Shown here one piece after another: positions 1 to 48,811 of a stretch of 48,811 nt of DNA. Under the pieces are notes generated by a model. That model did no database searches and was not told the DNA's origin. It saw nothing but the letters and a program-made list of their open reading frames with translations. Source of the DNA: Sphingobacteriales bacterium 44-15 (GTDB taxonomy: Bacteria > Bacteroidota > Bacteroidia > Chitinophagales > Chitinophagaceae); contig MKWG01000034.1 of assembly GCA_001899685.1 (NCBI GenBank), forward strand, positions 1 through 48,811, given 5' to 3'. Position 1 is the stretch's first letter; each line of letters begins with the position of its first letter. The translations under genes were made by a program, and so were the position numbers.

Positions 1-306
1 GTGAATAGCGGGGACAGAACCTGTATATACGCAGGTATGCCCACAGGCTGTAATGGTAGGGGAGTAATCAATCATGGTGTTCTCACAGGAGAAACCTTCG
101 CGCAATAACCTTTTAAAACCGCCTTCCGTATACCTGTTTTGAAAAAGGTACATATAGTCCCACCGCATCTGGTCTACCATCATGCCTACTACTATCTTGG
201 GCTTGTTTTCAGCAGGAACAGCTTTTTTAACATTTTGAGCCTGGGTAATGCAGGCAGCGAATAAAAATAATCCTGAAATAACGGATTTGAGATTAATCCA
301 TTTCAT
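1..306 (-). CDS. PafA-like secreted alkaline phosphatase, N-terminal part (cut by window edge)
   Basis: Only the first 102 codons lie in the window; the reading frame is open to base 1. The protein starts with a signal peptide (hydrophobic stretch about residues 9-20, cleavage probably after TQA at 21-23). It continues with KIVVGMMVDQMRWDY, the first metal-binding segment of PafA-type alkaline phosphatases (Asp45), and then SPTITACGHT, where Thr86 falls at the spacing expected for the nucleophile Thr (41 residues after the Asp, as in the Elizabethkingia PafA as I remember it). Members of this family are periplasmic phosphomonoesterases of the alkaline phosphatase superfamily. The gene is the last visible member of a minus-strand phosphoesterase run. 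The 198 bp before its start hold a heptamer repeat. An in-frame ATG at 306 was chosen; it directly precedes the signal peptide. Confidence 0.85.
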   Translation of the reverse strand, partial: MKWINLKSVISGLFLFAACITQAQNVKKAVPAENKPKIVVGMMVDQMRWDYMYLFQNRYTEGGFKRLLREGFSCENTMIDYSPTITACGHTCVYTGSVPAIH

Positions 307-373
307 TATTAATATTGATTTGGTTTACTTGTCGTTTATATTTATTCTGAAACGGAGATATAAGATGGCTTTC

Positions 374-411
374 TCACGTCTCACGTTTCACGTTTCACGT
401 TTCACGTTTCA
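374..411. repeat. Heptamer tandem array (TCACGTT)n
   Basis: TCACGTC followed by four exact TCACGTT units and a partial TCA, all in register at 7-bp steps. This is the cleanest tandem copy of a dispersed heptad family that recurs in intergenic spaces across the window. It sits between the metallophosphatase gene (505-1758) and the PafA-like gene. The only open frame crossing it encodes a low-complexity string (HVSRFTFH) and is not a gene. Confidence 0.9.
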
Positions 412-504
412 TCTTCACCCCCGACCCTGGTTGATATCATCCTGTAAAACGAAAATTGCAATGTAATACATTTGTCAGGAATGAATGTTAATAACTGTTA
501 ATTA

Positions 505-1758
505 TTAATCCTCTACGAGCCTGTTCTTCTTACCTTTTTGTTTGATCAATTTAAACGAGTCATACAGATCCCCGGTTGAGGTATAGCATTTATAGCTGAG
601 TGTATTTCCTTCCACGGTAATGAGCTGGTATAGTTGAAGATGACCGCCGTTTTTATCCATCCATGGCTTCTGGTTTTCCTTATACATTTTGGAACCGCTC
701 ATCGAAATGACATACATGGTGCCGGAAAATTCATTTGCGGCAGCTCCGGTGATCTTTTTCATCCCTCGCGCATACGCATGATCGTGACCCTGCATCACAA
801 GATCTACTTTGTATTTGTCGAACAGGGGCTTGAAATTATCTCGCATCCAGGGATTGTCTCTTTGCGGGGCAATGGAATATATGGGATGGTGAAATATTAC
901 ACAGGTCCATTTATTGGGATTATGCTGCAATACAGAGTCAAGCCATTGCTTCTGGCTTTCCAGGTCAGCGGGCACTTCTTCGGCCTGGTTGGAATTGAGC
1001 GAGATAAAACGCATTCCCTGTATATCGGTAAAGTATGCTGTTTCTTTTACTCCTTCCGGCCCGTTTTCGGGGAGTGTGAACTGGGGGCGCCAGAATGCAG
1101 AAAGCTTATCATCTTTGGTTTTAGCATATTCATGATTGCCGGGAGACATAATGCCCGGGATCATGCTGTGAATGAAGCTGCCTGCGTAAAACAATTCTCC
1201 CCATTCATTATCAAATTCTCCGCGGTTTACTATATCGCCTGCATACATGATTGCATTTGCATCGGGCATTTTAGCATAGGCTGACCGGATAAGACCGGAC
1301 CAGAATGACTTAATACCGGTTTGTACATCTCCTATGTATATAAAAGATATTTTATCTCCCGGGAGCCCTGCTGTGGTAACGTGAAACCATTCGCTCCAAT
1401 GGTTTTCCCTGCCTACGCGATACATATACTTTGTACGCGGCTTCAGGTTTTTAAAAATAAAAGAATGATAAAAAACGGAAATATTTCCAAGTTGAAATTT
1501 CTCTGATACGGCAGACTGCCTTACGGCATTTAAGGATGCTGCCGGATCCGCGTTTGTTTCCATTATTTCTGCAAAGCCGGTTTGAATACTGTCGCATGTT
1601 CTCCAGGTAACGGCAAGAGAGGTAGACGGATCTTCGGTGACATTTAAAACTATTCTGTCAGGATCAGGACCTGCAGGAAACGGATTGGTTTGTGTAAACG
1701 CTGTAACAGTAATGGTTGTCAATACAATTGCAGCAATATACTTTAGTCTTTTTTTCAT
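505..1758 (-). CDS. Secreted purple-acid-phosphatase-like metallophosphoesterase
   Basis: 417 residues. Signal peptide at 1-22 (KKRLKYIAAIVLTTITVTAF). A fibronectin-like N-terminal domain (about 30-130) with VLNVTEDPSTSLAVTWRT is typical of purple acid phosphatases and is followed by a calcineurin-type catalytic domain. The metal-binding blocks are in order: YIGDVQ (Asp144), YAGDIVNRG (Asp175), SPGNHEY (207-210), FHHP (290-291) and QGHDHAYAR (324-327). The first block lacks the usual GDxH His, which is common in the PAP branch. Predicted periplasmic phosphomonoesterase or phosphodiesterase. It starts 19 bp after the stop of the upstream NPP-like gene, so the two are probably co-transcribed. 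Substrate unknown. Confidence 0.88.
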   Translation of the reverse strand: MKKRLKYIAAIVLTTITVTAFTQTNPFPAGPDPDRIVLNVTEDPSTSLAVTWRTCDSIQTGFAEIMETNADPAASLNAVRQSAVSEKFQLGNISVFYHSFIFKNLKPRTKYMYRVGRENHWSEWFHVTTAGLPGDKISFIYIGDVQTGIKSFWSGLIRSAYAKMPDANAIMYAGDIVNRGEFDNEWGELFYAGSFIHSMIPGIMSPGNHEYAKTKDDKLSAFWRPQFTLPENGPEGVKETAYFTDIQGMRFISLNSNQAEEVPADLESQKQWLDSVLQHNPNKWTCVIFHHPIYSIAPQRDNPWMRDNFKPLFDKYKVDLVMQGHDHAYARGMKKITGAAANEFSGTMYVISMSGSKMYKENQKPWMDKNGGHLQLYQLITVEGNTLSYKCYTSTGDLYDSFKLIKQKGKKNRLVED

Positions 1759-1777
1759 TATGCAGGATAAGGTTTCT

Positions 1778-2878
1778 TTATTTTTCTTTTATTTCTTTTA
1801 TCGCGTCTGCAACCGGATGGTTGGCCTTATAATGCAACCCGAGAAGAGAAGCGATGGTTTGGGCGATCTGCTTTTGATACAATTGCATTGGTGTTTTTAA
1901 TTCTCCTTTTGCCGGCAGACCAGGTCCCATGGCTGCGATCCATATTTCGTGAGAGTCTGTAATATGCTTGCTTCCATGACCTGTCCATTGTTCCTTGACG
2001 GTATCGCCACGCCCGTGATCGCAGGTGATAAGAATAGCTGTTTTATCTTTGTATTCCGGGTTACTTTGCACATAAGTCCAGATATCTTTTATCCATTCGT
2101 CTACCTGTTTGATGGTATTCAGATAATCTTTGTACCTGCCTCCGTGAGCCCATTCATCAGTTTCTCCATATCCGATAAACAACACCCGTGGCTTTCTTTG
2201 CCTGAGGTGTTCCATTGCCTCATAATGGGTGAATACGTCAAGGCATTCATCATTGCCAAATGGTTTGTAGGAATCTTTGAGCATGGCATTGATCAGTTGC
2301 TCCCTGTCTGTAGGATGTGCTCCGCCGGTGGGACTGTAGGCTGCTGTTACCGGGAAACCGCAGCGCTCTTTGTTAAATATCCTGTCAAACGCTTCCCAGG
2401 CGCCAAAAGCTGCAACCTTCCCTTTGAAAGCAGGCTGCTGATTGATGTATTCCAATACAGTAACATGCGGGTTGGGCATATACTCATTGGAGTTGACTGC
2501 CGTATCGGGATAGCCGGTAAAGATTTCATTGTAGCCCGGATATGAGAACCAGTACGGGTTGGCATTGTCCACTTTGTTGTCAAAGCTTCTGTTGCCATAA
2601 AGTTGTCCTTTTGCAGCAATAACATTCCAAAAGAAAGGCATCAGCTTTTTTCTTCTTTCTTCGGGGCTGTCGGCCCAGTATTGCTTATATATTCCTGCAC
2701 TGTCCCCCTGGTTGAACCTGCGATTGTTAGCTAAAGCAGGGTCCATGCCTTTGAATATTTCCTGCCATCTGAGCCCGTCTGAAGTGATGACGATAATATT
2801 TTTTATTTCTCCGCCTGTTTTTTGCTGGGCTGCCAGGTAAAGCGGAAATAATAACAAAAGTGAGAGTATCTTTTTCAT
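1778..2878 (-). CDS. Secreted NPP-like phosphodiesterase, alkaline phosphatase superfamily
   Basis: 366 residues with a signal peptide (1-17, LLLLFPLYLAAQ). Alkaline-phosphatase-superfamily metal ligands can be placed: Asp34 in ITSDGLRW, a candidate nucleophile Ser112 in FSYPGYNEIFTG (Thr in animal NPPs, Ser here), Asp241 and His245 in ETDEWAHGG, Asp287-His288 in ITCDHGRGD, and His301 or His305 in TGHGSKH. This pattern fits the type I phosphodiesterase/nucleotide pyrophosphatase branch rather than sulfatases, because no CxPxR formylglycine motif is present. Likely a periplasmic phosphodiester hydrolase. It lies 53 bp downstream of the GDPD-hydrolase fusion and 19 bp upstream of the PAP-like gene, consistent with one operon. 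Confidence 0.85.
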   Translation of the reverse strand: MKKILSLLLLFPLYLAAQQKTGGEIKNIIVITSDGLRWQEIFKGMDPALANNRRFNQGDSAGIYKQYWADSPEERRKKLMPFFWNVIAAKGQLYGNRSFDNKVDNANPYWFSYPGYNEIFTGYPDTAVNSNEYMPNPHVTVLEYINQQPAFKGKVAAFGAWEAFDRIFNKERCGFPVTAAYSPTGGAHPTDREQLINAMLKDSYKPFGNDECLDVFTHYEAMEHLRQRKPRVLFIGYGETDEWAHGGRYKDYLNTIKQVDEWIKDIWTYVQSNPEYKDKTAILITCDHGRGDTVKEQWTGHGSKHITDSHEIWIAAMGPGLPAKGELKTPMQLYQKQIAQTIASLLGLHYKANHPVADAIKEIKEK

Positions 2879-2931
2879 TTGTATAATTTATTATTATCTG
2901 TCAGATATGCTATTCCTGCCGTATATATCCC

Positions 2932-4581
2932 TTATCGCGCAGGGTAATATTTGTCGAGCCAACTGAGCATTTTTGCAAACACCTCCACGGCAGCGGAAGG
3001 GCTGACACCATGTTTTTCTTCAGGATAAATTTCCAGTGCTGAAGGAACATTCATTTCCTGCAATTTCTGATACAGGTTCTTTGCCTGGCTTACATTTACC
3101 AGGGGATCCTTACCACCGTGAAACAGGATAGTGGGCACAGCTGTTTCTTTGGTGAGATGCCATAAAGGGCTGGCGTCTTTGGTAATTTGAGCGTTGACAT
3201 CTTTCTCCCCCAGGAAACGTATAACAATATTATCGGCATCGCTGCCATCAGGGCGGACAGCTTTGTCGGTAAGATCTGTAGGTCCCCAGAGATCTACTAC
3301 GGTCTTTACCTGTTTCTTTTCATCGTACCCGTACGCATACAGCATGGCGAGATGCCCGCCGGCGCTACCCCCCATAAGCGTATATTCATTACCGTTGTAT
3401 TCATACCGCTTTGCATTTTTTGAAATAAAAGCAACCAGCTTCTTTACATCTTCAATCTGCGCAGGGAAGCGGTTGGTGTTGTCTTTTACAAGCCTGTAGT
3501 TCATGGAAACCACTACATAGCCCCGCTTACCGGCAAGCTCTTCTATCAGTTGTTTGGGAAACTCCGATTTGTCGCCGCCGCTCCATCCGCCGCCGTGGAT
3601 GTATACAATTACTTTTGCACCCGGCTGGATATTTTTGGGTATATAGGCATCAAAAGTATTTTGCCCGTCGGGAGCATCGCCATATTTAATGTTTTTCAAT
3701 TCCCGGTAGCTCCTGCTCCTGTACTTTGCGTAAGGATCTGCCTGTGTAATATCTCGCCCGCGCCCGTTCCTTAACCCGTTTTTATCAAGGTATTCAATAA
3801 GCGCTTTCGGATGGTCGGTTTGTATACCCTGTATCCCTTTGGACAGTGCGGTATTCCATATTTCCGGGCTTTCGTCATCGCTTTCCACATCCATCCACAC
3901 GGCTACATCATTATCATTGGCCGTGGCGATCATGCCTGTATCATATATATTGTCAAGCGCTTCTATGGAGGCCTGGCCCAGGAAAAAAGACAGTTGCTCT
4001 TTATTGGTGATCCCTCCAATAACGCTGGTGATCAGCGGAATTTTGGGCGCGATTTCACGCCACTGCTTGTATTGGGGTATGCTGTTCACATACACCGCTA
4101 CCTGGTTTTCCATGCCTGCCGCCTGTATCTGCCGGAAAGTTTCTGCAACATCGGCATCTTTAAAATCAAGATATATATTGATCTTGTTTTTGCAGGTTTT
4201 TAAAACTTCTTCAAAAGTGGGTATGCGGTATACCTTTTTTGAAGGCTTATTTTTATTATTTACATTAAGCTGCTGAATTTCGGCAAGGGTCAGGTCTTTA
4301 ATTTTCCCCGTTCCGTTTGTCATGCGATCTACCGTAGCATCGTGCTGCAATACCATGTACCCGTCTTTGGTAGTACGGAGATCTATTTCCGCATAATCGG
4401 CGCCACTTTTGATCGCTTCCTTCAGAGAGGCGATCGTATTCTCAGGAACTTTGGTATGATCTCCCCTGTGCGCAATTACAACGAGGTTGTACTTTGTTTT
4501 GGGTAAAGATGCCGTTTTCTCCTGGGCAAACAGGTTTGCCAGGCAAAACCCAAGAGCCAATAATAAAAACGTTTTCTTCAT
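2932..4581 (-). CDS. Secreted glycerophosphodiester phosphodiesterase fused to alpha/beta hydrolase
   Basis: 549 residues with a signal peptide (1-19). Residues 33-266 form a GDPD domain: IAHRGDHTKVPENT (His38, Glu48), YAEIDLRTTKDG (Glu65, Asp67), LQHDATVDR (His80) and the closing QTDHP. Residues 295-549 form a carboxylesterase/acetyl-esterase-type alpha/beta hydrolase: VYIHGGGWSGGD oxyanion segment (329-332), nucleophile Ser406 in GGSAGGH, Asp492 in GGKDPLV and His524 in EEKHG. Both active sites appear complete. The plausible role is removal of acyl chains and then cleavage of glycerophosphodiesters from phospholipids (inference); the esterase could equally act on carbohydrate acetates. It lies in the phosphoesterase run, 168 bp downstream of the LuxE-like gene. 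No frameshift is visible at the domain junction. Confidence 0.88.
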   Translation of the reverse strand: MKKTFLLLALGFCLANLFAQEKTASLPKTKYNLVVIAHRGDHTKVPENTIASLKEAIKSGADYAEIDLRTTKDGYMVLQHDATVDRMTNGTGKIKDLTLAEIQQLNVNNKNKPSKKVYRIPTFEEVLKTCKNKINIYLDFKDADVAETFRQIQAAGMENQVAVYVNSIPQYKQWREIAPKIPLITSVIGGITNKEQLSFFLGQASIEALDNIYDTGMIATANDNDVAVWMDVESDDESPEIWNTALSKGIQGIQTDHPKALIEYLDKNGLRNGRGRDITQADPYAKYRSRSYRELKNIKYGDAPDGQNTFDAYIPKNIQPGAKVIVYIHGGGWSGGDKSEFPKQLIEELAGKRGYVVVSMNYRLVKDNTNRFPAQIEDVKKLVAFISKNAKRYEYNGNEYTLMGGSAGGHLAMLYAYGYDEKKQVKTVVDLWGPTDLTDKAVRPDGSDADNIVIRFLGEKDVNAQITKDASPLWHLTKETAVPTILFHGGKDPLVNVSQAKNLYQKLQEMNVPSALEIYPEEKHGVSPSAAVEVFAKMLSWLDKYYPAR

Positions 4582-4670
4582 ATTGATTTAATTTTCTCTG
4601 TTTTTACAGGGTTTATTGCATTCAGCGGTTCCCATCAGGAGCGAAAAACAGGCTGTTTATACTCAATGTG

Positions 4671-4740
4671 GTGAAAACGTGAGAGGTGAAATGGGAGACG
4701 TGAGACTTTCACCTCTCACGTTTGTCTTTTCACGTTTCAC
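4671..4740. repeat. Heptad repeat hairpin with 17-bp perfect stem
   Basis: Degenerate GTGAAAC/GTGAGAG heptads run into their reverse complements. Bases 4675-4691 and 4707-4723 form a perfect 17-bp inverted repeat with a 15-base loop, flanked by further imperfectly paired units. It lies just beyond the end of the minus-strand LuxE-like gene, where a transcript-end structure would be useful. It lacks a T-run long enough for a standard intrinsic terminator. Confidence 0.85.
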
Positions 4741-4749
4741 CCAGCAGTA

Positions 4750-5757
4750 CTACATTGCCAGCAGGCTGCAGCCCCGGATGTCACTATTATCTATCCTTCC
4801 CAATACTTCAAAGCTGCTATCGGGATAGAGCTTCCCTGCATCTTCAATAGCAATAAAGCTGCAGGAATATATATTAGCCAGGTCAATGATGTTGAGCGCC
4901 CCCGTAAGCGGGGAGACTCCTTCTCTGGATACATTCAGGGGATCTTCCGTATCCCTGATAAGGACTTTCATCCACGGGGGGCAGCAGAACCTGCCGCTCC
5001 CTTTGGAATAAGCCTGTGAAAGCAGCTCTGTCATGCCATATTCAGCATGTATATTATCCAGATGAAATGCATTTTTTAAAATCTCATGCACTTCTTCCCT
5101 GGTCATTTCATGCCGCCGGCCTTTCATGCCGCCGGTTTCCATTATTGTGGCAGATCGCAGCGGCATTGGGAATTTTTCGGCAAAATCCAGCAGGGCAAAG
5201 GTTACCCCGATAAGTAATATCTTTTGCCGTTGTTGCTCAAGGCGTTGCAATGTCGCCGCAAGCCGTTCCTGCTCATACAGGTAAAACCCACTGTCTGTAT
5301 GCTGACTTTGCCTGATAAGCTCATCAACCATAACCACGAGAGAAGAATGCTTTCTTTCGAGATAGGAAGGCAATAGTCCTATGATACACCAGTCGGAGGG
5401 ATGACCATAAAACAGCTCAAACGCTTTAGTGAAACTTCGCGTATATATGGAAAGATCCCTGATATAGTGACGACTGTTGATGGTTTGGGTAGTACCGCTG
5501 CTTTCAAAAACTGCTTCCGGCGTAAAATCGGTAGTAGTTACGGTATGAGATTTAAAAAACCGGACAGGAAGAAAAGGTATTTCGGTTATATTGGAAACTG
5601 TTTGGGGATTGATCTTCAGTGCATCCACAAAGCTTTGGTATACCTGGTTCTCCCGGTATTGAAACCGGAAAACTTCAGGCGCAATAGTTTCAAGGTCAGA
5701 AATGTTAAAATCATTCCATAACTTCCGGATGTCCTGATATGCAGGGAGTTTATTCAA
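4750..5757 (-). CDS. LuxE-like acyl-protein synthetase / adenylate-forming enzyme
   Basis: 335 residues, no signal peptide. It has FESSGTTQ (84-91), the phosphate-binding loop of adenylate-forming enzymes in its LuxE-type form, then METGGMKGRRH (207-216), EYGMTELLSQ (239-248) and a C-terminal GRIDNSDIRGCS block. It is shorter than full acyl-CoA synthetases, as LuxE-type proteins are. The family activates a carboxylate as an acyl-adenylate and passes it to a protein thiol; the partner here is not evident. The start is a TTG at 5757, because the only nearby in-frame ATG (5772) runs straight into a stop. The divergent lipoprotein gene starts 36 bp away. It may lead the phosphoesterase operon, but the 168-bp repeat-containing gap below it argues for a separate unit. 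Confidence 0.72.
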   Translation of the reverse strand: MNKLPAYQDIRKLWNDFNISDLETIAPEVFRFQYRENQVYQSFVDALKINPQTVSNITEIPFLPVRFFKSHTVTTTDFTPEAVFESSGTTQTINSRHYIRDLSIYTRSFTKAFELFYGHPSDWCIIGLLPSYLERKHSSLVVMVDELIRQSQHTDSGFYLYEQERLAATLQRLEQQRQKILLIGVTFALLDFAEKFPMPLRSATIMETGGMKGRRHEMTREEVHEILKNAFHLDNIHAEYGMTELLSQAYSKGSGRFCCPPWMKVLIRDTEDPLNVSREGVSPLTGALNIIDLANIYSCSFIAIEDAGKLYPDSSFEVLGRIDNSDIRGCSLLAM

Positions 5758-5767
5758 AGGGAATATT

Positions 5768-5775
5768 TACATTTG
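5768..5775 (+). promoter_or_regulatory. Candidate Bacteroidota -7 box TACATTTG
   Basis: Matches the TAnnTTTG consensus of the primary sigma factor in Bacteroidota and lies 18 bp before the lipoprotein ATG at 5794. No convincing -33 TTG was found at the expected distance, so support is moderate. Confidence 0.35.
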
Positions 5776-5793
5776 TTTATTGAATACAGTTAT

Positions 5794-6276
5794 ATGAAAC
5801 TAAGTCTGGCAATATCTTTTTTAGTTTTGATAATAGTTTCCTGCAGCAAAGATAAGTTTAGCAGTAAACCTACTTTGAAATTAAAGGAAGTCAGTGGGAA
5901 TTATCTTCCTTTAGGTGATGATTATGCTATCCGGTTCACACTGGAATATACGGATGCCGATGGTGATATTGCCGGGCAGCCTTTCAGTATTGAAAAGCTG
6001 TCTTCTTCAGCATCTCCCGACAACCCCTGTAGTAACGGGAATGAACCTTACTATACTGACAGTACTAAATATGCTATACCGGCAGATGTGCCGGCAACCG
6101 CCAATCAAAAAGGCGAGATTGTAGTGACGATCGCGGGCCTGCTTGCCAATCCACAGAAATGCGATGAGTATGACAGTACTGAGCAGGCTACTTTTAAATT
6201 CTGGTTTAAAGATCAGGCAGGCAATGTGAGTGATACGGTGACAACTCCTCCTGTTACCATCCAGAAGATCCGGTAA
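5794..6276 (+). CDS. Small secreted lipoprotein of unknown function
   Basis: 160 residues from the ATG at 5794; the open frame extends upstream to a TTG, but the lipoprotein signal begins at MKLSLAISFLVLIIVSC with lipobox IVSC (Cys17). The mature part has LEYTDADGDIAG, a calcium-binding-like or cadherin/Ig-like strand motif, and ends in a beta-rich segment containing WFKDQAGNVSDTVTTPP, so an Ig-like fold is plausible. No catalytic motif is visible. The gene is divergent from the LuxE-like gene and followed by a heptad repeat, so it is probably monocistronic. Confidence 0.75.
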   Translation: MKLSLAISFLVLIIVSCSKDKFSSKPTLKLKEVSGNYLPLGDDYAIRFTLEYTDADGDIAGQPFSIEKLSSSASPDNPCSNGNEPYYTDSTKYAIPADVPATANQKGEIVVTIAGLLANPQKCDEYDSTEQATFKFWFKDQAGNVSDTVTTPPVTIQKIR

Positions 6277-6362
6277 GGTATGAGGTGTAAGGCCTTACAT
6301 GTCTCCTATATCGTATCTGTTTCACGTCTCACTTTTGACATCTCTCGTATTCACCATTCACC
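6270..6362. repeat. Heptad repeats plus 14-bp palindrome after a lipoprotein gene
   Basis: Directly after the stop at 6276 there are GTAAGGT/ATGAGGT units, a perfect palindrome TGTAAGGCCTTACA (6286-6299), and then heptads TTTCACG TCTCACT TTTGACA and ATTCACC ATTCACC. It belongs to the same dispersed family as the other arrays in the window. Confidence 0.7.
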
Positions 6363-6414
6363 CGGCGAAAGTAATGTGCATATTATAATTAATCCCTCGC
6401 TGATTGGTCAGGAT

Positions 6415-6436
6415 TTATTTATTTTTGAATAAATAA
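6415..6436. promoter_or_regulatory. Inverted repeat overlapping a -7 box upstream of the M42 peptidase
   Basis: TTATTTATT, TTTG, AATAAATAA: a perfect 9-bp inverted repeat with a 4-base spacer. The -7-like box TATTTTTG occupies 6420-6427 inside it, 20 bp before the ATG at 6447. This could be an operator over the promoter, or chance symmetry in AT-rich DNA. Confidence 0.4.
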
Positions 6437-6446
6437 TTACATCTTC

Positions 6447-7556
6447 ATGGCAAAACAATCCAGGGCAAAGCATAAATCCATTTTAAAAGACAGTTCCCTC
6501 GCTTTTTTCAAAAACTATATCAATAACGCTTCTCCCACAGGCTTTGAAAGCAGCGGGCAAAAGCTGTGGCTGGAATATATAAAGCCTTACATAGATACCA
6601 ATTTCGTAGACCCTTACGGCACTGCAGTAGGTATCATTAACCCTGATGAAAAGTTTAAAGTAGTAATAGAAGCGCATGCCGACGAAATAAGCTGGTTTGT
6701 AAATTATATAACCAACGACGGTCTTATTTACCTGAAACGCAACGGAGGGGTAGATCACCAGATAGCGCCCGGCAAGAGGGTATTGATACATGGCAGAAAA
6801 GGAGTGGTGAAAGCGGTATTCGGCTGGCCTGCCATCCATACCAGGATCGGCGGCGGGGAGAAAGAAACGCAACCCAAAGTAGATAACCTGTTTTTGGATA
6901 CCGGCGCCAGGAGTAAAAAGGAAGTAGAAGCGCTTGGCATTCATGTTGGGGCGGTTGCCACCTACGAAGAAGGTTTTGATGAACTGGCGTATGATTACTA
7001 TATCGGCCGGGCTATGGACAACAGGGTAGGTGGTTTTATGATAGCGGAAGTAGCGCGGCTGCTGAGCGAAAGTAAAAAGAGGATCCCTTTCGGGTTATAT
7101 ATAGTGAATGCCGTACAGGAAGAAGTCGGGTTGCGCGGCGCAGAAATGATCGCGAGGCGTATTAAGCCTGATGTGGCTATCGTAACAGATGTAACCCATG
7201 ATACCACTACACCCATGATCAATAAAGCAGTGGAAGGGGATATTGCCTGCGGCAAAGGCCCGTCGCTGGCGTATGCGCCTGCCGTGCATAACAAGCTGCT
7301 CCAGTTTGTGCAGGGAGTTGCAGAAGATAACAAAATACCGGTGCAGTTACGAACCCTCAGCCGCAGCACGGGAACGGATACCGATTCTTTTGCCTATGCC
7401 AATGATGGCTGTCCGTCGGTGCTTATCTCCATACCGTTGCGCTATATGCATACCACAGTGGAAATGCTGCATAAAGATGATATTGAAAATACCATCAGGC
7501 TGATGTATGAAACCGTGCTGGCATTGTCGCCCAGGACGAAGCTGAGCTATTTTTAA
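6447..7556 (+). CDS. M42 family metallo-aminopeptidase
   Basis: 369 residues, cytoplasmic. The co-catalytic dinuclear metal site of M42/M28-type peptidases is complete: IEAHADE (His77), RAMDNRVGG (Asp191), the catalytic and ligand pair Glu225-Glu226 in AVQEEVGLRG, Asp248 in VTDVTHD and His335 in YMHTTVE. Length and order of motifs match glutamyl-aminopeptidase/PepA-like and deblocking aminopeptidases of this family, some of which were formerly called CelM endoglucanase. It removes N-terminal residues from peptides, usually as a dodecameric particle. It has its own probable promoter and stands alone, followed by a long non-coding stretch. Confidence 0.9.
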   Translation: MAKQSRAKHKSILKDSSLAFFKNYINNASPTGFESSGQKLWLEYIKPYIDTNFVDPYGTAVGIINPDEKFKVVIEAHADEISWFVNYITNDGLIYLKRNGGVDHQIAPGKRVLIHGRKGVVKAVFGWPAIHTRIGGGEKETQPKVDNLFLDTGARSKKEVEALGIHVGAVATYEEGFDELAYDYYIGRAMDNRVGGFMIAEVARLLSESKKRIPFGLYIVNAVQEEVGLRGAEMIARRIKPDVAIVTDVTHDTTTPMINKAVEGDIACGKGPSLAYAPAVHNKLLQFVQGVAEDNKIPVQLRTLSRSTGTDTDSFAYANDGCPSVLISIPLRYMHTTVEMLHKDDIENTIRLMYETVLALSPRTKLSYF

Positions 7557-8083
7557 GGATGTAAATGTTGCTTATGTAGTTGCATACCTTTTCCGGAAAG
7601 CGGGGTTATCTTATTCAGGTAATTGTTGCTATACCGGGAATATCTTTTTATTTCATTCCGGGGTAAGGTTCATTTCCGGGATAAAACCGAAAGCAGGATA
7701 AAGATGAGCAGGCTCATTGAATAAAGCGTTGTATCATCCCGCTTCTTTGTTTTGTGCAGGGATGGAAAGTTTACCGGCAGGCAAATTAATATTATGCAGA
7801 CCACTATCGTCTTCTCCAGTTTACCGGGTTATACAGCAGGCGCACGGATGCTGGAAAATTGATTGCCTATGTGGCGTTGCAGGAGAACTTTCTTCTGTTA
7901 GATGGCTGGTTCTTAACTCTGTTACCAGAACAGATTGAATTTATCAGCTATCCCTATGAATGATGCTTTGATCAATTAAAAAACATGGCATTGCTTAAAA
8001 ATACTTTGTTGCAGGTCTTCTTTTATCGAAAGATCTGGCAATATTAATCAAATACAAGCTATAACATTGAACCGAATCAAGAT
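7557..8083. other. Non-coding stretch, about 530 bp
   Basis: No gene is supported. The only open frame (7717-7938, TTG start, 73 codons) lacks a start context, domains or a plausible composition. Base composition shifts from GC-moderate at the left to AT-rich towards the membrane-protein gene at 8084. No tRNA, IS end or strong hairpin was recognised. It may contain a decayed gene. Confidence 0.5.
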
Positions 8084-9685
8084 ATGAAGGTGGCAACTAT
8101 GAATAGAACAATTATAGTATTGTTCAATGCAATATTATTTTTTGCTTTTTTCCTGGTGACAACTCCTCTTTTTAACAGTAGTGATAATGTTTTTTGCTTA
8201 TATCTGCTTGGAGGAGGATTCGGACAGGCGCCAACTGAATTAATTTACTACAATCATCTGCTTCATCCGGTCATTACAGTAGTTATCCGGAAGCTTTTTT
8301 TATTAGACCCCTATGTCAACTGGTATTCCGTTATTCTGATTTTTTTTCAATTCATTGCATCTAGTGTAATTGCTGTTCGATTAATATCAAGGCAACCTTT
8401 AAAAATAGCAATGCTTGTTTATTCTTTGTTTTTTATTGTTTTTCAATCTTATTTTCTGTTGAGCATTTCGTTTACGAATACTTCAATTATACTTACAATT
8501 GCGGCAATTTTTTTATTAGTTCCGATGAGTCAGAAGAAAATGATAACATTCAAAGAATCTCTATGCGTTATTGCCTTGCTTATATTTGCATCATTATTCC
8601 GAATTCATACAATCATACCTCTTATAGGAATGTCTCTTCCTTTTTTTATTCTATTTCAGAAAATAAAGACAATCATTAGAACCTTTTTTATAATTGGCAT
8701 TGCAGCTTTTTTTATATGTTTAGGGAATTATATACATCAGAAGATTTATACAAATTCTATTCCCAATTGGGTTCAGGATGAGCAATACCGTCAACAACTC
8801 TATTCATTATTTAATGATGGATATGCTTCTCATAACGTAGTTGCCAACTGGCAAACTGAACAAGGATTATTGAAGTATGCTTTAATCATTGATACAAATT
8901 TTATCGGGACAAATAAGCTGATACAAATACGAAGCGATTTACATGCAAAAAGAAATAATGGATCAGATAATCTTGATAGTTCAGATAGCTTCAAATGGTT
9001 TATTATTAACAACCGGATTTTTTTGGGATGTTTTTTTTTCTTGCTTCTTTTCTGTAAAATAGATAAGCAATATATAACAGTCGTGTTGATTTCTTTTCTT
9101 TGTTTAATAACTGGTTGTTTTATTCTGTTTTATTTTGTAAAGCTTCCCGATTATGTTTTTTTGTCGGGGCTTGGATTATTATGTTTATTAATCTCGCTAA
9201 CCTCCCTTATGTTTCCCAGGCATAGTCTGATGTATTATGCTAAATTTGGCGTTGCTTTTTTCTTTATTTTTTGGGGTGTAATTCGAATTTATAAGGAAAA
9301 TAAAAAGAATCTTGACAATAATTGCTCATTTAAATTGGCCGCTACTGAAGTGAAGAAGTATCCTAAATATCTTTTCTTAGTGACTGATTATTCCTTTCCG
9401 TTAGATTATGTTTCAGTTTTTGATATTCCTAAGGAATATCCTTTAGATAATGTTGTTCTTGGTTGGCACTATTCATACTCGTTTAGCTTAGAAATGCTTA
9501 AGAAATTTAATATTAATAGTGTGCAGAAATTACCGTATGCATCGAATGTATTGCTATGGGGGAAGCCTGTACAGGAATTATTAGATTATTATTCAAAATC
9601 GACAAATATAAATCTTGAATATTCTAATCCATTGCCTGAGTTTAAATATGGAGAAGTCAGAAGATTTCATTTAAAAGAAAAATAG
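8084..9685 (+). CDS. Polytopic membrane protein of unknown function, AT-rich
   Basis: 533 residues with about nine to eleven hydrophobic segments, for example at 10-25, 65-110, 120-190, 200-220 and 310-400, and a soluble C-terminal part from about 410. The N-terminal region has NSSDNVFCLYLLGGGFG and a YNHLLHPVIT...NWYSVI layout, which recalls large membrane proteins of cell-surface polysaccharide loci (GT-C or polymerase-like), but no catalytic residue can be named. The gene is much richer in A/T, with many TTT and ATT codons, than all neighbours, which suggests recent transfer. The start could be 8084 or the Met codon at 8099. It converges on phoH with only 17 bp between the stops. Confidence 0.7.
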   Translation: MKVATMNRTIIVLFNAILFFAFFLVTTPLFNSSDNVFCLYLLGGGFGQAPTELIYYNHLLHPVITVVIRKLFLLDPYVNWYSVILIFFQFIASSVIAVRLISRQPLKIAMLVYSLFFIVFQSYFLLSISFTNTSIILTIAAIFLLVPMSQKKMITFKESLCVIALLIFASLFRIHTIIPLIGMSLPFFILFQKIKTIIRTFFIIGIAAFFICLGNYIHQKIYTNSIPNWVQDEQYRQQLYSLFNDGYASHNVVANWQTEQGLLKYALIIDTNFIGTNKLIQIRSDLHAKRNNGSDNLDSSDSFKWFIINNRIFLGCFFFLLLFCKIDKQYITVVLISFLCLITGCFILFYFVKLPDYVFLSGLGLLCLLISLTSLMFPRHSLMYYAKFGVAFFFIFWGVIRIYKENKKNLDNNCSFKLAATEVKKYPKYLFLVTDYSFPLDYVSVFDIPKEYPLDNVVLGWHYSYSFSLEMLKKFNINSVQKLPYASNVLLWGKPVQELLDYYSKSTNINLEYSNPLPEFKYGEVRRFHLKEK

Positions 9686-9702
9686 CACCTTCTCTTTTCC
9701 TT

Positions 9703-10683
9703 TCACCTTTTCAATCCGCTTTCCTGTCCTTTTTCAAAATCCTTCTCATACGCCCTGATGATCGCCTTCACCAGCCGGTGGCGTACCACGTCATCTTCAT
9801 CAAGCTCAATATGAGTGATGCCATCTATATTATGCAGGATGCGGATGGCTTTCTCCAGCCCGCTCTTCTGATGCTTTGGCAGATCTACCTGCGTAAGATC
9901 GCCGGTGATAATGGCTTTGGCATTGGCACCTATACGGGTGAGGAACATTTTGATCTGCAGGTCGGTGGCATTCTGCGCTTCATCCAGTATGATAAATGCG
10001 TTGTCAAGCGTACGCCCGCGCATATAGGCGAGCGGGGCAATTTCAATCACTCTCGTGCTCATATAATATCCTAACTTATCGGCAGGTATCATATCATCCA
10101 GCGCATCATATAAAGGGCGTAAGTATGGGTCAATCTTTTCTTTGAGATCCCCCGGTAAAAAACCGAGGCTTTCACCGGCTTCCACCGCGGGACGGGTGAG
10201 GATGATCTTTTTGACAGACTTGTTTTTTAAAGCCCTTACGGCAAGGGCTACAGCCGTATAGGTTTTACCGGTTCCCGCAGGGCCTATCGCAAACACAATA
10301 TCGTTTTTATCAACTGCCGTCACCATGCGTTTCTGGTTGGCAGTCCGGGCCCGCACGCTTTTACCATTCGGCCCGAAAACAAGCACCTCATTAGGATTGC
10401 GCTCTACAAAATTATCAATGCTCTCCGTATCATCGCCTCCGAGTATCTGTTCAAAATAATGCTCGCTTACATGCCCGTTGCGTTCCAGGTATTGAATCAG
10501 CAATTCGATTTTCTCTTTTGCCATTTCAATTTGTTCCGGAGCGCCGCTAAGCTTCATTTGTGTACCGCGGCTGAGGATTTTCAGTAAAGGGAATTTCTTT
10601 TTGAGGAGGTCGAGCTTGCCATTGTTAACGCCAAAAAACTCTATAGGGTTAACGGTTTCCAGGTTAATGATTGTTTCTGTCAA
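9703..10683 (-). CDS. phoH: PhoH family ATPase
   Basis: 326 residues. An N-terminal KH-like segment (about 10-70) is followed by the PhoH ATPase core with Walker A GPAGTGKT (134-141), [17 protein letters not shown] (162-178), Walker [10 protein letters not shown] (230-238) and the [11 protein letters not shown] sensor region. This is the cytoplasmic PhoH/PhoL (YbeZ-type) protein linked to RNA metabolism and ribosome maturation; despite its name it need not belong to the phosphate regulon. Length is normal. The start ATG at 10683 is preceded by a -7-like box on the minus strand at 10747-10754. Confidence 0.93.
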
Positions 10684-10746
10684 TGAGGTTCGGTTTTAAG
10701 TTCACAAATAGTCCTGAATGTTTGAAGACTAACCTATCGTTCCATT

Positions 10747-10754
10747 CAAATTTA
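10747..10754 (-). promoter_or_regulatory. Candidate -7 box (TAAATTTG) for phoH
   Basis: Read on the minus strand the bases give TAAATTTG, a full TAnnTTTG match 63 bp upstream of the phoH ATG. No clear -33 element was seen. Confidence 0.35.
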
Positions 10755-10808
10755 ATGCATCAGCATTTAAATAACTAATATTTACTTATGCACACATGTG
10801 GATATATG

Positions 10809-13316
10809 CTAAAACCTCGCCAAAATTTTAAGATTTAATAACCTTGGCGTTAGCCTGTTGGGCAATGTATAGATAGTGTTCGAAAAATCTTTGATGAACA
10901 TATAAGAAATCGTATTGCTTCTGTCGAGCAGGTTGAATATTTCGAAGCTTGCCCAGATATTATCAAATTTCCTGAAGGGGCTATGACTCCTGCGACCGGA
11001 CTTATCGCCGGATAATAATTGTGCGCTGAAGCCGATATCTACACGCATATAAGGATCAATGATCAATGCGTTCCTGTACCGCACACTGCCGGGAATATTA
11101 TAGGGCATATTGCTGCCGAATATAGTATTGAGATGTACTCTGAAATTTTTGTTGGTGCTTAAATAATCCTGGAAGAACATGCCGAAGGTGATCAGCCGGT
11201 CTGTCGGCCGTCTTACCCAGCCTTTGTCAAATCTCACACTGTCAGCTACAACCTGGTCTTCTGTTTGTGCGGTGATGAATTCACCGGCTGCATTCGTATA
11301 GCGGTAATAATAAAAGCTGTCAATTTTTTCCATGGTGCGCATTATCCCAAGGCTCACCCAGCTTTCTGCATCTTTCACCAGCTCACTGAACAGCCTCATT
11401 TCAATACCCGTAGCGTAAGCTTTTGCATTGTTGTTGCCGAAATACCGGATGCGTACATTGTCAATATCATAAGGATCAAGATGGTGGATGCCTTTATAGT
11501 AGGCTTCAATAGCGAGCCTCGAGGGTCTGTCCCATGCTTTGAAATTATAATCCGCTCCTGCAACAGCCTGCCAGCTTCTCTGCGCTTTGACAGCGGTATT
11601 CAATGTGCCGTCATATTTCCTCAGCTCGCGGTAAAAGGGAGGCTGGTCATACGCTCCGGCAGCCAGCTTTAATGCCCAGTTTTTTCTTTCCCCGGGAACC
11701 CATGCTATTTGTGCACGCGGAGAGACGATAAATTCTTTGCTGAGCGAATTATAATTAAACCGGACTCCGGCCTGAAGGTTAAAGTCTGATGATTTGCCAA
11801 ACAAAATATTATCCTGTATATAGCCTGAAATTTTATTCACGGTAAGATCTGCTGCAGAACGAACGACCCTGTCCAATAATAACTGGTCACTATTGTAAGG
11901 CAAATTATAGCCGGCGGAATCTTGTGCTTCCCATTCGTTCAGCTTGTCGTGAATGATGGTACGGTCTGCGCTTACTCCCCATTGTAAGGCATGTTGCTTA
12001 AAAGTGAAATATCCTTTATGCGCAATATTCCAGTTGGCAATATTAAGTGTGTTGCGTGCATGGTTCATAAATACTCCCGCGCCAAGAGGATTGATAATCG
12101 TACCAAAATCAGCCTTGCTTTTATCAAAGCTGCGTTCCCCGAAAAGATAAGCGCCCCATATATCATACGCTTCCTGCTCATCATCTTCAAACCTGCTCAC
12201 CAGCCATTTTAATTTAAGCCGCGGGCTGACGGTCTGCATAGCGGAAACTCCAATCATTTTTGTGGCATACCTGTCTTCTTCACGTCCTTCAAAATAGATA
12301 TCCAGTCCGAGATTGGCGCTGAACAGGGGAGAGAGCACCGATGATGTAAGCTTTGCCTCTTCGGGCACGAGGGTGAACCTGGTACCTGAATAGTTGCCCA
12401 GCATTTCTATCTGCCATTTATCATTGATGCGATAGGTAAGCAATGCCTGTATATCTGAAGATGAGGGAGTATAGTTGCCTTTTGTTTCCTGCGCGCTCAG
12501 CAGGTTCCTGTTCGACCGGTTGCGCACGCCTACCAGGTAAGTGAATTTCTGGTCTTTGGAAAATCCCTCCACATGAAACCCCTGCTCCAGCAGGCTCACA
12601 TAAGCAGAACCTCCGAATTGCTTAGGCTTTTTGTACTGCACTTCCAGCACGCTGCTCATTTTATCTCCGTACTTTGCCTGGAATCCCCCGTTATAGAAAT
12701 TTACGCTGCCGGCAAGTTCCGGGTTAATAAAACTCAGTCCTTCCTGTTGCCCGCTTCTTACAAGATAAGGCCTGAAAATTTCGAAGTCATTTACATACAC
12801 CAGGTTCTCATCATAATTGCCGCCACGTACGGTATACTGTGAAGTGAGCTCATTGTTGCTCCCAACAAAGATCTTTATCAGGCTTTCCACTCCGCCGGTC
12901 ACCGACGGGATGGTAAGCGCATGTTTGGGATCAACACGGATGAGTCCTGCTTCTCTTCTTTCCTTTTGGTCTTTTATGATCACCTCCTGCAGCGCTTTAG
13001 ATGATCTGGTAAGCCTCACTATTACTTTTTCATGCTCGTTTTCATTCAGGTAAAAATTTCTTTGCACTTCCCCGAAGCCTGCATAGGAGAACACAAGTGC
13101 TATCGCCTTCCCCGCAAGTACCTTTACCGAAAAAGCCCCCGCGTCAGAAGTGGTAGTGCCTTGCTGGCGGCCAAGTATCACTACGGATACATTGCTTAAT
13201 GGCTGTTCATTTTCATCCACTACTTTTCCTGTGATCAATGCTGTTCTTTGCTGCGCCGATGCAAAGAAAGAGAGCAGTGCAAGAAGTGATAATAAAAAGG
13301 CTTTGGCGCTGTTCAT
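10809..13316 (-). CDS. TonB-dependent outer-membrane receptor with carboxypeptidase-regulatory domain
   Basis: 835 residues from the ATG at 13316 (an upstream TTG adds two residues). Signal peptide 1-22 ending in FFASAQQ, CarboxypepD_reg-like beta-sandwich at about 26-105 (TGKVVDENEQPLSNVSVVI), plug domain at about 120-230 (YTVRGGNYDENLVYVNDFEI, NFYNGGFQAKYGDKMSSV), then a long beta-barrel ending in ILARF with the terminal Phe typical of outer-membrane proteins. There is no SusD partner, so this is a stand-alone TonB receptor of unknown ligand, unlike the SusC at 36542. It is divergent from the metallo-hydrolase gene at 13455. Confidence 0.9.
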   Translation of the reverse strand: MNSAKAFLLSLLALLSFFASAQQRTALITGKVVDENEQPLSNVSVVILGRQQGTTTSDAGAFSVKVLAGKAIALVFSYAGFGEVQRNFYLNENEHEKVIVRLTRSSKALQEVIIKDQKERREAGLIRVDPKHALTIPSVTGGVESLIKIFVGSNNELTSQYTVRGGNYDENLVYVNDFEIFRPYLVRSGQQEGLSFINPELAGSVNFYNGGFQAKYGDKMSSVLEVQYKKPKQFGGSAYVSLLEQGFHVEGFSKDQKFTYLVGVRNRSNRNLLSAQETKGNYTPSSSDIQALLTYRINDKWQIEMLGNYSGTRFTLVPEEAKLTSSVLSPLFSANLGLDIYFEGREEDRYATKMIGVSAMQTVSPRLKLKWLVSRFEDDEQEAYDIWGAYLFGERSFDKSKADFGTIINPLGAGVFMNHARNTLNIANWNIAHKGYFTFKQHALQWGVSADRTIIHDKLNEWEAQDSAGYNLPYNSDQLLLDRVVRSAADLTVNKISGYIQDNILFGKSSDFNLQAGVRFNYNSLSKEFIVSPRAQIAWVPGERKNWALKLAAGAYDQPPFYRELRKYDGTLNTAVKAQRSWQAVAGADYNFKAWDRPSRLAIEAYYKGIHHLDPYDIDNVRIRYFGNNNAKAYATGIEMRLFSELVKDAESWVSLGIMRTMEKIDSFYYYRYTNAAGEFITAQTEDQVVADSVRFDKGWVRRPTDRLITFGMFFQDYLSTNKNFRVHLNTIFGSNMPYNIPGSVRYRNALIIDPYMRVDIGFSAQLLSGDKSGRRSHSPFRKFDNIWASFEIFNLLDRSNTISYMFIKDFSNTIYTLPNRLTPRLLNLKILARF

Positions 13317-13387
13317 CAGCAAATTAACGGCTTTATCAGGGTAATATTACATAATATCGGGTATTCAGCCGAGAGCGGTGGGCATCG

Positions 13388-13427
13388 TGCTCATAGCCCA
13401 TAGCTGACAGCTCCCAGCTCAGCCCCT
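13388..13427. repeat. AGCTxxx-type heptad repeat
   Basis: CATAGCC CATAGCT GACAGCT CCCAGCT CAGCCCC: 7-bp-period units of the AGCTATC variant, in the divergent spacer between the TonB receptor and the metallo-hydrolase gene. Similar units recur at 22219, 33600 and 46574. Confidence 0.65.
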
Positions 13428-13454
13428 TTTAATTTTATAATTGTATTTTCGGTT

Positions 13455-14765
13455 ATGAAAAAAGTTCAACTCTGTCTTGCCCTTTTCATTGGGATATGTT
13501 ATGCTGAGGTTTTTGCCCAGGTGGCTGTGCCGGGTAAGCCATTGCCCCCGTGGCAGGAGGGTTTTCTGGATCTGCATCACATCAATACCGGCTGGGGTGA
13601 TGCGGCGTTTTATATTTTCCCCGACGGCACTACCATGCTTTTTGATGCCGGTGAGATCAATCCCACCGATCCGAGGGCATTCACTCCGCGCAATGCGCCG
13701 ATGCATCCTAATTACAGCAAAAGAGCCTATGAATGGATCGCATGGTATATTCAGCATGTTTCACCATTGAAAGAAAAAGCAGTTATTGACTATGCGGCCA
13801 TTTCTCATTTTCATGATGATCATTTTGGCGGATGGTACCCGGGAGCTAAGCTGTCGTCCACAGGCAAATATGATCTTACAGGCATGCCGGGAGTGGGAGA
13901 GCTGATACCCATCAGGCAGCTTCTCGACCGTGGCTATCCTGATTATGATTATCCCTTTGATATGAAGAACAGCGCTTTGGCGTCGTTGAGCGGGGAGATC
14001 AATTTTTTTAAGACCATGAAGAATTATATGGATTTTTCCGCTGCGCAACGACAACAAGGAATGATCACAGAACGGTTCAAAGCCGGCAGCCGTACACAGA
14101 TCAGGATGAAATACGCCCCCTCGAAATATCCTGGTTTTTATGTGCAGAATGTAAAAGCCAACGGGCTGATATGGACCGGCAAAGATTCTTCCACCTACCA
14201 GTTTTTGCCTCCTGTTAAACCGGAGGATCGTTCTACATGGCCGAGCGAGAACGGGCTGAGCCTGGTGCTTACCATACATTACGGGCCGTTCGTATACTAT
14301 AGCGGGGGGGATTGCGGCGGCATAGTTTCTTACGGAGACCCGGCATGGAAAGACATAGAAACCCCCGTTGCCAGGGTCATAGGCGAAGTGGATGTCGCTA
14401 CCCTGGATCATCATGGCAACAGGGATGCGGTGAATGAATTCCAGGTCAAAACTTTTAAACCCCGGGTGTGGATCGAGCAATCCTGGTCGTCGGATCATCC
14501 CGGGGAAGAAGTGCTGCGCCGCCTGACCACGCCTGTATTGTATGAAGGTCCGCGGGATCTGTTCACCACCAATATGCTTGAGGCCAACCGGTATGTTATA
14601 GGAACATTAATTGACAGGTCGTACAAAAGCCTGCAGGGACATATTGTGGTAAGAGTAATGCCCGGCGGCAAAACCTATTATGTCATTATTCTTGATGACA
14701 GCCGGGAAGATATGCCAGTGAAGGATGTGTTTGGACCTTATACTGCTAAAGCAAGTGGTAAGTGA
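13455..14765 (+). CDS. Secreted metallo-beta-lactamase-fold hydrolase
   Basis: 436 residues with a signal peptide (1-22, ending VFAQ). The fold is recognised from LHHINTGWGDAAFYIFPDG (strand plus metal-site scaffold), FDAGE (64-67) and the metal-binding HFHDDHFGG (His118, His120, Asp122, His123), followed by GGDCGG and TLDHHGNRDAV further on. The N-terminal layout is like the ComEC/Rec2-type branch of the superfamily, but as a free secreted protein without membrane segments. Substrate not predictable; nuclease, phosphodiesterase and lactonase activities all occur in this branch. It heads the plus-strand series that continues with the AraC regulator. Confidence 0.8.
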   Translation: MKKVQLCLALFIGICYAEVFAQVAVPGKPLPPWQEGFLDLHHINTGWGDAAFYIFPDGTTMLFDAGEINPTDPRAFTPRNAPMHPNYSKRAYEWIAWYIQHVSPLKEKAVIDYAAISHFHDDHFGGWYPGAKLSSTGKYDLTGMPGVGELIPIRQLLDRGYPDYDYPFDMKNSALASLSGEINFFKTMKNYMDFSAAQRQQGMITERFKAGSRTQIRMKYAPSKYPGFYVQNVKANGLIWTGKDSSTYQFLPPVKPEDRSTWPSENGLSLVLTIHYGPFVYYSGGDCGGIVSYGDPAWKDIETPVARVIGEVDVATLDHHGNRDAVNEFQVKTFKPRVWIEQSWSSDHPGEEVLRRLTTPVLYEGPRDLFTTNMLEANRYVIGTLIDRSYKSLQGHIVVRVMPGGKTYYVIILDDSREDMPVKDVFGPYTAKASGK

Positions 14766-14881
14766 TAAGTGATAAGTGGTAAGGCATAATGGTTACAGGT
14801 TTCACGTCTCACGTCTCACCTTTCACATTTGACGTTTTCACCATTCATCATTCACAATTCACCTCTCACATTCATTCACCA
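14763..14881. repeat. Heptad repeat array reaching the AraC start codon
   Basis: GTAAGTG ATAAGTG ATAAGTG GTAAGGC is followed after a short break by TTTCACG TCTCACG TCTCACC TTTCACA, ATTCATC ATTCACA ATTCACC and ATTCATTCACC, ending one base before the ATG at 14882. The array is open in the AraC frame, so automated callers may extend the gene 31 codons into it. Confidence 0.8.
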
Positions 14882-15751
14882 ATGAAATCGGCTGTTCAGA
14901 AATCATCTATTCCCGCAACAAGAATATTTGTTGCAAAAGAGCTGAAGGATAAGCATTTTGATCCTACCTGGCATGCGCATAATGAATACCAACTGTTCCT
15001 GGTGCTGAAGGGAACCGGTACGCGTTTCATAGGTAATACCGTAAAATCTTTTACCGGCGGAGATCTGACTTTTCTCGGTCCGGGTATACCACATCTCTGG
15101 CGCAGCGACAGTATATATTTCGACAGGCGTAATAAGCATTCCTCCGCAGGGCTGGTGGTCTATTTCAAAAATGATCTTATTGCCGGTATGCTCGACAAGG
15201 AAGAAATGCAGCAGATCAGTAAGCTGTTTGCAAAAGCGAAGAGAGGAATTGAATACCGTGGGAAAGCGGTAAAGCATCTTACCGCAATGATGAAGCAGAT
15301 AGTGGAGCTTCGCGGGCCGGAAAGCATTATCGCATTGCTCCGTATGCTGGTGATGATGTCCCGCACCCAGGAATACAGTTTGCTGCACAATGCGGACTAC
15401 CAATACAAGCTTAAAGATGCTGAAACCCAAAGGATCAATATTGTATATAATTATGCTGCCCAGCACTTCCACTCGGGCATTTCCCTCAATGATGCCGCTG
15501 CATTGCTCAATATGACCCCTACTTCTTTCAGCAGGTATTTCAGGATGAAGACCAGTAAGTCGTTCTCGGAATTTATCGCGGAGCTCCGTATCAGGCATGC
15601 CTGCAAGCTGCTGGCAGAAGACGACCGGAAAAGCATCAGCCAGGTAAGTTACGCCTGTGGGTTTAACACCCTCTCCAATTTCAACCGGATCTTCCGGCAA
15701 TTTATGAAAACCACGCCTAAAGATTACAGGAAAGCATTTTCTTCTTTATAG
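14882..15751 (+). CDS. AraC family transcriptional regulator
   Basis: 289 residues from the ATG at 14882; the upstream extension of the open frame only translates the heptad repeat (SHVSPFTF...HSQFTSHIHS) and is rejected. The N-terminal half carries a cupin-type sensing domain (WHAHNEYQLFLVLKGTGTRFIG, about 30-55, then GPGIPHLWRSD). The C-terminal AraC domain has two helix-turn-helices: SGISLNDAAALLNMTPTSFS and then SISQVSYACGFNTLSNFNR, ending in KTTPKDYRK. Such regulators usually respond to a small ligand, often a sugar. Its position directly before the epimerase, Gfo/Idh/MocA and ThuA-propeller genes suggests it controls them. Confidence 0.9.
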   Translation: MKSAVQKSSIPATRIFVAKELKDKHFDPTWHAHNEYQLFLVLKGTGTRFIGNTVKSFTGGDLTFLGPGIPHLWRSDSIYFDRRNKHSSAGLVVYFKNDLIAGMLDKEEMQQISKLFAKAKRGIEYRGKAVKHLTAMMKQIVELRGPESIIALLRMLVMMSRTQEYSLLHNADYQYKLKDAETQRINIVYNYAAQHFHSGISLNDAAALLNMTPTSFSRYFRMKTSKSFSEFIAELRIRHACKLLAEDDRKSISQVSYACGFNTLSNFNRIFRQFMKTTPKDYRKAFSSL

Positions 15752-15911
15752 TTTTTTGTCCTTAATTTGTTGATATAGTATTTTTAAGGATAAAATACAG
15801 TCAGTATTGGATATAATCCTGTTGTTCCGGTGCTGTTATTCTATTTAACTTAGTGCTGCGTTAATTGAAATATACCCTGTTATTACTTCTTTCAACCATT
15901 AATATATTGCT

Positions 15912-16835
15912 ATGCCACCAGCAACTGCTGTTCAGAATACAACTTATCATAAGCCTGATACAAAATCCATGCAGTTGACTTTCGGCGTTAGTACCTGGTT
16001 GTGGCTTTCTCCTTTTGCAACGAAAAACGCCCCGGCGCTTTTTGCTAAAATAAAAAGAATAGGCTTTGATATGGTGGAGATAGCTGTAGAAGACCCGGCA
16101 CTGATAGATACCGCCAAAATAAAAGAAGCGCTCGATGCGAACGGGCTTGCGGCAGCCATTTGCGGCGCTTTTGGCGCAGACCGGGATATCTCCTGCGATG
16201 ATAAGAGCATACAGCAAAACGCGATCAACTATATACATGACTGCATAAATATCGCTGCAGAGATCGGCGCCCCCGTTTTTGGCGGACCTATGTATACCGC
16301 CGTGGGAAAAGCGAGAATGGTAAGTAATGAGCAGAGAAAAAAGGAATGGGATACTGCTGTCAGCAACCTGCGTGTTGTAGCAGCAAGGGCTGCTTCATCA
16401 GGCACAAAGCTCGCAATTGAGCCACTCAACCGTTTTGAATCGGACATGGTGAATACTGCTGCCGATGCTATGCGTATGGTAACGGATATTGATCATTCTT
16501 CCGTAGGCATAGGGCTGGATGGGTTTCACATGAACATTGAGGAACCGGATATTGAGAAAGCAATATTGACGGCAGGCGATAAATTATTTCATGTGCAGGT
16601 GGCTGACAACTACCGCGGCACGCCGGGCACCGGGCAAACCAACTGGCAGGCATGGCGCAGGGGACTGGAAGCAATTAATTACAAAGGGGCTGTCTCCATA
16701 GAAAGCTTTACGCCGGACAATACTACCCTTGCCGGGGCGGTATGCATCTGGAAGAAGCTTGCGGAAAGCCAGGATCTGTTCGCGGAAAACGGGCTGAAGT
16801 TTTTGAAAAAGCTTTTTGGAATTAAACAATTGTGA
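15912..16835 (+). CDS. Sugar isomerase/epimerase, xylose-isomerase-like TIM barrel
   Basis: 307 residues. N-terminal VSTWLWLSPF (27-35) resembles D-tagatose 3-epimerase and related TIM-barrel proteins. Predicted metal ligands are Glu170 (LAIEPLNRFE), Asp203 (GIGLDGFHM), Gln229 (FHVQVADNYRG) and Glu264 (SIESF). Alignment by eye puts Gln229 where ketose 3-epimerases have His, as in hydroxypyruvate isomerase-like members, so specificity should not be read as psicose/tagatose epimerase. The start at 15912 is uncertain; the Met codon at 15969 gives the more usual N-terminus. Probably acts in the cytoplasm on a sugar or keto-sugar delivered by the neighbouring oxidation genes. Confidence 0.85.
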   Translation: MPPATAVQNTTYHKPDTKSMQLTFGVSTWLWLSPFATKNAPALFAKIKRIGFDMVEIAVEDPALIDTAKIKEALDANGLAAAICGAFGADRDISCDDKSIQQNAINYIHDCINIAAEIGAPVFGGPMYTAVGKARMVSNEQRKKEWDTAVSNLRVVAARAASSGTKLAIEPLNRFESDMVNTAADAMRMVTDIDHSSVGIGLDGFHMNIEEPDIEKAILTAGDKLFHVQVADNYRGTPGTGQTNWQAWRRGLEAINYKGAVSIESFTPDNTTLAGAVCIWKKLAESQDLFAENGLKFLKKLFGIKQL

Positions 16836-16912
16836 GACGTGAAAGGGGAGAGGTGAGATTTTCACGCCTGCCTGTCGGCAGACAGGTTTGACCTCTGACG
16901 TTTCACGATTAG
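16832..16912. repeat. Heptad repeat hairpin with nested GC palindrome
   Basis: GTGAGAC GTGAAAG and GTGAGAT heptads face TTTGACC TCTGACG TTTCACG. Between them lies the palindrome CCTGCCTGTCGGCAGACAGG (16867-16886). A block from 16859 to 16890 is identical to 29473-29504. The array follows the epimerase stop codon. Confidence 0.85.
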
Positions 16913-16969
16913 CATAGCAATAGACGCTGCTTTAGTGTTCTTGTGCATTCTTCCTGTTATAATACAGTG

Positions 16970-17098
16970 AACCACAAAGGCACGAAGGCACAAAGTTTCA
17001 CGAAGGATTTACTTTGCGTTCTTTGCTTCTTTGCGGGCTTTGCGTGAAACTTTTTAAACCGCAAAGGGCACAAAGAAGGCGCGAAGATCACGAAGAGG
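16970..17098. repeat. CACAAAGG/CACGAAGG repeat array with inverted units
   Basis: CACAAAGG CACGAAGG CACAAAG and CACGAAGG units are followed by reverse-complement units (CTTTGCG TTCTTTGC TTCTTTGCGG CTTTGCGTG) and then forward units again (CGCAAAGGG CACAAAGAAGG CGCGAAG CACGAAG). This second repeat family is distinct in sequence from the GTGAAAC heptads. Similar motifs are, in my memory, scattered in many environmental genomes. It lies about 70 bp upstream of the Gfo/Idh/MocA gene. Confidence 0.75.
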
Positions 17099-17168
17099 AA
17101 CGCAGATATTTGACAAATACATTTTTAATAGAGTATACAGGTCACCTCAACAGATAAAACCACTTGAT

Positions 17169-18305
17169 ATGCCAGACAAAAAAATTAATATAGCGATTGT
17201 TGGTCTCGGCTTTGGCGCTGAGTTCATTCCTATTTACCAGCGACACCCCAATGCTGCTATGTATGCCATCTGCCAGCGCAACAAAGAGCAGCTTGATAAG
17301 ACAGGAGATGCATTTGGCATTGAAAAAAGGTACACCGATTATGATGAGCTCCTCAAAGATCCTGCTATAGATGCGGTGCATATCAATACGCCCATACCCG
17401 ATCATGCCGCGCAGTCGCTCAAAGCGCTGAAAGCAGGGAAGCATGTGGCCTGTACAGTGCCCATGGCAACAACGGTAGAAGAATGCAGGCAGATTGTAGA
17501 AACAGTAAAAGTAACAGGACTTACCTATATGATGATGGAGACGGTGGTATATGCAAGAGAGTTTTTGTTTATGAAAGAGCTGTATGATAAAGGCGAGCTG
17601 GGTAAATTGCAGTTTCTCAAAGCAAGTCACCAGCAGGATATGGACGGATGGCCGAATTATTGGCCGGGCCTTCCCCCCATGTATTATGCTACGCATTGCG
17701 TGGGGCCGGTATTGGGGCTGACCCGTGCAGAAGCGGAATATGTGTCCTGCTTTGGTTCAGGCACTATCCGGGAGGAACTGCACAAATATTATCACTCTCC
17801 TTATGCCGTGGAAAGCACGCATATTAAGTTCCGCGATTCTGATCTGAGCGCTTATGTGTACAGGTCGTTGTTTGATACGGCGCGGCAATACAGGGAGAGC
17901 TTTGAGGTGTACGGCTCAAAAAAATCCGTGGAGTGGCCGCTGATCGAAGGCAGACCGCTGGTGGTGCATACTGCCAAGAAGCCGGAGCCGGGGATCCCGG
18001 AGGAAATGGAAGCGCCGGATTATGCGCATCGCCTGCCGGAGCCTATTCAGCGCTTTACCACAGGCGGTGTATATGATACGGACGAGCATCAGCATCTTTC
18101 ATTTACGCAGGGAGCAGGGCATGGCGGATCGCACCCACACTTAGTGCACGAATTTGTGTCGGCGCTGCTAGAAAAACGGGAGCCGTTTCCCAATGCACGC
18201 CAATCGGCAAACATTACCTGCGTGGGTATATTAGCGCACGAATCGGCACAGAAAGGCGGGGAGATCATAAGGTTGCCGGAGTTTAGTTTGAAGGGGAAGG
18301 TGTAA
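17169..18305 (+). CDS. Gfo/Idh/MocA-family protein lacking the EKP lysine
   Basis: 378 residues, no signal peptide. An N-terminal Rossmann fold with NIAIVGLGFGAEF (7-19), then HINTPIPDHA (71-80) and GKHVACTVPMATT (90-102). In typical members the last block is CEKPMA; here Glu-Lys is replaced by Thr-Val (Thr96-Val97), so the conserved lysine of the active site is missing. A His in YYATHCVGP (His176) is at the site of the family's conserved substrate His. The C-terminal alpha/beta domain follows. Members act on sugars with bound NAD(P), including some that hydrolyse glycosides by transient 3-keto formation. The altered motif makes a plain dehydrogenase assignment unsafe. Neighbours (epimerase, ThuA/propeller protein) point to a keto-sugar substrate. 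Confidence 0.85.
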   Translation: MPDKKINIAIVGLGFGAEFIPIYQRHPNAAMYAICQRNKEQLDKTGDAFGIEKRYTDYDELLKDPAIDAVHINTPIPDHAAQSLKALKAGKHVACTVPMATTVEECRQIVETVKVTGLTYMMMETVVYAREFLFMKELYDKGELGKLQFLKASHQQDMDGWPNYWPGLPPMYYATHCVGPVLGLTRAEAEYVSCFGSGTIREELHKYYHSPYAVESTHIKFRDSDLSAYVYRSLFDTARQYRESFEVYGSKKSVEWPLIEGRPLVVHTAKKPEPGIPEEMEAPDYAHRLPEPIQRFTTGGVYDTDEHQHLSFTQGAGHGGSHPHLVHEFVSALLEKREPFPNARQSANITCVGILAHESAQKGGEIIRLPEFSLKGKV

Positions 18306-18366
18306 GGCATAGGGAGTAAGGTTGTGAAAGGTGAGATTTTCACGTCTCACTTCTAACGTTTCACGG
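18300..18366. repeat. Heptad repeat hairpin after the Gfo/Idh/MocA gene
   Basis: GTAAGGC ATAGGGA GTAAGGT, then GTGAAAG GTGAGAT facing TTTCACG TCTCACT and ACGTTTCAC. The GTGAAAG GTGAGA / TCTCAC...TTTCAC halves can pair. It begins at the stop codon. Confidence 0.75.
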
Positions 18367-18443
18367 ATTAACATAACACTAGAATAATTAAGAAGATCGC
18401 AATACCTGTTTTAATGTTTACCAGTAACTGGATAAGTCGCCCC

Positions 18444-18563
18444 TTGTTGCCCGGTGCCGCCAAAGGCGGAATTGAAAAAATGCGAAGCATATTTTTTCAA
18501 AGGACAAAAAGCAGCGGCGTTCCAGCTATGCAGCCCGCCGGCTGGAGAGGCAAAAGCAACGAA
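18444..18563 (+). ncRNA. Candidate structured RNA or repeat remnant (speculative)
   Basis: In the 417-bp non-coding gap before the ThuA gene several nested pairings can be drawn: an outer GTTGC (18446-18450) with GCAAC (18556-18560); CCGCC-AAA-GGCGG (18457-18469); a stem of TTGAAAAAA (18472-18480) with TTTTTTCAA (18492-18500) topped by TGC/GCA; and CAGCC-CGCC-GGCTG (18531-18544). The result is a multibranch shape. No known RNA family is recognised. It could instead be a degraded mobile or repeat element. The rest of the gap (18564-18722) is AT-rich with nothing identified. Confidence 0.3.
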
Positions 18564-18722
18564 TTAAAAAAGGCTGTGTGCAATAAGTGAAAGCTTATGC
18601 TATTAAATATTTAGTTCTAAAAATTGAATATACCCCGACCGGTTGTTTAATTATATATTCATCAAAGCATTATCTCTGCTGTATGCATGCATTGTCATCA
18701 TACGGCTTTAAAATACACTGAA

Positions 18723-21700
18723 ATGAAAAGAAGTATATTGTTTGCCTTAGCAGCCTGTGTTGTGGCTGCCGTTTGCCTGTATTCCTGCCAGACCCCTGAA
18801 ACAGATAACAAGCCCCGCCGGCTTGAAATACTTTTCCTCGGGCATAAAAGCAAGCACCATGATTCGGAAAAGCTGGCAGAGATACTCTCACAGGAATACT
18901 TTAAGAAAGGCATCAATATCACTTACACCACCAATCCCGACGATATGCTGCGGGAAGATTTTAAATTGTATGACGGGTTGATAGTATACGCCAACCACGA
19001 CAGCATTACCCCTGCGCAGGAAAAAGCGCTGCTGGATTATGTACGCTCGGGAAAAGGGTTCATCCCGCTGCACTGCGCCTCCTGGTGCTTTCGCAATTCT
19101 CCGGAAGTAGTAGACCTGATCGGCGGCCAGTTTAAAACACACCAGTACGATTCTTTCAAAGCGGTGATAGTAAAACCCGATCATCCCGTAATGAAAAATG
19201 TGCCTGCATTTACCACCACAGACGAAACTTATGTGCATGACAAGCTCAGCAACAAGATTGAAGTGCTTACCGAACGGGTGGAAGGAGATCATCATGAACC
19301 ATATACCTGGGTAAGGAACTATGGTAAAGGGAGAGTGTTTTACACCGCCTACGGGCATGATGAGCATACCTGGAACAATCCCGGGTTTCAGCAACTGGTA
19401 TACAATGGCATCATGTGGGCGGTAGGCGATCATGCACGTTCGCTGGCGGATGCCTATCCCAGGCCTGAGCCAAAATATTCTGACGCAAAGATCCCTAATT
19501 ATGAAAGAAGAGATCCCCCGCCTCAGTTCCAGGTGCCGCTCACACCGCAGGAATCCATGGAACTTACACAGGTGCCCGTTGGTTTCAAGATGGAGCTTTT
19601 TGCCTCAGAGCCTGATATTCATAAGCCCATTCACATGGACTGGGACGAAAAAGGACGGTTGTGGGTGGCAGAAACTGTAGACTACCCCAACATGGTGCGG
19701 GAGAACAAAAAGGAAGGCCGGGATATGATCAAAATACTGGAAGATACCAATGGTGATGGTAAAGCCGATAAGTTTACCGTGTTTGCAGATAGCCTTAATA
19801 TACCTACCGGCTTTGCATTCATCAATGGCGGTATCGTGGTATCGCAGGCGCCGGATTTCCTGTTTTTGAAAGATACCAATGGCGATGATAAGGCAGATGT
19901 CAGGGAAAAGATCATCACCGGCTGGGGTACTTTCGACACACATGCGGGGCCTTCCAACCTTCGCTACGGCCCTGATAATACGGTGTGGGGAACGGTGGGC
20001 TATTCCGGCTTTAAAGGGGTGGTGGGGGATAATCCCGATACCGTTCGCTTCAGTCAGGGGCTGTATCATTTTACACCCGATGGCAAGCAACTGGAATTTC
20101 TTGGTGCTACTTCCAACAATACCTGGGGGTTGGGATTCTCAGAAGACTTTGACGTTTTCCTTTCCACAGCCAATAATACTCACAGTGCGTCGTACACTAT
20201 CCCCAAGCGTTATTTTGATATGGCTGGTGAAAGAGGAGAGACAGGTATTACAAAAACAGAAAGCCATTATGCCATGCATGTGGTTACCAAAAACCTGCGG
20301 CAGGTGGATGTGCATGGCGGCTTTACCGCGGCGGCAGGGCATGAGCTGTATACGGCGCGCAACTATCCCAAAGAATACTGGAACCGCATAGCCTTTGTAT
20401 GCGAACCTACCGGCAGGGTGATCCATAAAAATATTATTGAGCCCGACGGCGCTTCATTTAAAGAAGGAGAGGACGGCTGGAATTTTGTAGCAAGCGCGGA
20501 TGAATGGTTTGGGCCCGTACAGGCGAGCGTAGGGCCCGACGGTAATGTATGGGTGCTCGACTGGTATAATTTTATCATCCAGCACAATCCTACTCCCGAA
20601 GGATTTGAAAATGGCAAAGGCAATGCACATATTAACCCGCTGAGAGATTCTGCCAAAGGACGTATCTACAGGATAGTATATAAAAAAGACGAGACAAAGA
20701 GCATTAGGTCTCTCAACAAAAACAATACCGATGCACTGGTAAAAGCATTGAGCAGTGATAATATGTTCTGGCGTACCACCGCCCAGCGCCTGCTGGTGGA
20801 ATCAGGTGATAAGAAAGTGCCGGGCAAACTATATGCAGTAGTGCAAAACGAAAAAACGGACGGGCTGGGTTTAAATCCCGGCGCAGTGCATGCTTTGTGG
20901 ACGATGCAGGGACTGCATGCCCTGGATGGTAATGATAAGCAGTCGCTTGAAGTGGCAGCAAAAGCGCTCAGGCATCCTGCTGCGGGCGTGAGGAGAGCTG
21001 CTATCCAGGTATTGCCTGCCACTGCTGAAACTGCAGAGGCGTTACTGGCGTCAGGTGTCTTTGCCGACAAAGACCTGCGCGTGGTGCTGGCTGCCATACT
21101 GAAGACCTGTGATCTGCCGTCATCCGATAAGATTGGACAAACGCTCTATAATATAGCTGCCAAAGAAGGCGGCAGCGCGGAAGATAAGTGGATACAAAAA
21201 GCATTGTATATAGCTGCTACGGTGCAGCATGCAGGTTTTGAAAAAGCTTTTAAGTCTGCCGGCATGACGGAAGAGGTGAAGCTGGGTGAAGTAAAACTGG
21301 TGAACCGTATCATGATGGGATCAGTATTGAGCGTACTGCCTCTTCAGCAGCATACCGGGTATGGTCCCAACCGCTTACCTGATCTTACCGGGCGCGAAAT
21401 ATTCTTTACGGCTGATGCTGCTATCGGCAAAGAAAGCCCCACAGGTCTTATTATAGCACAGGGTAATATGACCAACGGCTATTCTGTATATATTGATCAG
21501 AACAGGCATCTCTGCTTCCAGGTGAACCAGGCAAAACAGGCGTATGTGATACAATCAAAAGATACTGTGGCCAATAGGTTTACTGTTACGGCAAGGCTGA
21601 AGAAAGGCGGTATAATGGAATTATATAAGGACGGTAACGAAGTGGCTTCGGGTAAGGCAGGAGGATTGTTTAAGCTGCCTTTGCGCGATGCGGGGTTAAG

Positions 21701-22217
21701 GTTCGGCAATGATTACTGGAAAAGCGGCATGGACAAAGCCGGCAATTATCCTGACAGCACACATGAAATGGGAGATATTTCCGGGGCAAGGCTGGAAACG
21801 CTGCTGGTAGAAAAAGAAAAGGAAGTGCTGGGCAAGCCCGACCGGGTGATCGTATTAAAAACCATTCCGCATGAAATGAAATTTGATCAGCTAAAGCTCA
21901 CCGTAAAAGCCGGAAGCATAGTGGAGATCGTAATGACCAATGTAGATTTTATGCAGCACAATCTGTTGATACTGTCTCCCGGCAGCATGCAAAGGGTAGG
22001 GGATGCGGCCGATAAGCTGGCGCAAACGCCCGAAGGAGCGGGAATGCAATATGTACCTGCAGTGCCGGATGTGCTGTTTTCCACCCCGCTGGTCAATCCC
22101 GATGCAAAATTCAGCCTGAAATTCCGCGTACCTGATATACCCGGTGATTATCCTTATATATGTTCCTACCCGGGTCATTGGAGGATCATGAACGGGGTGA
22201 TGACGGTGGTGAGATAA
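18723..22217 (+). CDS. ThuA / PVC-type beta-propeller dehydrogenase-like / HEAT / LamG / cupredoxin lipoprotein
   Basis: 1164 residues from the ATG at 18723, with lipobox LYSC (Cys22). Domains in order: ThuA-like (33-236, FIPLHCASWCF, YGHDEHTWNNPG); a beta-propeller of the PVC-type membrane-bound dehydrogenase kind (about 285-650), with calcium-loop-like DTNGDGKAD (341-349) and DTNGDDKAD (384-392); HEAT-like helices (about 665-860); a LamG/concanavalin-like sandwich (about 885-1035); and a C-terminal cupredoxin whose type-1 copper ligands are visible as His1079 (MQHNLL), Cys1147 and His1152 (CSYPGH) and Met1156. There is no CxxCH heme site. It is probably a periplasm- or surface-facing sugar-oxidising lipoprotein that passes electrons to copper. 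ThuA domains have been linked to 3-keto-glucoside chemistry in disaccharide use. Substrate unproven. Confidence 0.85.
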   Translation: MKRSILFALAACVVAAVCLYSCQTPETDNKPRRLEILFLGHKSKHHDSEKLAEILSQEYFKKGINITYTTNPDDMLREDFKLYDGLIVYANHDSITPAQEKALLDYVRSGKGFIPLHCASWCFRNSPEVVDLIGGQFKTHQYDSFKAVIVKPDHPVMKNVPAFTTTDETYVHDKLSNKIEVLTERVEGDHHEPYTWVRNYGKGRVFYTAYGHDEHTWNNPGFQQLVYNGIMWAVGDHARSLADAYPRPEPKYSDAKIPNYERRDPPPQFQVPLTPQESMELTQVPVGFKMELFASEPDIHKPIHMDWDEKGRLWVAETVDYPNMVRENKKEGRDMIKILEDTNGDGKADKFTVFADSLNIPTGFAFINGGIVVSQAPDFLFLKDTNGDDKADVREKIITGWGTFDTHAGPSNLRYGPDNTVWGTVGYSGFKGVVGDNPDTVRFSQGLYHFTPDGKQLEFLGATSNNTWGLGFSEDFDVFLSTANNTHSASYTIPKRYFDMAGERGETGITKTESHYAMHVVTKNLRQVDVHGGFTAAAGHELYTARNYPKEYWNRIAFVCEPTGRVIHKNIIEPDGASFKEGEDGWNFVASADEWFGPVQASVGPDGNVWVLDWYNFIIQHNPTPEGFENGKGNAHINPLRDSAKGRIYRIVYKKDETKSIRSLNKNNTDALVKALSSDNMFWRTTAQRLLVESGDKKVPGKLYAVVQNEKTDGLGLNPGAVHALWTMQGLHALDGNDKQSLEVAAKALRHPAAGVRRAAIQVLPATAETAEALLASGVFADKDLRVVLAAILKTCDLPSSDKIGQTLYNIAAKEGGSAEDKWIQKALYIAATVQHAGFEKAFKSAGMTEEVKLGEVKLVNRIMMGSVLSVLPLQQHTGYGPNRLPDLTGREIFFTADAAIGKESPTGLIIAQGNMTNGYSVYIDQNRHLCFQVNQAKQAYVIQSKDTVANRFTVTARLKKGGIMELYKDGNEVASGKAGGLFKLPLRDAGLRFGNDYWKSGMDKAGNYPDSTHEMGDISGARLETLLVEKEKEVLGKPDRVIVLKTIPHEMKFDQLKLTVKAGSIVEIVMTNVDFMQHNLLILSPGSMQRVGDAADKLAQTPEGAGMQYVPAVPDVLFSTPLVNPDAKFSLKFRVPDIPGDYPYICSYPGHWRIMNGVMTVVR

Positions 22218-22218
22218 G

Positions 22219-22308
22219 AAGCTGTGAGCTATCGGCTGTCAGCCATCAGCTCTGAGCTATCAGGTTTCGGGGAGTAAGCTGATAGCCAATAGCTCACAGC
22301 TCACACCC
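22219..22308. repeat. AGCTATC-type repeat hairpin, 24-bp arms
   Basis: Two bases after the ThuA-propeller stop, bases 22220-22243 pair with 22278-22301 over 24 positions with only two mismatches. The units follow a roughly 7-bp rhythm (AGCTATC, GGCTGTC, AGCCATC, AGCTCTG). A stable stem at a transcript 3' end without an adjacent T-run suggests 3'-end protection or attenuation rather than a classic terminator. Confidence 0.8.
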
Positions 22309-22412
22309 AAAAATTAATGCAAAACTGTTGATAATATTTCAGTGGAACTCTCGTTTTTGATCAATTGCACATTACCTTGCATCTTCAAAAAACCATTGAA
22401 TTTATACACAAC

Positions 22413-23513
22413 ATGAGCCGCTTATTTACTGATAATACTACAAACCGACCATTACAGTCCGGCAAACATATCCTTTCCTTTTTTACCCGTGTATCGGGCC
22501 TGTTCCTTGCGCTGGTTATGTTATACAGCTTCAGCAGTTGCGGGCAGTCGTATTCTGAAGGAAATGCTGCCAGGAAAGATACTACAGACCAGGATCCTGC
22601 TGCTGTGCTGCAGGAAGCGCCTAAGGTGGTTGCGCTCGATACTGCGGCTTATGACGCAAAAATGCAGCAGATCACTAATGGCGACAGCTCCGGGCTTTGG
22701 CCGGTGAAGGCTCCTTACCCGCTGCCGGGCGCTATTCTTCCTTTTAAAAGGGTGGTTTCCTATTATGGAAATCTGTATTCAAAGCAAATGGGTATTTTAG
22801 GTGAACTGCCCCCGGCCCAGATGTTGGCCAAACTGAAGGAAGAAGTAAAAAGATGGGAAGCGGCGGACTCCGCTACTCCTGTTCAGCCTGCATTGCATTA
22901 TATCGCTGTTACTGCACAGGGAAGTGCCGGTAAAGACGGCAAATACCGGTTGCGTATGCCTTTTCACCAGATTGATTCTGTAAGGAATATGGCAAAACGT
23001 ATAGACGCTATCACTTTTGTGGATGTACAGGTAGCGCTCAGCACATTGCAGCAGGAGATCCCGCAGCTTGAGAAATACCTGATAGAACCCGATGTTCATT
23101 TAGGGATAGATCCTGAATTCTCTATGAAAAAAGGCGAGCGCCCCGGCACGGTTATCGGGACATTTACCGCTGAGGATATCAATTATGTGATCAATTACCT
23201 GGCCGACCTTGTAAAGAAATACAACCTGCCTCCCAAAATACTGATCGTACATCGTTTTACACAGGGCATGGTAACCAATTACAGGCAAATCAAGCCCTGT
23301 CCCGAAGTGCAGGTAGTAATGGATATGGATGGCTGGGGCATGCAGGCGCGCAAGATCAATACATACCGCACTTTTATACATAAGGAACCGGTGCAGTTCA
23401 CAGGGTTTAAGCTTTTTTACAAAAACGATTTCCGTGAAAAAGGAAGCCATATAATGACACCCGAAGAAGTGCTGAAATTAAAGCCACAGCCCATTTATAT
23501 TCAATACCAGTAA
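22413..23513 (+). CDS. Lipoprotein of unknown function, possible TIM-barrel hydrolase-like
   Basis: 366 residues from the ATG at 22413. An N-terminal cytoplasmic tail of about 25 residues is followed by a hydrophobic stretch and lipobox FSSC (Cys43). From about 115 the chain reads SYYGNLYSKQMGILGELP, then LHYIAVTAQG, TFVDVQVALST (202-212), VHLGIDPEFSM (228-238), LIVHRFTQGM and VVMDMDGWGMQARK (301-314). Strand-ending Asp residues at regular distances suggest a TIM barrel related to glycoside hydrolases. Similar sequences are familiar to me from uncharacterised actinobacterial secreted proteins (from memory, not checked). No family name can be given. It sits between the ThuA-propeller and TlpA genes, so it may belong to the same module. 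Confidence 0.7.
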   Translation: MSRLFTDNTTNRPLQSGKHILSFFTRVSGLFLALVMLYSFSSCGQSYSEGNAARKDTTDQDPAAVLQEAPKVVALDTAAYDAKMQQITNGDSSGLWPVKAPYPLPGAILPFKRVVSYYGNLYSKQMGILGELPPAQMLAKLKEEVKRWEAADSATPVQPALHYIAVTAQGSAGKDGKYRLRMPFHQIDSVRNMAKRIDAITFVDVQVALSTLQQEIPQLEKYLIEPDVHLGIDPEFSMKKGERPGTVIGTFTAEDINYVINYLADLVKKYNLPPKILIVHRFTQGMVTNYRQIKPCPEVQVVMDMDGWGMQARKINTYRTFIHKEPVQFTGFKLFYKNDFREKGSHIMTPEEVLKLKPQPIYIQYQ

Positions 23514-23518
23514 TTGAA

Positions 23519-23549
23519 CGATAAACGACAAACGATAAACGTGAAACGG
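23519..23549. repeat. Heptad array (GATAAAC/GACAAAC/GTGAAAC)
   Basis: ACGATAAACGACAAACGATA and the following bases resolve into GATAAAC GACAAAC GATAAAC GTGAAAC, exact 7-bp steps, beginning a few bases after the preceding stop codon. One-sided, no facing inverted units. Confidence 0.8.
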
Positions 23550-23624
23550 CAGCATCTCTACCTGTCCCGTCAGAAATAACATTGTTTTGTAATGCCTGTA
23601 ACACTATTCCCCCCGGATAATTAG

Positions 23625-23632
23625 TACTTTTG
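23625..23632 (+). promoter_or_regulatory. Candidate -7 box TACTTTTG for the TlpA-like gene
   Basis: Full TAnnTTTG match 19 bp upstream of the ATG at 23652, giving a short leader of about 13 bases. The -33 element is not clear. Confidence 0.45.
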
Positions 23633-23651
23633 CGGCTTAAAATATTTGACT

Positions 23652-24800
23652 ATGCAAAAATTAGGCGCCGGCCTGCTGCTGATGGTTGTAATGGCTTCCT
23701 GCGGCGGTAACGGCAAATCCGGTAGTGCTTCTGCCAATTCCGGCGATTCAAGCTACGTATTAAGCGGAACAATTGAAGGAGTGGACAGCGGCGCAGTTAT
23801 ACTGTTCAACGTACAGAAAGGAGAAGAAGGTGAGCCGGATACCGCCAAAATTATAAAGGGACATTTTGAGCTGAAGGGATTTGCTGCAGAACCGGAACTG
23901 GCCTTTCTTGCCCTGGTGCAGGAGCAGGGACCCCGCCAGCCGCCATTGCCTTTATATCTTGAAGCCGGAAAAATCAATGTGGAGGCGCCTAAGGATTCTC
24001 TTTATACCGGAAAGGTTACAGGTCCGGCTTCACAAAAGGATTTAGACAAATTCAACGCGCTTGTAAAGCCGCTTGAAGAAAAGCAGAAAGCATTATACCA
24101 GCAATACCAGGAAGTAGCGCCTACCGGTGATGCCGCTAAAATGGGAGAAATACAGAAGGCTTATGAAGCACTCCAGGACGAGAACAAAGCGCTGGTAACA
24201 AAGTTTGTGAAGGAAAACCCCTCATCTTACGTTGCTGCTTTTCAACTGGCACAGGTATTTGCCTATGCCGAAGAAGTGGCGCCGGCAGAGCTGGAGCCTT
24301 TGTACAAGGGGCTGGACGAAAAAATAAAGGGATCTCATTTTGGTAAAGTAGTAAAAGATGCCTTGGATAAGGCAAAGTCTACAGCTATAGGAGGCGTTGC
24401 CCCTAACTTTACGCTCAACGACGTGAACGGGAAACCTGTAGCGCTTGCTTCTTTTAAAGGAAAATATACATTGCTCGATTTCTGGGCAAGCTGGTGCCAG
24501 CCCTGCCGCATGGAAAACCCTACGGTGGTGAAGGCCTATGATACTTATAAATCTAAAGGCTTTGATATCCTGAGCGTATCGCTGGACGATAAAAAAGAGA
24601 ACTGGGAAAAAGCCATTGCACAGGATAAGCTCGCCTGGACCCATGTATCGGATCTCAAAGGCTGGAAAAGTGAAGCGGCGGCTTTGTACGGTGTAAAAGC
24701 CATCCCGATGAATTACCTGCTGGATAAGGACGGAAAGATCATTGCAAAAAGTTTGCGCGGTGAAGATCTGATCAAAAAGCTGGGAGAGGTGTTAAATTAG
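23652..24800 (+). CDS. DUF4369 / TlpA-type thiol-disulfide oxidoreductase lipoprotein
   Basis: 382 residues from the ATG at 23652 (a TTG two codons upstream is not used). Lipobox VMASC (Cys17), a DUF4369 beta-domain at about 35-130 (YVLSGTIEGVDSGAVILFNV), a helical linker, and a thioredoxin/AhpC-TSA-like domain from about 247 with the redox motif WASWCQPCRM (Cys282, Cys285) and the cis-Pro segment KAIPMNYLLD. This is the standard Bacteroidota architecture of extracytoplasmic TlpA-like proteins that reduce or maintain cysteines, for example during cytochrome c maturation. That role would suit a region encoding redox lipoproteins, although partnership is inferred. A clear terminator follows. 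Confidence 0.92.
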   Translation: MQKLGAGLLLMVVMASCGGNGKSGSASANSGDSSYVLSGTIEGVDSGAVILFNVQKGEEGEPDTAKIIKGHFELKGFAAEPELAFLALVQEQGPRQPPLPLYLEAGKINVEAPKDSLYTGKVTGPASQKDLDKFNALVKPLEEKQKALYQQYQEVAPTGDAAKMGEIQKAYEALQDENKALVTKFVKENPSSYVAAFQLAQVFAYAEEVAPAELEPLYKGLDEKIKGSHFGKVVKDALDKAKSTAIGGVAPNFTLNDVNGKPVALASFKGKYTLLDFWASWCQPCRMENPTVVKAYDTYKSKGFDILSVSLDDKKENWEKAIAQDKLAWTHVSDLKGWKSEAAALYGVKAIPMNYLLDKDGKIIAKSLRGEDLIKKLGEVLN

Positions 24801-24808
24801 CACTGTAT

Positions 24809-24852
24809 CAAACGTGAAATGTCAGACGGGAGACGTGAATGCTGCTCCACGA
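24809..24852. repeat. Heptad repeat after the TlpA-like gene
   Basis: CAAACGTGAAATGTCAGACG and GGAGACGTGAAT: GTGAAAT GTCAGAC GGGAGAC GTGAATG in 7-bp steps, starting 8 bases after the stop and lying upstream of the intrinsic terminator. Confidence 0.7.
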
Positions 24853-24882
24853 TTAACTTAAATATAATTTGTTATTTCAGCG

Positions 24883-24915
24883 AACCGCCTGCTGTATGAT
24901 CAGGCGGTTTCTTTT
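24883..24915 (+). terminator. Intrinsic terminator
   Basis: AACCGCCTG (24883-24891) and CAGGCGGTT (24901-24909) form a perfect 9-bp stem with a 9-base loop, followed by TCTTTT. It ends transcription of the TlpA-like gene. Confidence 0.85.
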
Positions 24916-24998
24916 ATAATTAATGGATTGGCCGGTAAATAATTGAGAGTATTTCTGCACCCTATTGTGTTTTTCTGTGATATGTTTTACATTTATCC

Positions 24999-25006
24999 TA
25001 AATTTG
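24999..25006 (+). promoter_or_regulatory. Candidate -7 box TAAATTTG of the antitoxin/toxin operon
   Basis: Full TAnnTTTG match 33 bp before the ATG at 25040, directly after the terminator of the previous unit, so it is the likely promoter of the two-gene cassette. No strong operator symmetry was seen around it. Confidence 0.5.
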
Positions 25007-25039
25007 CCCCCCATTTAGGAACCTTTAATCGCTAATGCT

Positions 25040-25534
25040 ATGGCTGTAACAAACACAACAAATCATAAAAGCTATATTCCAATAGCTGATTTTTTCATTG
25101 CACTTTCGAATGAGACGGGTTCTCTTATAACCAATTTAAAGCTTCAAAAGTTAGTTTATTATACAGATGCATGGCATCTGGCAAACTACGGTGAACCGTT
25201 AATTAAAGAAGATTTCCAGGCATGGGTGCATGGGCCTGCAATACCATCCCTGTATGGTGAGTATAAACATTTTTCCTGGCAACCTATCGTGCGTGAAGAT
25301 TTAACTACAGAGAAATTTGAACAAATTAAAAAAGTCATCGGAGATAAAGCTGTAGAATTATTAGATCAGGTTTGTGATTCGTATTTTGGACTTACAGCAT
25401 ATGAGTTAGAAAGGCTTACACATAACGAGGAGCCCTGGAAAAAAACGAGGGAAGGTCTGTCTGATGATGAACCATCAGACAGAGTGATTAGCAAAGACTT
25501 GATCAGAGATTATTATTCAACATTTATAAAGTAA
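25040..25534 (+). CDS. Panacea (SocA-like, DUF4065) antitoxin-domain protein
   Basis: 164 residues. The core reads TNLKLQKLVYYTDAWHL (31-47), YGEPLIKEDFQAWVHGPAIP (50-69), LYGEYK, then SYFGLTAYELERLTHNEEPW and a C-terminal ISKDLIRDYY. This is the typical signature of the Panacea domain, a promiscuous antitoxin domain that neutralises many unrelated toxins and includes SocA of Caulobacter. There is no DNA-binding domain. The stop codon overlaps the next start by one base (TAATG), the classic antitoxin-first arrangement. The cassette is more AT-rich than its surroundings and has its own promoter and an upstream terminator, consistent with a mobile defence or addiction unit. Confidence 0.88.
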   Translation: MAVTNTTNHKSYIPIADFFIALSNETGSLITNLKLQKLVYYTDAWHLANYGEPLIKEDFQAWVHGPAIPSLYGEYKHFSWQPIVREDLTTEKFEQIKKVIGDKAVELLDQVCDSYFGLTAYELERLTHNEEPWKKTREGLSDDEPSDRVISKDLIRDYYSTFIK

Positions 25535-25974
25535 TGCTGCCTAAAGTCAGGAAGAGTGCTATTCAGGACAAAAGCTCTGCAATTTTCAGCGCAAAACAAA
25601 CAGCAGAAAAAAATGCATCAAGTCTTATAAACTTTTCTCTCAAATACTTTGATACAGACAGCAAAAAGTTTCCTTGTAATTGTTGGGACGGAGTATTTTA
25701 CTTGAATTTATTCAATAGGATAAAAGATTTGAGTTCAATGCAAAAGTTAGAATTTACGTCCAACAGAAGCAGGACACTTAGAAGTCATCCTATTGAATGG
25801 CACAACACTTCCGAAAATGGCTTTGGATTTCCTATGGAAGAGCAAATTGTAGATGTACCATACCAATTCTCATTAAGTGCAAATGATAAAGGAAGAGTTC
25901 ACGGATTTTTTATATTAAATACGTTTTACTTAGTTTGGCTAGATAAAAATCATGCCCTGTATCCTGACAAATAA
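25534..25974 (+). CDS. Putative toxin partner of the Panacea antitoxin
   Basis: 146 residues, no signal peptide or membrane segment. It overlaps the antitoxin stop by one base. The N-terminus is rich in Lys and Ser. The middle has FYLNLFNRIKDLSSMQ and SHPIEWHNTSENGFGFPMEE. The C-terminus has RVHGFFILNTFYLVWLDKNH with a final LYP. This last segment (RxxGF, FyxvWLDxxHxLY) recalls small uncharacterised proteins that I remember next to antitoxins, but I cannot confirm the family. Tandem His/Arg/Asp residues would suit a nuclease or nucleotidyl-modifying activity, but none can be asserted. The toxin role rests on operon context only. Confidence 0.6.
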   Translation: MLPKVRKSAIQDKSSAIFSAKQTAEKNASSLINFSLKYFDTDSKKFPCNCWDGVFYLNLFNRIKDLSSMQKLEFTSNRSRTLRSHPIEWHNTSENGFGFPMEEQIVDVPYQFSLSANDKGRVHGFFILNTFYLVWLDKNHALYPDK

Positions 25975-26032
25975 CGCATTGTCTCAACTGGTTATAATTG
26001 CCTTATAATATTAGTGATTTCACCCATAGTTT

Positions 26033-26134
26033 TTAATGCTGTATTAACAGGTAAATTATCGCCAGGAAGCCGATAGCAAAAATGATCAGTGTCATATTCA
26101 GATCAATCTGGGGTTGTGAATTTTGTTTATTCAT
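26033..26134 (-). CDS. 33-residue single-span membrane microprotein
   Basis: Too short for standard gene callers. It reads MNKQNSQPQIDLNMTLIIFA and continues as IGFLAIIYLLIQH, ending in TAA: a polar N-terminus, then one hydrophobic helix (about 14-31). The composition is that of a real small membrane protein rather than random sequence. It is alone on the minus strand between the toxin gene and the DUF4293 gene. The A/T-rich 12-bp inverted repeat at 26191-26229 lies upstream of it. Could be a small subunit of a membrane complex; no partner is evident. Codon usage is normal for the window. Confidence 0.5.
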   Translation of the reverse strand: MNKQNSQPQIDLNMTLIIFAIGFLAIIYLLIQH

Positions 26135-26190
26135 ACGGATAGGTTTTTAAGATCAAGAATTGGTTATGGGGAAGTAACGGCAGCCGAAAG

Positions 26191-26229
26191 AAAAATTGTT
26201 TTATGTGCATAAATAGCAAAACAATTTTT
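26191..26229. repeat. 12-bp perfect inverted repeat, AT-rich
   Basis: AAAAATTGTTTT (26191-26202) and AAAACAATTTTT (26218-26229), 15-base loop. It may act as a terminator for the toxin operon (216 bp upstream on the plus strand, T-run on the 3' side) or as a regulatory site for the microprotein gene. Confidence 0.5.
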
Positions 26230-26342
26230 TCACATTAATGGTTTTACTTTAATAAGCTATAATACTTCCGGCAGTACAATGAAGTAATATTACTACAGTG
26301 ATGTAGAGATAAACAACGGACTTGCTGAAGAAATTACTGTTA

Positions 26343-26464
26343 TGTCAAACGTGAAACCTGCCAGCCGGCAGGCTGGTGTGAGACGTGAAACATTCTTTCA
26401 CCTTTATCTCCTGCCTGCCATACCTACGGCAGGTAAACCGGTAGGCAAGTCTCACTTTTCACGA
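26343..26464. repeat. Heptad array with two nested GC-rich palindromes
   Basis: GTCAAAC GTGAAA is followed by CCTGCCAGCCGGCAGGCTGG (26357-26376), then TGTGAGAC GTGAAAC, TTTCACC, a second GC-rich inverted element of CCTGCC/GGCAGG type (26410-26446), and TCTCACT TTTCACG. The heptads appear interrupted by the palindromes, as though these had been inserted. The array lies 3' of the minus-strand DUF4293 gene. The stretch 26135-26342 otherwise shows only the AT-rich inverted repeat. Confidence 0.8.
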
Positions 26465-26496
26465 TAACACACAGACATAATTTACCTGACTTAACA

Positions 26497-26913
26497 TTAC
26501 CGGAGACGGTCAATGCTTTTTACCAGCTTTATATCTTTGTAAATACCTCTGATAGCGAGCAGGAGTAGAACGGGGATTAAAAAATACAGTCCTGCCCACA
26601 AAGTGAAAGTGCCGTTGGTGAATGATTTCACTTTCAGATAGTACAATAAGCTGCAAATAATATACAGCCCGATAGCTATCAGGCTGAGCTTTATCTGCAT
26701 GCTCCTGTTTTTATAAAGAAAAATGGCAATGAGCGGCACTATGCCGAGCGCTATGGTGAATATGAGGAGAAAAAGGCTGCTCCCTGCATTGATCTGGTCA
26801 AATTCATTAATGCCGTTAGTAATACGGGTACCGCTGTAGATGGAAAGCCGGACCGTAAGAAAAGCCAGAACACCTGCGAGCAGAAGCCACAAAGTTTGAA
26901 TGCGCTGTAACAT
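26497..26913 (-). CDS. DUF4293 family membrane protein
   Basis: 138 residues with four predicted membrane helices (about 6-24, 46-64, 73-91 and 103-121). The N-terminus MLQRIQTLWLLLAGVLAFL is the hallmark of DUF4293, a small inner-membrane family restricted to Bacteroidota with no assigned function. It lies 57 bp downstream (minus strand) of the unrelated-looking glyA end region's opposite side, that is, the glyA stop at 26971 precedes its start, so the two could be co-transcribed. Length is normal for the family. Confidence 0.8.
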   Translation of the reverse strand: MLQRIQTLWLLLAGVLAFLTVRLSIYSGTRITNGINEFDQINAGSSLFLLIFTIALGIVPLIAIFLYKNRSMQIKLSLIAIGLYIICSLLYYLKVKSFTNGTFTLWAGLYFLIPVLLLLAIRGIYKDIKLVKSIDRLR

Positions 26914-26970
26914 AGATTAATTTATTAATGCCCTAAACCTTACTCCTCACACCCTTTCACCCTTCTCCTT

Positions 26971-28272
26971 TCACCCCACTGCCACTTCTCCCGCCTCTAT
27001 TTCAGGATACAGCGGGAACTCCTTCATAAACTCATACACTTCTTCTTTTACTGTCTCAATTTTTTTGTTGTCGTCAACATTGTTCAGCACAATATCAATC
27101 ATGTCTACAATAGGTTCCATGTGCTCTTCTTTTAATCCGCGGGTAGTAATGGCCGGTACGCCTACTCTTATTCCCGAAGTAATGAAGGGGCTTTTATCAT
27201 CAAAAGGCACTGCATTTTTGTTTAAAGTGATATGCGCTTTGTCAAGTGTTTCCTGGGCTTTCTTGCCGGTAATGTTTTTATTCCGAAGATCAATCAGCAT
27301 AAGGTGATTGTCTGTGCCGTTGCTGATAAGATTATAGCCTCTTTTTACAAATGATCCTGCCATTGACTGTGCATTGGCGATTATCTGCTTTGCATAGGAG
27401 GTATATTCGTTGGTCAGAACTTCGCCGAAGGAAACCGCTTTTGCTGCAATAACATGCTCCAGCGGGCCGCCCTGCATACCGGGGAACACTGCCAAGTCGA
27501 GCAATGCGCTCATGGGCCTGATATTACCTTTGGGGTCTTTAATGCCAAACGGGTTGTCAAAGTCGTGCCGCATCATGATAATGCCTCCCCTGGGACCACG
27601 GAGCGTTTTATGGGTGGTGGAGGTTACTATATGACAATGCTCAAACGGGTCATTCAAAAGTCCTTTGGCGATCAGCCCGGCGGGGTGCGCTATATCTGCC
27701 AGTACCAGGGCGCCTATGGAATCCGCTATTTCACGGATACGTTTATAATCCCAGTCGCGGCTGTAAGCAGAAGCTCCGCAAATGATCATTTTAGGTTTTT
27801 CTGCTTTGGCGGTAGCCTCCATCTGATCATAATCTACAGTGCCGGTATCTTTTTTAACACCGTAAAAAAGCGCCTGGTAGTTTTTACCGCTGAAATTGGC
27901 AGGACTGCCATGGGTAAGATGCCCGCCCATGCTAAGGTCGAGCCCCAGTATTTTATCGCCGGCTTTAAGGCATGCCAGGAATACGGCTGTATTAGCCTGC
28001 GCCCCGCTGTGCGGCTGCACATTTGCCCACGAAGCATTAAATATTCTTTTAAGCCTTTCAATAGCTAAGTTTTCAATCTCGTCTATCACCTCACAACCGC
28101 CGTAAAATCTTTTACCGGGATATCCTTCCGCATATTTATTGGCAGGCACCGAGCCCATGGCCTGCAGCACCTGGTATGATGTAAAGTTTTCTGAAGCGAT
28201 CAGTTCGATGCCATTACGCTGGCGTTCAAGCTCCTTCTGAATGAGGTCAAACAGTTGTGTATCTTTTTGCAT
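26971..28272 (-). CDS. glyA: Serine hydroxymethyltransferase
   Basis: 433 residues from the ATG at 28272; the open frame extends seven codons further, but the family N-terminus starts at [18 protein letters not shown]. Diagnostic segments: IELIASENF (22-30), [16 protein letters not shown] (49-64), the PLP lysine Lys222 in [13 protein letters not shown], and [16 protein letters not shown] near the C-terminus. It interconverts serine and glycine with tetrahydrofolate in the cytoplasm. Length is typical for Bacteroidota. A -7 box lies only four bases before the ATG, so the transcript may be leaderless. Divergent from the nucleotidyltransferase gene. Confidence 0.97.
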
Positions 28273-28276
28273 GAGG

Positions 28277-28284
28277 CAAAAATA
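28277..28284 (-). promoter_or_regulatory. -7 box TATTTTTG abutting the glyA start
   Basis: On the minus strand TATTTTTG is followed by CCTC and then the glyA ATG. If transcription starts about six bases after the box, the mRNA would begin at or within the start codon. Confidence 0.45.
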
Positions 28285-28390
28285 ATGCAACAATCCCGAA
28301 TTTTGCTATTTTCACGCTTTAAAGCATACACATAATGTGTTTATGAAGAACCTGATGGGTGTATGCTCCTGAGTAAAGAATAATATACGG

Positions 28391-29383
28391 ATGAAAGCAA
28401 TAATACCAGTAGCAGGTGCAGGCACCAAGCTGCGGCCTCACACATATACTCAACCCAAGGCACTGATCCCGCTGGCGGGAAAAACCGTGCTCAGCATTAT
28501 TGTGGACCAACTGGCAGAAGCAGGCATCAAAGAATTTGTATTTATTATAGGGTATCTCGGTGATAAGATCCAGGATTATGTGAAAGAGCATTACCCTCAT
28601 CTTACCTGTCATTTTGTGTTGCAAAGTGAACGACAGGGGCTGGGACACGCTATCTTTCTTACAAAAGATATTGTGGGTGATGACGAAATTTTTATTGTAC
28701 TGGGAGATACTATTTGCGAGTATGATGTAAAAGAGGTACTGGAGAGTGAAGATTCCATGCTGGGTGTGAAGAAAGTGGATGATCCCCGCAATTTTGGGGT
28801 GGCAGAGTTGAGCGACAACGGGTTTATCGGGAAGGTGGTGGAAAAACCGCAGATACCCAAGTCCAATCTTGCGCTGGTAGGATTATACAAGATCCGGAAT
28901 ACAGCTTTTCTTTTTTCCTGCCTTGAAAACAATATAAGGGAAGGCATACGCTGCAAAAACGAATACAGCCTTACAGATGCCCTGGAGTGTATGATCATGA
29001 AAGGCGTGGCTTTTAAGTCTTTTAAAGTGCAGAACTGGTTTGATTGCGGGCGAATAGACACGCTGCTTGAAAGTAATGCCATCCTTATGAAGAAGCTGGG
29101 CGGGAAAATATCCCCGGATCATGTTTTTGAGAATGTTATTATTGTCCCGCCTGTAAGCATAGCCCGTGGATGCGAGATCAACAATTCCATTATCGGACCC
29201 AATGTAGCTGTGGGCGAGGATGCCAAAATTACCTATTCCATTGTCAGAGACTCTATTATCGGATCTTTTGCCAACCTGTATGATGTGGTTTTGCATGATT
29301 CCCTGATCGGCAGTGATACGGAAATAAAGGGCGAAACCCGCTCACTCAATATAGGGGATAATACGCAGATAGACCTGGGGTAA
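28391..29383 (+). CDS. Sugar-phosphate nucleotidyltransferase with left-handed beta-helix tail
   Basis: 330 residues. N-terminal nucleotidyltransferase with GAGTKLRPHTYTQPKAL (9-25), a slight variant of the GxGTRLRPLTxxxPKPL signature (Lys replaces Arg), LQSERQGLGHAI and the metal-binding LGDTICEYD (Asp106). A hexapeptide-repeat C-terminus from about 240 (NVIIVPPVSIARGCEINNSI, IGPNVAVGEDAKI) completes the long form seen in RmlA-like/archaeal-type dTTP/UTP:sugar-1-phosphate transferases. It makes an NDP-sugar, most likely dTDP- or UDP-glucose or a related sugar; the exact sugar cannot be told. Divergent from glyA across 118 bp. Confidence 0.88.
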   Translation: MKAIIPVAGAGTKLRPHTYTQPKALIPLAGKTVLSIIVDQLAEAGIKEFVFIIGYLGDKIQDYVKEHYPHLTCHFVLQSERQGLGHAIFLTKDIVGDDEIFIVLGDTICEYDVKEVLESEDSMLGVKKVDDPRNFGVAELSDNGFIGKVVEKPQIPKSNLALVGLYKIRNTAFLFSCLENNIREGIRCKNEYSLTDALECMIMKGVAFKSFKVQNWFDCGRIDTLLESNAILMKKLGGKISPDHVFENVIIVPPVSIARGCEINNSIIGPNVAVGEDAKITYSIVRDSIIGSFANLYDVVLHDSLIGSDTEIKGETRSLNIGDNTQIDLG

Positions 29384-29537
29384 GAGGTAAGGCATAAGGC
29401 GAAAGTAGTAAGGTAATACAGGTGAATAGGTAAAGGTGAATGCATCTGGCGTGAGAAGTGAGATGTGAAAGGTTTTCACGCCTGCCTGTCGGCAGACAGG
29501 TTTGTCGTCTCACGTTTATCGTTTGACGTTTTATGTT
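29384..29537. repeat. Long heptad array with the identical 20-bp palindrome
   Basis: GTAAGAG GTAAGGC ATAAGGC GAAAGTA GTAAGGT, then GTGAATA, GTGAATG, GTGAGAA GTGAGAT GTGAAAG, then TTTTCACG, the palindrome CCTGCCTGTCGGCAGACAGG (29481-29500), TTTG, and TCTCACG TTTATCG TTTGACG TTTTATG. Bases 29473-29504 are identical to 16859-16890. It begins directly at the stop of the nucleotidyltransferase gene. Confidence 0.85.
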
Positions 29538-29539
29538 TG
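29532..29539 (+). promoter_or_regulatory. Candidate -7 box TATGTTTG
   Basis: Full TAnnTTTG match 30 bp before the ATG at 29570, at the distal edge of the heptad array, so the array may reach into the promoter of the flavoprotein gene. Confidence 0.35.
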
Positions 29540-29569
29540 CCGTTCTAAAATCTCAAATTTCAAATCCTC

Positions 29570-30514
29570 ATGTCTTCCCGAATCACAGCGCTTTTCAATA
29601 TAAAATATCCCATTATCCAGGCGGGGATGGTATGGGCCAGCGGCTGGAGGCTGGCTGCTGCGGTAAGCAATGCCGGGGGGCTTGGGCTGATCGGAAGCGG
29701 TAGCATGCACCCTGATACCCTGCGCCTTCATATTCAAAAATGCAGGGAAGCCACACAGGCAGCCTTCGGTGTAAATATACCCCTGCTGTACGCAGATATT
29801 GAGAAGCATATCCGGCTTGTAATAGAAGAAGGAGTAAAAGTGGTGTTCACCTCTGCAGGCAATCCCCGGACCTGGACGCCGCTGCTGAAAGAGCATGGTA
29901 TAACCGTAGTGCATGTAGTAAGCAGCAGCAAGTTTGCCCGCAAAGCTGAAGCTGCCGGCTGTGATGCAGTGGTGGCAGAAGGATTTGAGGCAGGCGGGCA
30001 TAACGGGAGAGAGGAAACAACAACTATGGTGTTGGTGCCTGCCGTTTGTGAAGCTGTATCTGTACCGGTAATAGCGGCGGGAGGCATTGCCACGGGGCGG
30101 CAGATGCTGGCAGCGATGGTGTTGGGCGCAGAAGGGGTACAGATAGGCAGCCGGTTTGTTGCCAGTGAGGAAGCTTCTTCTCATATTAATTTTAAAAATG
30201 CGGTAGTAAGTGCAACAGAAGGTGATACCCGGTTGTCATTAAAAAAACTGACACCGGTAAGGCTGATCAGGAATAAATTTTTTAACGAAGTGGAAGAAGC
30301 AGAGAACAGGGGCGCAGACGTGGAAGAGCTCAGGGAGCTGCTGGGAAGAGGCAGGGCAAAAAGGGGAATGTTTGAAGGTAACCTGGACGAAGGCGAGCTG
30401 GAGATCGGCCAGTCAAGCATATTAATTCATGAGATCCTGCCTGCCGCTACCATTCTTCAAAATATTTATGCTGAATATCAGTCGGCGCTTGCAAATCCTT
30501 TGGAAAAGATATAA
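29570..30514 (+). CDS. Nitronate monooxygenase / FabK-like flavoprotein
   Basis: 314 residues, TIM barrel with FMN site. IIQAGMVWASGWRLAAAVSN (15-34) followed by AGGLGLIGSGS, VVFTSAGNP, AEGFEAGGHNG (136-146, His144), AAGGIATGRQM (169-179) and GAEGVQIGSRF (186-196) identify the 2-nitropropane dioxygenase-like family. This family includes nitronate monooxygenases (detoxifying propionate-3-nitronate) and the enoyl-ACP reductase FabK. The lack of an obvious fatty-acid gene context favours the former, but a FabK role is not excluded. Cytoplasmic. Normal length. Confidence 0.85.
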   Translation: MSSRITALFNIKYPIIQAGMVWASGWRLAAAVSNAGGLGLIGSGSMHPDTLRLHIQKCREATQAAFGVNIPLLYADIEKHIRLVIEEGVKVVFTSAGNPRTWTPLLKEHGITVVHVVSSSKFARKAEAAGCDAVVAEGFEAGGHNGREETTTMVLVPAVCEAVSVPVIAAGGIATGRQMLAAMVLGAEGVQIGSRFVASEEASSHINFKNAVVSATEGDTRLSLKKLTPVRLIRNKFFNEVEEAENRGADVEELRELLGRGRAKRGMFEGNLDEGELEIGQSSILIHEILPAATILQNIYAEYQSALANPLEKI

Positions 30515-30606
30515 ATTTAGCCGTGAGAGATCCATCGCGGCCTATCTGTGGGGAAAAATAATTGGGTTTACTAACGACATCTTTTTTACGAAACAAAAAA
30601 CTATTA

Positions 30607-31011
30607 ATGAAACGCAGGTGTTTTTTCTCCATAATATGCCTGATAATGGCTTCGGCAGCGCTGGCAAATGTTCCCGGCACTCCTCCCGGTATTGACGCTG
30701 ATGCAGCGCTGGTGAACGGTATGGTAATTGACAAAGACAGCCGTAAGCCGCTGAAGGATGTAAATGTTACTGCAGTGATGCAGTCGAAAAAGGAGAAAAC
30801 CGTATCCACGGACAGCAACGGCAATTTCCATTTTATCATGCTTAAGCCCGGCACTTATCGCCTGGTCTTTGAAAAAGAAGGATACAAAAAAGTAGTAAAG
30901 GATAAAGTAGAAGTAAAAGAGAAGATGCCTGTGAAGGTTAATGTGGAAATGTTTGAGTTTGTGCCTATTTCAGACAGGGGGCCATCAGCCTGGCATTTCT
31001 TTGAATCGTAA
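30607..31011 (+). CDS. Small secreted carboxypeptidase-regulatory-like domain protein
   Basis: 134 residues from the ATG at 30607; the 15 extra upstream codons are in a non-coding leader and precede no signal. Signal peptide at 1-20 (FFSIICLIMASAALA). The rest is one CarboxypepD_reg-like (transthyretin-like) beta-sandwich: VNGMVIDKDSRKPLKDVNV, STDSNGNFHFIMLKPGTYRL, EKEGYKKVVKDKV. Such single-domain periplasmic proteins usually resemble the N-terminal domain of TonB receptors; a role in receptor assembly or adhesion is conceivable but unproven. It is convergent with rnpB across a heptad array and a bidirectional terminator. Confidence 0.8.
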   Translation: MKRRCFFSIICLIMASAALANVPGTPPGIDADAALVNGMVIDKDSRKPLKDVNVTAVMQSKKEKTVSTDSNGNFHFIMLKPGTYRLVFEKEGYKKVVKDKVEVKEKMPVKVNVEMFEFVPISDRGPSAWHFFES

Positions 31012-31132
31012 TAGTAGTGAATGGTGAATAGTGAATAGGCAATGGAGAGCCGCGAAACGATAAACGTGAGAAGTGAAACGACAGACGTGAAACCTTCTCA
31101 CCTCTCACTTTTCACGTCTCACGCCTATTTAC
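31012..31132. repeat. Heptad hairpin array between a convergent pair
   Basis: GTGAATG GTGAATA GTGAATA GGCAATG, then GATAAAC GTGAGAA GTGAAAC GACAGAC GTGAAAC face TTCTCACC TCTCACT TTTCACG TCTCACG. The arms at about 31064-31078 and 31105-31119 pair with two mismatches. It lies between the 3' ends of the carboxypeptidase-regulatory-like gene and rnpB. Confidence 0.8.
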
Positions 31133-31154
31133 CCCTTTACAAAATCACACTATG

Positions 31155-31190
31155 CATAAAAAGGGCTGCCTCTGAAGACAGCCTTTTTTA
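31155..31190. terminator. Bidirectional intrinsic terminator of rnpB and the convergent gene
   Basis: GGCTGCCTCTGAAGACAGCC (31164-31183) folds into an 8-bp stem with one G-U type pair and a 4-base loop. A-rich sequence on the left (31157-31162) and a run of seven T on the right make it work in both directions: for rnpB (minus) and for the plus-strand gene ending at 31011. Confidence 0.85.
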
Positions 31191-31197
31191 ATTTTTT

Positions 31198-31566
31198 ACT
31201 GCATGACCTGTAAGCCGGATTCTGTCGGGTGCTATCATTTATCTGGCCCCGGCATTGCTGCCGGGATCTATCTGCTTACCCTCCCCGATATCCCGGGGGA
31301 ATTTTGCCGGGCAGGCAAAAGATCGGGGTATACATAGCATTTCAGCACGCAAGGTTTACCCATATCACAGGTTACCCCATGATATCGTGAGCTCTTACCT
31401 CACATTTTCACCCTTATCACGCCTGCGGCGCGACGGTTATTTTCTGTGGCACTATCTGTTCCCGTCAGAAACGGGACCCGGCGGTTAACCGGTGCGTTGC
31501 CCTGCGCTGTCCGGACTTTCCTTGACCATCTTTTTCAGATGCCCACGATAGCACAGCCATGCAGCA
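31198..31566 (-). ncRNA. rnpB: RNase P RNA (type A)
   Basis: Read on the minus strand, the 5' half holds GGAAAGTCCGGACAG (from 31525 downwards) and the 3' end holds GACAGAATCCGGCTTACAGG (31226-31207). These are the conserved P4-forming regions at the two ends of bacterial RNase P RNA. P1 is supported by CTGCATG near 31564-31558 pairing with CATGCAG at 31205-31199. The size, about 370 nt, fits type A. It processes tRNA 5' ends as the catalytic subunit. Ends are estimated from P1 and from the upstream -7 box. Open frames across it are spurious. Confidence 0.95.
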
Positions 31567-31570
31567 ACTG

Positions 31571-31578
31571 CAAAAATA
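31571..31578 (-). promoter_or_regulatory. -7 box TATTTTTG of rnpB
   Basis: Full TAnnTTTG match on the minus strand, about six bases before the estimated 5' end of RNase P RNA, exactly where a promoter for a stable RNA must lie. It supports the same motif seen upstream of several coding genes here. Confidence 0.6.
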
Positions 31579-31613
31579 ACTTAATTGTTTATCTTCATTT
31601 AAATGATAATATT

Positions 31614-32435
31614 ATGCGGTTGACAATGCTGGCAATATGCTGGTTATTATTCTCCCGCGGTGTTGGACAGACTGCAACGCTACAGGAGAAATACCCTGTT
31701 GACTCCGGTTATTTTGTATCCTTTGACGGGGTGAAAATTTATTATGAATCCCGGGGCGCCGGAATGCCTGTACTGCTGGTACATGGCTTTATTGTGAACA
31801 GCAACATGTGGAAGTCTTCACGGCTCTATGCAGATCTCCCGGCAGCCGGCTACAGGGTGGTATCGCTTGACCTGCGCGGGAATGGCAGGTCTGATAAGCC
31901 CCACGACAGCACTGCATACGATAATGATGCAGAGGCAAAAGATATCATGCTGCTGATGGACCATCTGAAAATAAAGCAGTATGCGGCTGTTGGCTATTCA
32001 AGAGGAGCTATCATTACGGCGCGGCTGCTGGTGCTGGATAAAAGGGTGAAAGCTGCAGTGCTTGGAGGGATGGGCATTGATTTTACCAACCCTGAATGGC
32101 CGCGGCGGAAAATGTTTTACCATGCATTGAGAGGAGATGATGTGCCCGGTCTGAAGGCAACCATGGATAATATTGACCGGCAGGGGCTGGATCGTGTGGC
32201 ATTGACCTGGATGCAGCGCTCTCAGCCTTCCACGCCGGAAAAAATACTGGCGAAGCTGCCGCAACCTGTATTAATAGCCTGTGGTGATAAAGATGATACT
32301 GCATCTGCCTCAGCGCTCACAAAAGTATTCCGTAATTCCACTTACAAAATAGTTCCCGGCGACCACGGCGCTGCCAGCAGGACACCGGAGTTTTCTGCAG
32401 CGGTGCTGGATTTCCTGGGCAAACACTATAGATAG
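31614..32435 (+). CDS. Secreted alpha/beta hydrolase
   Basis: 273 residues from the ATG at 31614; the longer open frame would run back through rnpB and is rejected. Signal peptide at 1-18. The alpha/beta hydrolase fold is complete: PVLLVHGFIVNSNMW (52-66), DLRGNGRSDKP (86-96), nucleophile Ser129 in VGYSRGA, acid in CGDKDDTAS (about Asp225-Asp228) and His251 in PGDHGAAS. Presence of Arg after the nucleophile (GYSRG) is seen in some esterases and peroxidase-like members. It lacks lid insertions, and the substrate is unknown. Convergent with the Smr-domain gene. Confidence 0.85.
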   Translation: MRLTMLAICWLLFSRGVGQTATLQEKYPVDSGYFVSFDGVKIYYESRGAGMPVLLVHGFIVNSNMWKSSRLYADLPAAGYRVVSLDLRGNGRSDKPHDSTAYDNDAEAKDIMLLMDHLKIKQYAAVGYSRGAIITARLLVLDKRVKAAVLGGMGIDFTNPEWPRRKMFYHALRGDDVPGLKATMDNIDRQGLDRVALTWMQRSQPSTPEKILAKLPQPVLIACGDKDDTASASALTKVFRNSTYKIVPGDHGAASRTPEFSAAVLDFLGKHYR

Positions 32436-32466
32436 TATAGTGTAACGTTAACCATAATATGCCGTA

Positions 32467-32556
32467 TCATCTTGTGAATGGTGAATAGTGAATGGTGAGA
32501 GGTCAAAAGTGAGAAGTGAAATTCACCATTCACCATTGCCCATTCACCCGGACACT
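32467..32556. repeat. Heptad hairpin between convergent genes, 13-bp perfect arms
   Basis: GTGAATG GTGAATA GTGAATG GTGAGAG GTCAAAA GTGAGAA GTGAAAT turns into ATTCACC ATTCACC ATTGCCC ATTCACC. Bases 32474-32486 and 32521-32533 are perfect inverted arms. Placed exactly between two converging stop codons (32435 and 32562) with no other terminator visible. Confidence 0.88.
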
Positions 32557-32561
32557 CAGCA

Positions 32562-33569
32562 TTAGAAATAGATCTCCGTAGCGCCGTATCCAAATGAAGG
32601 ATGGAACTGGTTGACAAAAGACCTGACTTCCTTTTTGGAACGGAGTACTGCATGGATCTCATCGCGGAGCTTACCTGTGCCCACACCATGCACTACAATC
32701 AGCATGGATTGATGATGCTGCAACGCCAGGTCGTAATACTTTTCAAATTCCTTTAGCTGCAGGTCGAGCTTCTCAGCGTTATTCATCTTTTGCCAGTTGT
32801 CGGTCAGCTTTTCAATGTGGAGATCAACTACAGTACGGGGAGGAGCGTTATGTTTAGCGCTTCCGGACTGGGATATCTTATAGCCTGCTGCGGATAATTT
32901 GCTGAGATCAGGCTTGTCTTCGGGAATGCTATCGGGATATTGCTCAAATAAGGGATAAGCAAAGCTGGCTTCCTGCCTGTGCCGCATCTCTTCAATTTGT
33001 TTGAACAACTGCTTTGCTTTGGGCTTAATGGAAGTTTCGTAGAACTGTGCTTTTTGCCTGTCCGGTTTTACCAGGGAAAATTCGAAGGCGAACTTCGGTA
33101 TATCATTCAGCGTTTCAAATAAGATATCATGCAGGTAAAAATCATTCAGCGGCATGATCTCGTTTTCCAGCTCAAAATCCACCCTTCCGTTATAAGAAAG
33201 CGTATAGATGAACCGGTAAGGGGTCTGGGTCTGGTTGACAAGATATAATTTCAGCTTTTCCACTATATCGTCGTCAAATACATCTTTATCAAATACGGGC
33301 AGAAAAGCCAGCCATACGCCTTCGGTTACCTGGTAACGTGTATTGCCTTTTTCTTTTTTAATGCTGTCAACATATTGTTTCGGCTTTTTAGGCTCCTGCT
33401 TTTTCTGTGAGAATCTTTTGAAATAGGGAAAGTCAATCTGGTCGAGGTATACAGGAAATTTTACGCCCCTGATATTGACCAAAACCATTTCTTCATTGAT
33501 AATGTCCACTATCTCCCCTTCTTCTTCTGAATATAATATAATGATCTTATCGCCAACCTGGTATTTCAT
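32562..33569 (-). CDS. DUF2027 and Smr-domain protein
   Basis: 335 residues from the ATG at 33569. The N-terminal segment MKYQVGDKIIILYSEEEGEI is a small barrel with KOW-like spacing (DUF2027). The middle domain (about 100-215) is beta-rich. The C-terminal Smr domain (about 255-335) has VVDLHIEKL, then LIVVHGVGTGKLRDEIHAVL, HPSFGYGATEIYF. Smr domains bind or nick structured nucleic acids, as in MutS2; here the domain is free of MutS. A role in RNA or ribosome quality control is plausible. A -7 box (33577-33584) lies seven bases before the start. Confidence 0.85.
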   Translation of the reverse strand: MKYQVGDKIIILYSEEEGEIVDIINEEMVLVNIRGVKFPVYLDQIDFPYFKRFSQKKQEPKKPKQYVDSIKKEKGNTRYQVTEGVWLAFLPVFDKDVFDDDIVEKLKLYLVNQTQTPYRFIYTLSYNGRVDFELENEIMPLNDFYLHDILFETLNDIPKFAFEFSLVKPDRQKAQFYETSIKPKAKQLFKQIEEMRHRQEASFAYPLFEQYPDSIPEDKPDLSKLSAAGYKISQSGSAKHNAPPRTVVDLHIEKLTDNWQKMNNAEKLDLQLKEFEKYYDLALQHHQSMLIVVHGVGTGKLRDEIHAVLRSKKEVRSFVNQFHPSFGYGATEIYF

Positions 33570-33576
33570 AATGCTG

Positions 33577-33584
33577 CAAAAATA
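33577..33584 (-). promoter_or_regulatory. -7 box TATTTTTG next to the Smr gene start
   Basis: Minus-strand TATTTTTG followed by GCAGCATT and ATG, leaving little or no leader. Confidence 0.4.
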
Positions 33585-33599
33585 CGTAATGGGAGGCAT

Positions 33600-33664
33600 C
33601 AGGTATCAGCTATTAGCCGTGAGCTATGGGCTATGAGCTGACAGCCCAAAGCTGATAGCCGTAA
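33600..33664. repeat. AGCTATC-type repeat hairpin
   Basis: ATCAGCTATTAGCCGTGAGC and the following units show the 7-bp rhythm. AGCTATGGGCT (about 33623-33633) pairs with AGCCCAAAGCT (about 33644-33654) with one mismatch. Same family as 22219-22308 and 46574-46632. It lies between the stop of the methyltransferase gene and the Smr start. Confidence 0.7.
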
Positions 33665-33670
33665 GTCTTT

Positions 33671-34228
33671 TCACTTTCCCTCATGTTTCAGCAACTGTAC
33701 CAGCTCCCACAGCACGATGCCTGCCGCCACGGATATATTGAAGGAATGCTTCATGCCTGTCTGCGGGATCTCGATACATCCTTCGCACAACGGCAGCACT
33801 TCATCAGATACACCACTTACCTCGTTACCGAAGATCACGGCAATCTTTCCGGAGCCGGCATGCTCCGCCAGTTGCTGCCATTCAACATTGCCGAGCGCCA
33901 GGCTGCCTTCTGCCTGTTCCACCGCCCATACGCTATAGCCCGCTGCCTTCAACTGATGCACTGCCTCTGTTGCGGAAGGGAAATATTTCCATGCTACCGT
34001 TTCCGTAGCGCCGAGGGCTGTCTTGTGAATATCGCGGTGCGGGGGTTGCGGCGTATACCCGCAGAGATAAATGGCTTCGACCAGGAAAGCGTCTGCCGTG
34101 CGGAAGACACTGCCTACATTATGCATGCTGCGTATATTGTCCAGTACCACTGTTACCGGCGTTTTTTCTGACATCCTGAATGCTTCTACCGATTTCCGGT
34201 TCAGCTCATCCATGGTTAATTTTCGCAT
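33671..34228 (-). CDS. TrmH/SpoU-family RNA 2'-O-methyltransferase
   Basis: 185 residues from the ATG at 34228 (the Met codon at 34213 is an alternative). The three SPOUT motifs are present: NIRSMHNVGSVFRTAD (31-46), IFGNEVSGV (132-140) and IPQTGMKHSFNISVA (154-168), which form the trefoil-knot AdoMet site. Length is that of a bare catalytic domain without the L30e-like substrate-binding extension, as in TrmH/TrmL. Target probably tRNA or rRNA ribose; the exact base cannot be predicted. Possibly co-transcribed with the Smr gene across the repeat. Confidence 0.92.
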   Translation of the reverse strand: MRKLTMDELNRKSVEAFRMSEKTPVTVVLDNIRSMHNVGSVFRTADAFLVEAIYLCGYTPQPPHRDIHKTALGATETVAWKYFPSATEAVHQLKAAGYSVWAVEQAEGSLALGNVEWQQLAEHAGSGKIAVIFGNEVSGVSDEVLPLCEGCIEIPQTGMKHSFNISVAAGIVLWELVQLLKHEGK

Positions 34229-34233
34229 GCGGA

Positions 34234-34241
34234 CAAAGATA
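34234..34241 (-). promoter_or_regulatory. -7 box TATCTTTG next to the methyltransferase start
   Basis: Minus-strand TATCTTTG, TCCGC, then the ATG at 34228: another case of a promoter box within five bases of a start codon. Confidence 0.4.
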
Positions 34242-34249
34242 GTCAAGGG

Positions 34250-34345
34250 AGGTCAGCTATGAGCGGTAGGCAATGAATGCGTGAAACGTCAAACGGGAAA
34301 AGTGGGACAGGGAGAGGTTGCTCATCTCCTCGTTAGCAACCTTAA
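34250..34345. repeat. Mixed AGCTATG and GTGAAAC heptad repeat
   Basis: GTCAGCT ATGAGCG GTAGGCA ATGAATG CGTGAAAC GTCAAAC GGGAAAA GTGGGAC: both variants merge here without a break, arguing that AGCTATC and GTGAAAC arrays belong to one continuum. It lies in the divergent spacer between the methyltransferase and sigma-factor genes. Confidence 0.6.
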
Positions 34346-34475
34346 GACTGGAGCCCTGCCTGTGAAAAATTGAAATGTACCCGAATTGCAGAATGCGAAG
34401 TGGAAGTATTTTGTTTTTTCCTATCTTTATTGCAGTGTATATAATTGAATGCATAATTCCCCTTATTGCATTTTT

Positions 34476-35075
34476 ATGAAAAAGGGTATCAATCCTGAAC
34501 AACAGCTCGTGAGAGATATAAAAAGCGGTGATGCTTCAGCGTTTGATACATTGTATTGGAAATACCATAAAGCAGTTTACTTCAATATTCTCAGGCTTAT
34601 AAAAGACCCCGACACTTCAAAAGATATTTTACAGGAAGTATTTATTACCCTCTGGATAAAAAGAAACACGCTAAGTCCTGAAATGCGCATTGGCGGGTGG
34701 CTGTTCACTACGAGTTACCATAAATGCATTGATCATTTAAGGCTTACTATTGCAGAGTCTCTTTGGGACGGTGAAGTAAGTATAGCTGACGAATGGATTG
34801 ACTTAAGGAAAGAAAAAGAACAGGAGAGCCGCCTGCAACTGATACAACAGGCAGTGCATAACTTATCTCCGAAAAAGAGAGCAGTATTTGAACTATGCAA
34901 GCTTAAGGGTAAAACTTATGAAGAAACGGCGCGGGAGTTAAATATTTCAAAGTATACCGTTAAAGAATATCTCTCGGCAGCAATTATATATATAAAAAAC
35001 TATATCCACAGGCAACCGCAATCGCCGGTTTCAATTTTACTTATTTTATCTGCTTTTTATCCCCCCTTTTTTTAG
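34476..35075 (+). CDS. ECF-type RNA polymerase sigma factor (Bacteroidota FecI-like)
   Basis: 199 residues from the ATG at 34476. Region 2 (about 25-90) includes FDTLYWKYHKAVYFNI and DPDTSKDILQEVFITLWIKR; region 4 (about 125-175) has LSPKKRAVFELCKLKGKTYE followed by ETARELNISKYTVKEYLSAA. The C-terminus is hydrophobic (ILLILSAFYPPFF), a feature common in sigma factors of this subgroup. Paired with the FecR gene 82 bp downstream and the SusC gene with an STN domain, it should transcribe the SusCD locus when the outer-membrane signal arrives. Upstream TATCTTTA (34422) matches the -7 consensus with one mismatch. Confidence 0.93.
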   Translation: MKKGINPEQQLVRDIKSGDASAFDTLYWKYHKAVYFNILRLIKDPDTSKDILQEVFITLWIKRNTLSPEMRIGGWLFTTSYHKCIDHLRLTIAESLWDGEVSIADEWIDLRKEKEQESRLQLIQQAVHNLSPKKRAVFELCKLKGKTYEETARELNISKYTVKEYLSAAIIYIKNYIHRQPQSPVSILLILSAFYPPFF

Positions 35076-35089
35076 AAATCCCCGTATTC

Positions 35090-35136
35090 ATTGTGAACAG
35101 GCAACAGGCAATGGTGAATTCACTATTCACCCATGA
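35090..35136. repeat. Heptad hairpin inside the sigma/FecR operon
   Basis: GTGAACA GGCAACA GGCAATG GTGAATT CACTATT CACCCAT: short facing heptads in the 82-bp spacer between sigma factor and FecR genes, the only member of the family lying within an apparent operon of tightly linked function. Confidence 0.7.
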
Positions 35137-35157
35137 CACAGCGCTAATATTAAAACG

Positions 35158-36387
35158 GTGGAAGAAAATAATAAAAATGACCTCGATAACGGGCTGGCAC
35201 AGCTATTGGCGAAACAGACCTGGACCAAAGAGGAAAAGCAATGGCTTCTGGATTTTCTGGAAAATACAGACAGCGGAGAGTTGCAAATGCTGCTCCGGCA
35301 ACAGTTTGAGTTAAGGGAACAGAATCTGGAAAATACACTGCCGTATGATCCTGCAGGTATATTGCAACAGATACATGAAAAAGCCGGTATCCCTCTGTCA
35401 CATGAAAGATCATTAGTGGTGAGGTTCTGGCGACAGGGAGTTGCGGCAGCTTCTGTAATACTGGGCTTTGCGCTGTTGGGATATTTTGTCTTTATTAAAC
35501 GTGCGCCGCAACAATTTGCCCATATACGAAAGGCTGCTAAGGAAAGTAAAAAGGAGGATATCGGCCCTGGTACCAATAAAGCCATGTTGCTGCTTGACAA
35601 TGGAGCAAATGTGATACTTGATGATGCCCGGAATGGGATACTTGCCCGGGAAGGGAATGTCAACATCGTAAAATCGGGAGAAAAACTCGACTATCAGTCG
35701 TTGCATGCTAAAAGTGACAAAATAGCCTATAACACGATTGTTACGCCACGCGGAGGGCAATACCAGGTTGAATTGTCTGATGGTACCAAAGTGTGGTTGA
35801 ATGCAGCTTCGTCCATACGGTTCCCGGCTTCTTTCCCGGCAAAAGAAAGGGTGGTTGAAATATCGGGAGAAGTATATTTTGAAGTTGCAGCGCTAATGAA
35901 GGCCGGAACAAAAGATAAAGTTCCCTTTATTGTAAAGATCAATACTACTCCAGGGGATGGGGGTGAAGTAAAAGTATTGGGAACACACTTTGACATCATG
36001 GCATATCCTGAGGAGCCGGAAGTGCGCACGACTTTGCTGGAAGGATCCGTTGTGTACAATAATAATGGAAATTCCCAAAAGCTTCTTCCTGGTCAGCAGT
36101 CGGCATATTCCTCTGCCGGAGGAATTAAAGTCCGGGAAGATATAAAAACAGACGATATAATATCCTGGAAAAATGGCTCCTTTCATTTTGAGGGTTGCGA
36201 TCTGGAAGTTGTATTAAGGCAATTGAGCCGGTGGTATGATGCAGATGTTGTTTTCAAAAGAAAAATAGACGATAAATTTTATGCAGACATCCCGATGAAT
36301 ACAATGCTGTCGGATGCGCTAAAAGCATTGGAGCTTACAGGGCTTGTTCATTTTACAATAGAAAACGGAAAAATAATTGTGCATTAA
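35158..36387 (+). CDS. FecR-family anti-sigma factor
   Basis: 409 residues with a GTG start (no ATG fits in frame before the conserved N-terminus). Cytoplasmic sigma-binding part 1-90, one membrane helix (94-113, AAASVILGFALLGYFVF), periplasmic FecR domain (about 195-300, IVTPRGGQYQVELSDGTKVW, LNAASSIRFPASF, GEVYFEVA) and a C-terminal DUF4974 domain (about 335-409, FEGCDLEVVLRQLSRWYDAD). It holds the ECF sigma factor inactive until the STN domain of the neighbouring SusC signals through the periplasm. Confidence 0.92.
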   Translation: MEENNKNDLDNGLAQLLAKQTWTKEEKQWLLDFLENTDSGELQMLLRQQFELREQNLENTLPYDPAGILQQIHEKAGIPLSHERSLVVRFWRQGVAAASVILGFALLGYFVFIKRAPQQFAHIRKAAKESKKEDIGPGTNKAMLLLDNGANVILDDARNGILAREGNVNIVKSGEKLDYQSLHAKSDKIAYNTIVTPRGGQYQVELSDGTKVWLNAASSIRFPASFPAKERVVEISGEVYFEVAALMKAGTKDKVPFIVKINTTPGDGGEVKVLGTHFDIMAYPEEPEVRTTLLEGSVVYNNNGNSQKLLPGQQSAYSSAGGIKVREDIKTDDIISWKNGSFHFEGCDLEVVLRQLSRWYDADVVFKRKIDDKFYADIPMNTMLSDALKALELTGLVHFTIENGKIIVH

Positions 36388-36491
36388 AAATCACTTTTTA
36401 TGATGTTACCCAAGCCAACTTAATCCTGACATATTGTATTAATAAAAAACCGGGAGTGCGCTAACACTACCGGCCACATTTAGTTAATACA

Positions 36492-36532
36492 AACCAAACT
36501 AGAGAATCAGTCTTTATTGTTTAACCAAACTA
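36492..36532 (+). promoter_or_regulatory. Direct repeat AACCAAACTA, 31-bp spacing, upstream of susC
   Basis: AACCAAACTA occurs at 36492-36501 and again at 36523-36532, three helical turns apart, ending nine bases before the SusC start codon. It could bind a regulator or RNA polymerase on one DNA face, or be an mRNA leader element. Confidence 0.45.
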
Positions 36533-36541
36533 TACAAAGCT

Positions 36542-39500
36542 ATGCATTTATTTGCTTGTCTCCAATACAGGAGACAGAACCATAGAGTTTTCTTAAGAAA
36601 ACTTCTGCTTATGAATTTTTTTACTTTTTTACTATTGATCGTTTGTATCAGCACTCACGGCAACGGGTTTTCTCAACAGGTGAGCTTATCCCAAAAAAAT
36701 GCGGGGCTGGAAAAAATATTTAAAGAGATACATAAACAAACAGGGTACACTTTTGTCTATACCAGAAGCCTCCTGAAAAAGAGCAGGAACATCAGCATAC
36801 ATGTTGAAAACGCTCCTATCGAAAGGTCGCTGGATATCTGCTTTAAAGATCAACCCCTCACCTATACCATTCTGAACAGAATGGTAATCATCAAAGAAAA
36901 AGAAATTACTGTTCAGAAAGAAACTATATATGCTGAGCCTTCTGCCGCAATATCTGTTACCGGAAAAGTAACCGATAGCAAGGGGCAGCCTCTTGAAGGG
37001 GCGACCATTTTAGTGAAAGGTACTTCTAACGGGGTGAAATCGGACGCGGGCGGTAATTTTTCCATTGAAGCAGGACCTCATTCAACTTTGGTTATTTCTT
37101 TTGTCGGGTTTGAACCTGCCGAAGTAAAAATCGGCAGCCAGACCAGTATTGCAGTACAGCTAAAACCTTCTTCGGCAACAACTGATGAGGTAGTAATAGT
37201 CGGGTATGGAACCCAGAAGAAAACAAGCCTTACAAGCGCTGTTGCAGATATTAAGGGGGAAGACCTGAACAAACGTTCGGTGGCAAATGCCCAGCAATCT
37301 CTGCAGGGACTTGCTCCGGGAGTGACAGTAATAGACCGGGGTGGATATCCGGGAGAATCTGATGTGATGATACGGGTGAGAGGAATAACCACATTAAGCG
37401 GTAATGATCCTCTGGTGATGGTGGACGGCATTGAACAGCCGCTCAAGGATGTAAATCCTAACGACATTGAGACTATTGCAGTGCTTAAAGATGCCGCTTC
37501 TACCGCAATATATGGTTCAAGGGCTGCGAATGGTGTGGTGCTGGTTACAACTAAAAGAGCAAAATCGGGTAAGCTGTTTGTAAACCTGAATAGTTATTAC
37601 GCCATACAAAATGTGATTTACAACCCCAAGCAAATGGGAATGGAGGATTATATGCGTATGCAAAATGTTGCGTATGAAAATGCAGGTGCACCCGCTCCTT
37701 TTCCCGAGGATACTATTACAAAATGGGTTAATTCTACTGACAGGATAAGATATCCGCTGGTGAACGACTGGATCAATGTAATGTTTAGCCCTGCTCCTCA
37801 GCAGAACCATACTTTAACGGTTTCAGGAGGGAATGATAAAACGAAAAGCTTATTATCATTGAATTTTTTCGACCAGGATGGAATTATTACTAATACTCAT
37901 TCCCAGCAACCAAGCATCCGCTTTAATACAGACTTTAAAGTTTCAAAAAAAATTACTTTATCGGGCGACTTCAATTACCGGTTAAAGAATTACCGGCAAC
38001 CAACGTATGCGGAAACTTCGATCAAATATATGTGGGCCAGTTCAAATTTTGCGGTGCCCCGTTACCCTGATGGTACTTATGGGCTGAGCTCTGACGGGAT
38101 CAGTCCTTTGGTTCAGGCGGAATTGCGGGGAGTATCTCATTTCAAAAATAATTTTGGGGTTGCAAACCTAAAAGCCAATATAGAGATATTGAAAGGACTC
38201 AATTTTGAGACCCAGTATGGAATTACACTAAGTGGATTAAGCCAGAAGATATTCTCAAATGCGTACGAGATAAGGGATTATTATGACCCTTCACTGATAA
38301 GACAGGAGGTAAAAACTAATTCACTTACAGAGATACGGGACTATTCGGAGCAGTCAACGCTGAATAATCTTCTTACATACCAGGTAGCAGCAGGAAAACA
38401 TGCATTCAAGGCCCTGTTGGGTTACTCTCAGGTAGCTTATAAGTATAATTATCTATCGGCAGGTCGCAAAGATTTTTACAATAATGATATTCAATCCATA
38501 TCGCAGGGGTCGCTCTCTTCAAGAGATAATACTGGATATGAGTCTGCATGGGGGCTGCGTTCTTACTTTGGCCGCTTTAATTATAATTATGCGGAAAAGT
38601 ATTTTATCGAACTCAATGGCAGGTATGATGGATCTTCCAGGTTTACAGGAAGCAACAGGTACAGCTTTTTCCCTTCTGTTTCCGGCGCCTGGCGTATCTC
38701 CAGGGAGAAATTCTGGGATCCTTTTTCAGACATTGTTAATGAATTGAAGATACGGGGTTCCTGGGGGAAAACCGGTAACCAGAGCGTAGGATTATATTCT
38801 TACCTGGAAACATTGTCTGCATTGAATTATAATTTTGGAGGCGCTTCTGTTCAGGGACTTTACCAGTCAGCAGTAGCAAATTCAAATCTTACCTGGGAAA
38901 CAACGGTTCAGTCTGATGTAGGACTGGACGCATCTTTCTTCAACAACAAGCTCGGAATTACATTTGATTATTATAACAAGAAGACAGAAGGAATACTTCT
39001 TTACCTGCCTATTCCTCTTACGGTAGGGCTGAATGCACCTCCTCAAAATGCAGGAAGCGTGGAAAACAAAGGATGGGAATTAGGAATTTCCTACAGATCG
39101 GCCGTGAAAGACTTTCGTTACGGCTTAGCTTTCAATATCTCGGACGTGTCCAACAAAATTACAAGCCTTGCCGGAACCGGGCCTTATATATATAATAACT
39201 ATTGGGTGACTACCATTCAGGAAGAAGGGTTGCCTATTAACGCTTACATTGGGTACAAGGCAGATGGATTTTTTAAGACCCAGGCAGAAGTGGATAGTTA
39301 TCCTACTTTGTTCCCGGGAACAAAGCCCGGAGATTTAAAATATGTGGACGTCAATAAAGACGGGAAGCTTGATGCTGCAGATATGGTATACATCGGTTCT
39401 GATATTCCTCATTTCACCTTTGGGCTGAATATGGATCTTAGTTATAAAAACTTTGACATGAACCTTCTTTTTCAGGGAGTGGGCAAGGTGCAGGCAATGA

Positions 39501-39874
39501 TTGGAGAAGCAGCCGGGAATATTGAATGGCAAAGCTTTGTAATGGACTTTGAAAAAGATTACTGGACGCCCACACATACTGATGCAAAGTTTCCGCGACC
39601 TGAAGCCTTTGCTGATAAAAATTGGGTAAACTCTGATTTCTGGCTGCTTAATTCTTCTTACCTGAAATTAAAAAATATCCAGTTAGGATATACCTTGCCT
39701 TCCGCACTAACCGACAGAGTTAATATTCAAAAGCTGAGAATATATGTTGCCAAGTCCAACGTATTTACAATTTCGAAGGCTAATAAATGGGGAATGGATC
39801 CGGAGTTTAATGTAAGCATGCGGGAGTATCCGCAGCTTTCTCTGACCACGATTGGACTTAACCTTACTTTTTAA
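36542..39874 (+). CDS. SusC/RagA-type TonB-linked outer-membrane transporter with STN signalling domain
   Basis: 1110 residues. Long N-region, then a signal helix (about 24-40) ending GNGFSQQ; an STN domain (about 47-118, LEKIFKEIHKQTGYTFVYT); a carboxypeptidase-regulatory domain (138-208, VTGKVTDSKGQPLEGATILV); TonB box DEVVIVGYGTQKK (215-227); a plug with DPLVMVDGIEQPLKDVNPND; and a 22-strand barrel ending in GLNLTF. It forms the outer-membrane channel of a nutrient uptake pair with the SusD 18 bp downstream and signals through STN to FecR. Cargo is probably a glycan or glycoside given the neighbours. The Met at residue 24 is an alternative start. Confidence 0.95.
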   Translation: MHLFACLQYRRQNHRVFLRKLLLMNFFTFLLLIVCISTHGNGFSQQVSLSQKNAGLEKIFKEIHKQTGYTFVYTRSLLKKSRNISIHVENAPIERSLDICFKDQPLTYTILNRMVIIKEKEITVQKETIYAEPSAAISVTGKVTDSKGQPLEGATILVKGTSNGVKSDAGGNFSIEAGPHSTLVISFVGFEPAEVKIGSQTSIAVQLKPSSATTDEVVIVGYGTQKKTSLTSAVADIKGEDLNKRSVANAQQSLQGLAPGVTVIDRGGYPGESDVMIRVRGITTLSGNDPLVMVDGIEQPLKDVNPNDIETIAVLKDAASTAIYGSRAANGVVLVTTKRAKSGKLFVNLNSYYAIQNVIYNPKQMGMEDYMRMQNVAYENAGAPAPFPEDTITKWVNSTDRIRYPLVNDWINVMFSPAPQQNHTLTVSGGNDKTKSLLSLNFFDQDGIITNTHSQQPSIRFNTDFKVSKKITLSGDFNYRLKNYRQPTYAETSIKYMWASSNFAVPRYPDGTYGLSSDGISPLVQAELRGVSHFKNNFGVANLKANIEILKGLNFETQYGITLSGLSQKIFSNAYEIRDYYDPSLIRQEVKTNSLTEIRDYSEQSTLNNLLTYQVAAGKHAFKALLGYSQVAYKYNYLSAGRKDFYNNDIQSISQGSLSSRDNTGYESAWGLRSYFGRFNYNYAEKYFIELNGRYDGSSRFTGSNRYSFFPSVSGAWRISREKFWDPFSDIVNELKIRGSWGKTGNQSVGLYSYLETLSALNYNFGGASVQGLYQSAVANSNLTWETTVQSDVGLDASFFNNKLGITFDYYNKKTEGILLYLPIPLTVGLNAPPQNAGSVENKGWELGISYRSAVKDFRYGLAFNISDVSNKITSLAGTGPYIYNNYWVTTIQEEGLPINAYIGYKADGFFKTQAEVDSYPTLFPGTKPGDLKYVDVNKDGKLDAADMVYIGSDIPHFTFGLNMDLSYKNFDMNLLFQGVGKVQAMIGEAAGNIEWQSFVMDFEKDYWTPTHTDAKFPRPEAFADKNWVNSDFWLLNSSYLKLKNIQLGYTLPSALTDRVNIQKLRIYVAKSNVFTISKANKWGMDPEFNVSMREYPQLSLTTIGLNLTF

Positions 39875-39892
39875 TCAAAACAGAAAGATACT

Positions 39893-41455
39893 ATGAAACT
39901 TAAATATATATGTATTCCTGCAATGCTGCTCATGGTTGGATGCAGCAAGAATCTGTTGAATACTATTCCGAATGACCGCATTACTTCAGATATATTCTGG
40001 TCTACGGAAAAAGATGCAGTCATAGCCTCCAATGCGCTTTACACATTTCTTGACGGTACAGAGCAACTGCACCGGGATGTATTCTCCGACATAGCGCATA
40101 CTAATACTCAATATGGTGACTATAAAGCAATAGAATTAGGATCATATAATGCACAAAGCCCTGTAGTTGAAGCAGAGTGGACCAATGACTATAAAGGAGT
40201 CCGTGCAGCCAATTATTTTATAGAAAATATTGATAAAGTGGTAACGCCCGACGCTGGTATAATTACCCGGCTGACCGGCGAAGCCCGGTTTCTCCGTGCA
40301 TATTTCTATACTAAACTTGCGTTTATATATGGCTCTGTTCCGCTAATTACGAAAACAATTACGATTGAGGAAGGGCGGACTGTAACCCAGGCTCCCGTGG
40401 ACGAACCCTGGGATTATATTTATGAAGAGCTGAACAAAGCTGCGGGGGAACTGCCGCTTACGGCCAGTGAAAAGGGAAGGATCACAAAAGGTGCGGCCTT
40501 AGCTTTGAATGCACGGGCTATGCTATATGCAAAACGGTATGATAAAGCGGCAGCGCTGGCAAAAGCCGTCATGGATCTGAATGTGTACAGCTTATATCCC
40601 TCTTACCGGAATCTTTTTTCTTACGCGGCGGAGAATAACAGCGAGGTGATCTTAAATAAAGAATTTATTAAAGACGCCTATGCGAACGATGTAATGGCTC
40701 TTTTTGCGCCTTTTTCAATTTTATCAAATGGGGTGACTGTTGTACCACTGAAGAAAATTGTGGACAGCTATGAAATGACCAATGGTAAAAACATTAATGA
40801 GGCAGGAAGTGGCTTTGATGCCTATAATCCTTACAAAAACAGGGATCCCCGTCTTAAATATTCAGTGTATGTGCCGGGGGATACCCTTCCGACAGGCGCT
40901 ATATTTGATTCCCGTCCTAATAGCGGTACAATAGATGCTGTAGGGTCCAACTACCAGGTATCTGTAACAGGATTTTATGTGAAAAAATATATTAACAAAG
41001 AAGATGTAAATGACCTGTCGAACTGCGGGATCAATATAATATTACTCCGTTATGCAGAGATATTGCTGACTTATGCAGAGGCAAAAATTGAACTAAACCA
41101 GATTGATGAATCCGTGTATGATGCTATTAATGAAGTCAGAAAGCGCCCTGATGTAAATATGCCTTCGGTCATTCAGCCCCAGTCGCAGGAAGCGTTACGG
41201 GAAACCGTCCGGAATGAACGAATGGTGGAACTGGCTTTTGAAGGTCAGCGTTTCTTTGATATCCGGAGATGGGCTATCGCACCTGAAGTTTTTAATGTGC
41301 CTATCCTCGGGCTTACTTACGTAAACAACGGGCAATTGGAAACGGTAGATCAGGCCGGGGTAGTAAGAAGTTTTCAGCAACGCGATTATTTATGGCCCAT
41401 TCCGCAAAAGGAAATGGATCTGAATAAAAACCTTAAGCCAAACCCCGGCTGGTGA
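39893..41455 (+). CDS. SusD/RagB-type nutrient-binding lipoprotein
   Basis: 520 residues with lipobox MVGC (Cys17). SusD hallmarks: NDRITSDIFWSTEKDAVIAS near the N-terminus, a TPR-like helical core (LTGEARFLRAYFYTKLAFIY, LNARAMLYAKRYDKAAALAK), LRYAEILLTYAEAKIELNQ, and the C-terminal VRNERMVELAFEGQRFFDIR and YLWPIPQKEMDLN. It caps the SusC barrel at the cell surface and binds the ligand. The 18-bp spacing confirms a SusCD pair. Normal length. Confidence 0.95.
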   Translation: MKLKYICIPAMLLMVGCSKNLLNTIPNDRITSDIFWSTEKDAVIASNALYTFLDGTEQLHRDVFSDIAHTNTQYGDYKAIELGSYNAQSPVVEAEWTNDYKGVRAANYFIENIDKVVTPDAGIITRLTGEARFLRAYFYTKLAFIYGSVPLITKTITIEEGRTVTQAPVDEPWDYIYEELNKAAGELPLTASEKGRITKGAALALNARAMLYAKRYDKAAALAKAVMDLNVYSLYPSYRNLFSYAAENNSEVILNKEFIKDAYANDVMALFAPFSILSNGVTVVPLKKIVDSYEMTNGKNINEAGSGFDAYNPYKNRDPRLKYSVYVPGDTLPTGAIFDSRPNSGTIDAVGSNYQVSVTGFYVKKYINKEDVNDLSNCGINIILLRYAEILLTYAEAKIELNQIDESVYDAINEVRKRPDVNMPSVIQPQSQEALRETVRNERMVELAFEGQRFFDIRRWAIAPEVFNVPILGLTYVNNGQLETVDQAGVVRSFQQRDYLWPIPQKEMDLNKNLKPNPGW

Positions 41456-41639
41456 TTTGAGCCTGAAAAGATGCATTTTAAAACGGACAAAGAAAAGATA
41501 GTTACAAGGTGCAAGGTTTGTAAAGGACACAAATAAAATATAGCCATTTCGCAACACCCCCATTAATATGATAGTAATAGATGGTATTTTTACAGTGAGG
41601 CAGCATCCTGATTATTAAATTGGTAATTTTTAAGGTTTA

Positions 41640-43283
41640 ATGTCACGCTATATGAAAGATGAGAATAAAAATTTGTCTCGGCGGGATTTGCTTAAAGGTG
41701 CAGCACAAATGGGATTGCTTGGTACTATTCCTCCTTCCTTGGGTGGACTTAAGACCACGGACTTACCAAAAAAAGGATTGATCAGTGAAGAAAATAAGAA
41801 AGCTGGTACTACCGATTGGCAGCTCACTTATGTAAAATCAAACAATTACCGTTCTCCGCTTATAGAAGGTTATTGTTCAAAGACCAGCCTTCGTGCAGGT
41901 GAGCCCCTGGACATTTTCCTGAGTGCCGGAGGGCTTTCGGGGGGAAAAGGGTTTAAGACAGACATGACGATTGATTTTTACCGGATCGGTTATTATGGTG
42001 GTAAGGGAGGACGTTTTATGCAGCGTATAGGCCCGTTCCCGATTCACACACAACCCCCTCCGCCTATTGCAGAGCATCGCCTGCGATCCTGTAACTGGAA
42101 AATCTCCGCTTCTTTTACCATACCGGATGATTGGGTGAGTGGTGTGTATGTAGGTAAACTTTCATGTACAGCCCACCGTTATCAGAGCTATATCATTTTT
42201 ATAGTTCGCGATGACAGGAAAGCCGATATTATGTTCCAGACCAGCGATACTACCTGGCAGGCCTATAATAAGTGGCCGGACCAGTATTCCCTGTATGATA
42301 GTGACCCGCCGCTGCAACCGCACAGCAGTCGTACATGGGTAAGTTTTGATCGCCCTTACGGGAAATATCCCCAGGTCGTGGATCAGCCTTTATCACAGGG
42401 CTCTGGTGAGTTCCTGCTCTGGGAGTATCCATTGTGCTACTGGCTTGAACAACAAGGTTATGATGTCACCTATTGTTCTAATATTGATACTCATGCCGAT
42501 CGCGGGGGACTTAACCGGGTGAAATGTTTTTTATCGGTAGGACATGATGAATACTGGACATTGCCCATGTTTGAGAATGTTAAGAGCGCGGTGGATAACG
42601 GGCTCAATGCTGCATTTCTTTCCGGTAATGTGTCGATGTGGGTAATTGATTTACAGTCTTCCGTGGATATTACCCCGGACACTATTGATGGACCGTCCGG
42701 ACTGGATGTAACAGGGGGAGGCAGACCTGCTGCCATACCTGTAGCAAAAGGGCGTCCGAATCGTACTATGCGCAGGATAGGGCGGTTTGGCGGCGAAACC
42801 GAAACCGAAAAAGCGCTTGGTATCATGGGACCCTTTGAGCAAAAAGAATGGCCCAATGAAAACACACTGATCGGCGCCAGGACAATGTATCCTTTCAATG
42901 GCTCTGCCGATTGGATCGTAAGCAACCCCGACCACTGGATATTTGAAGGGACGGGAATGAAAAAAGGAGACAGGATCCCGGGGCTTGTAGGATGGGAACA
43001 TCACGGCGACCCTGCAGCTATTCCGGGTCTGGAGGTAATTGCAGAGGGTACAACAACGAATAGCGGCGAAGAAACATCTTACTATACGGCTACCGTATAT
43101 CCGGGAAAAAAAGGAAACTGGGTATTTAACGCTGCAACAATTCTCTGGTCAATGGGGCTTGCCCAGCCGCCGGGGCTTGTTCCTCCGCACTCCCATTTTG
43201 GAGGACCGCACGGGGTTGATGAAAGGGTACAAAAGATCACCGCCAATTTTCTTAAACGTTGTGGAATTTCCACTACAAAATAA
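41640..43283 (+). CDS. Tat-exported N,N-dimethylformamidase beta-subunit-like protein
   Basis: 547 residues. Tat signal SRRDLLKGAAQMG (13-25). The body has the layout of the large subunit of N,N-dimethylformamidase: an N-terminal beta-sandwich (EGYCSKTSLRAGEPLDIFLS, FYRIGYYGGKGGR), then a Rossmann-like domain with FQTSDTTWQAYNKWP, WEYPLCYWLEQQGYDVTY, SVGHDEYWT (299-307) and FLSGN. In the characterised enzyme a mononuclear iron is bound by two Tyr and a Glu; residues here cannot be matched with certainty. No small-subunit gene is next to it. In this locus it may hydrolyse an amide or modify a sugar amide. The alternative Met at residue 5 shortens the N-terminus. Confidence 0.78.
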   Translation: MSRYMKDENKNLSRRDLLKGAAQMGLLGTIPPSLGGLKTTDLPKKGLISEENKKAGTTDWQLTYVKSNNYRSPLIEGYCSKTSLRAGEPLDIFLSAGGLSGGKGFKTDMTIDFYRIGYYGGKGGRFMQRIGPFPIHTQPPPPIAEHRLRSCNWKISASFTIPDDWVSGVYVGKLSCTAHRYQSYIIFIVRDDRKADIMFQTSDTTWQAYNKWPDQYSLYDSDPPLQPHSSRTWVSFDRPYGKYPQVVDQPLSQGSGEFLLWEYPLCYWLEQQGYDVTYCSNIDTHADRGGLNRVKCFLSVGHDEYWTLPMFENVKSAVDNGLNAAFLSGNVSMWVIDLQSSVDITPDTIDGPSGLDVTGGGRPAAIPVAKGRPNRTMRRIGRFGGETETEKALGIMGPFEQKEWPNENTLIGARTMYPFNGSADWIVSNPDHWIFEGTGMKKGDRIPGLVGWEHHGDPAAIPGLEVIAEGTTTNSGEETSYYTATVYPGKKGNWVFNAATILWSMGLAQPPGLVPPHSHFGGPHGVDERVQKITANFLKRCGISTTK

Positions 43284-43387
43284 AATACCCACATAGGGGA
43301 AACAATGTGCTGGAGATACCTATTGTTGCAGCAGTGTTGTTTGCTCATGTACAGATAAAAACTATTAATAAAATAAGATAAAGCTAT

Positions 43388-46300
43388 ATGAACAATAATA
43401 GTAGTTTTAAAAAAGCAAAACCATTTTTCAGGAAGGCAGCAAGGGTTGGACCAGCAGGTATTTCCCGGGCCGGAACTGTCAATACTTTTTTTGTGGTAAT
43501 CAGCCTGTTATTTGCCGGTTGTAAAAACGATGCTCCGGTCAGTGAAGTGCATGGGATCCGGGTGCCCCAGGGGTTTACCATCGAGCCGGTAGTGGATTCC
43601 ACTTTGATCTCTTACCCGATGTTCGCTTCTTTTGATAACCGGGGAAGACTATTTCTGTGTGAGTCAACAGGAGAGACTTTCTCCACCGAAGATCATCTCA
43701 AAAAGCCACCTTACCATATCCGTCTTTTAGAAGATAAGGACGGGGATGGCAAATTTGAGAAGAGCACCATATTCGCAGATTCACTTACCTATCCAAAAGG
43801 TGCGGTGTTTTTCCAGGGGAGCCTCTATGTGGCCTCTGCGCCGAATCTTTTAAAACTGACCGATACTGATGGTGACGGCATTGCCGATAAAAGGGAAGTG
43901 CTTCTTTCTGGATGGGTACTGAATCATAATGCCGCAGCCTTTGGCGGGCCTTTTATGGGGCCCGACGGGTGGCTGTACCTGACTGATGCGCGGCGCGGCT
44001 TTGATATTACTACTAAGGAAGGTAAAGAACTGAAAGGTAAGGGAGCCAGGATATGGCGCTGCCGCCCCGATGGCAGCGGGCTGGAGTCTTTTAGCGGAGG
44101 AGGGTTTGATAATGCCGTAGAACTGGTGTTTATGCCGGGCGGGGAAACCATCGGTACCATGACCTATTTCACCGATCCGATGAATGGCTTCCGCGATGCG
44201 CTGATGCACTGGGTATATGGCGGCGTTTATCCCAAGCCGCAACAGGTGATAGCAGATGACAGCCTGAAACTGACCGGCGACTTGATGCCTGTAATGACAA
44301 AGCTGCCGCGCATAGCGCATTCAGGTTTGATGCGTTATGAAGGTTCGGCATGGGGCGATACTTTTAAAGGAAATCTTTTCAGCGCACAATTCAATACAGG
44401 GCGTATCATGCGGCATATTATCTCGCCCGATGGCGCTACTTATCAAACGAAAGATGAGCCGTTCATGACTTCTTCCAGTCCGGACATACATCCTACGGAT
44501 GTGCTGGAAGATGCCGACGGCAGTCTGCTGGTGGTAAATACCGGCGGATGGTTTATTGCCGGTTGCCCATTGTCGGTGGTAGCGAAGAAGGATGTGAAGG
44601 CTGCTATTTACCGTATCAGGAAACCTGATGCGAAGGCGGTGGATGATCCCTGGGGCCGGAAATTGAATTTTACGGATATGACAGTAAAAGACCTGGTGCA
44701 GTATGTTACGGACGAACGTCCTGCGGTGCGCAGCCAGGCGATAGAACAACTGGTAATAAAAGGAGCGCCTGCCGCAGAGGAAATAAAAGGCACACTTCTC
44801 TCTTCGGCAAATGAAGAAGCGCGCACAGCGGCAGTCTTTATGCTTTACCGTATCAATGCACCGGAAGCGACAATGGATGCCATACGCACAGCGCTGGAGG
44901 ATAAAAGCGCTGTAGTGCGCATGGCTGCCGCCAGGGTATTGGGGTTATCTAAAGACAGGCAGTCTGTTGCAAAGCTGGCGGAGAAGGTGCAAAAGGATGA
45001 AGCGCCTGTGCGCCGCCAGGCTGCTACTGCGCTGGGACAGATCGGCGATAGCCAGGCCATCAGCGCGCTCATAAAGGCTTCTTCCGATCCCAACGACCGT
45101 TTTGTGGAGCATGCTATCATTTATGCCCTCATCACGCTCCGGTCGCCTGAACCGCTCGTTCAGGCATTGGCCGATACCTCTGCCAATATCCGTAAAGCGG
45201 CTCTGATTGCCCTTGACCAGATGGATGGTTCGCCATTAAAGAAAAATCAACTGGTACCATTGCTGAACAGCGAAAATGAACAACTGCAAAATGCCGGTAT
45301 ATGGGTGGCCCTGCATCATCCTGACTGGGCTGATGTTGTTGTGGATTTTTTGAAGCATAATCTTAATTCCCAAAACCTTGCTGCCGACATCCGCAGCCTG
45401 ATGATCGCATTCAGCGGTAATGCGCAAATGCAGCAGTTTATTACAGCGCAGTTAGATAATAAAGATCTCGCTTTGTCTAAAAAAATATTGTTGCTGGATA
45501 TTGTCAATCATGCTGAAGTCAGGAAATTACCCGATCTGTGGATACGGCAACTCGGCAACTTACTCCGTAGCAGTGATCCGGAGATCCGTTCGGAGGTGTT
45601 GAATGTGATCAAATCAAGAAGCATACCTTCATTGAATAAGGAGCTCAATCAAATTGTTCAGGATGCAAAAATACCAGCCGGCTTCAGGCTTAAAGCGCTG
45701 GGTGCGCGGCTTATGTCTGATCCGGATTTAACTGCTCCGGAATTTGAGATGGTCTCAACATATTTGGGTCCGAAGAATGAATCACCTGTACGGCAGGAAG
45801 CATCCCGTCTTTTAACACAGGCTAAGCTGAGCGAAGGGCAGTTAGTTACGCTTGCCAGTGAACAGGTTGCTACAACGGATGTTTTTCTTTTACCCGATCT
45901 TGTAAACGCATATAAGGGCGGGAAAAGTGAAGCGGCAGGAAAGGCGCTGATCACCGCGCTGGAAACTTCAAAAGACCGCCTGGACAATCTCTCTGTTCCT
46001 GATATGCAAAAGCTGTTTACCTCCTATCCTCAGCCGGTTCAGGATGCTTCGGGCTCACTTATAAAACTGTTGAAAGAAAAGCAGGCGTCAAGGCTGGAAG
46101 AGCTGGAAAAATTACAGTCGCAGCTTACGAAAGGAGATGTAGCGGAAGGCAGGCAGCTTTTTTTCAATAAGGCCACTTGCTTTGTCTGTCATTCTGTGGC
46201 AGGGAAGGGAGGCGAATTTGGCCCGGATCTGTCTAATATCGGGGAGATCCGTTCACGTCACGACATTCTTGAAGCCGTGCTGTATCCCAGCGCCAGCTTC

Positions 46301-46573
46301 GCCCGGGAATATGAAACGTCTAAAATAGTAACCAAAACAACTTCGCATACAGGGATCATTAAAGAGCAATTGCCTGATGTGATCGTGGTGGCTACAGGAC
46401 CAGGATCCAAAGTGCGGATTCCCCGGAATGAAATTGTATCTATCGAACCGGAAAATACATCCCTGATGCTTCCAGGTCTGCTCAAACAGCTGAATATCCA
46501 GGAAATATCAGACCTGGTGGCGTATCTTGAGTCTCTTCCCAATGGAATGGGGCAGATAAAAAGCCATGAGTGA
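43388..46573 (+). CDS. PVC-type beta-propeller / HEAT / cytochrome c lipoprotein
   Basis: 1061 residues with lipobox LFAGC (Cys45). A beta-propeller related to PVC-type membrane-bound dehydrogenases (about 58-410) has VPQGFTIEPVVDSTLISYP, EDKDGDGKFEK and DTDGDGIADKRE calcium-like loops. HEAT repeats (about 430-900) include VVRMAAARVLGLSKD and PVRRQAATALGQIGDSQAIS. The C-terminal cytochrome c domain has CFVCH (931-935), a distal Met probably in the last 60 residues, and a closing DLVAYLESL. It shares propeller and HEAT architecture with the 18723 protein but ends in heme instead of copper and lacks ThuA. Likely a periplasmic or surface sugar dehydrogenase that hands electrons to the respiratory chain. 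Confidence 0.88.
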   Translation: MNNNSSFKKAKPFFRKAARVGPAGISRAGTVNTFFVVISLLFAGCKNDAPVSEVHGIRVPQGFTIEPVVDSTLISYPMFASFDNRGRLFLCESTGETFSTEDHLKKPPYHIRLLEDKDGDGKFEKSTIFADSLTYPKGAVFFQGSLYVASAPNLLKLTDTDGDGIADKREVLLSGWVLNHNAAAFGGPFMGPDGWLYLTDARRGFDITTKEGKELKGKGARIWRCRPDGSGLESFSGGGFDNAVELVFMPGGETIGTMTYFTDPMNGFRDALMHWVYGGVYPKPQQVIADDSLKLTGDLMPVMTKLPRIAHSGLMRYEGSAWGDTFKGNLFSAQFNTGRIMRHIISPDGATYQTKDEPFMTSSSPDIHPTDVLEDADGSLLVVNTGGWFIAGCPLSVVAKKDVKAAIYRIRKPDAKAVDDPWGRKLNFTDMTVKDLVQYVTDERPAVRSQAIEQLVIKGAPAAEEIKGTLLSSANEEARTAAVFMLYRINAPEATMDAIRTALEDKSAVVRMAAARVLGLSKDRQSVAKLAEKVQKDEAPVRRQAATALGQIGDSQAISALIKASSDPNDRFVEHAIIYALITLRSPEPLVQALADTSANIRKAALIALDQMDGSPLKKNQLVPLLNSENEQLQNAGIWVALHHPDWADVVVDFLKHNLNSQNLAADIRSLMIAFSGNAQMQQFITAQLDNKDLALSKKILLLDIVNHAEVRKLPDLWIRQLGNLLRSSDPEIRSEVLNVIKSRSIPSLNKELNQIVQDAKIPAGFRLKALGARLMSDPDLTAPEFEMVSTYLGPKNESPVRQEASRLLTQAKLSEGQLVTLASEQVATTDVFLLPDLVNAYKGGKSEAAGKALITALETSKDRLDNLSVPDMQKLFTSYPQPVQDASGSLIKLLKEKQASRLEELEKLQSQLTKGDVAEGRQLFFNKATCFVCHSVAGKGGEFGPDLSNIGEIRSRHDILEAVLYPSASFAREYETSKIVTKTTSHTGIIKEQLPDVIVVATGPGSKVRIPRNEIVSIEPENTSLMLPGLLKQLNIQEISDLVAYLESLPNGMGQIKSHE

Positions 46574-46632
46574 GCGGGCGATGGGCTTTGAGCTGATAGC
46601 TCACTGCTCATACCCGATAGCTGAAACCTGAA
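46574..46632. repeat. AGCTATC-type repeat
   Basis: GCGATGGGCTTTGAGCTGAT, AGCTCACTGCTCATACCCGA and TAGCTGAAACC: degenerate units with limited self-pairing, inserted between the cytochrome lipoprotein stop and the DUF1080 start. Confidence 0.6.
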
Positions 46633-46648
46633 CATAAAACAACAAAAG

Positions 46649-47473
46649 ATGAAAAAAATTATTCTGATCCTTGTTATTGCTGTTTTATTCACGAATGGAA
46701 AAACGGAAAGAACCTTTGCTCAGGCTCCTTCACCCCGGCAGCATACGGTTCATCTCTTTAATGGAAAAAACCTTGACGGGTGGTATACGTTTATTAAAGA
46801 CCGGGGACGTAATAATGACCCTAAAAAAGTATTTACTGTACAAGACGGAATGATCCATATTTCCGGTGAGGAATGGGGATGCATTACGACGAATGAAGAG
46901 TATAAAAACTATAAGCTTGTGGTGGAGTATAAATGGGGAGAAAAAACCCATGGCTCCCGGTTGAATAATGCCCGCGACAATGGCATCCTTTTTCATTCAA
47001 AGGGAGCAGACGGGGGATATTCAGACACCTGGATGCATTCTATAGAATGTAATGTTATTGAGGGTGGCACGGGCGATTTTATTGTTGTAGGCGATAAAAG
47101 CAATGATTTTTTGCTGACCTGCCTGGTAGCTCCCGAAAAGCAAAACGGGTCTTATATTTATCAGACCGGCGGTGACCCGGTAACAGTAAACAGCGGTCGC
47201 ATCAACTGGTATGGCCGCGACCCGGACTGGAAAGATGAGAAAGGGTTCAGAGGGAAAAATGATGTAGAGCGTCCCGTAGGCGAATGGAACAGGCTGGAAT
47301 GTATTGCAAGGGGCAAAGAGCTGTTTATTTATCTTAACGGGAAGCTTGTAAATCACGCGATACATTCCAAACCTGATGAAGGACGGATACAAATCCAGTC
47401 TGAAGGTGCGGAAATATTTTACAGGCGGGTGGATCTGACGCCTGTGGCTCCCTGCCCGCCGGGCGTTAACTGA
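46649..47473 (+). CDS. Secreted DUF1080 / 3-keto-disaccharide hydrolase-like protein
   Basis: 274 residues with a signal peptide (1-25). The concanavalin-like fold is shown by VHLFNGKNLDGWYTF (34-48), VQDGMIHISGEEWGCITTNE, YKLVVEYKWGEKT, DNGILFHSKGADGG and the closing WNRLECIARGKELFIYLNGK. This is the family called 3-keto-disaccharide hydrolase after characterised members that cleave 3-keto-glycosides formed by an oxidoreductase. It fits directly next to a dehydrogenase-like lipoprotein. Export to the periplasm agrees with glycoside cleavage outside the cytoplasm. Followed 12 bp later by the sialidase-fold gene. Confidence 0.88.
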   Translation: MKKIILILVIAVLFTNGKTERTFAQAPSPRQHTVHLFNGKNLDGWYTFIKDRGRNNDPKKVFTVQDGMIHISGEEWGCITTNEEYKNYKLVVEYKWGEKTHGSRLNNARDNGILFHSKGADGGYSDTWMHSIECNVIEGGTGDFIVVGDKSNDFLLTCLVAPEKQNGSYIYQTGGDPVTVNSGRINWYGRDPDWKDEKGFRGKNDVERPVGEWNRLECIARGKELFIYLNGKLVNHAIHSKPDEGRIQIQSEGAEIFYRRVDLTPVAPCPPGVN

Positions 47474-47485
47474 TCAACGATTGTA

Positions 47486-48745
47486 ATGAAAGAAAGCATA
47501 GTGCCCCGTCGTTTCTTTTTGAAATCCGTAGCAGCATCTTTTGCAGGGCTATCCGGCTATGGCAGCCCGTTGTTCAATCCGGGTGAGCCTTTGCGCTTTA
47601 CGGTACAAGCCGGTGTAGCGCTCAGGCAGCTCAATAGCTCCTATTGCTGGTTTCATCCCCGGGCAGCTGCAATACCTTCGGACAGACCGGGGCAGCTGCC
47701 ATCGGTCATTATGACGATCCAAAAACATTTAAATGTCAGCGATTACTATTCGGGATTGTATTATATGCATACGGGGGATATGGGCAAAACCTGGTCCGGA
47801 CCACATGAGATCCCCGAACTGAAAATGTATACCGATAGTGAAGGATATAATATCAGCGTTGCCGATGTAACCCCGGGCTGGCATGCGCCTACCCGAAAAC
47901 TTCTGGCGATCGGAATTAAGGTCAGGTACGGGAAGGATGGCAGGCAAATACTTGATACGCCCTTATCTCATAATTGTGCCTATGCCACTTTTGACCCCGC
48001 AACGGGAAAATGGGCAGCATGGAAAACACTTCCGCCGCTTCCTGACGGAACCTCAAAGTTTTACCTGGTAAATCCCGGATGCGTGCAATGGCTCGTTAAG
48101 GCCGACGGGACAATATTATTGCCTGTATATTTTAGCGGAAAAGCCGGGGACGATAATGCTGTTACAGTGCTTCATTGTAAATTTGACGGAGAGCATTTAT
48201 CCTATATTCATCATGGCAGTGAGCTGGTAAGGCAGGGCGGGCGTGGATATGTAGAGCCCTCGCTGGCATTTTGGAACAACCGTTATTACCTGACCCTTAG
48301 AAATGACTTTGGCGCCTATATATCCACCAGCGCAGATGCGGCTACATGGTCTTCACCCCGTCCATGGACGTTTGACGACGGGCAGGACCTGGGCAGCTAC
48401 AATACCCAGGCACATTGGCTTGTTCACCGGGAGGGACTATTTTTGTGCTATACCAGGCGCGGGGCAAATAATGATCATATCCCGCGCAACAGGGCTCCCA
48501 TATTCATCGGGCAGGTAGATCCGGAGCGGCTTTGTGTAATGCGTGCCACGGAGCAGGTGCTCATTCCCGAGCGGGGGGCGATGCTGGGAAATTTTGGCGC
48601 CGCATTTATCACCGAGAATGAATCATGGGTTACAGATGCCGAGTTTATGATAGGAGAGCAACCCGGCCCCCGTGGTGCAGACGGGTCTGTGTGGGTATCG
48701 CGGGTGTGCTGGTCTAAGTCCAATGCCAGGATGATCCCCGGATAA
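47486..48745 (+). CDS. Tat-exported sialidase-fold (BNR/Asp-box) protein
   Basis: 419 residues. Tat signal PRRFFLKSVAASFAGLSG (7-24). A six-bladed sialidase-like propeller: one clear Asp box TGDMGKTW (96-103) and a weaker ISTSADAATWSSP blade; RAAAIPSDRPGQLPSVIMTI near the start; GRGYVEPSLAFWNNRYYLTL in the middle. The catalytic Arg triad and Tyr/Glu pair of true GH33 sialidases cannot be assigned, so it may be an exo-acting glycosidase, lyase or binding protein. It is co-oriented and closely spaced with DUF1080, which implies joint action on an exported or surface-bound glycan. Confidence 0.82.
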   Translation: MKESIVPRRFFLKSVAASFAGLSGYGSPLFNPGEPLRFTVQAGVALRQLNSSYCWFHPRAAAIPSDRPGQLPSVIMTIQKHLNVSDYYSGLYYMHTGDMGKTWSGPHEIPELKMYTDSEGYNISVADVTPGWHAPTRKLLAIGIKVRYGKDGRQILDTPLSHNCAYATFDPATGKWAAWKTLPPLPDGTSKFYLVNPGCVQWLVKADGTILLPVYFSGKAGDDNAVTVLHCKFDGEHLSYIHHGSELVRQGGRGYVEPSLAFWNNRYYLTLRNDFGAYISTSADAATWSSPRPWTFDDGQDLGSYNTQAHWLVHREGLFLCYTRRGANNDHIPRNRAPIFIGQVDPERLCVMRATEQVLIPERGAMLGNFGAAFITENESWVTDAEFMIGEQPGPRGADGSVWVSRVCWSKSNARMIPG

Positions 48746-48776
48746 AACTGAATTAACAACATAAACATTATTCATT

Positions 48777-48811
48777 ATGTCAGAAAAAACAAACAAATTA
48801 CGTGTGCTGGT
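48777..48811 (+). CDS. Start of a further gene (cut by window edge)
   Basis: ATG 31 bp after the previous stop, then SEKTNKLRVL, open to the end of the window. A short polar leader followed by a hydrophobic strand fits a cytoplasmic Rossmann-like start (for example Gfo/Idh/MocA or ThuA), but eleven codons are too few to name it. Confidence 0.5.
   Translation, partial: MSEKTNKLRVL

Follow-up and report, generated by a model that had tools for sequence, protein, structure and literature searches.

Intergenic heptad arrays of Sphingobacteriales bacterium 44-15 are probably the arms of small hairpin elements related to S23-encoding intervening sequences

Intergenic spacers of Sphingobacteriales bacterium 44-15 repeatedly hold arrays of varied short words that advance in steps of 7 bp, which raises the question of what these arrays are. 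In the window, the whole stretch of 48,811 nt analysed here, a heptad HMM identified 29 arrays in 17 spacers, and two further sites (14753 and 34250) were added by TRF and direct reading, giving approximately 19 sites (Table 1); an earlier, sequence-only reading had counted at least 18, and every coordinate that it named holds an array. The arrays are located between protein genes and not in rRNA helices, one of them also adjoining the gene for RNase P RNA, the only RNA found in the window by Rfam at gathering scores. The 7-bp autocorrelation that had been proposed as a check bore out the period: at lag 7 it is 0.334 in spacers of the window and 0.295 in those of 400 kb of contig C3, against approximately 0.25 in coding DNA, and the spacer values are also raised at lags 14 and 21. 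Allowing up to two mismatches, the pattern (GTGARAY)x3 has 732 matches genome-wide, whereas the reversed pattern has none.

The sequence-only reading held that the period is conserved and the sequence is not; the first part stands and the second is half right, since four word families recur in this genome in one register, approximately GTGARAC (F1, the commonest), GTGAATR (F2), RTSRGCT (F3) and RTAAGKN (F4). Its remark that variants grade into each other at 34250 agrees with what is seen there by eye. At HMM scores above 18, 238 arrays were called on the real sequence and 53 on the reversed, uncomplemented sequence; because this control still yields "arrays", weak calls are noisy, those of F4 most of all. 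The arrays had been said never to lie inside a gene, a statement that is too strong, as 23 of the 238 lie by more than 80% within ORFs, which were crudely called. Their reported nearness to stop codons was confirmed, with 102 arrays closer to the stop and 43 closer to the start in co-directional spacers; per kb, arrays number 2.92 in co-directional, 3.34 in convergent and 0.59 in divergent spacers.

Table 1. Heptad sites in the 48,811-nt window (HMM, heptad HMM; z, RNA fold z)
Position	Feature	Strand or arms	Basis and remarks
372–411	Single F1 array (GTGAAAC)	−	HMM; holds the site first named as 374–411
4675–4740	F1 hairpin	+ arm 4675–4705, − arm 4707–4740	HMM; z −4.45
6272–6348	F4 and F1 arrays	F4 + 6272–6292, F1 − 6319–6348	HMM
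13389–13421	Single F3 array	−	HMM
14753–14869	F4-type (RTAAGTG) and F1 arrays	F4-type 14753–14783, F1 − from 14799	TRF and direct reading; absent from HMM list
16832–16907	F1 hairpin	+ arm 16832–16858, − arm 16883–16907	HMM; z −3.84; arms separated by palindrome CCTGCCTGTCGGCAGACAGG
18286–18365	Weak F4 array and F1 array	F4 + 18286–18321, F1 − 18338–18365	HMM; z −1.74
22220–22308	F3 hairpin	22220–22270, 22277–22308	HMM; z −7.10; word family common to arms of S23 copy C2:73762
23517–23552	Single F1 array (GATAAAC/GACAAAC/GTGAAAC)	+	HMM
24808–24839	Single F1 array	+	HMM; ordinary GC-rich terminator-like hairpin follows
26335–26499	Dispersed element alpha		TA...TA ends, terminal inverted repeat near TAGTGYTAWGTYAA; F1 heptads internal; CCTGCC palindromes nested; z −5.27 (26335–26465)
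26931–26990	Weak F4/F1 array	−	HMM
29377–29566	Composite	+ arrays 29377–29442 and 29450–29473, CCTGCC palindrome, F1 − arm 29497–29544	HMM; TCTCAAA units after the F1 − arm reach the next gene; z −3.48 (29445–29550)
31015–31126	Hairpin	+ arm 31015–31093 (F2, then F1), F1 − arm 31096–31126	HMM; z −2.60
32474–32548	F2 hairpin	32474–32519, 32521–32548	HMM; z −4.95; word family common to arms of S23 copy C24:18020
33590–33661	F3 hairpin		HMM; z −1.79
34250–34325	Mixed array, F3-like words grading to F1-like in one register	+	By eye; not HMM-listed
35093–35132	Short F2 hairpin		HMM; z −0.48, not significant
46591–46631	Single F3 array	−	HMM

Paired arrays are arranged head to head. In this genome, 64 pairs have the order (+,−) and 2 the order (−,+), and co-directional spacers alone give 46 against 2. 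A scan of the collection yielded at least 120 loci from many phyla, and among the 80 examined the count was 20 against 0. This inverted pairing did not figure in the earlier description of the arrays. Of the ten window hairpins, seven have a predicted RNA fold at z < −2.5. The idea that solo arms are complementary unit by unit was rejected, as swapped solo arms pair equally well (mean z −0.03 ± 0.16, 54 of 63 pairs).

Some 23S-rRNA intervening sequences (IVS) contain an ORF for the S23 protein (PF05635/TIGR02436), a four-helix bundle. Genes of this family were found between heptad arrays. Lag-7 arrays occupy both sides of the gene at 19 of 27 loci of relatives (from L209–L238, their best-scoring S23 loci, with 3 of 30 dropped for short flanks), at 20 of 30 loci from array-bearing genomes mostly of other phyla (L239–L268), and at 8 of 15 loci on cyanobacterial plasmids (15 of 24 records taken; L333 and L334 are identical), where the S23 genes stand between protein genes and not in rRNA. 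Other lags reach both S23 flanks in at most 3 cases, and both sides of ordinary ORFs carry lag-7 arrays in 33 of 645 cases in this genome and in 7 of 79 and 3 of 447 in further samples. Across the 73 of 90 loci with at least 21 bp of lag-7 sequence on each side, the arms are inverted rather than direct in 66 and words are common to both; in arm matching, the downstream arm of the same locus ranks at 0.91. Within a locus the arms also pair more strongly than after swapping (mean z −1.88 for 87 loci, 3 of 90 being omitted for short flanks), and predicted folds with paired arms were obtained for two S23 elements (z −5.61 and −3.41). The upstream gene is co-directional with S23 in 72 of 85 cases, and inverted arms round a sense-oriented S23 ORF, the arrangement of an IVS, were seen at most S23 loci of this genome and others. 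Of the families in this genome, F2, F3 and F4 are each matched by one S23 copy; in G032, 48% of 27 solo arrays have words that match the S23 arms of that genome, and 0% have words that match the arms of G000, G015 and G024.

Across genomes, the F1 pattern was present in none of 21 relatives without S23 (the 21st, G116, assigned by elimination) and in 50 of 97 with S23 (n = 118, p = 2.7e-6); with one genome per genus, the counts are 0 of 15 and 21 of 44. S23 was also found in 44 of 50 array-bearing genomes, mostly of other phyla. One sampling of relatives included no stretch of G025 and some short contigs, and the array rates of G032, G003 and G006 are inflated because their stretches were picked mostly at already known matches. 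The suggestion that a protein or RNA reads the repeats leads in the right direction, in that S23 genes are embedded in arrays, with S23 as a candidate binder.

We consider it probable that the arrays form the arms of small hairpin elements and that the window carries ORF-less forms of an IVS-like S23 element. A complete element would consist of an inverted pair of heptad arrays around an S23 gene, inserted at a stop/start junction, with S23 mostly read in the direction of the upstream gene; the window, in which no S23 gene was found by an S23 HMM, would hold the solo form. In the transcript, the arms would form a long stem open to cutting by RNase III, as is known for the 23S rRNA IVS, and because that stem could be cut, the insert would be released and be nearly harmless to the host operon. 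The S23 protein, of which two solved relatives have five chains each, may bind the arms, and either the geometry of this protein or that of the stem may fix the 7-nt step, leaving the words free to drift. Comparison of sequences supports this proposal: S23 genes lie between inverted arms of shared words, one orthologous operon junction on plasmids occurs in empty, solo and S23-bearing states, and within the genus, in G007, arms surround what reads as a mostly deleted S23 gene.

Several observations weigh against it. No intact S23 copy with arms matching F1 was found in this genome, and a weak S23 match on C14 failed as the predicted F1-armed copy. By profile, 7% of the solo arrays here match the S23 arms of the same genome, 18% those of G015 and 15% those of G032. 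The F1 pattern is lacking in 47 of the 97 S23-bearing relatives and has 0 matches in a further relative, G118, with one S23 copy; an S23 match is missing in 6 of the 50 array-bearing genomes, and 17 of the 90 S23 loci fall short of 21 bp of lag-7 sequence on one or both sides. A word-blind spacer sample gave 5 arrays in 36 kb from 10 S23-less genomes and 7 in 32 kb from 12 S23-bearing, F1-free genomes, with no clear difference. Arm words do not appear to be set by the S23 protein, as their link to protein likeness is weak (rho 0.148 for all pairs, reached in 16 of 2000 permutations; 0.093 across the two sets, 107 of 2000). Y1_Tnp, a generic mobile-gene family, also tracks the pattern, less strictly.

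The arrays might instead be heptanucleotide microsatellites grown by slippage and confined to spacers since 7 is not divisible by 3, with hairpins and S23 secondary. Heptamers are reported to be the most frequent of the long simple repeats in the majority of genomes studied, and slippage in steps of 7 nt has been put forward (Mrazek, 2007, cited in PMC4679880); single-unit differences occur between Coxiella strains, which carry 2 or 3 heptamer units (PMC4990558), and between two Nostoc loci (L325 and L326) whose lengths differ by 7 bp, and G032 contains near-perfect heptad runs. Growth by slippage, one of the options offered in the sequence-only reading, was not upheld for the two best-defined families: adjacent units are slightly alike in F3 (identity 0.693 against 0.647 across arrays) and F4 (0.547 against 0.453), but in F1 (0.668 against 0.681) and F2 (0.724 against 0.763), the families in question, neighbours are no likelier to be alike than heptads of different arrays, so that slippage does not appear to be the main source of these two. 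It also leaves unexplained the inverted pairing and the arrays on both flanks of one gene family, and we regard it as an unlikely account of the whole.

The present elements resemble REP/BIME elements with RAYT, and MITEs, in being short palindromes dispersed between genes and in having a partner gene. A DNA transposase (of IS630 type in the case of the TA-ended copies alpha, gamma and delta, or RAYT) might move such elements, the heptads being subterminal binding sites. Several F1 copies share their flanks, end in TA...TA and carry terminal inverted repeats, and C11:8521 and C11:94330 are nearly identical. However, only 12 inverted-repeat pairs shorter than 320 bp stand against 215 spacer arrays in the sample, F2 and F3 hairpins appear by eye to lack common flanks, and unlike REP/BIME the present elements have heptad arms and hold the partner gene within the hairpin. 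Neither transposase found support as the partner: this genome yielded one below-cut-off DDE_3 fragment and no intact DDE_3 transposase, and the link to Y1_Tnp is not strict, the pattern being present in 6 of the 32 genomes that lack a Y1_Tnp match, with 168 matches in one of these, G019. This origin seems quite improbable. Least plausible are selected 3′-end signals, in which units such as GTGA and RTAA give a stop in every frame, or the hairpins terminate transcription or stabilise mRNA. Among the named loci, 13 of 40 outer stop codons lie at −4, −11 or −18 and are the array's own TGA, and the stop-proximal placing, the scarcity in divergent spacers and the seven stable window folds point the same way. 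Yet the second arm is inverted even in co-directional spacers, an orientation for which supplying stops gives no need, and stop supply was rejected as the cause of arm orientation; a hairpin needs no 7-bp step, swapped solo arms pair equally, and no stop occurs in the repeats of other S23 arms (GGGAACA, GGGGAGT and GGAGACA).

Cyanobacterial STRR heptanucleotide repeats have a period of 7, are mostly intergenic and are patchily distributed, as are the present arrays, which are likewise tandem intergenic heptamers. The likeness had been limited to the period; it goes further, since heptads on cyanobacterial plasmids flank S23 genes too. The TAACTGA repeats of Beggiatoaceae, cyanobacteria and Bacteroidetes share the same three features (PMC4679880), and a term search of the text of that paper returned no mention of S23. 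In the Xanthomonas GGGAATC/(GGGANTN)n and Nostoc GGGGAYT repeats, some positions of the degenerate heptad are fixed and others free; four units are the preferred number, some copies are inverted, and the repeats are under-represented between divergent ORFs. Their function is given as not known, and they are treated as G-quadruplexes in a discussion that, in the portion consulted, leaves S23 out (PMC4692102). The S23 structure 2gsc is of protein XCC0516, which is likely to be the X. campestris S23p that PMC4990558 mentions. The closest parallel is the IVS of Coxiella burnetii, a sporadically distributed 23S rRNA insert of a kind termed selfish, in which an inverted-arm stem surrounds an S23 ORF sense to the host transcript and GACAGAT heptamers precede the ORF, the first holding the RNase III site (PMC4990558). 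The present elements differ in lying between protein genes, in having heptad arrays as both arms and in being ORF-less in many cases, and their stems are predicted.

More tentatively, and with considerable doubt, most heptads scattered through bacterial genomes (the STRR, Beggiatoaceae TAACTGA, Xanthomonas GGGANTN and present repeats) could be one widespread, largely unnoticed class of S23 element that acts at the mRNA level, with a ring-shaped S23 stepping 7 nt along RNA or DNA whatever its sequence, S23 then belonging to a selfish element and not to the ribosome; selection would keep the step and not the words, because S23 would follow 7-nt steps regardless of sequence.

Among the matches listed by a keyword search of the open-access literature, none made a general link between S23 and heptads. 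No cause has been accepted for the heptamer repeats long known from cyanobacteria, Xanthomonas and other organisms, and the widespread proteins of the S23/TIGR02436 family have no known function. A gene inside the repeats gives the repeats a partner, and S23 would have a binding step of maybe 7 nt. The element may possibly cut transcripts of ordinary operons, CRISPR operons among them; in Picosynechococcus PCC 7003 it occurs in cas10-S23-cmr3, and PCC 7002 is without it. A "23S rRNA IVP" figures among CRISPR-linked genes in a figure legend (PMC10910872), which S23 genes set in heptads may explain.

The degenerate 7-bp (heptad) arrays that the sequence-only reading had placed in the spacers of the window are present there, and in the autocorrelation that it had proposed, spacers (window plus 400 kb of contig C3) peak at lags 7, 14 and 21, whereas coding DNA has no such peak; lag 3 is raised too, in C3 spacers and coding DNA. 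The source genome (6.0 Mb) contains 732 matches to (GTGARAY)x3 with at most two mismatches and 0 to the reversed pattern. This F1 pattern is patchy among relatives, occurring in 50 of 118 genomes (source genome counted), with 0–585 matches in the others; the relative G032 has 585, and the sole other genome of its genus compared has 0. A word-based scan of named genomes listed at least 120 loci, 80 of those 120 being examined; among the matches listed, arrays occur in many phyla and in genera including Terrimonas, Flavihumibacter and Cnuella, which we take to be Chitinophagaceae. Within the genus of the source genome, orthologous spacers contain heptads of different words, as judged by eye.

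A heptad HMM trained on spacers resolved four word families in one common register, RTNARNN: F1 (G[TA][GCT]ARA[N]), F2 (GTGAATR), F3 (RTSRGCT) and the weak F4 (RTAAGKN). Over the window and a further 800 kb from C3 and C11, 238 arrays (215 in spacers) score >18, versus 53 on the reversed control. The nearness of arrays to stop codons, claimed earlier, was borne out; arrays are rare in divergent spacers, and the array's own TGA is the outer stop codon in 13 of 40 cases among the 80 named-genome loci. Neighbours up to 120 bp apart are oriented head-to-head (+,-) in 64 cases, (-,+) in 2, (+,+) in 8 and (-,-) in 6, the respective counts in co-directional spacers alone being 46, 2, 6 and 4; at the 80 named-genome loci, neighbours up to 250 bp apart are (+,-) in 20, (+,+) in 7 and (-,+) in 0. 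The gap between arms is below 10 bases in 45 of the 64 (+,-) pairs, and four units is the commonest arm size (4.0–4.9 units in 44 of 126 paired arms). RNA folding of ten window hairpins gave z < -2.5 in seven and -1.79, -1.74 and -0.48 in the rest.

Several other features accompany the arrays (see table). GC-rich palindromes, CCTGCCTGTCGGCAGACAGG and its relatives, are separate from the heptads and recur at the centre of heptad hairpins or within their arms, as though they preferred that site. TA-ended dispersed elements, ~105–165 bp long, have one end in common, near TAGTGYTATGTCAAACGTGAAAC, and differ at the other; the two C11 copies, of the alpha type, are near-identical, which suggests recent copying. 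The RNase P RNA gene and a layered heptad hairpin occupy one spacer. At loci L073, L116 and L160, heptad arms surround or abut an ordinary intrinsic terminator, and those of L073 are concentric, F2 inner and F1 outer on both arms.

Coordinates of features found beside the heptad arrays
Feature	Location	Strand
Class A RNase P RNA gene	window 31195-31564	-
CCTGCCTGTCGGCAGACAGG-type palindromes	window 16859-16882, 26357-26440, 29474-29500	
TA-ended dispersed elements	source genome C11:8521-8625, C11:94330-94434, C3:241733-241837, C3:53680-53786; window 26335-26499	
Terminator with heptad arms, L073	14575-14862 (G032 C2:34575-34862)	

An S23 gene (PF05635/TIGR02436), the ORF of some 23S rRNA intervening sequences (IVSs) and similar to the Avd protein of diversity-generating retroelements, lies between the arms or close by at 3 of the 80 named-genome loci (L111, L131, L159). 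Later S23 loci were chosen by PF05635 family search alone, and flanks were scored for lag-7 arrays up to 200 bp before the gene and up to 250 bp after it. Such arrays were found upstream, downstream and on both sides, respectively, at 22, 21 and 19 of 27 loci in relatives (any other lag, at most 2 with both), at 21, 22 and 20 of 30 loci from genomes that have arrays and for the most part belong to other phyla (any other lag, at most 3 with both), and at 13, 9 and 8 of 15 loci on cyanobacterial plasmids. Control ORFs of at least 100 aa had both in 33/645 cases in the source genome, 7/79 in G032 stretches selected for arrays and 3/447 in other relatives. At least 21 bp of lag-7 sequence stands on each side of 73 of 90 S23 loci; in these, likeness of the upstream arm to the reverse complement of the downstream arm is 0.535 within the locus, 0.395 with other loci and 0.379 in direct reading, inverted likeness exceeding direct in 66. 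Pairing is better between the arms of one locus than after arms are swapped between loci (mean z of -1.88 across 87 loci), predicted folds of two S23 elements pair the arms around the ORF (z -5.61 and -3.41), and the gene 5′ of S23 is co-directional in 72 of 85. Arm order is reversed at L303 and L312 (TCAC-type before the gene, GTGA-type after), and the step at L312 looks like 8 bp, not 7.

Three states of one site were also found. On cyanobacterial plasmids, 12 bp separate cas10 from cmr3 in PCC 7002; the PCC 7003 junction, 428 bp long, contains S23 and arms. The junction of Nostoc TraM with the next gene is empty in two records (51–52 bp), holds S23 and GGGAACA arms in two (489 and 496 bp, a length difference of one heptad), and in ATCC 53789 holds a 260-bp heptad hairpin without S23. 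Of four records covering the plasmid cas6-cas4 junction, two carry S23 and heptads there; of the remaining two, one has a 36-bp spacer made of ATTACGA heptads and one an unrelated insert of 245 bp. CRISPR operons on such plasmids hold S23 and heptads at L323, L327 and L329 (cas6/cas4 or cas10/cmr3). Upstream of the gene that follows S23 copy C24 of the source genome, this genome and G006 both carry S23 flanked on either side by F2-type heptads; before the same gene, G007 by reading retains F2 arms around the S23 C-terminal end alone and G001 has no arms, and the remaining loci seen in the genus differ in neighbourhood. To judge from its sequence, G007 is a step between the full form and the ORF-less (solo) form.

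Across the 118 genomes, the F1 pattern occurs in 0/21 without S23 versus 50/97 with it (p=2.7e-6) and, with one genome per genus of the family, in 0/15 versus 21/44 (p=4.5e-4). The mobile-gene control family Y1_Tnp also associates (6/32 without versus 44/86 with, p=0.0016), so part of this signal can be general mobile-gene richness. PF05635 is present in 44 of 50 array-bearing genomes; none of the 14 well-known genomes used as controls has it. By eye, the arm words of the four G032 S23 copies reappear in its own solo arrays; by profile, the copies match 4, 1, 0 and 8 of 27 solo arrays (jointly 48%), and S23 arms of the source genome, G015 and G024 match 0% of these 27. Solo arrays of the source genome match S23 arms of G015 at 18%, of G032 at 15% and its own at 7%; its S23 copies include those at C24 (F2 arms), C2 (F3) and C45 (F4), and C14, considered as an F1-armed copy, was ruled out as it has no arms. 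The main weaknesses of the S23 reading are F1, for which the source genome holds no S23 copy with such arms, and a word-blind spacer sample that gave no clear difference between S23-less and S23-bearing F1-free genomes.

Slippage-driven growth, suggested earlier, does not hold as the sole source of the arrays, since adjacent units are not more alike than units of different arrays in F1 (0.668 vs 0.681) and F2 (0.724 vs 0.763); neighbours are slightly more alike in F3 (0.693 vs 0.647) and F4 (0.547 vs 0.453). In the HMM, F1 positions 1, 4 and 6 are almost fixed and 2, 3, 5 and 7 free, as if units were drawn under constraint. The place of the gene, the fact that the constraint lies on the period and not on the words, and the solved S23 relatives 2gsc and 2rld, with five chains each, suggest that the S23 protein may read the arms. 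S23 protein likeness predicts arm words among close relatives only, so that a protein reading the step or the stem fits better than one reading words.

PMC4990558 states that S23 forms a pentameric ring and describes the Coxiella 23S rRNA IVS as a stem with an S23 ORF and GACAGAT heptamers, the RNase III site lying at the first heptamer. The present element class is similar to the rRNA IVS, yet lacks its defining location, and is therefore filed as a variant, not as the IVS itself. On the best reading, the window arrays belong to this class of hairpin elements as forms without the ORF, the full form of the class carrying S23. By analogy with Coxiella, the elements might be excised from mRNA, and it is proposed that, with such excision, an insertion at a stop/start junction would be close to neutral.
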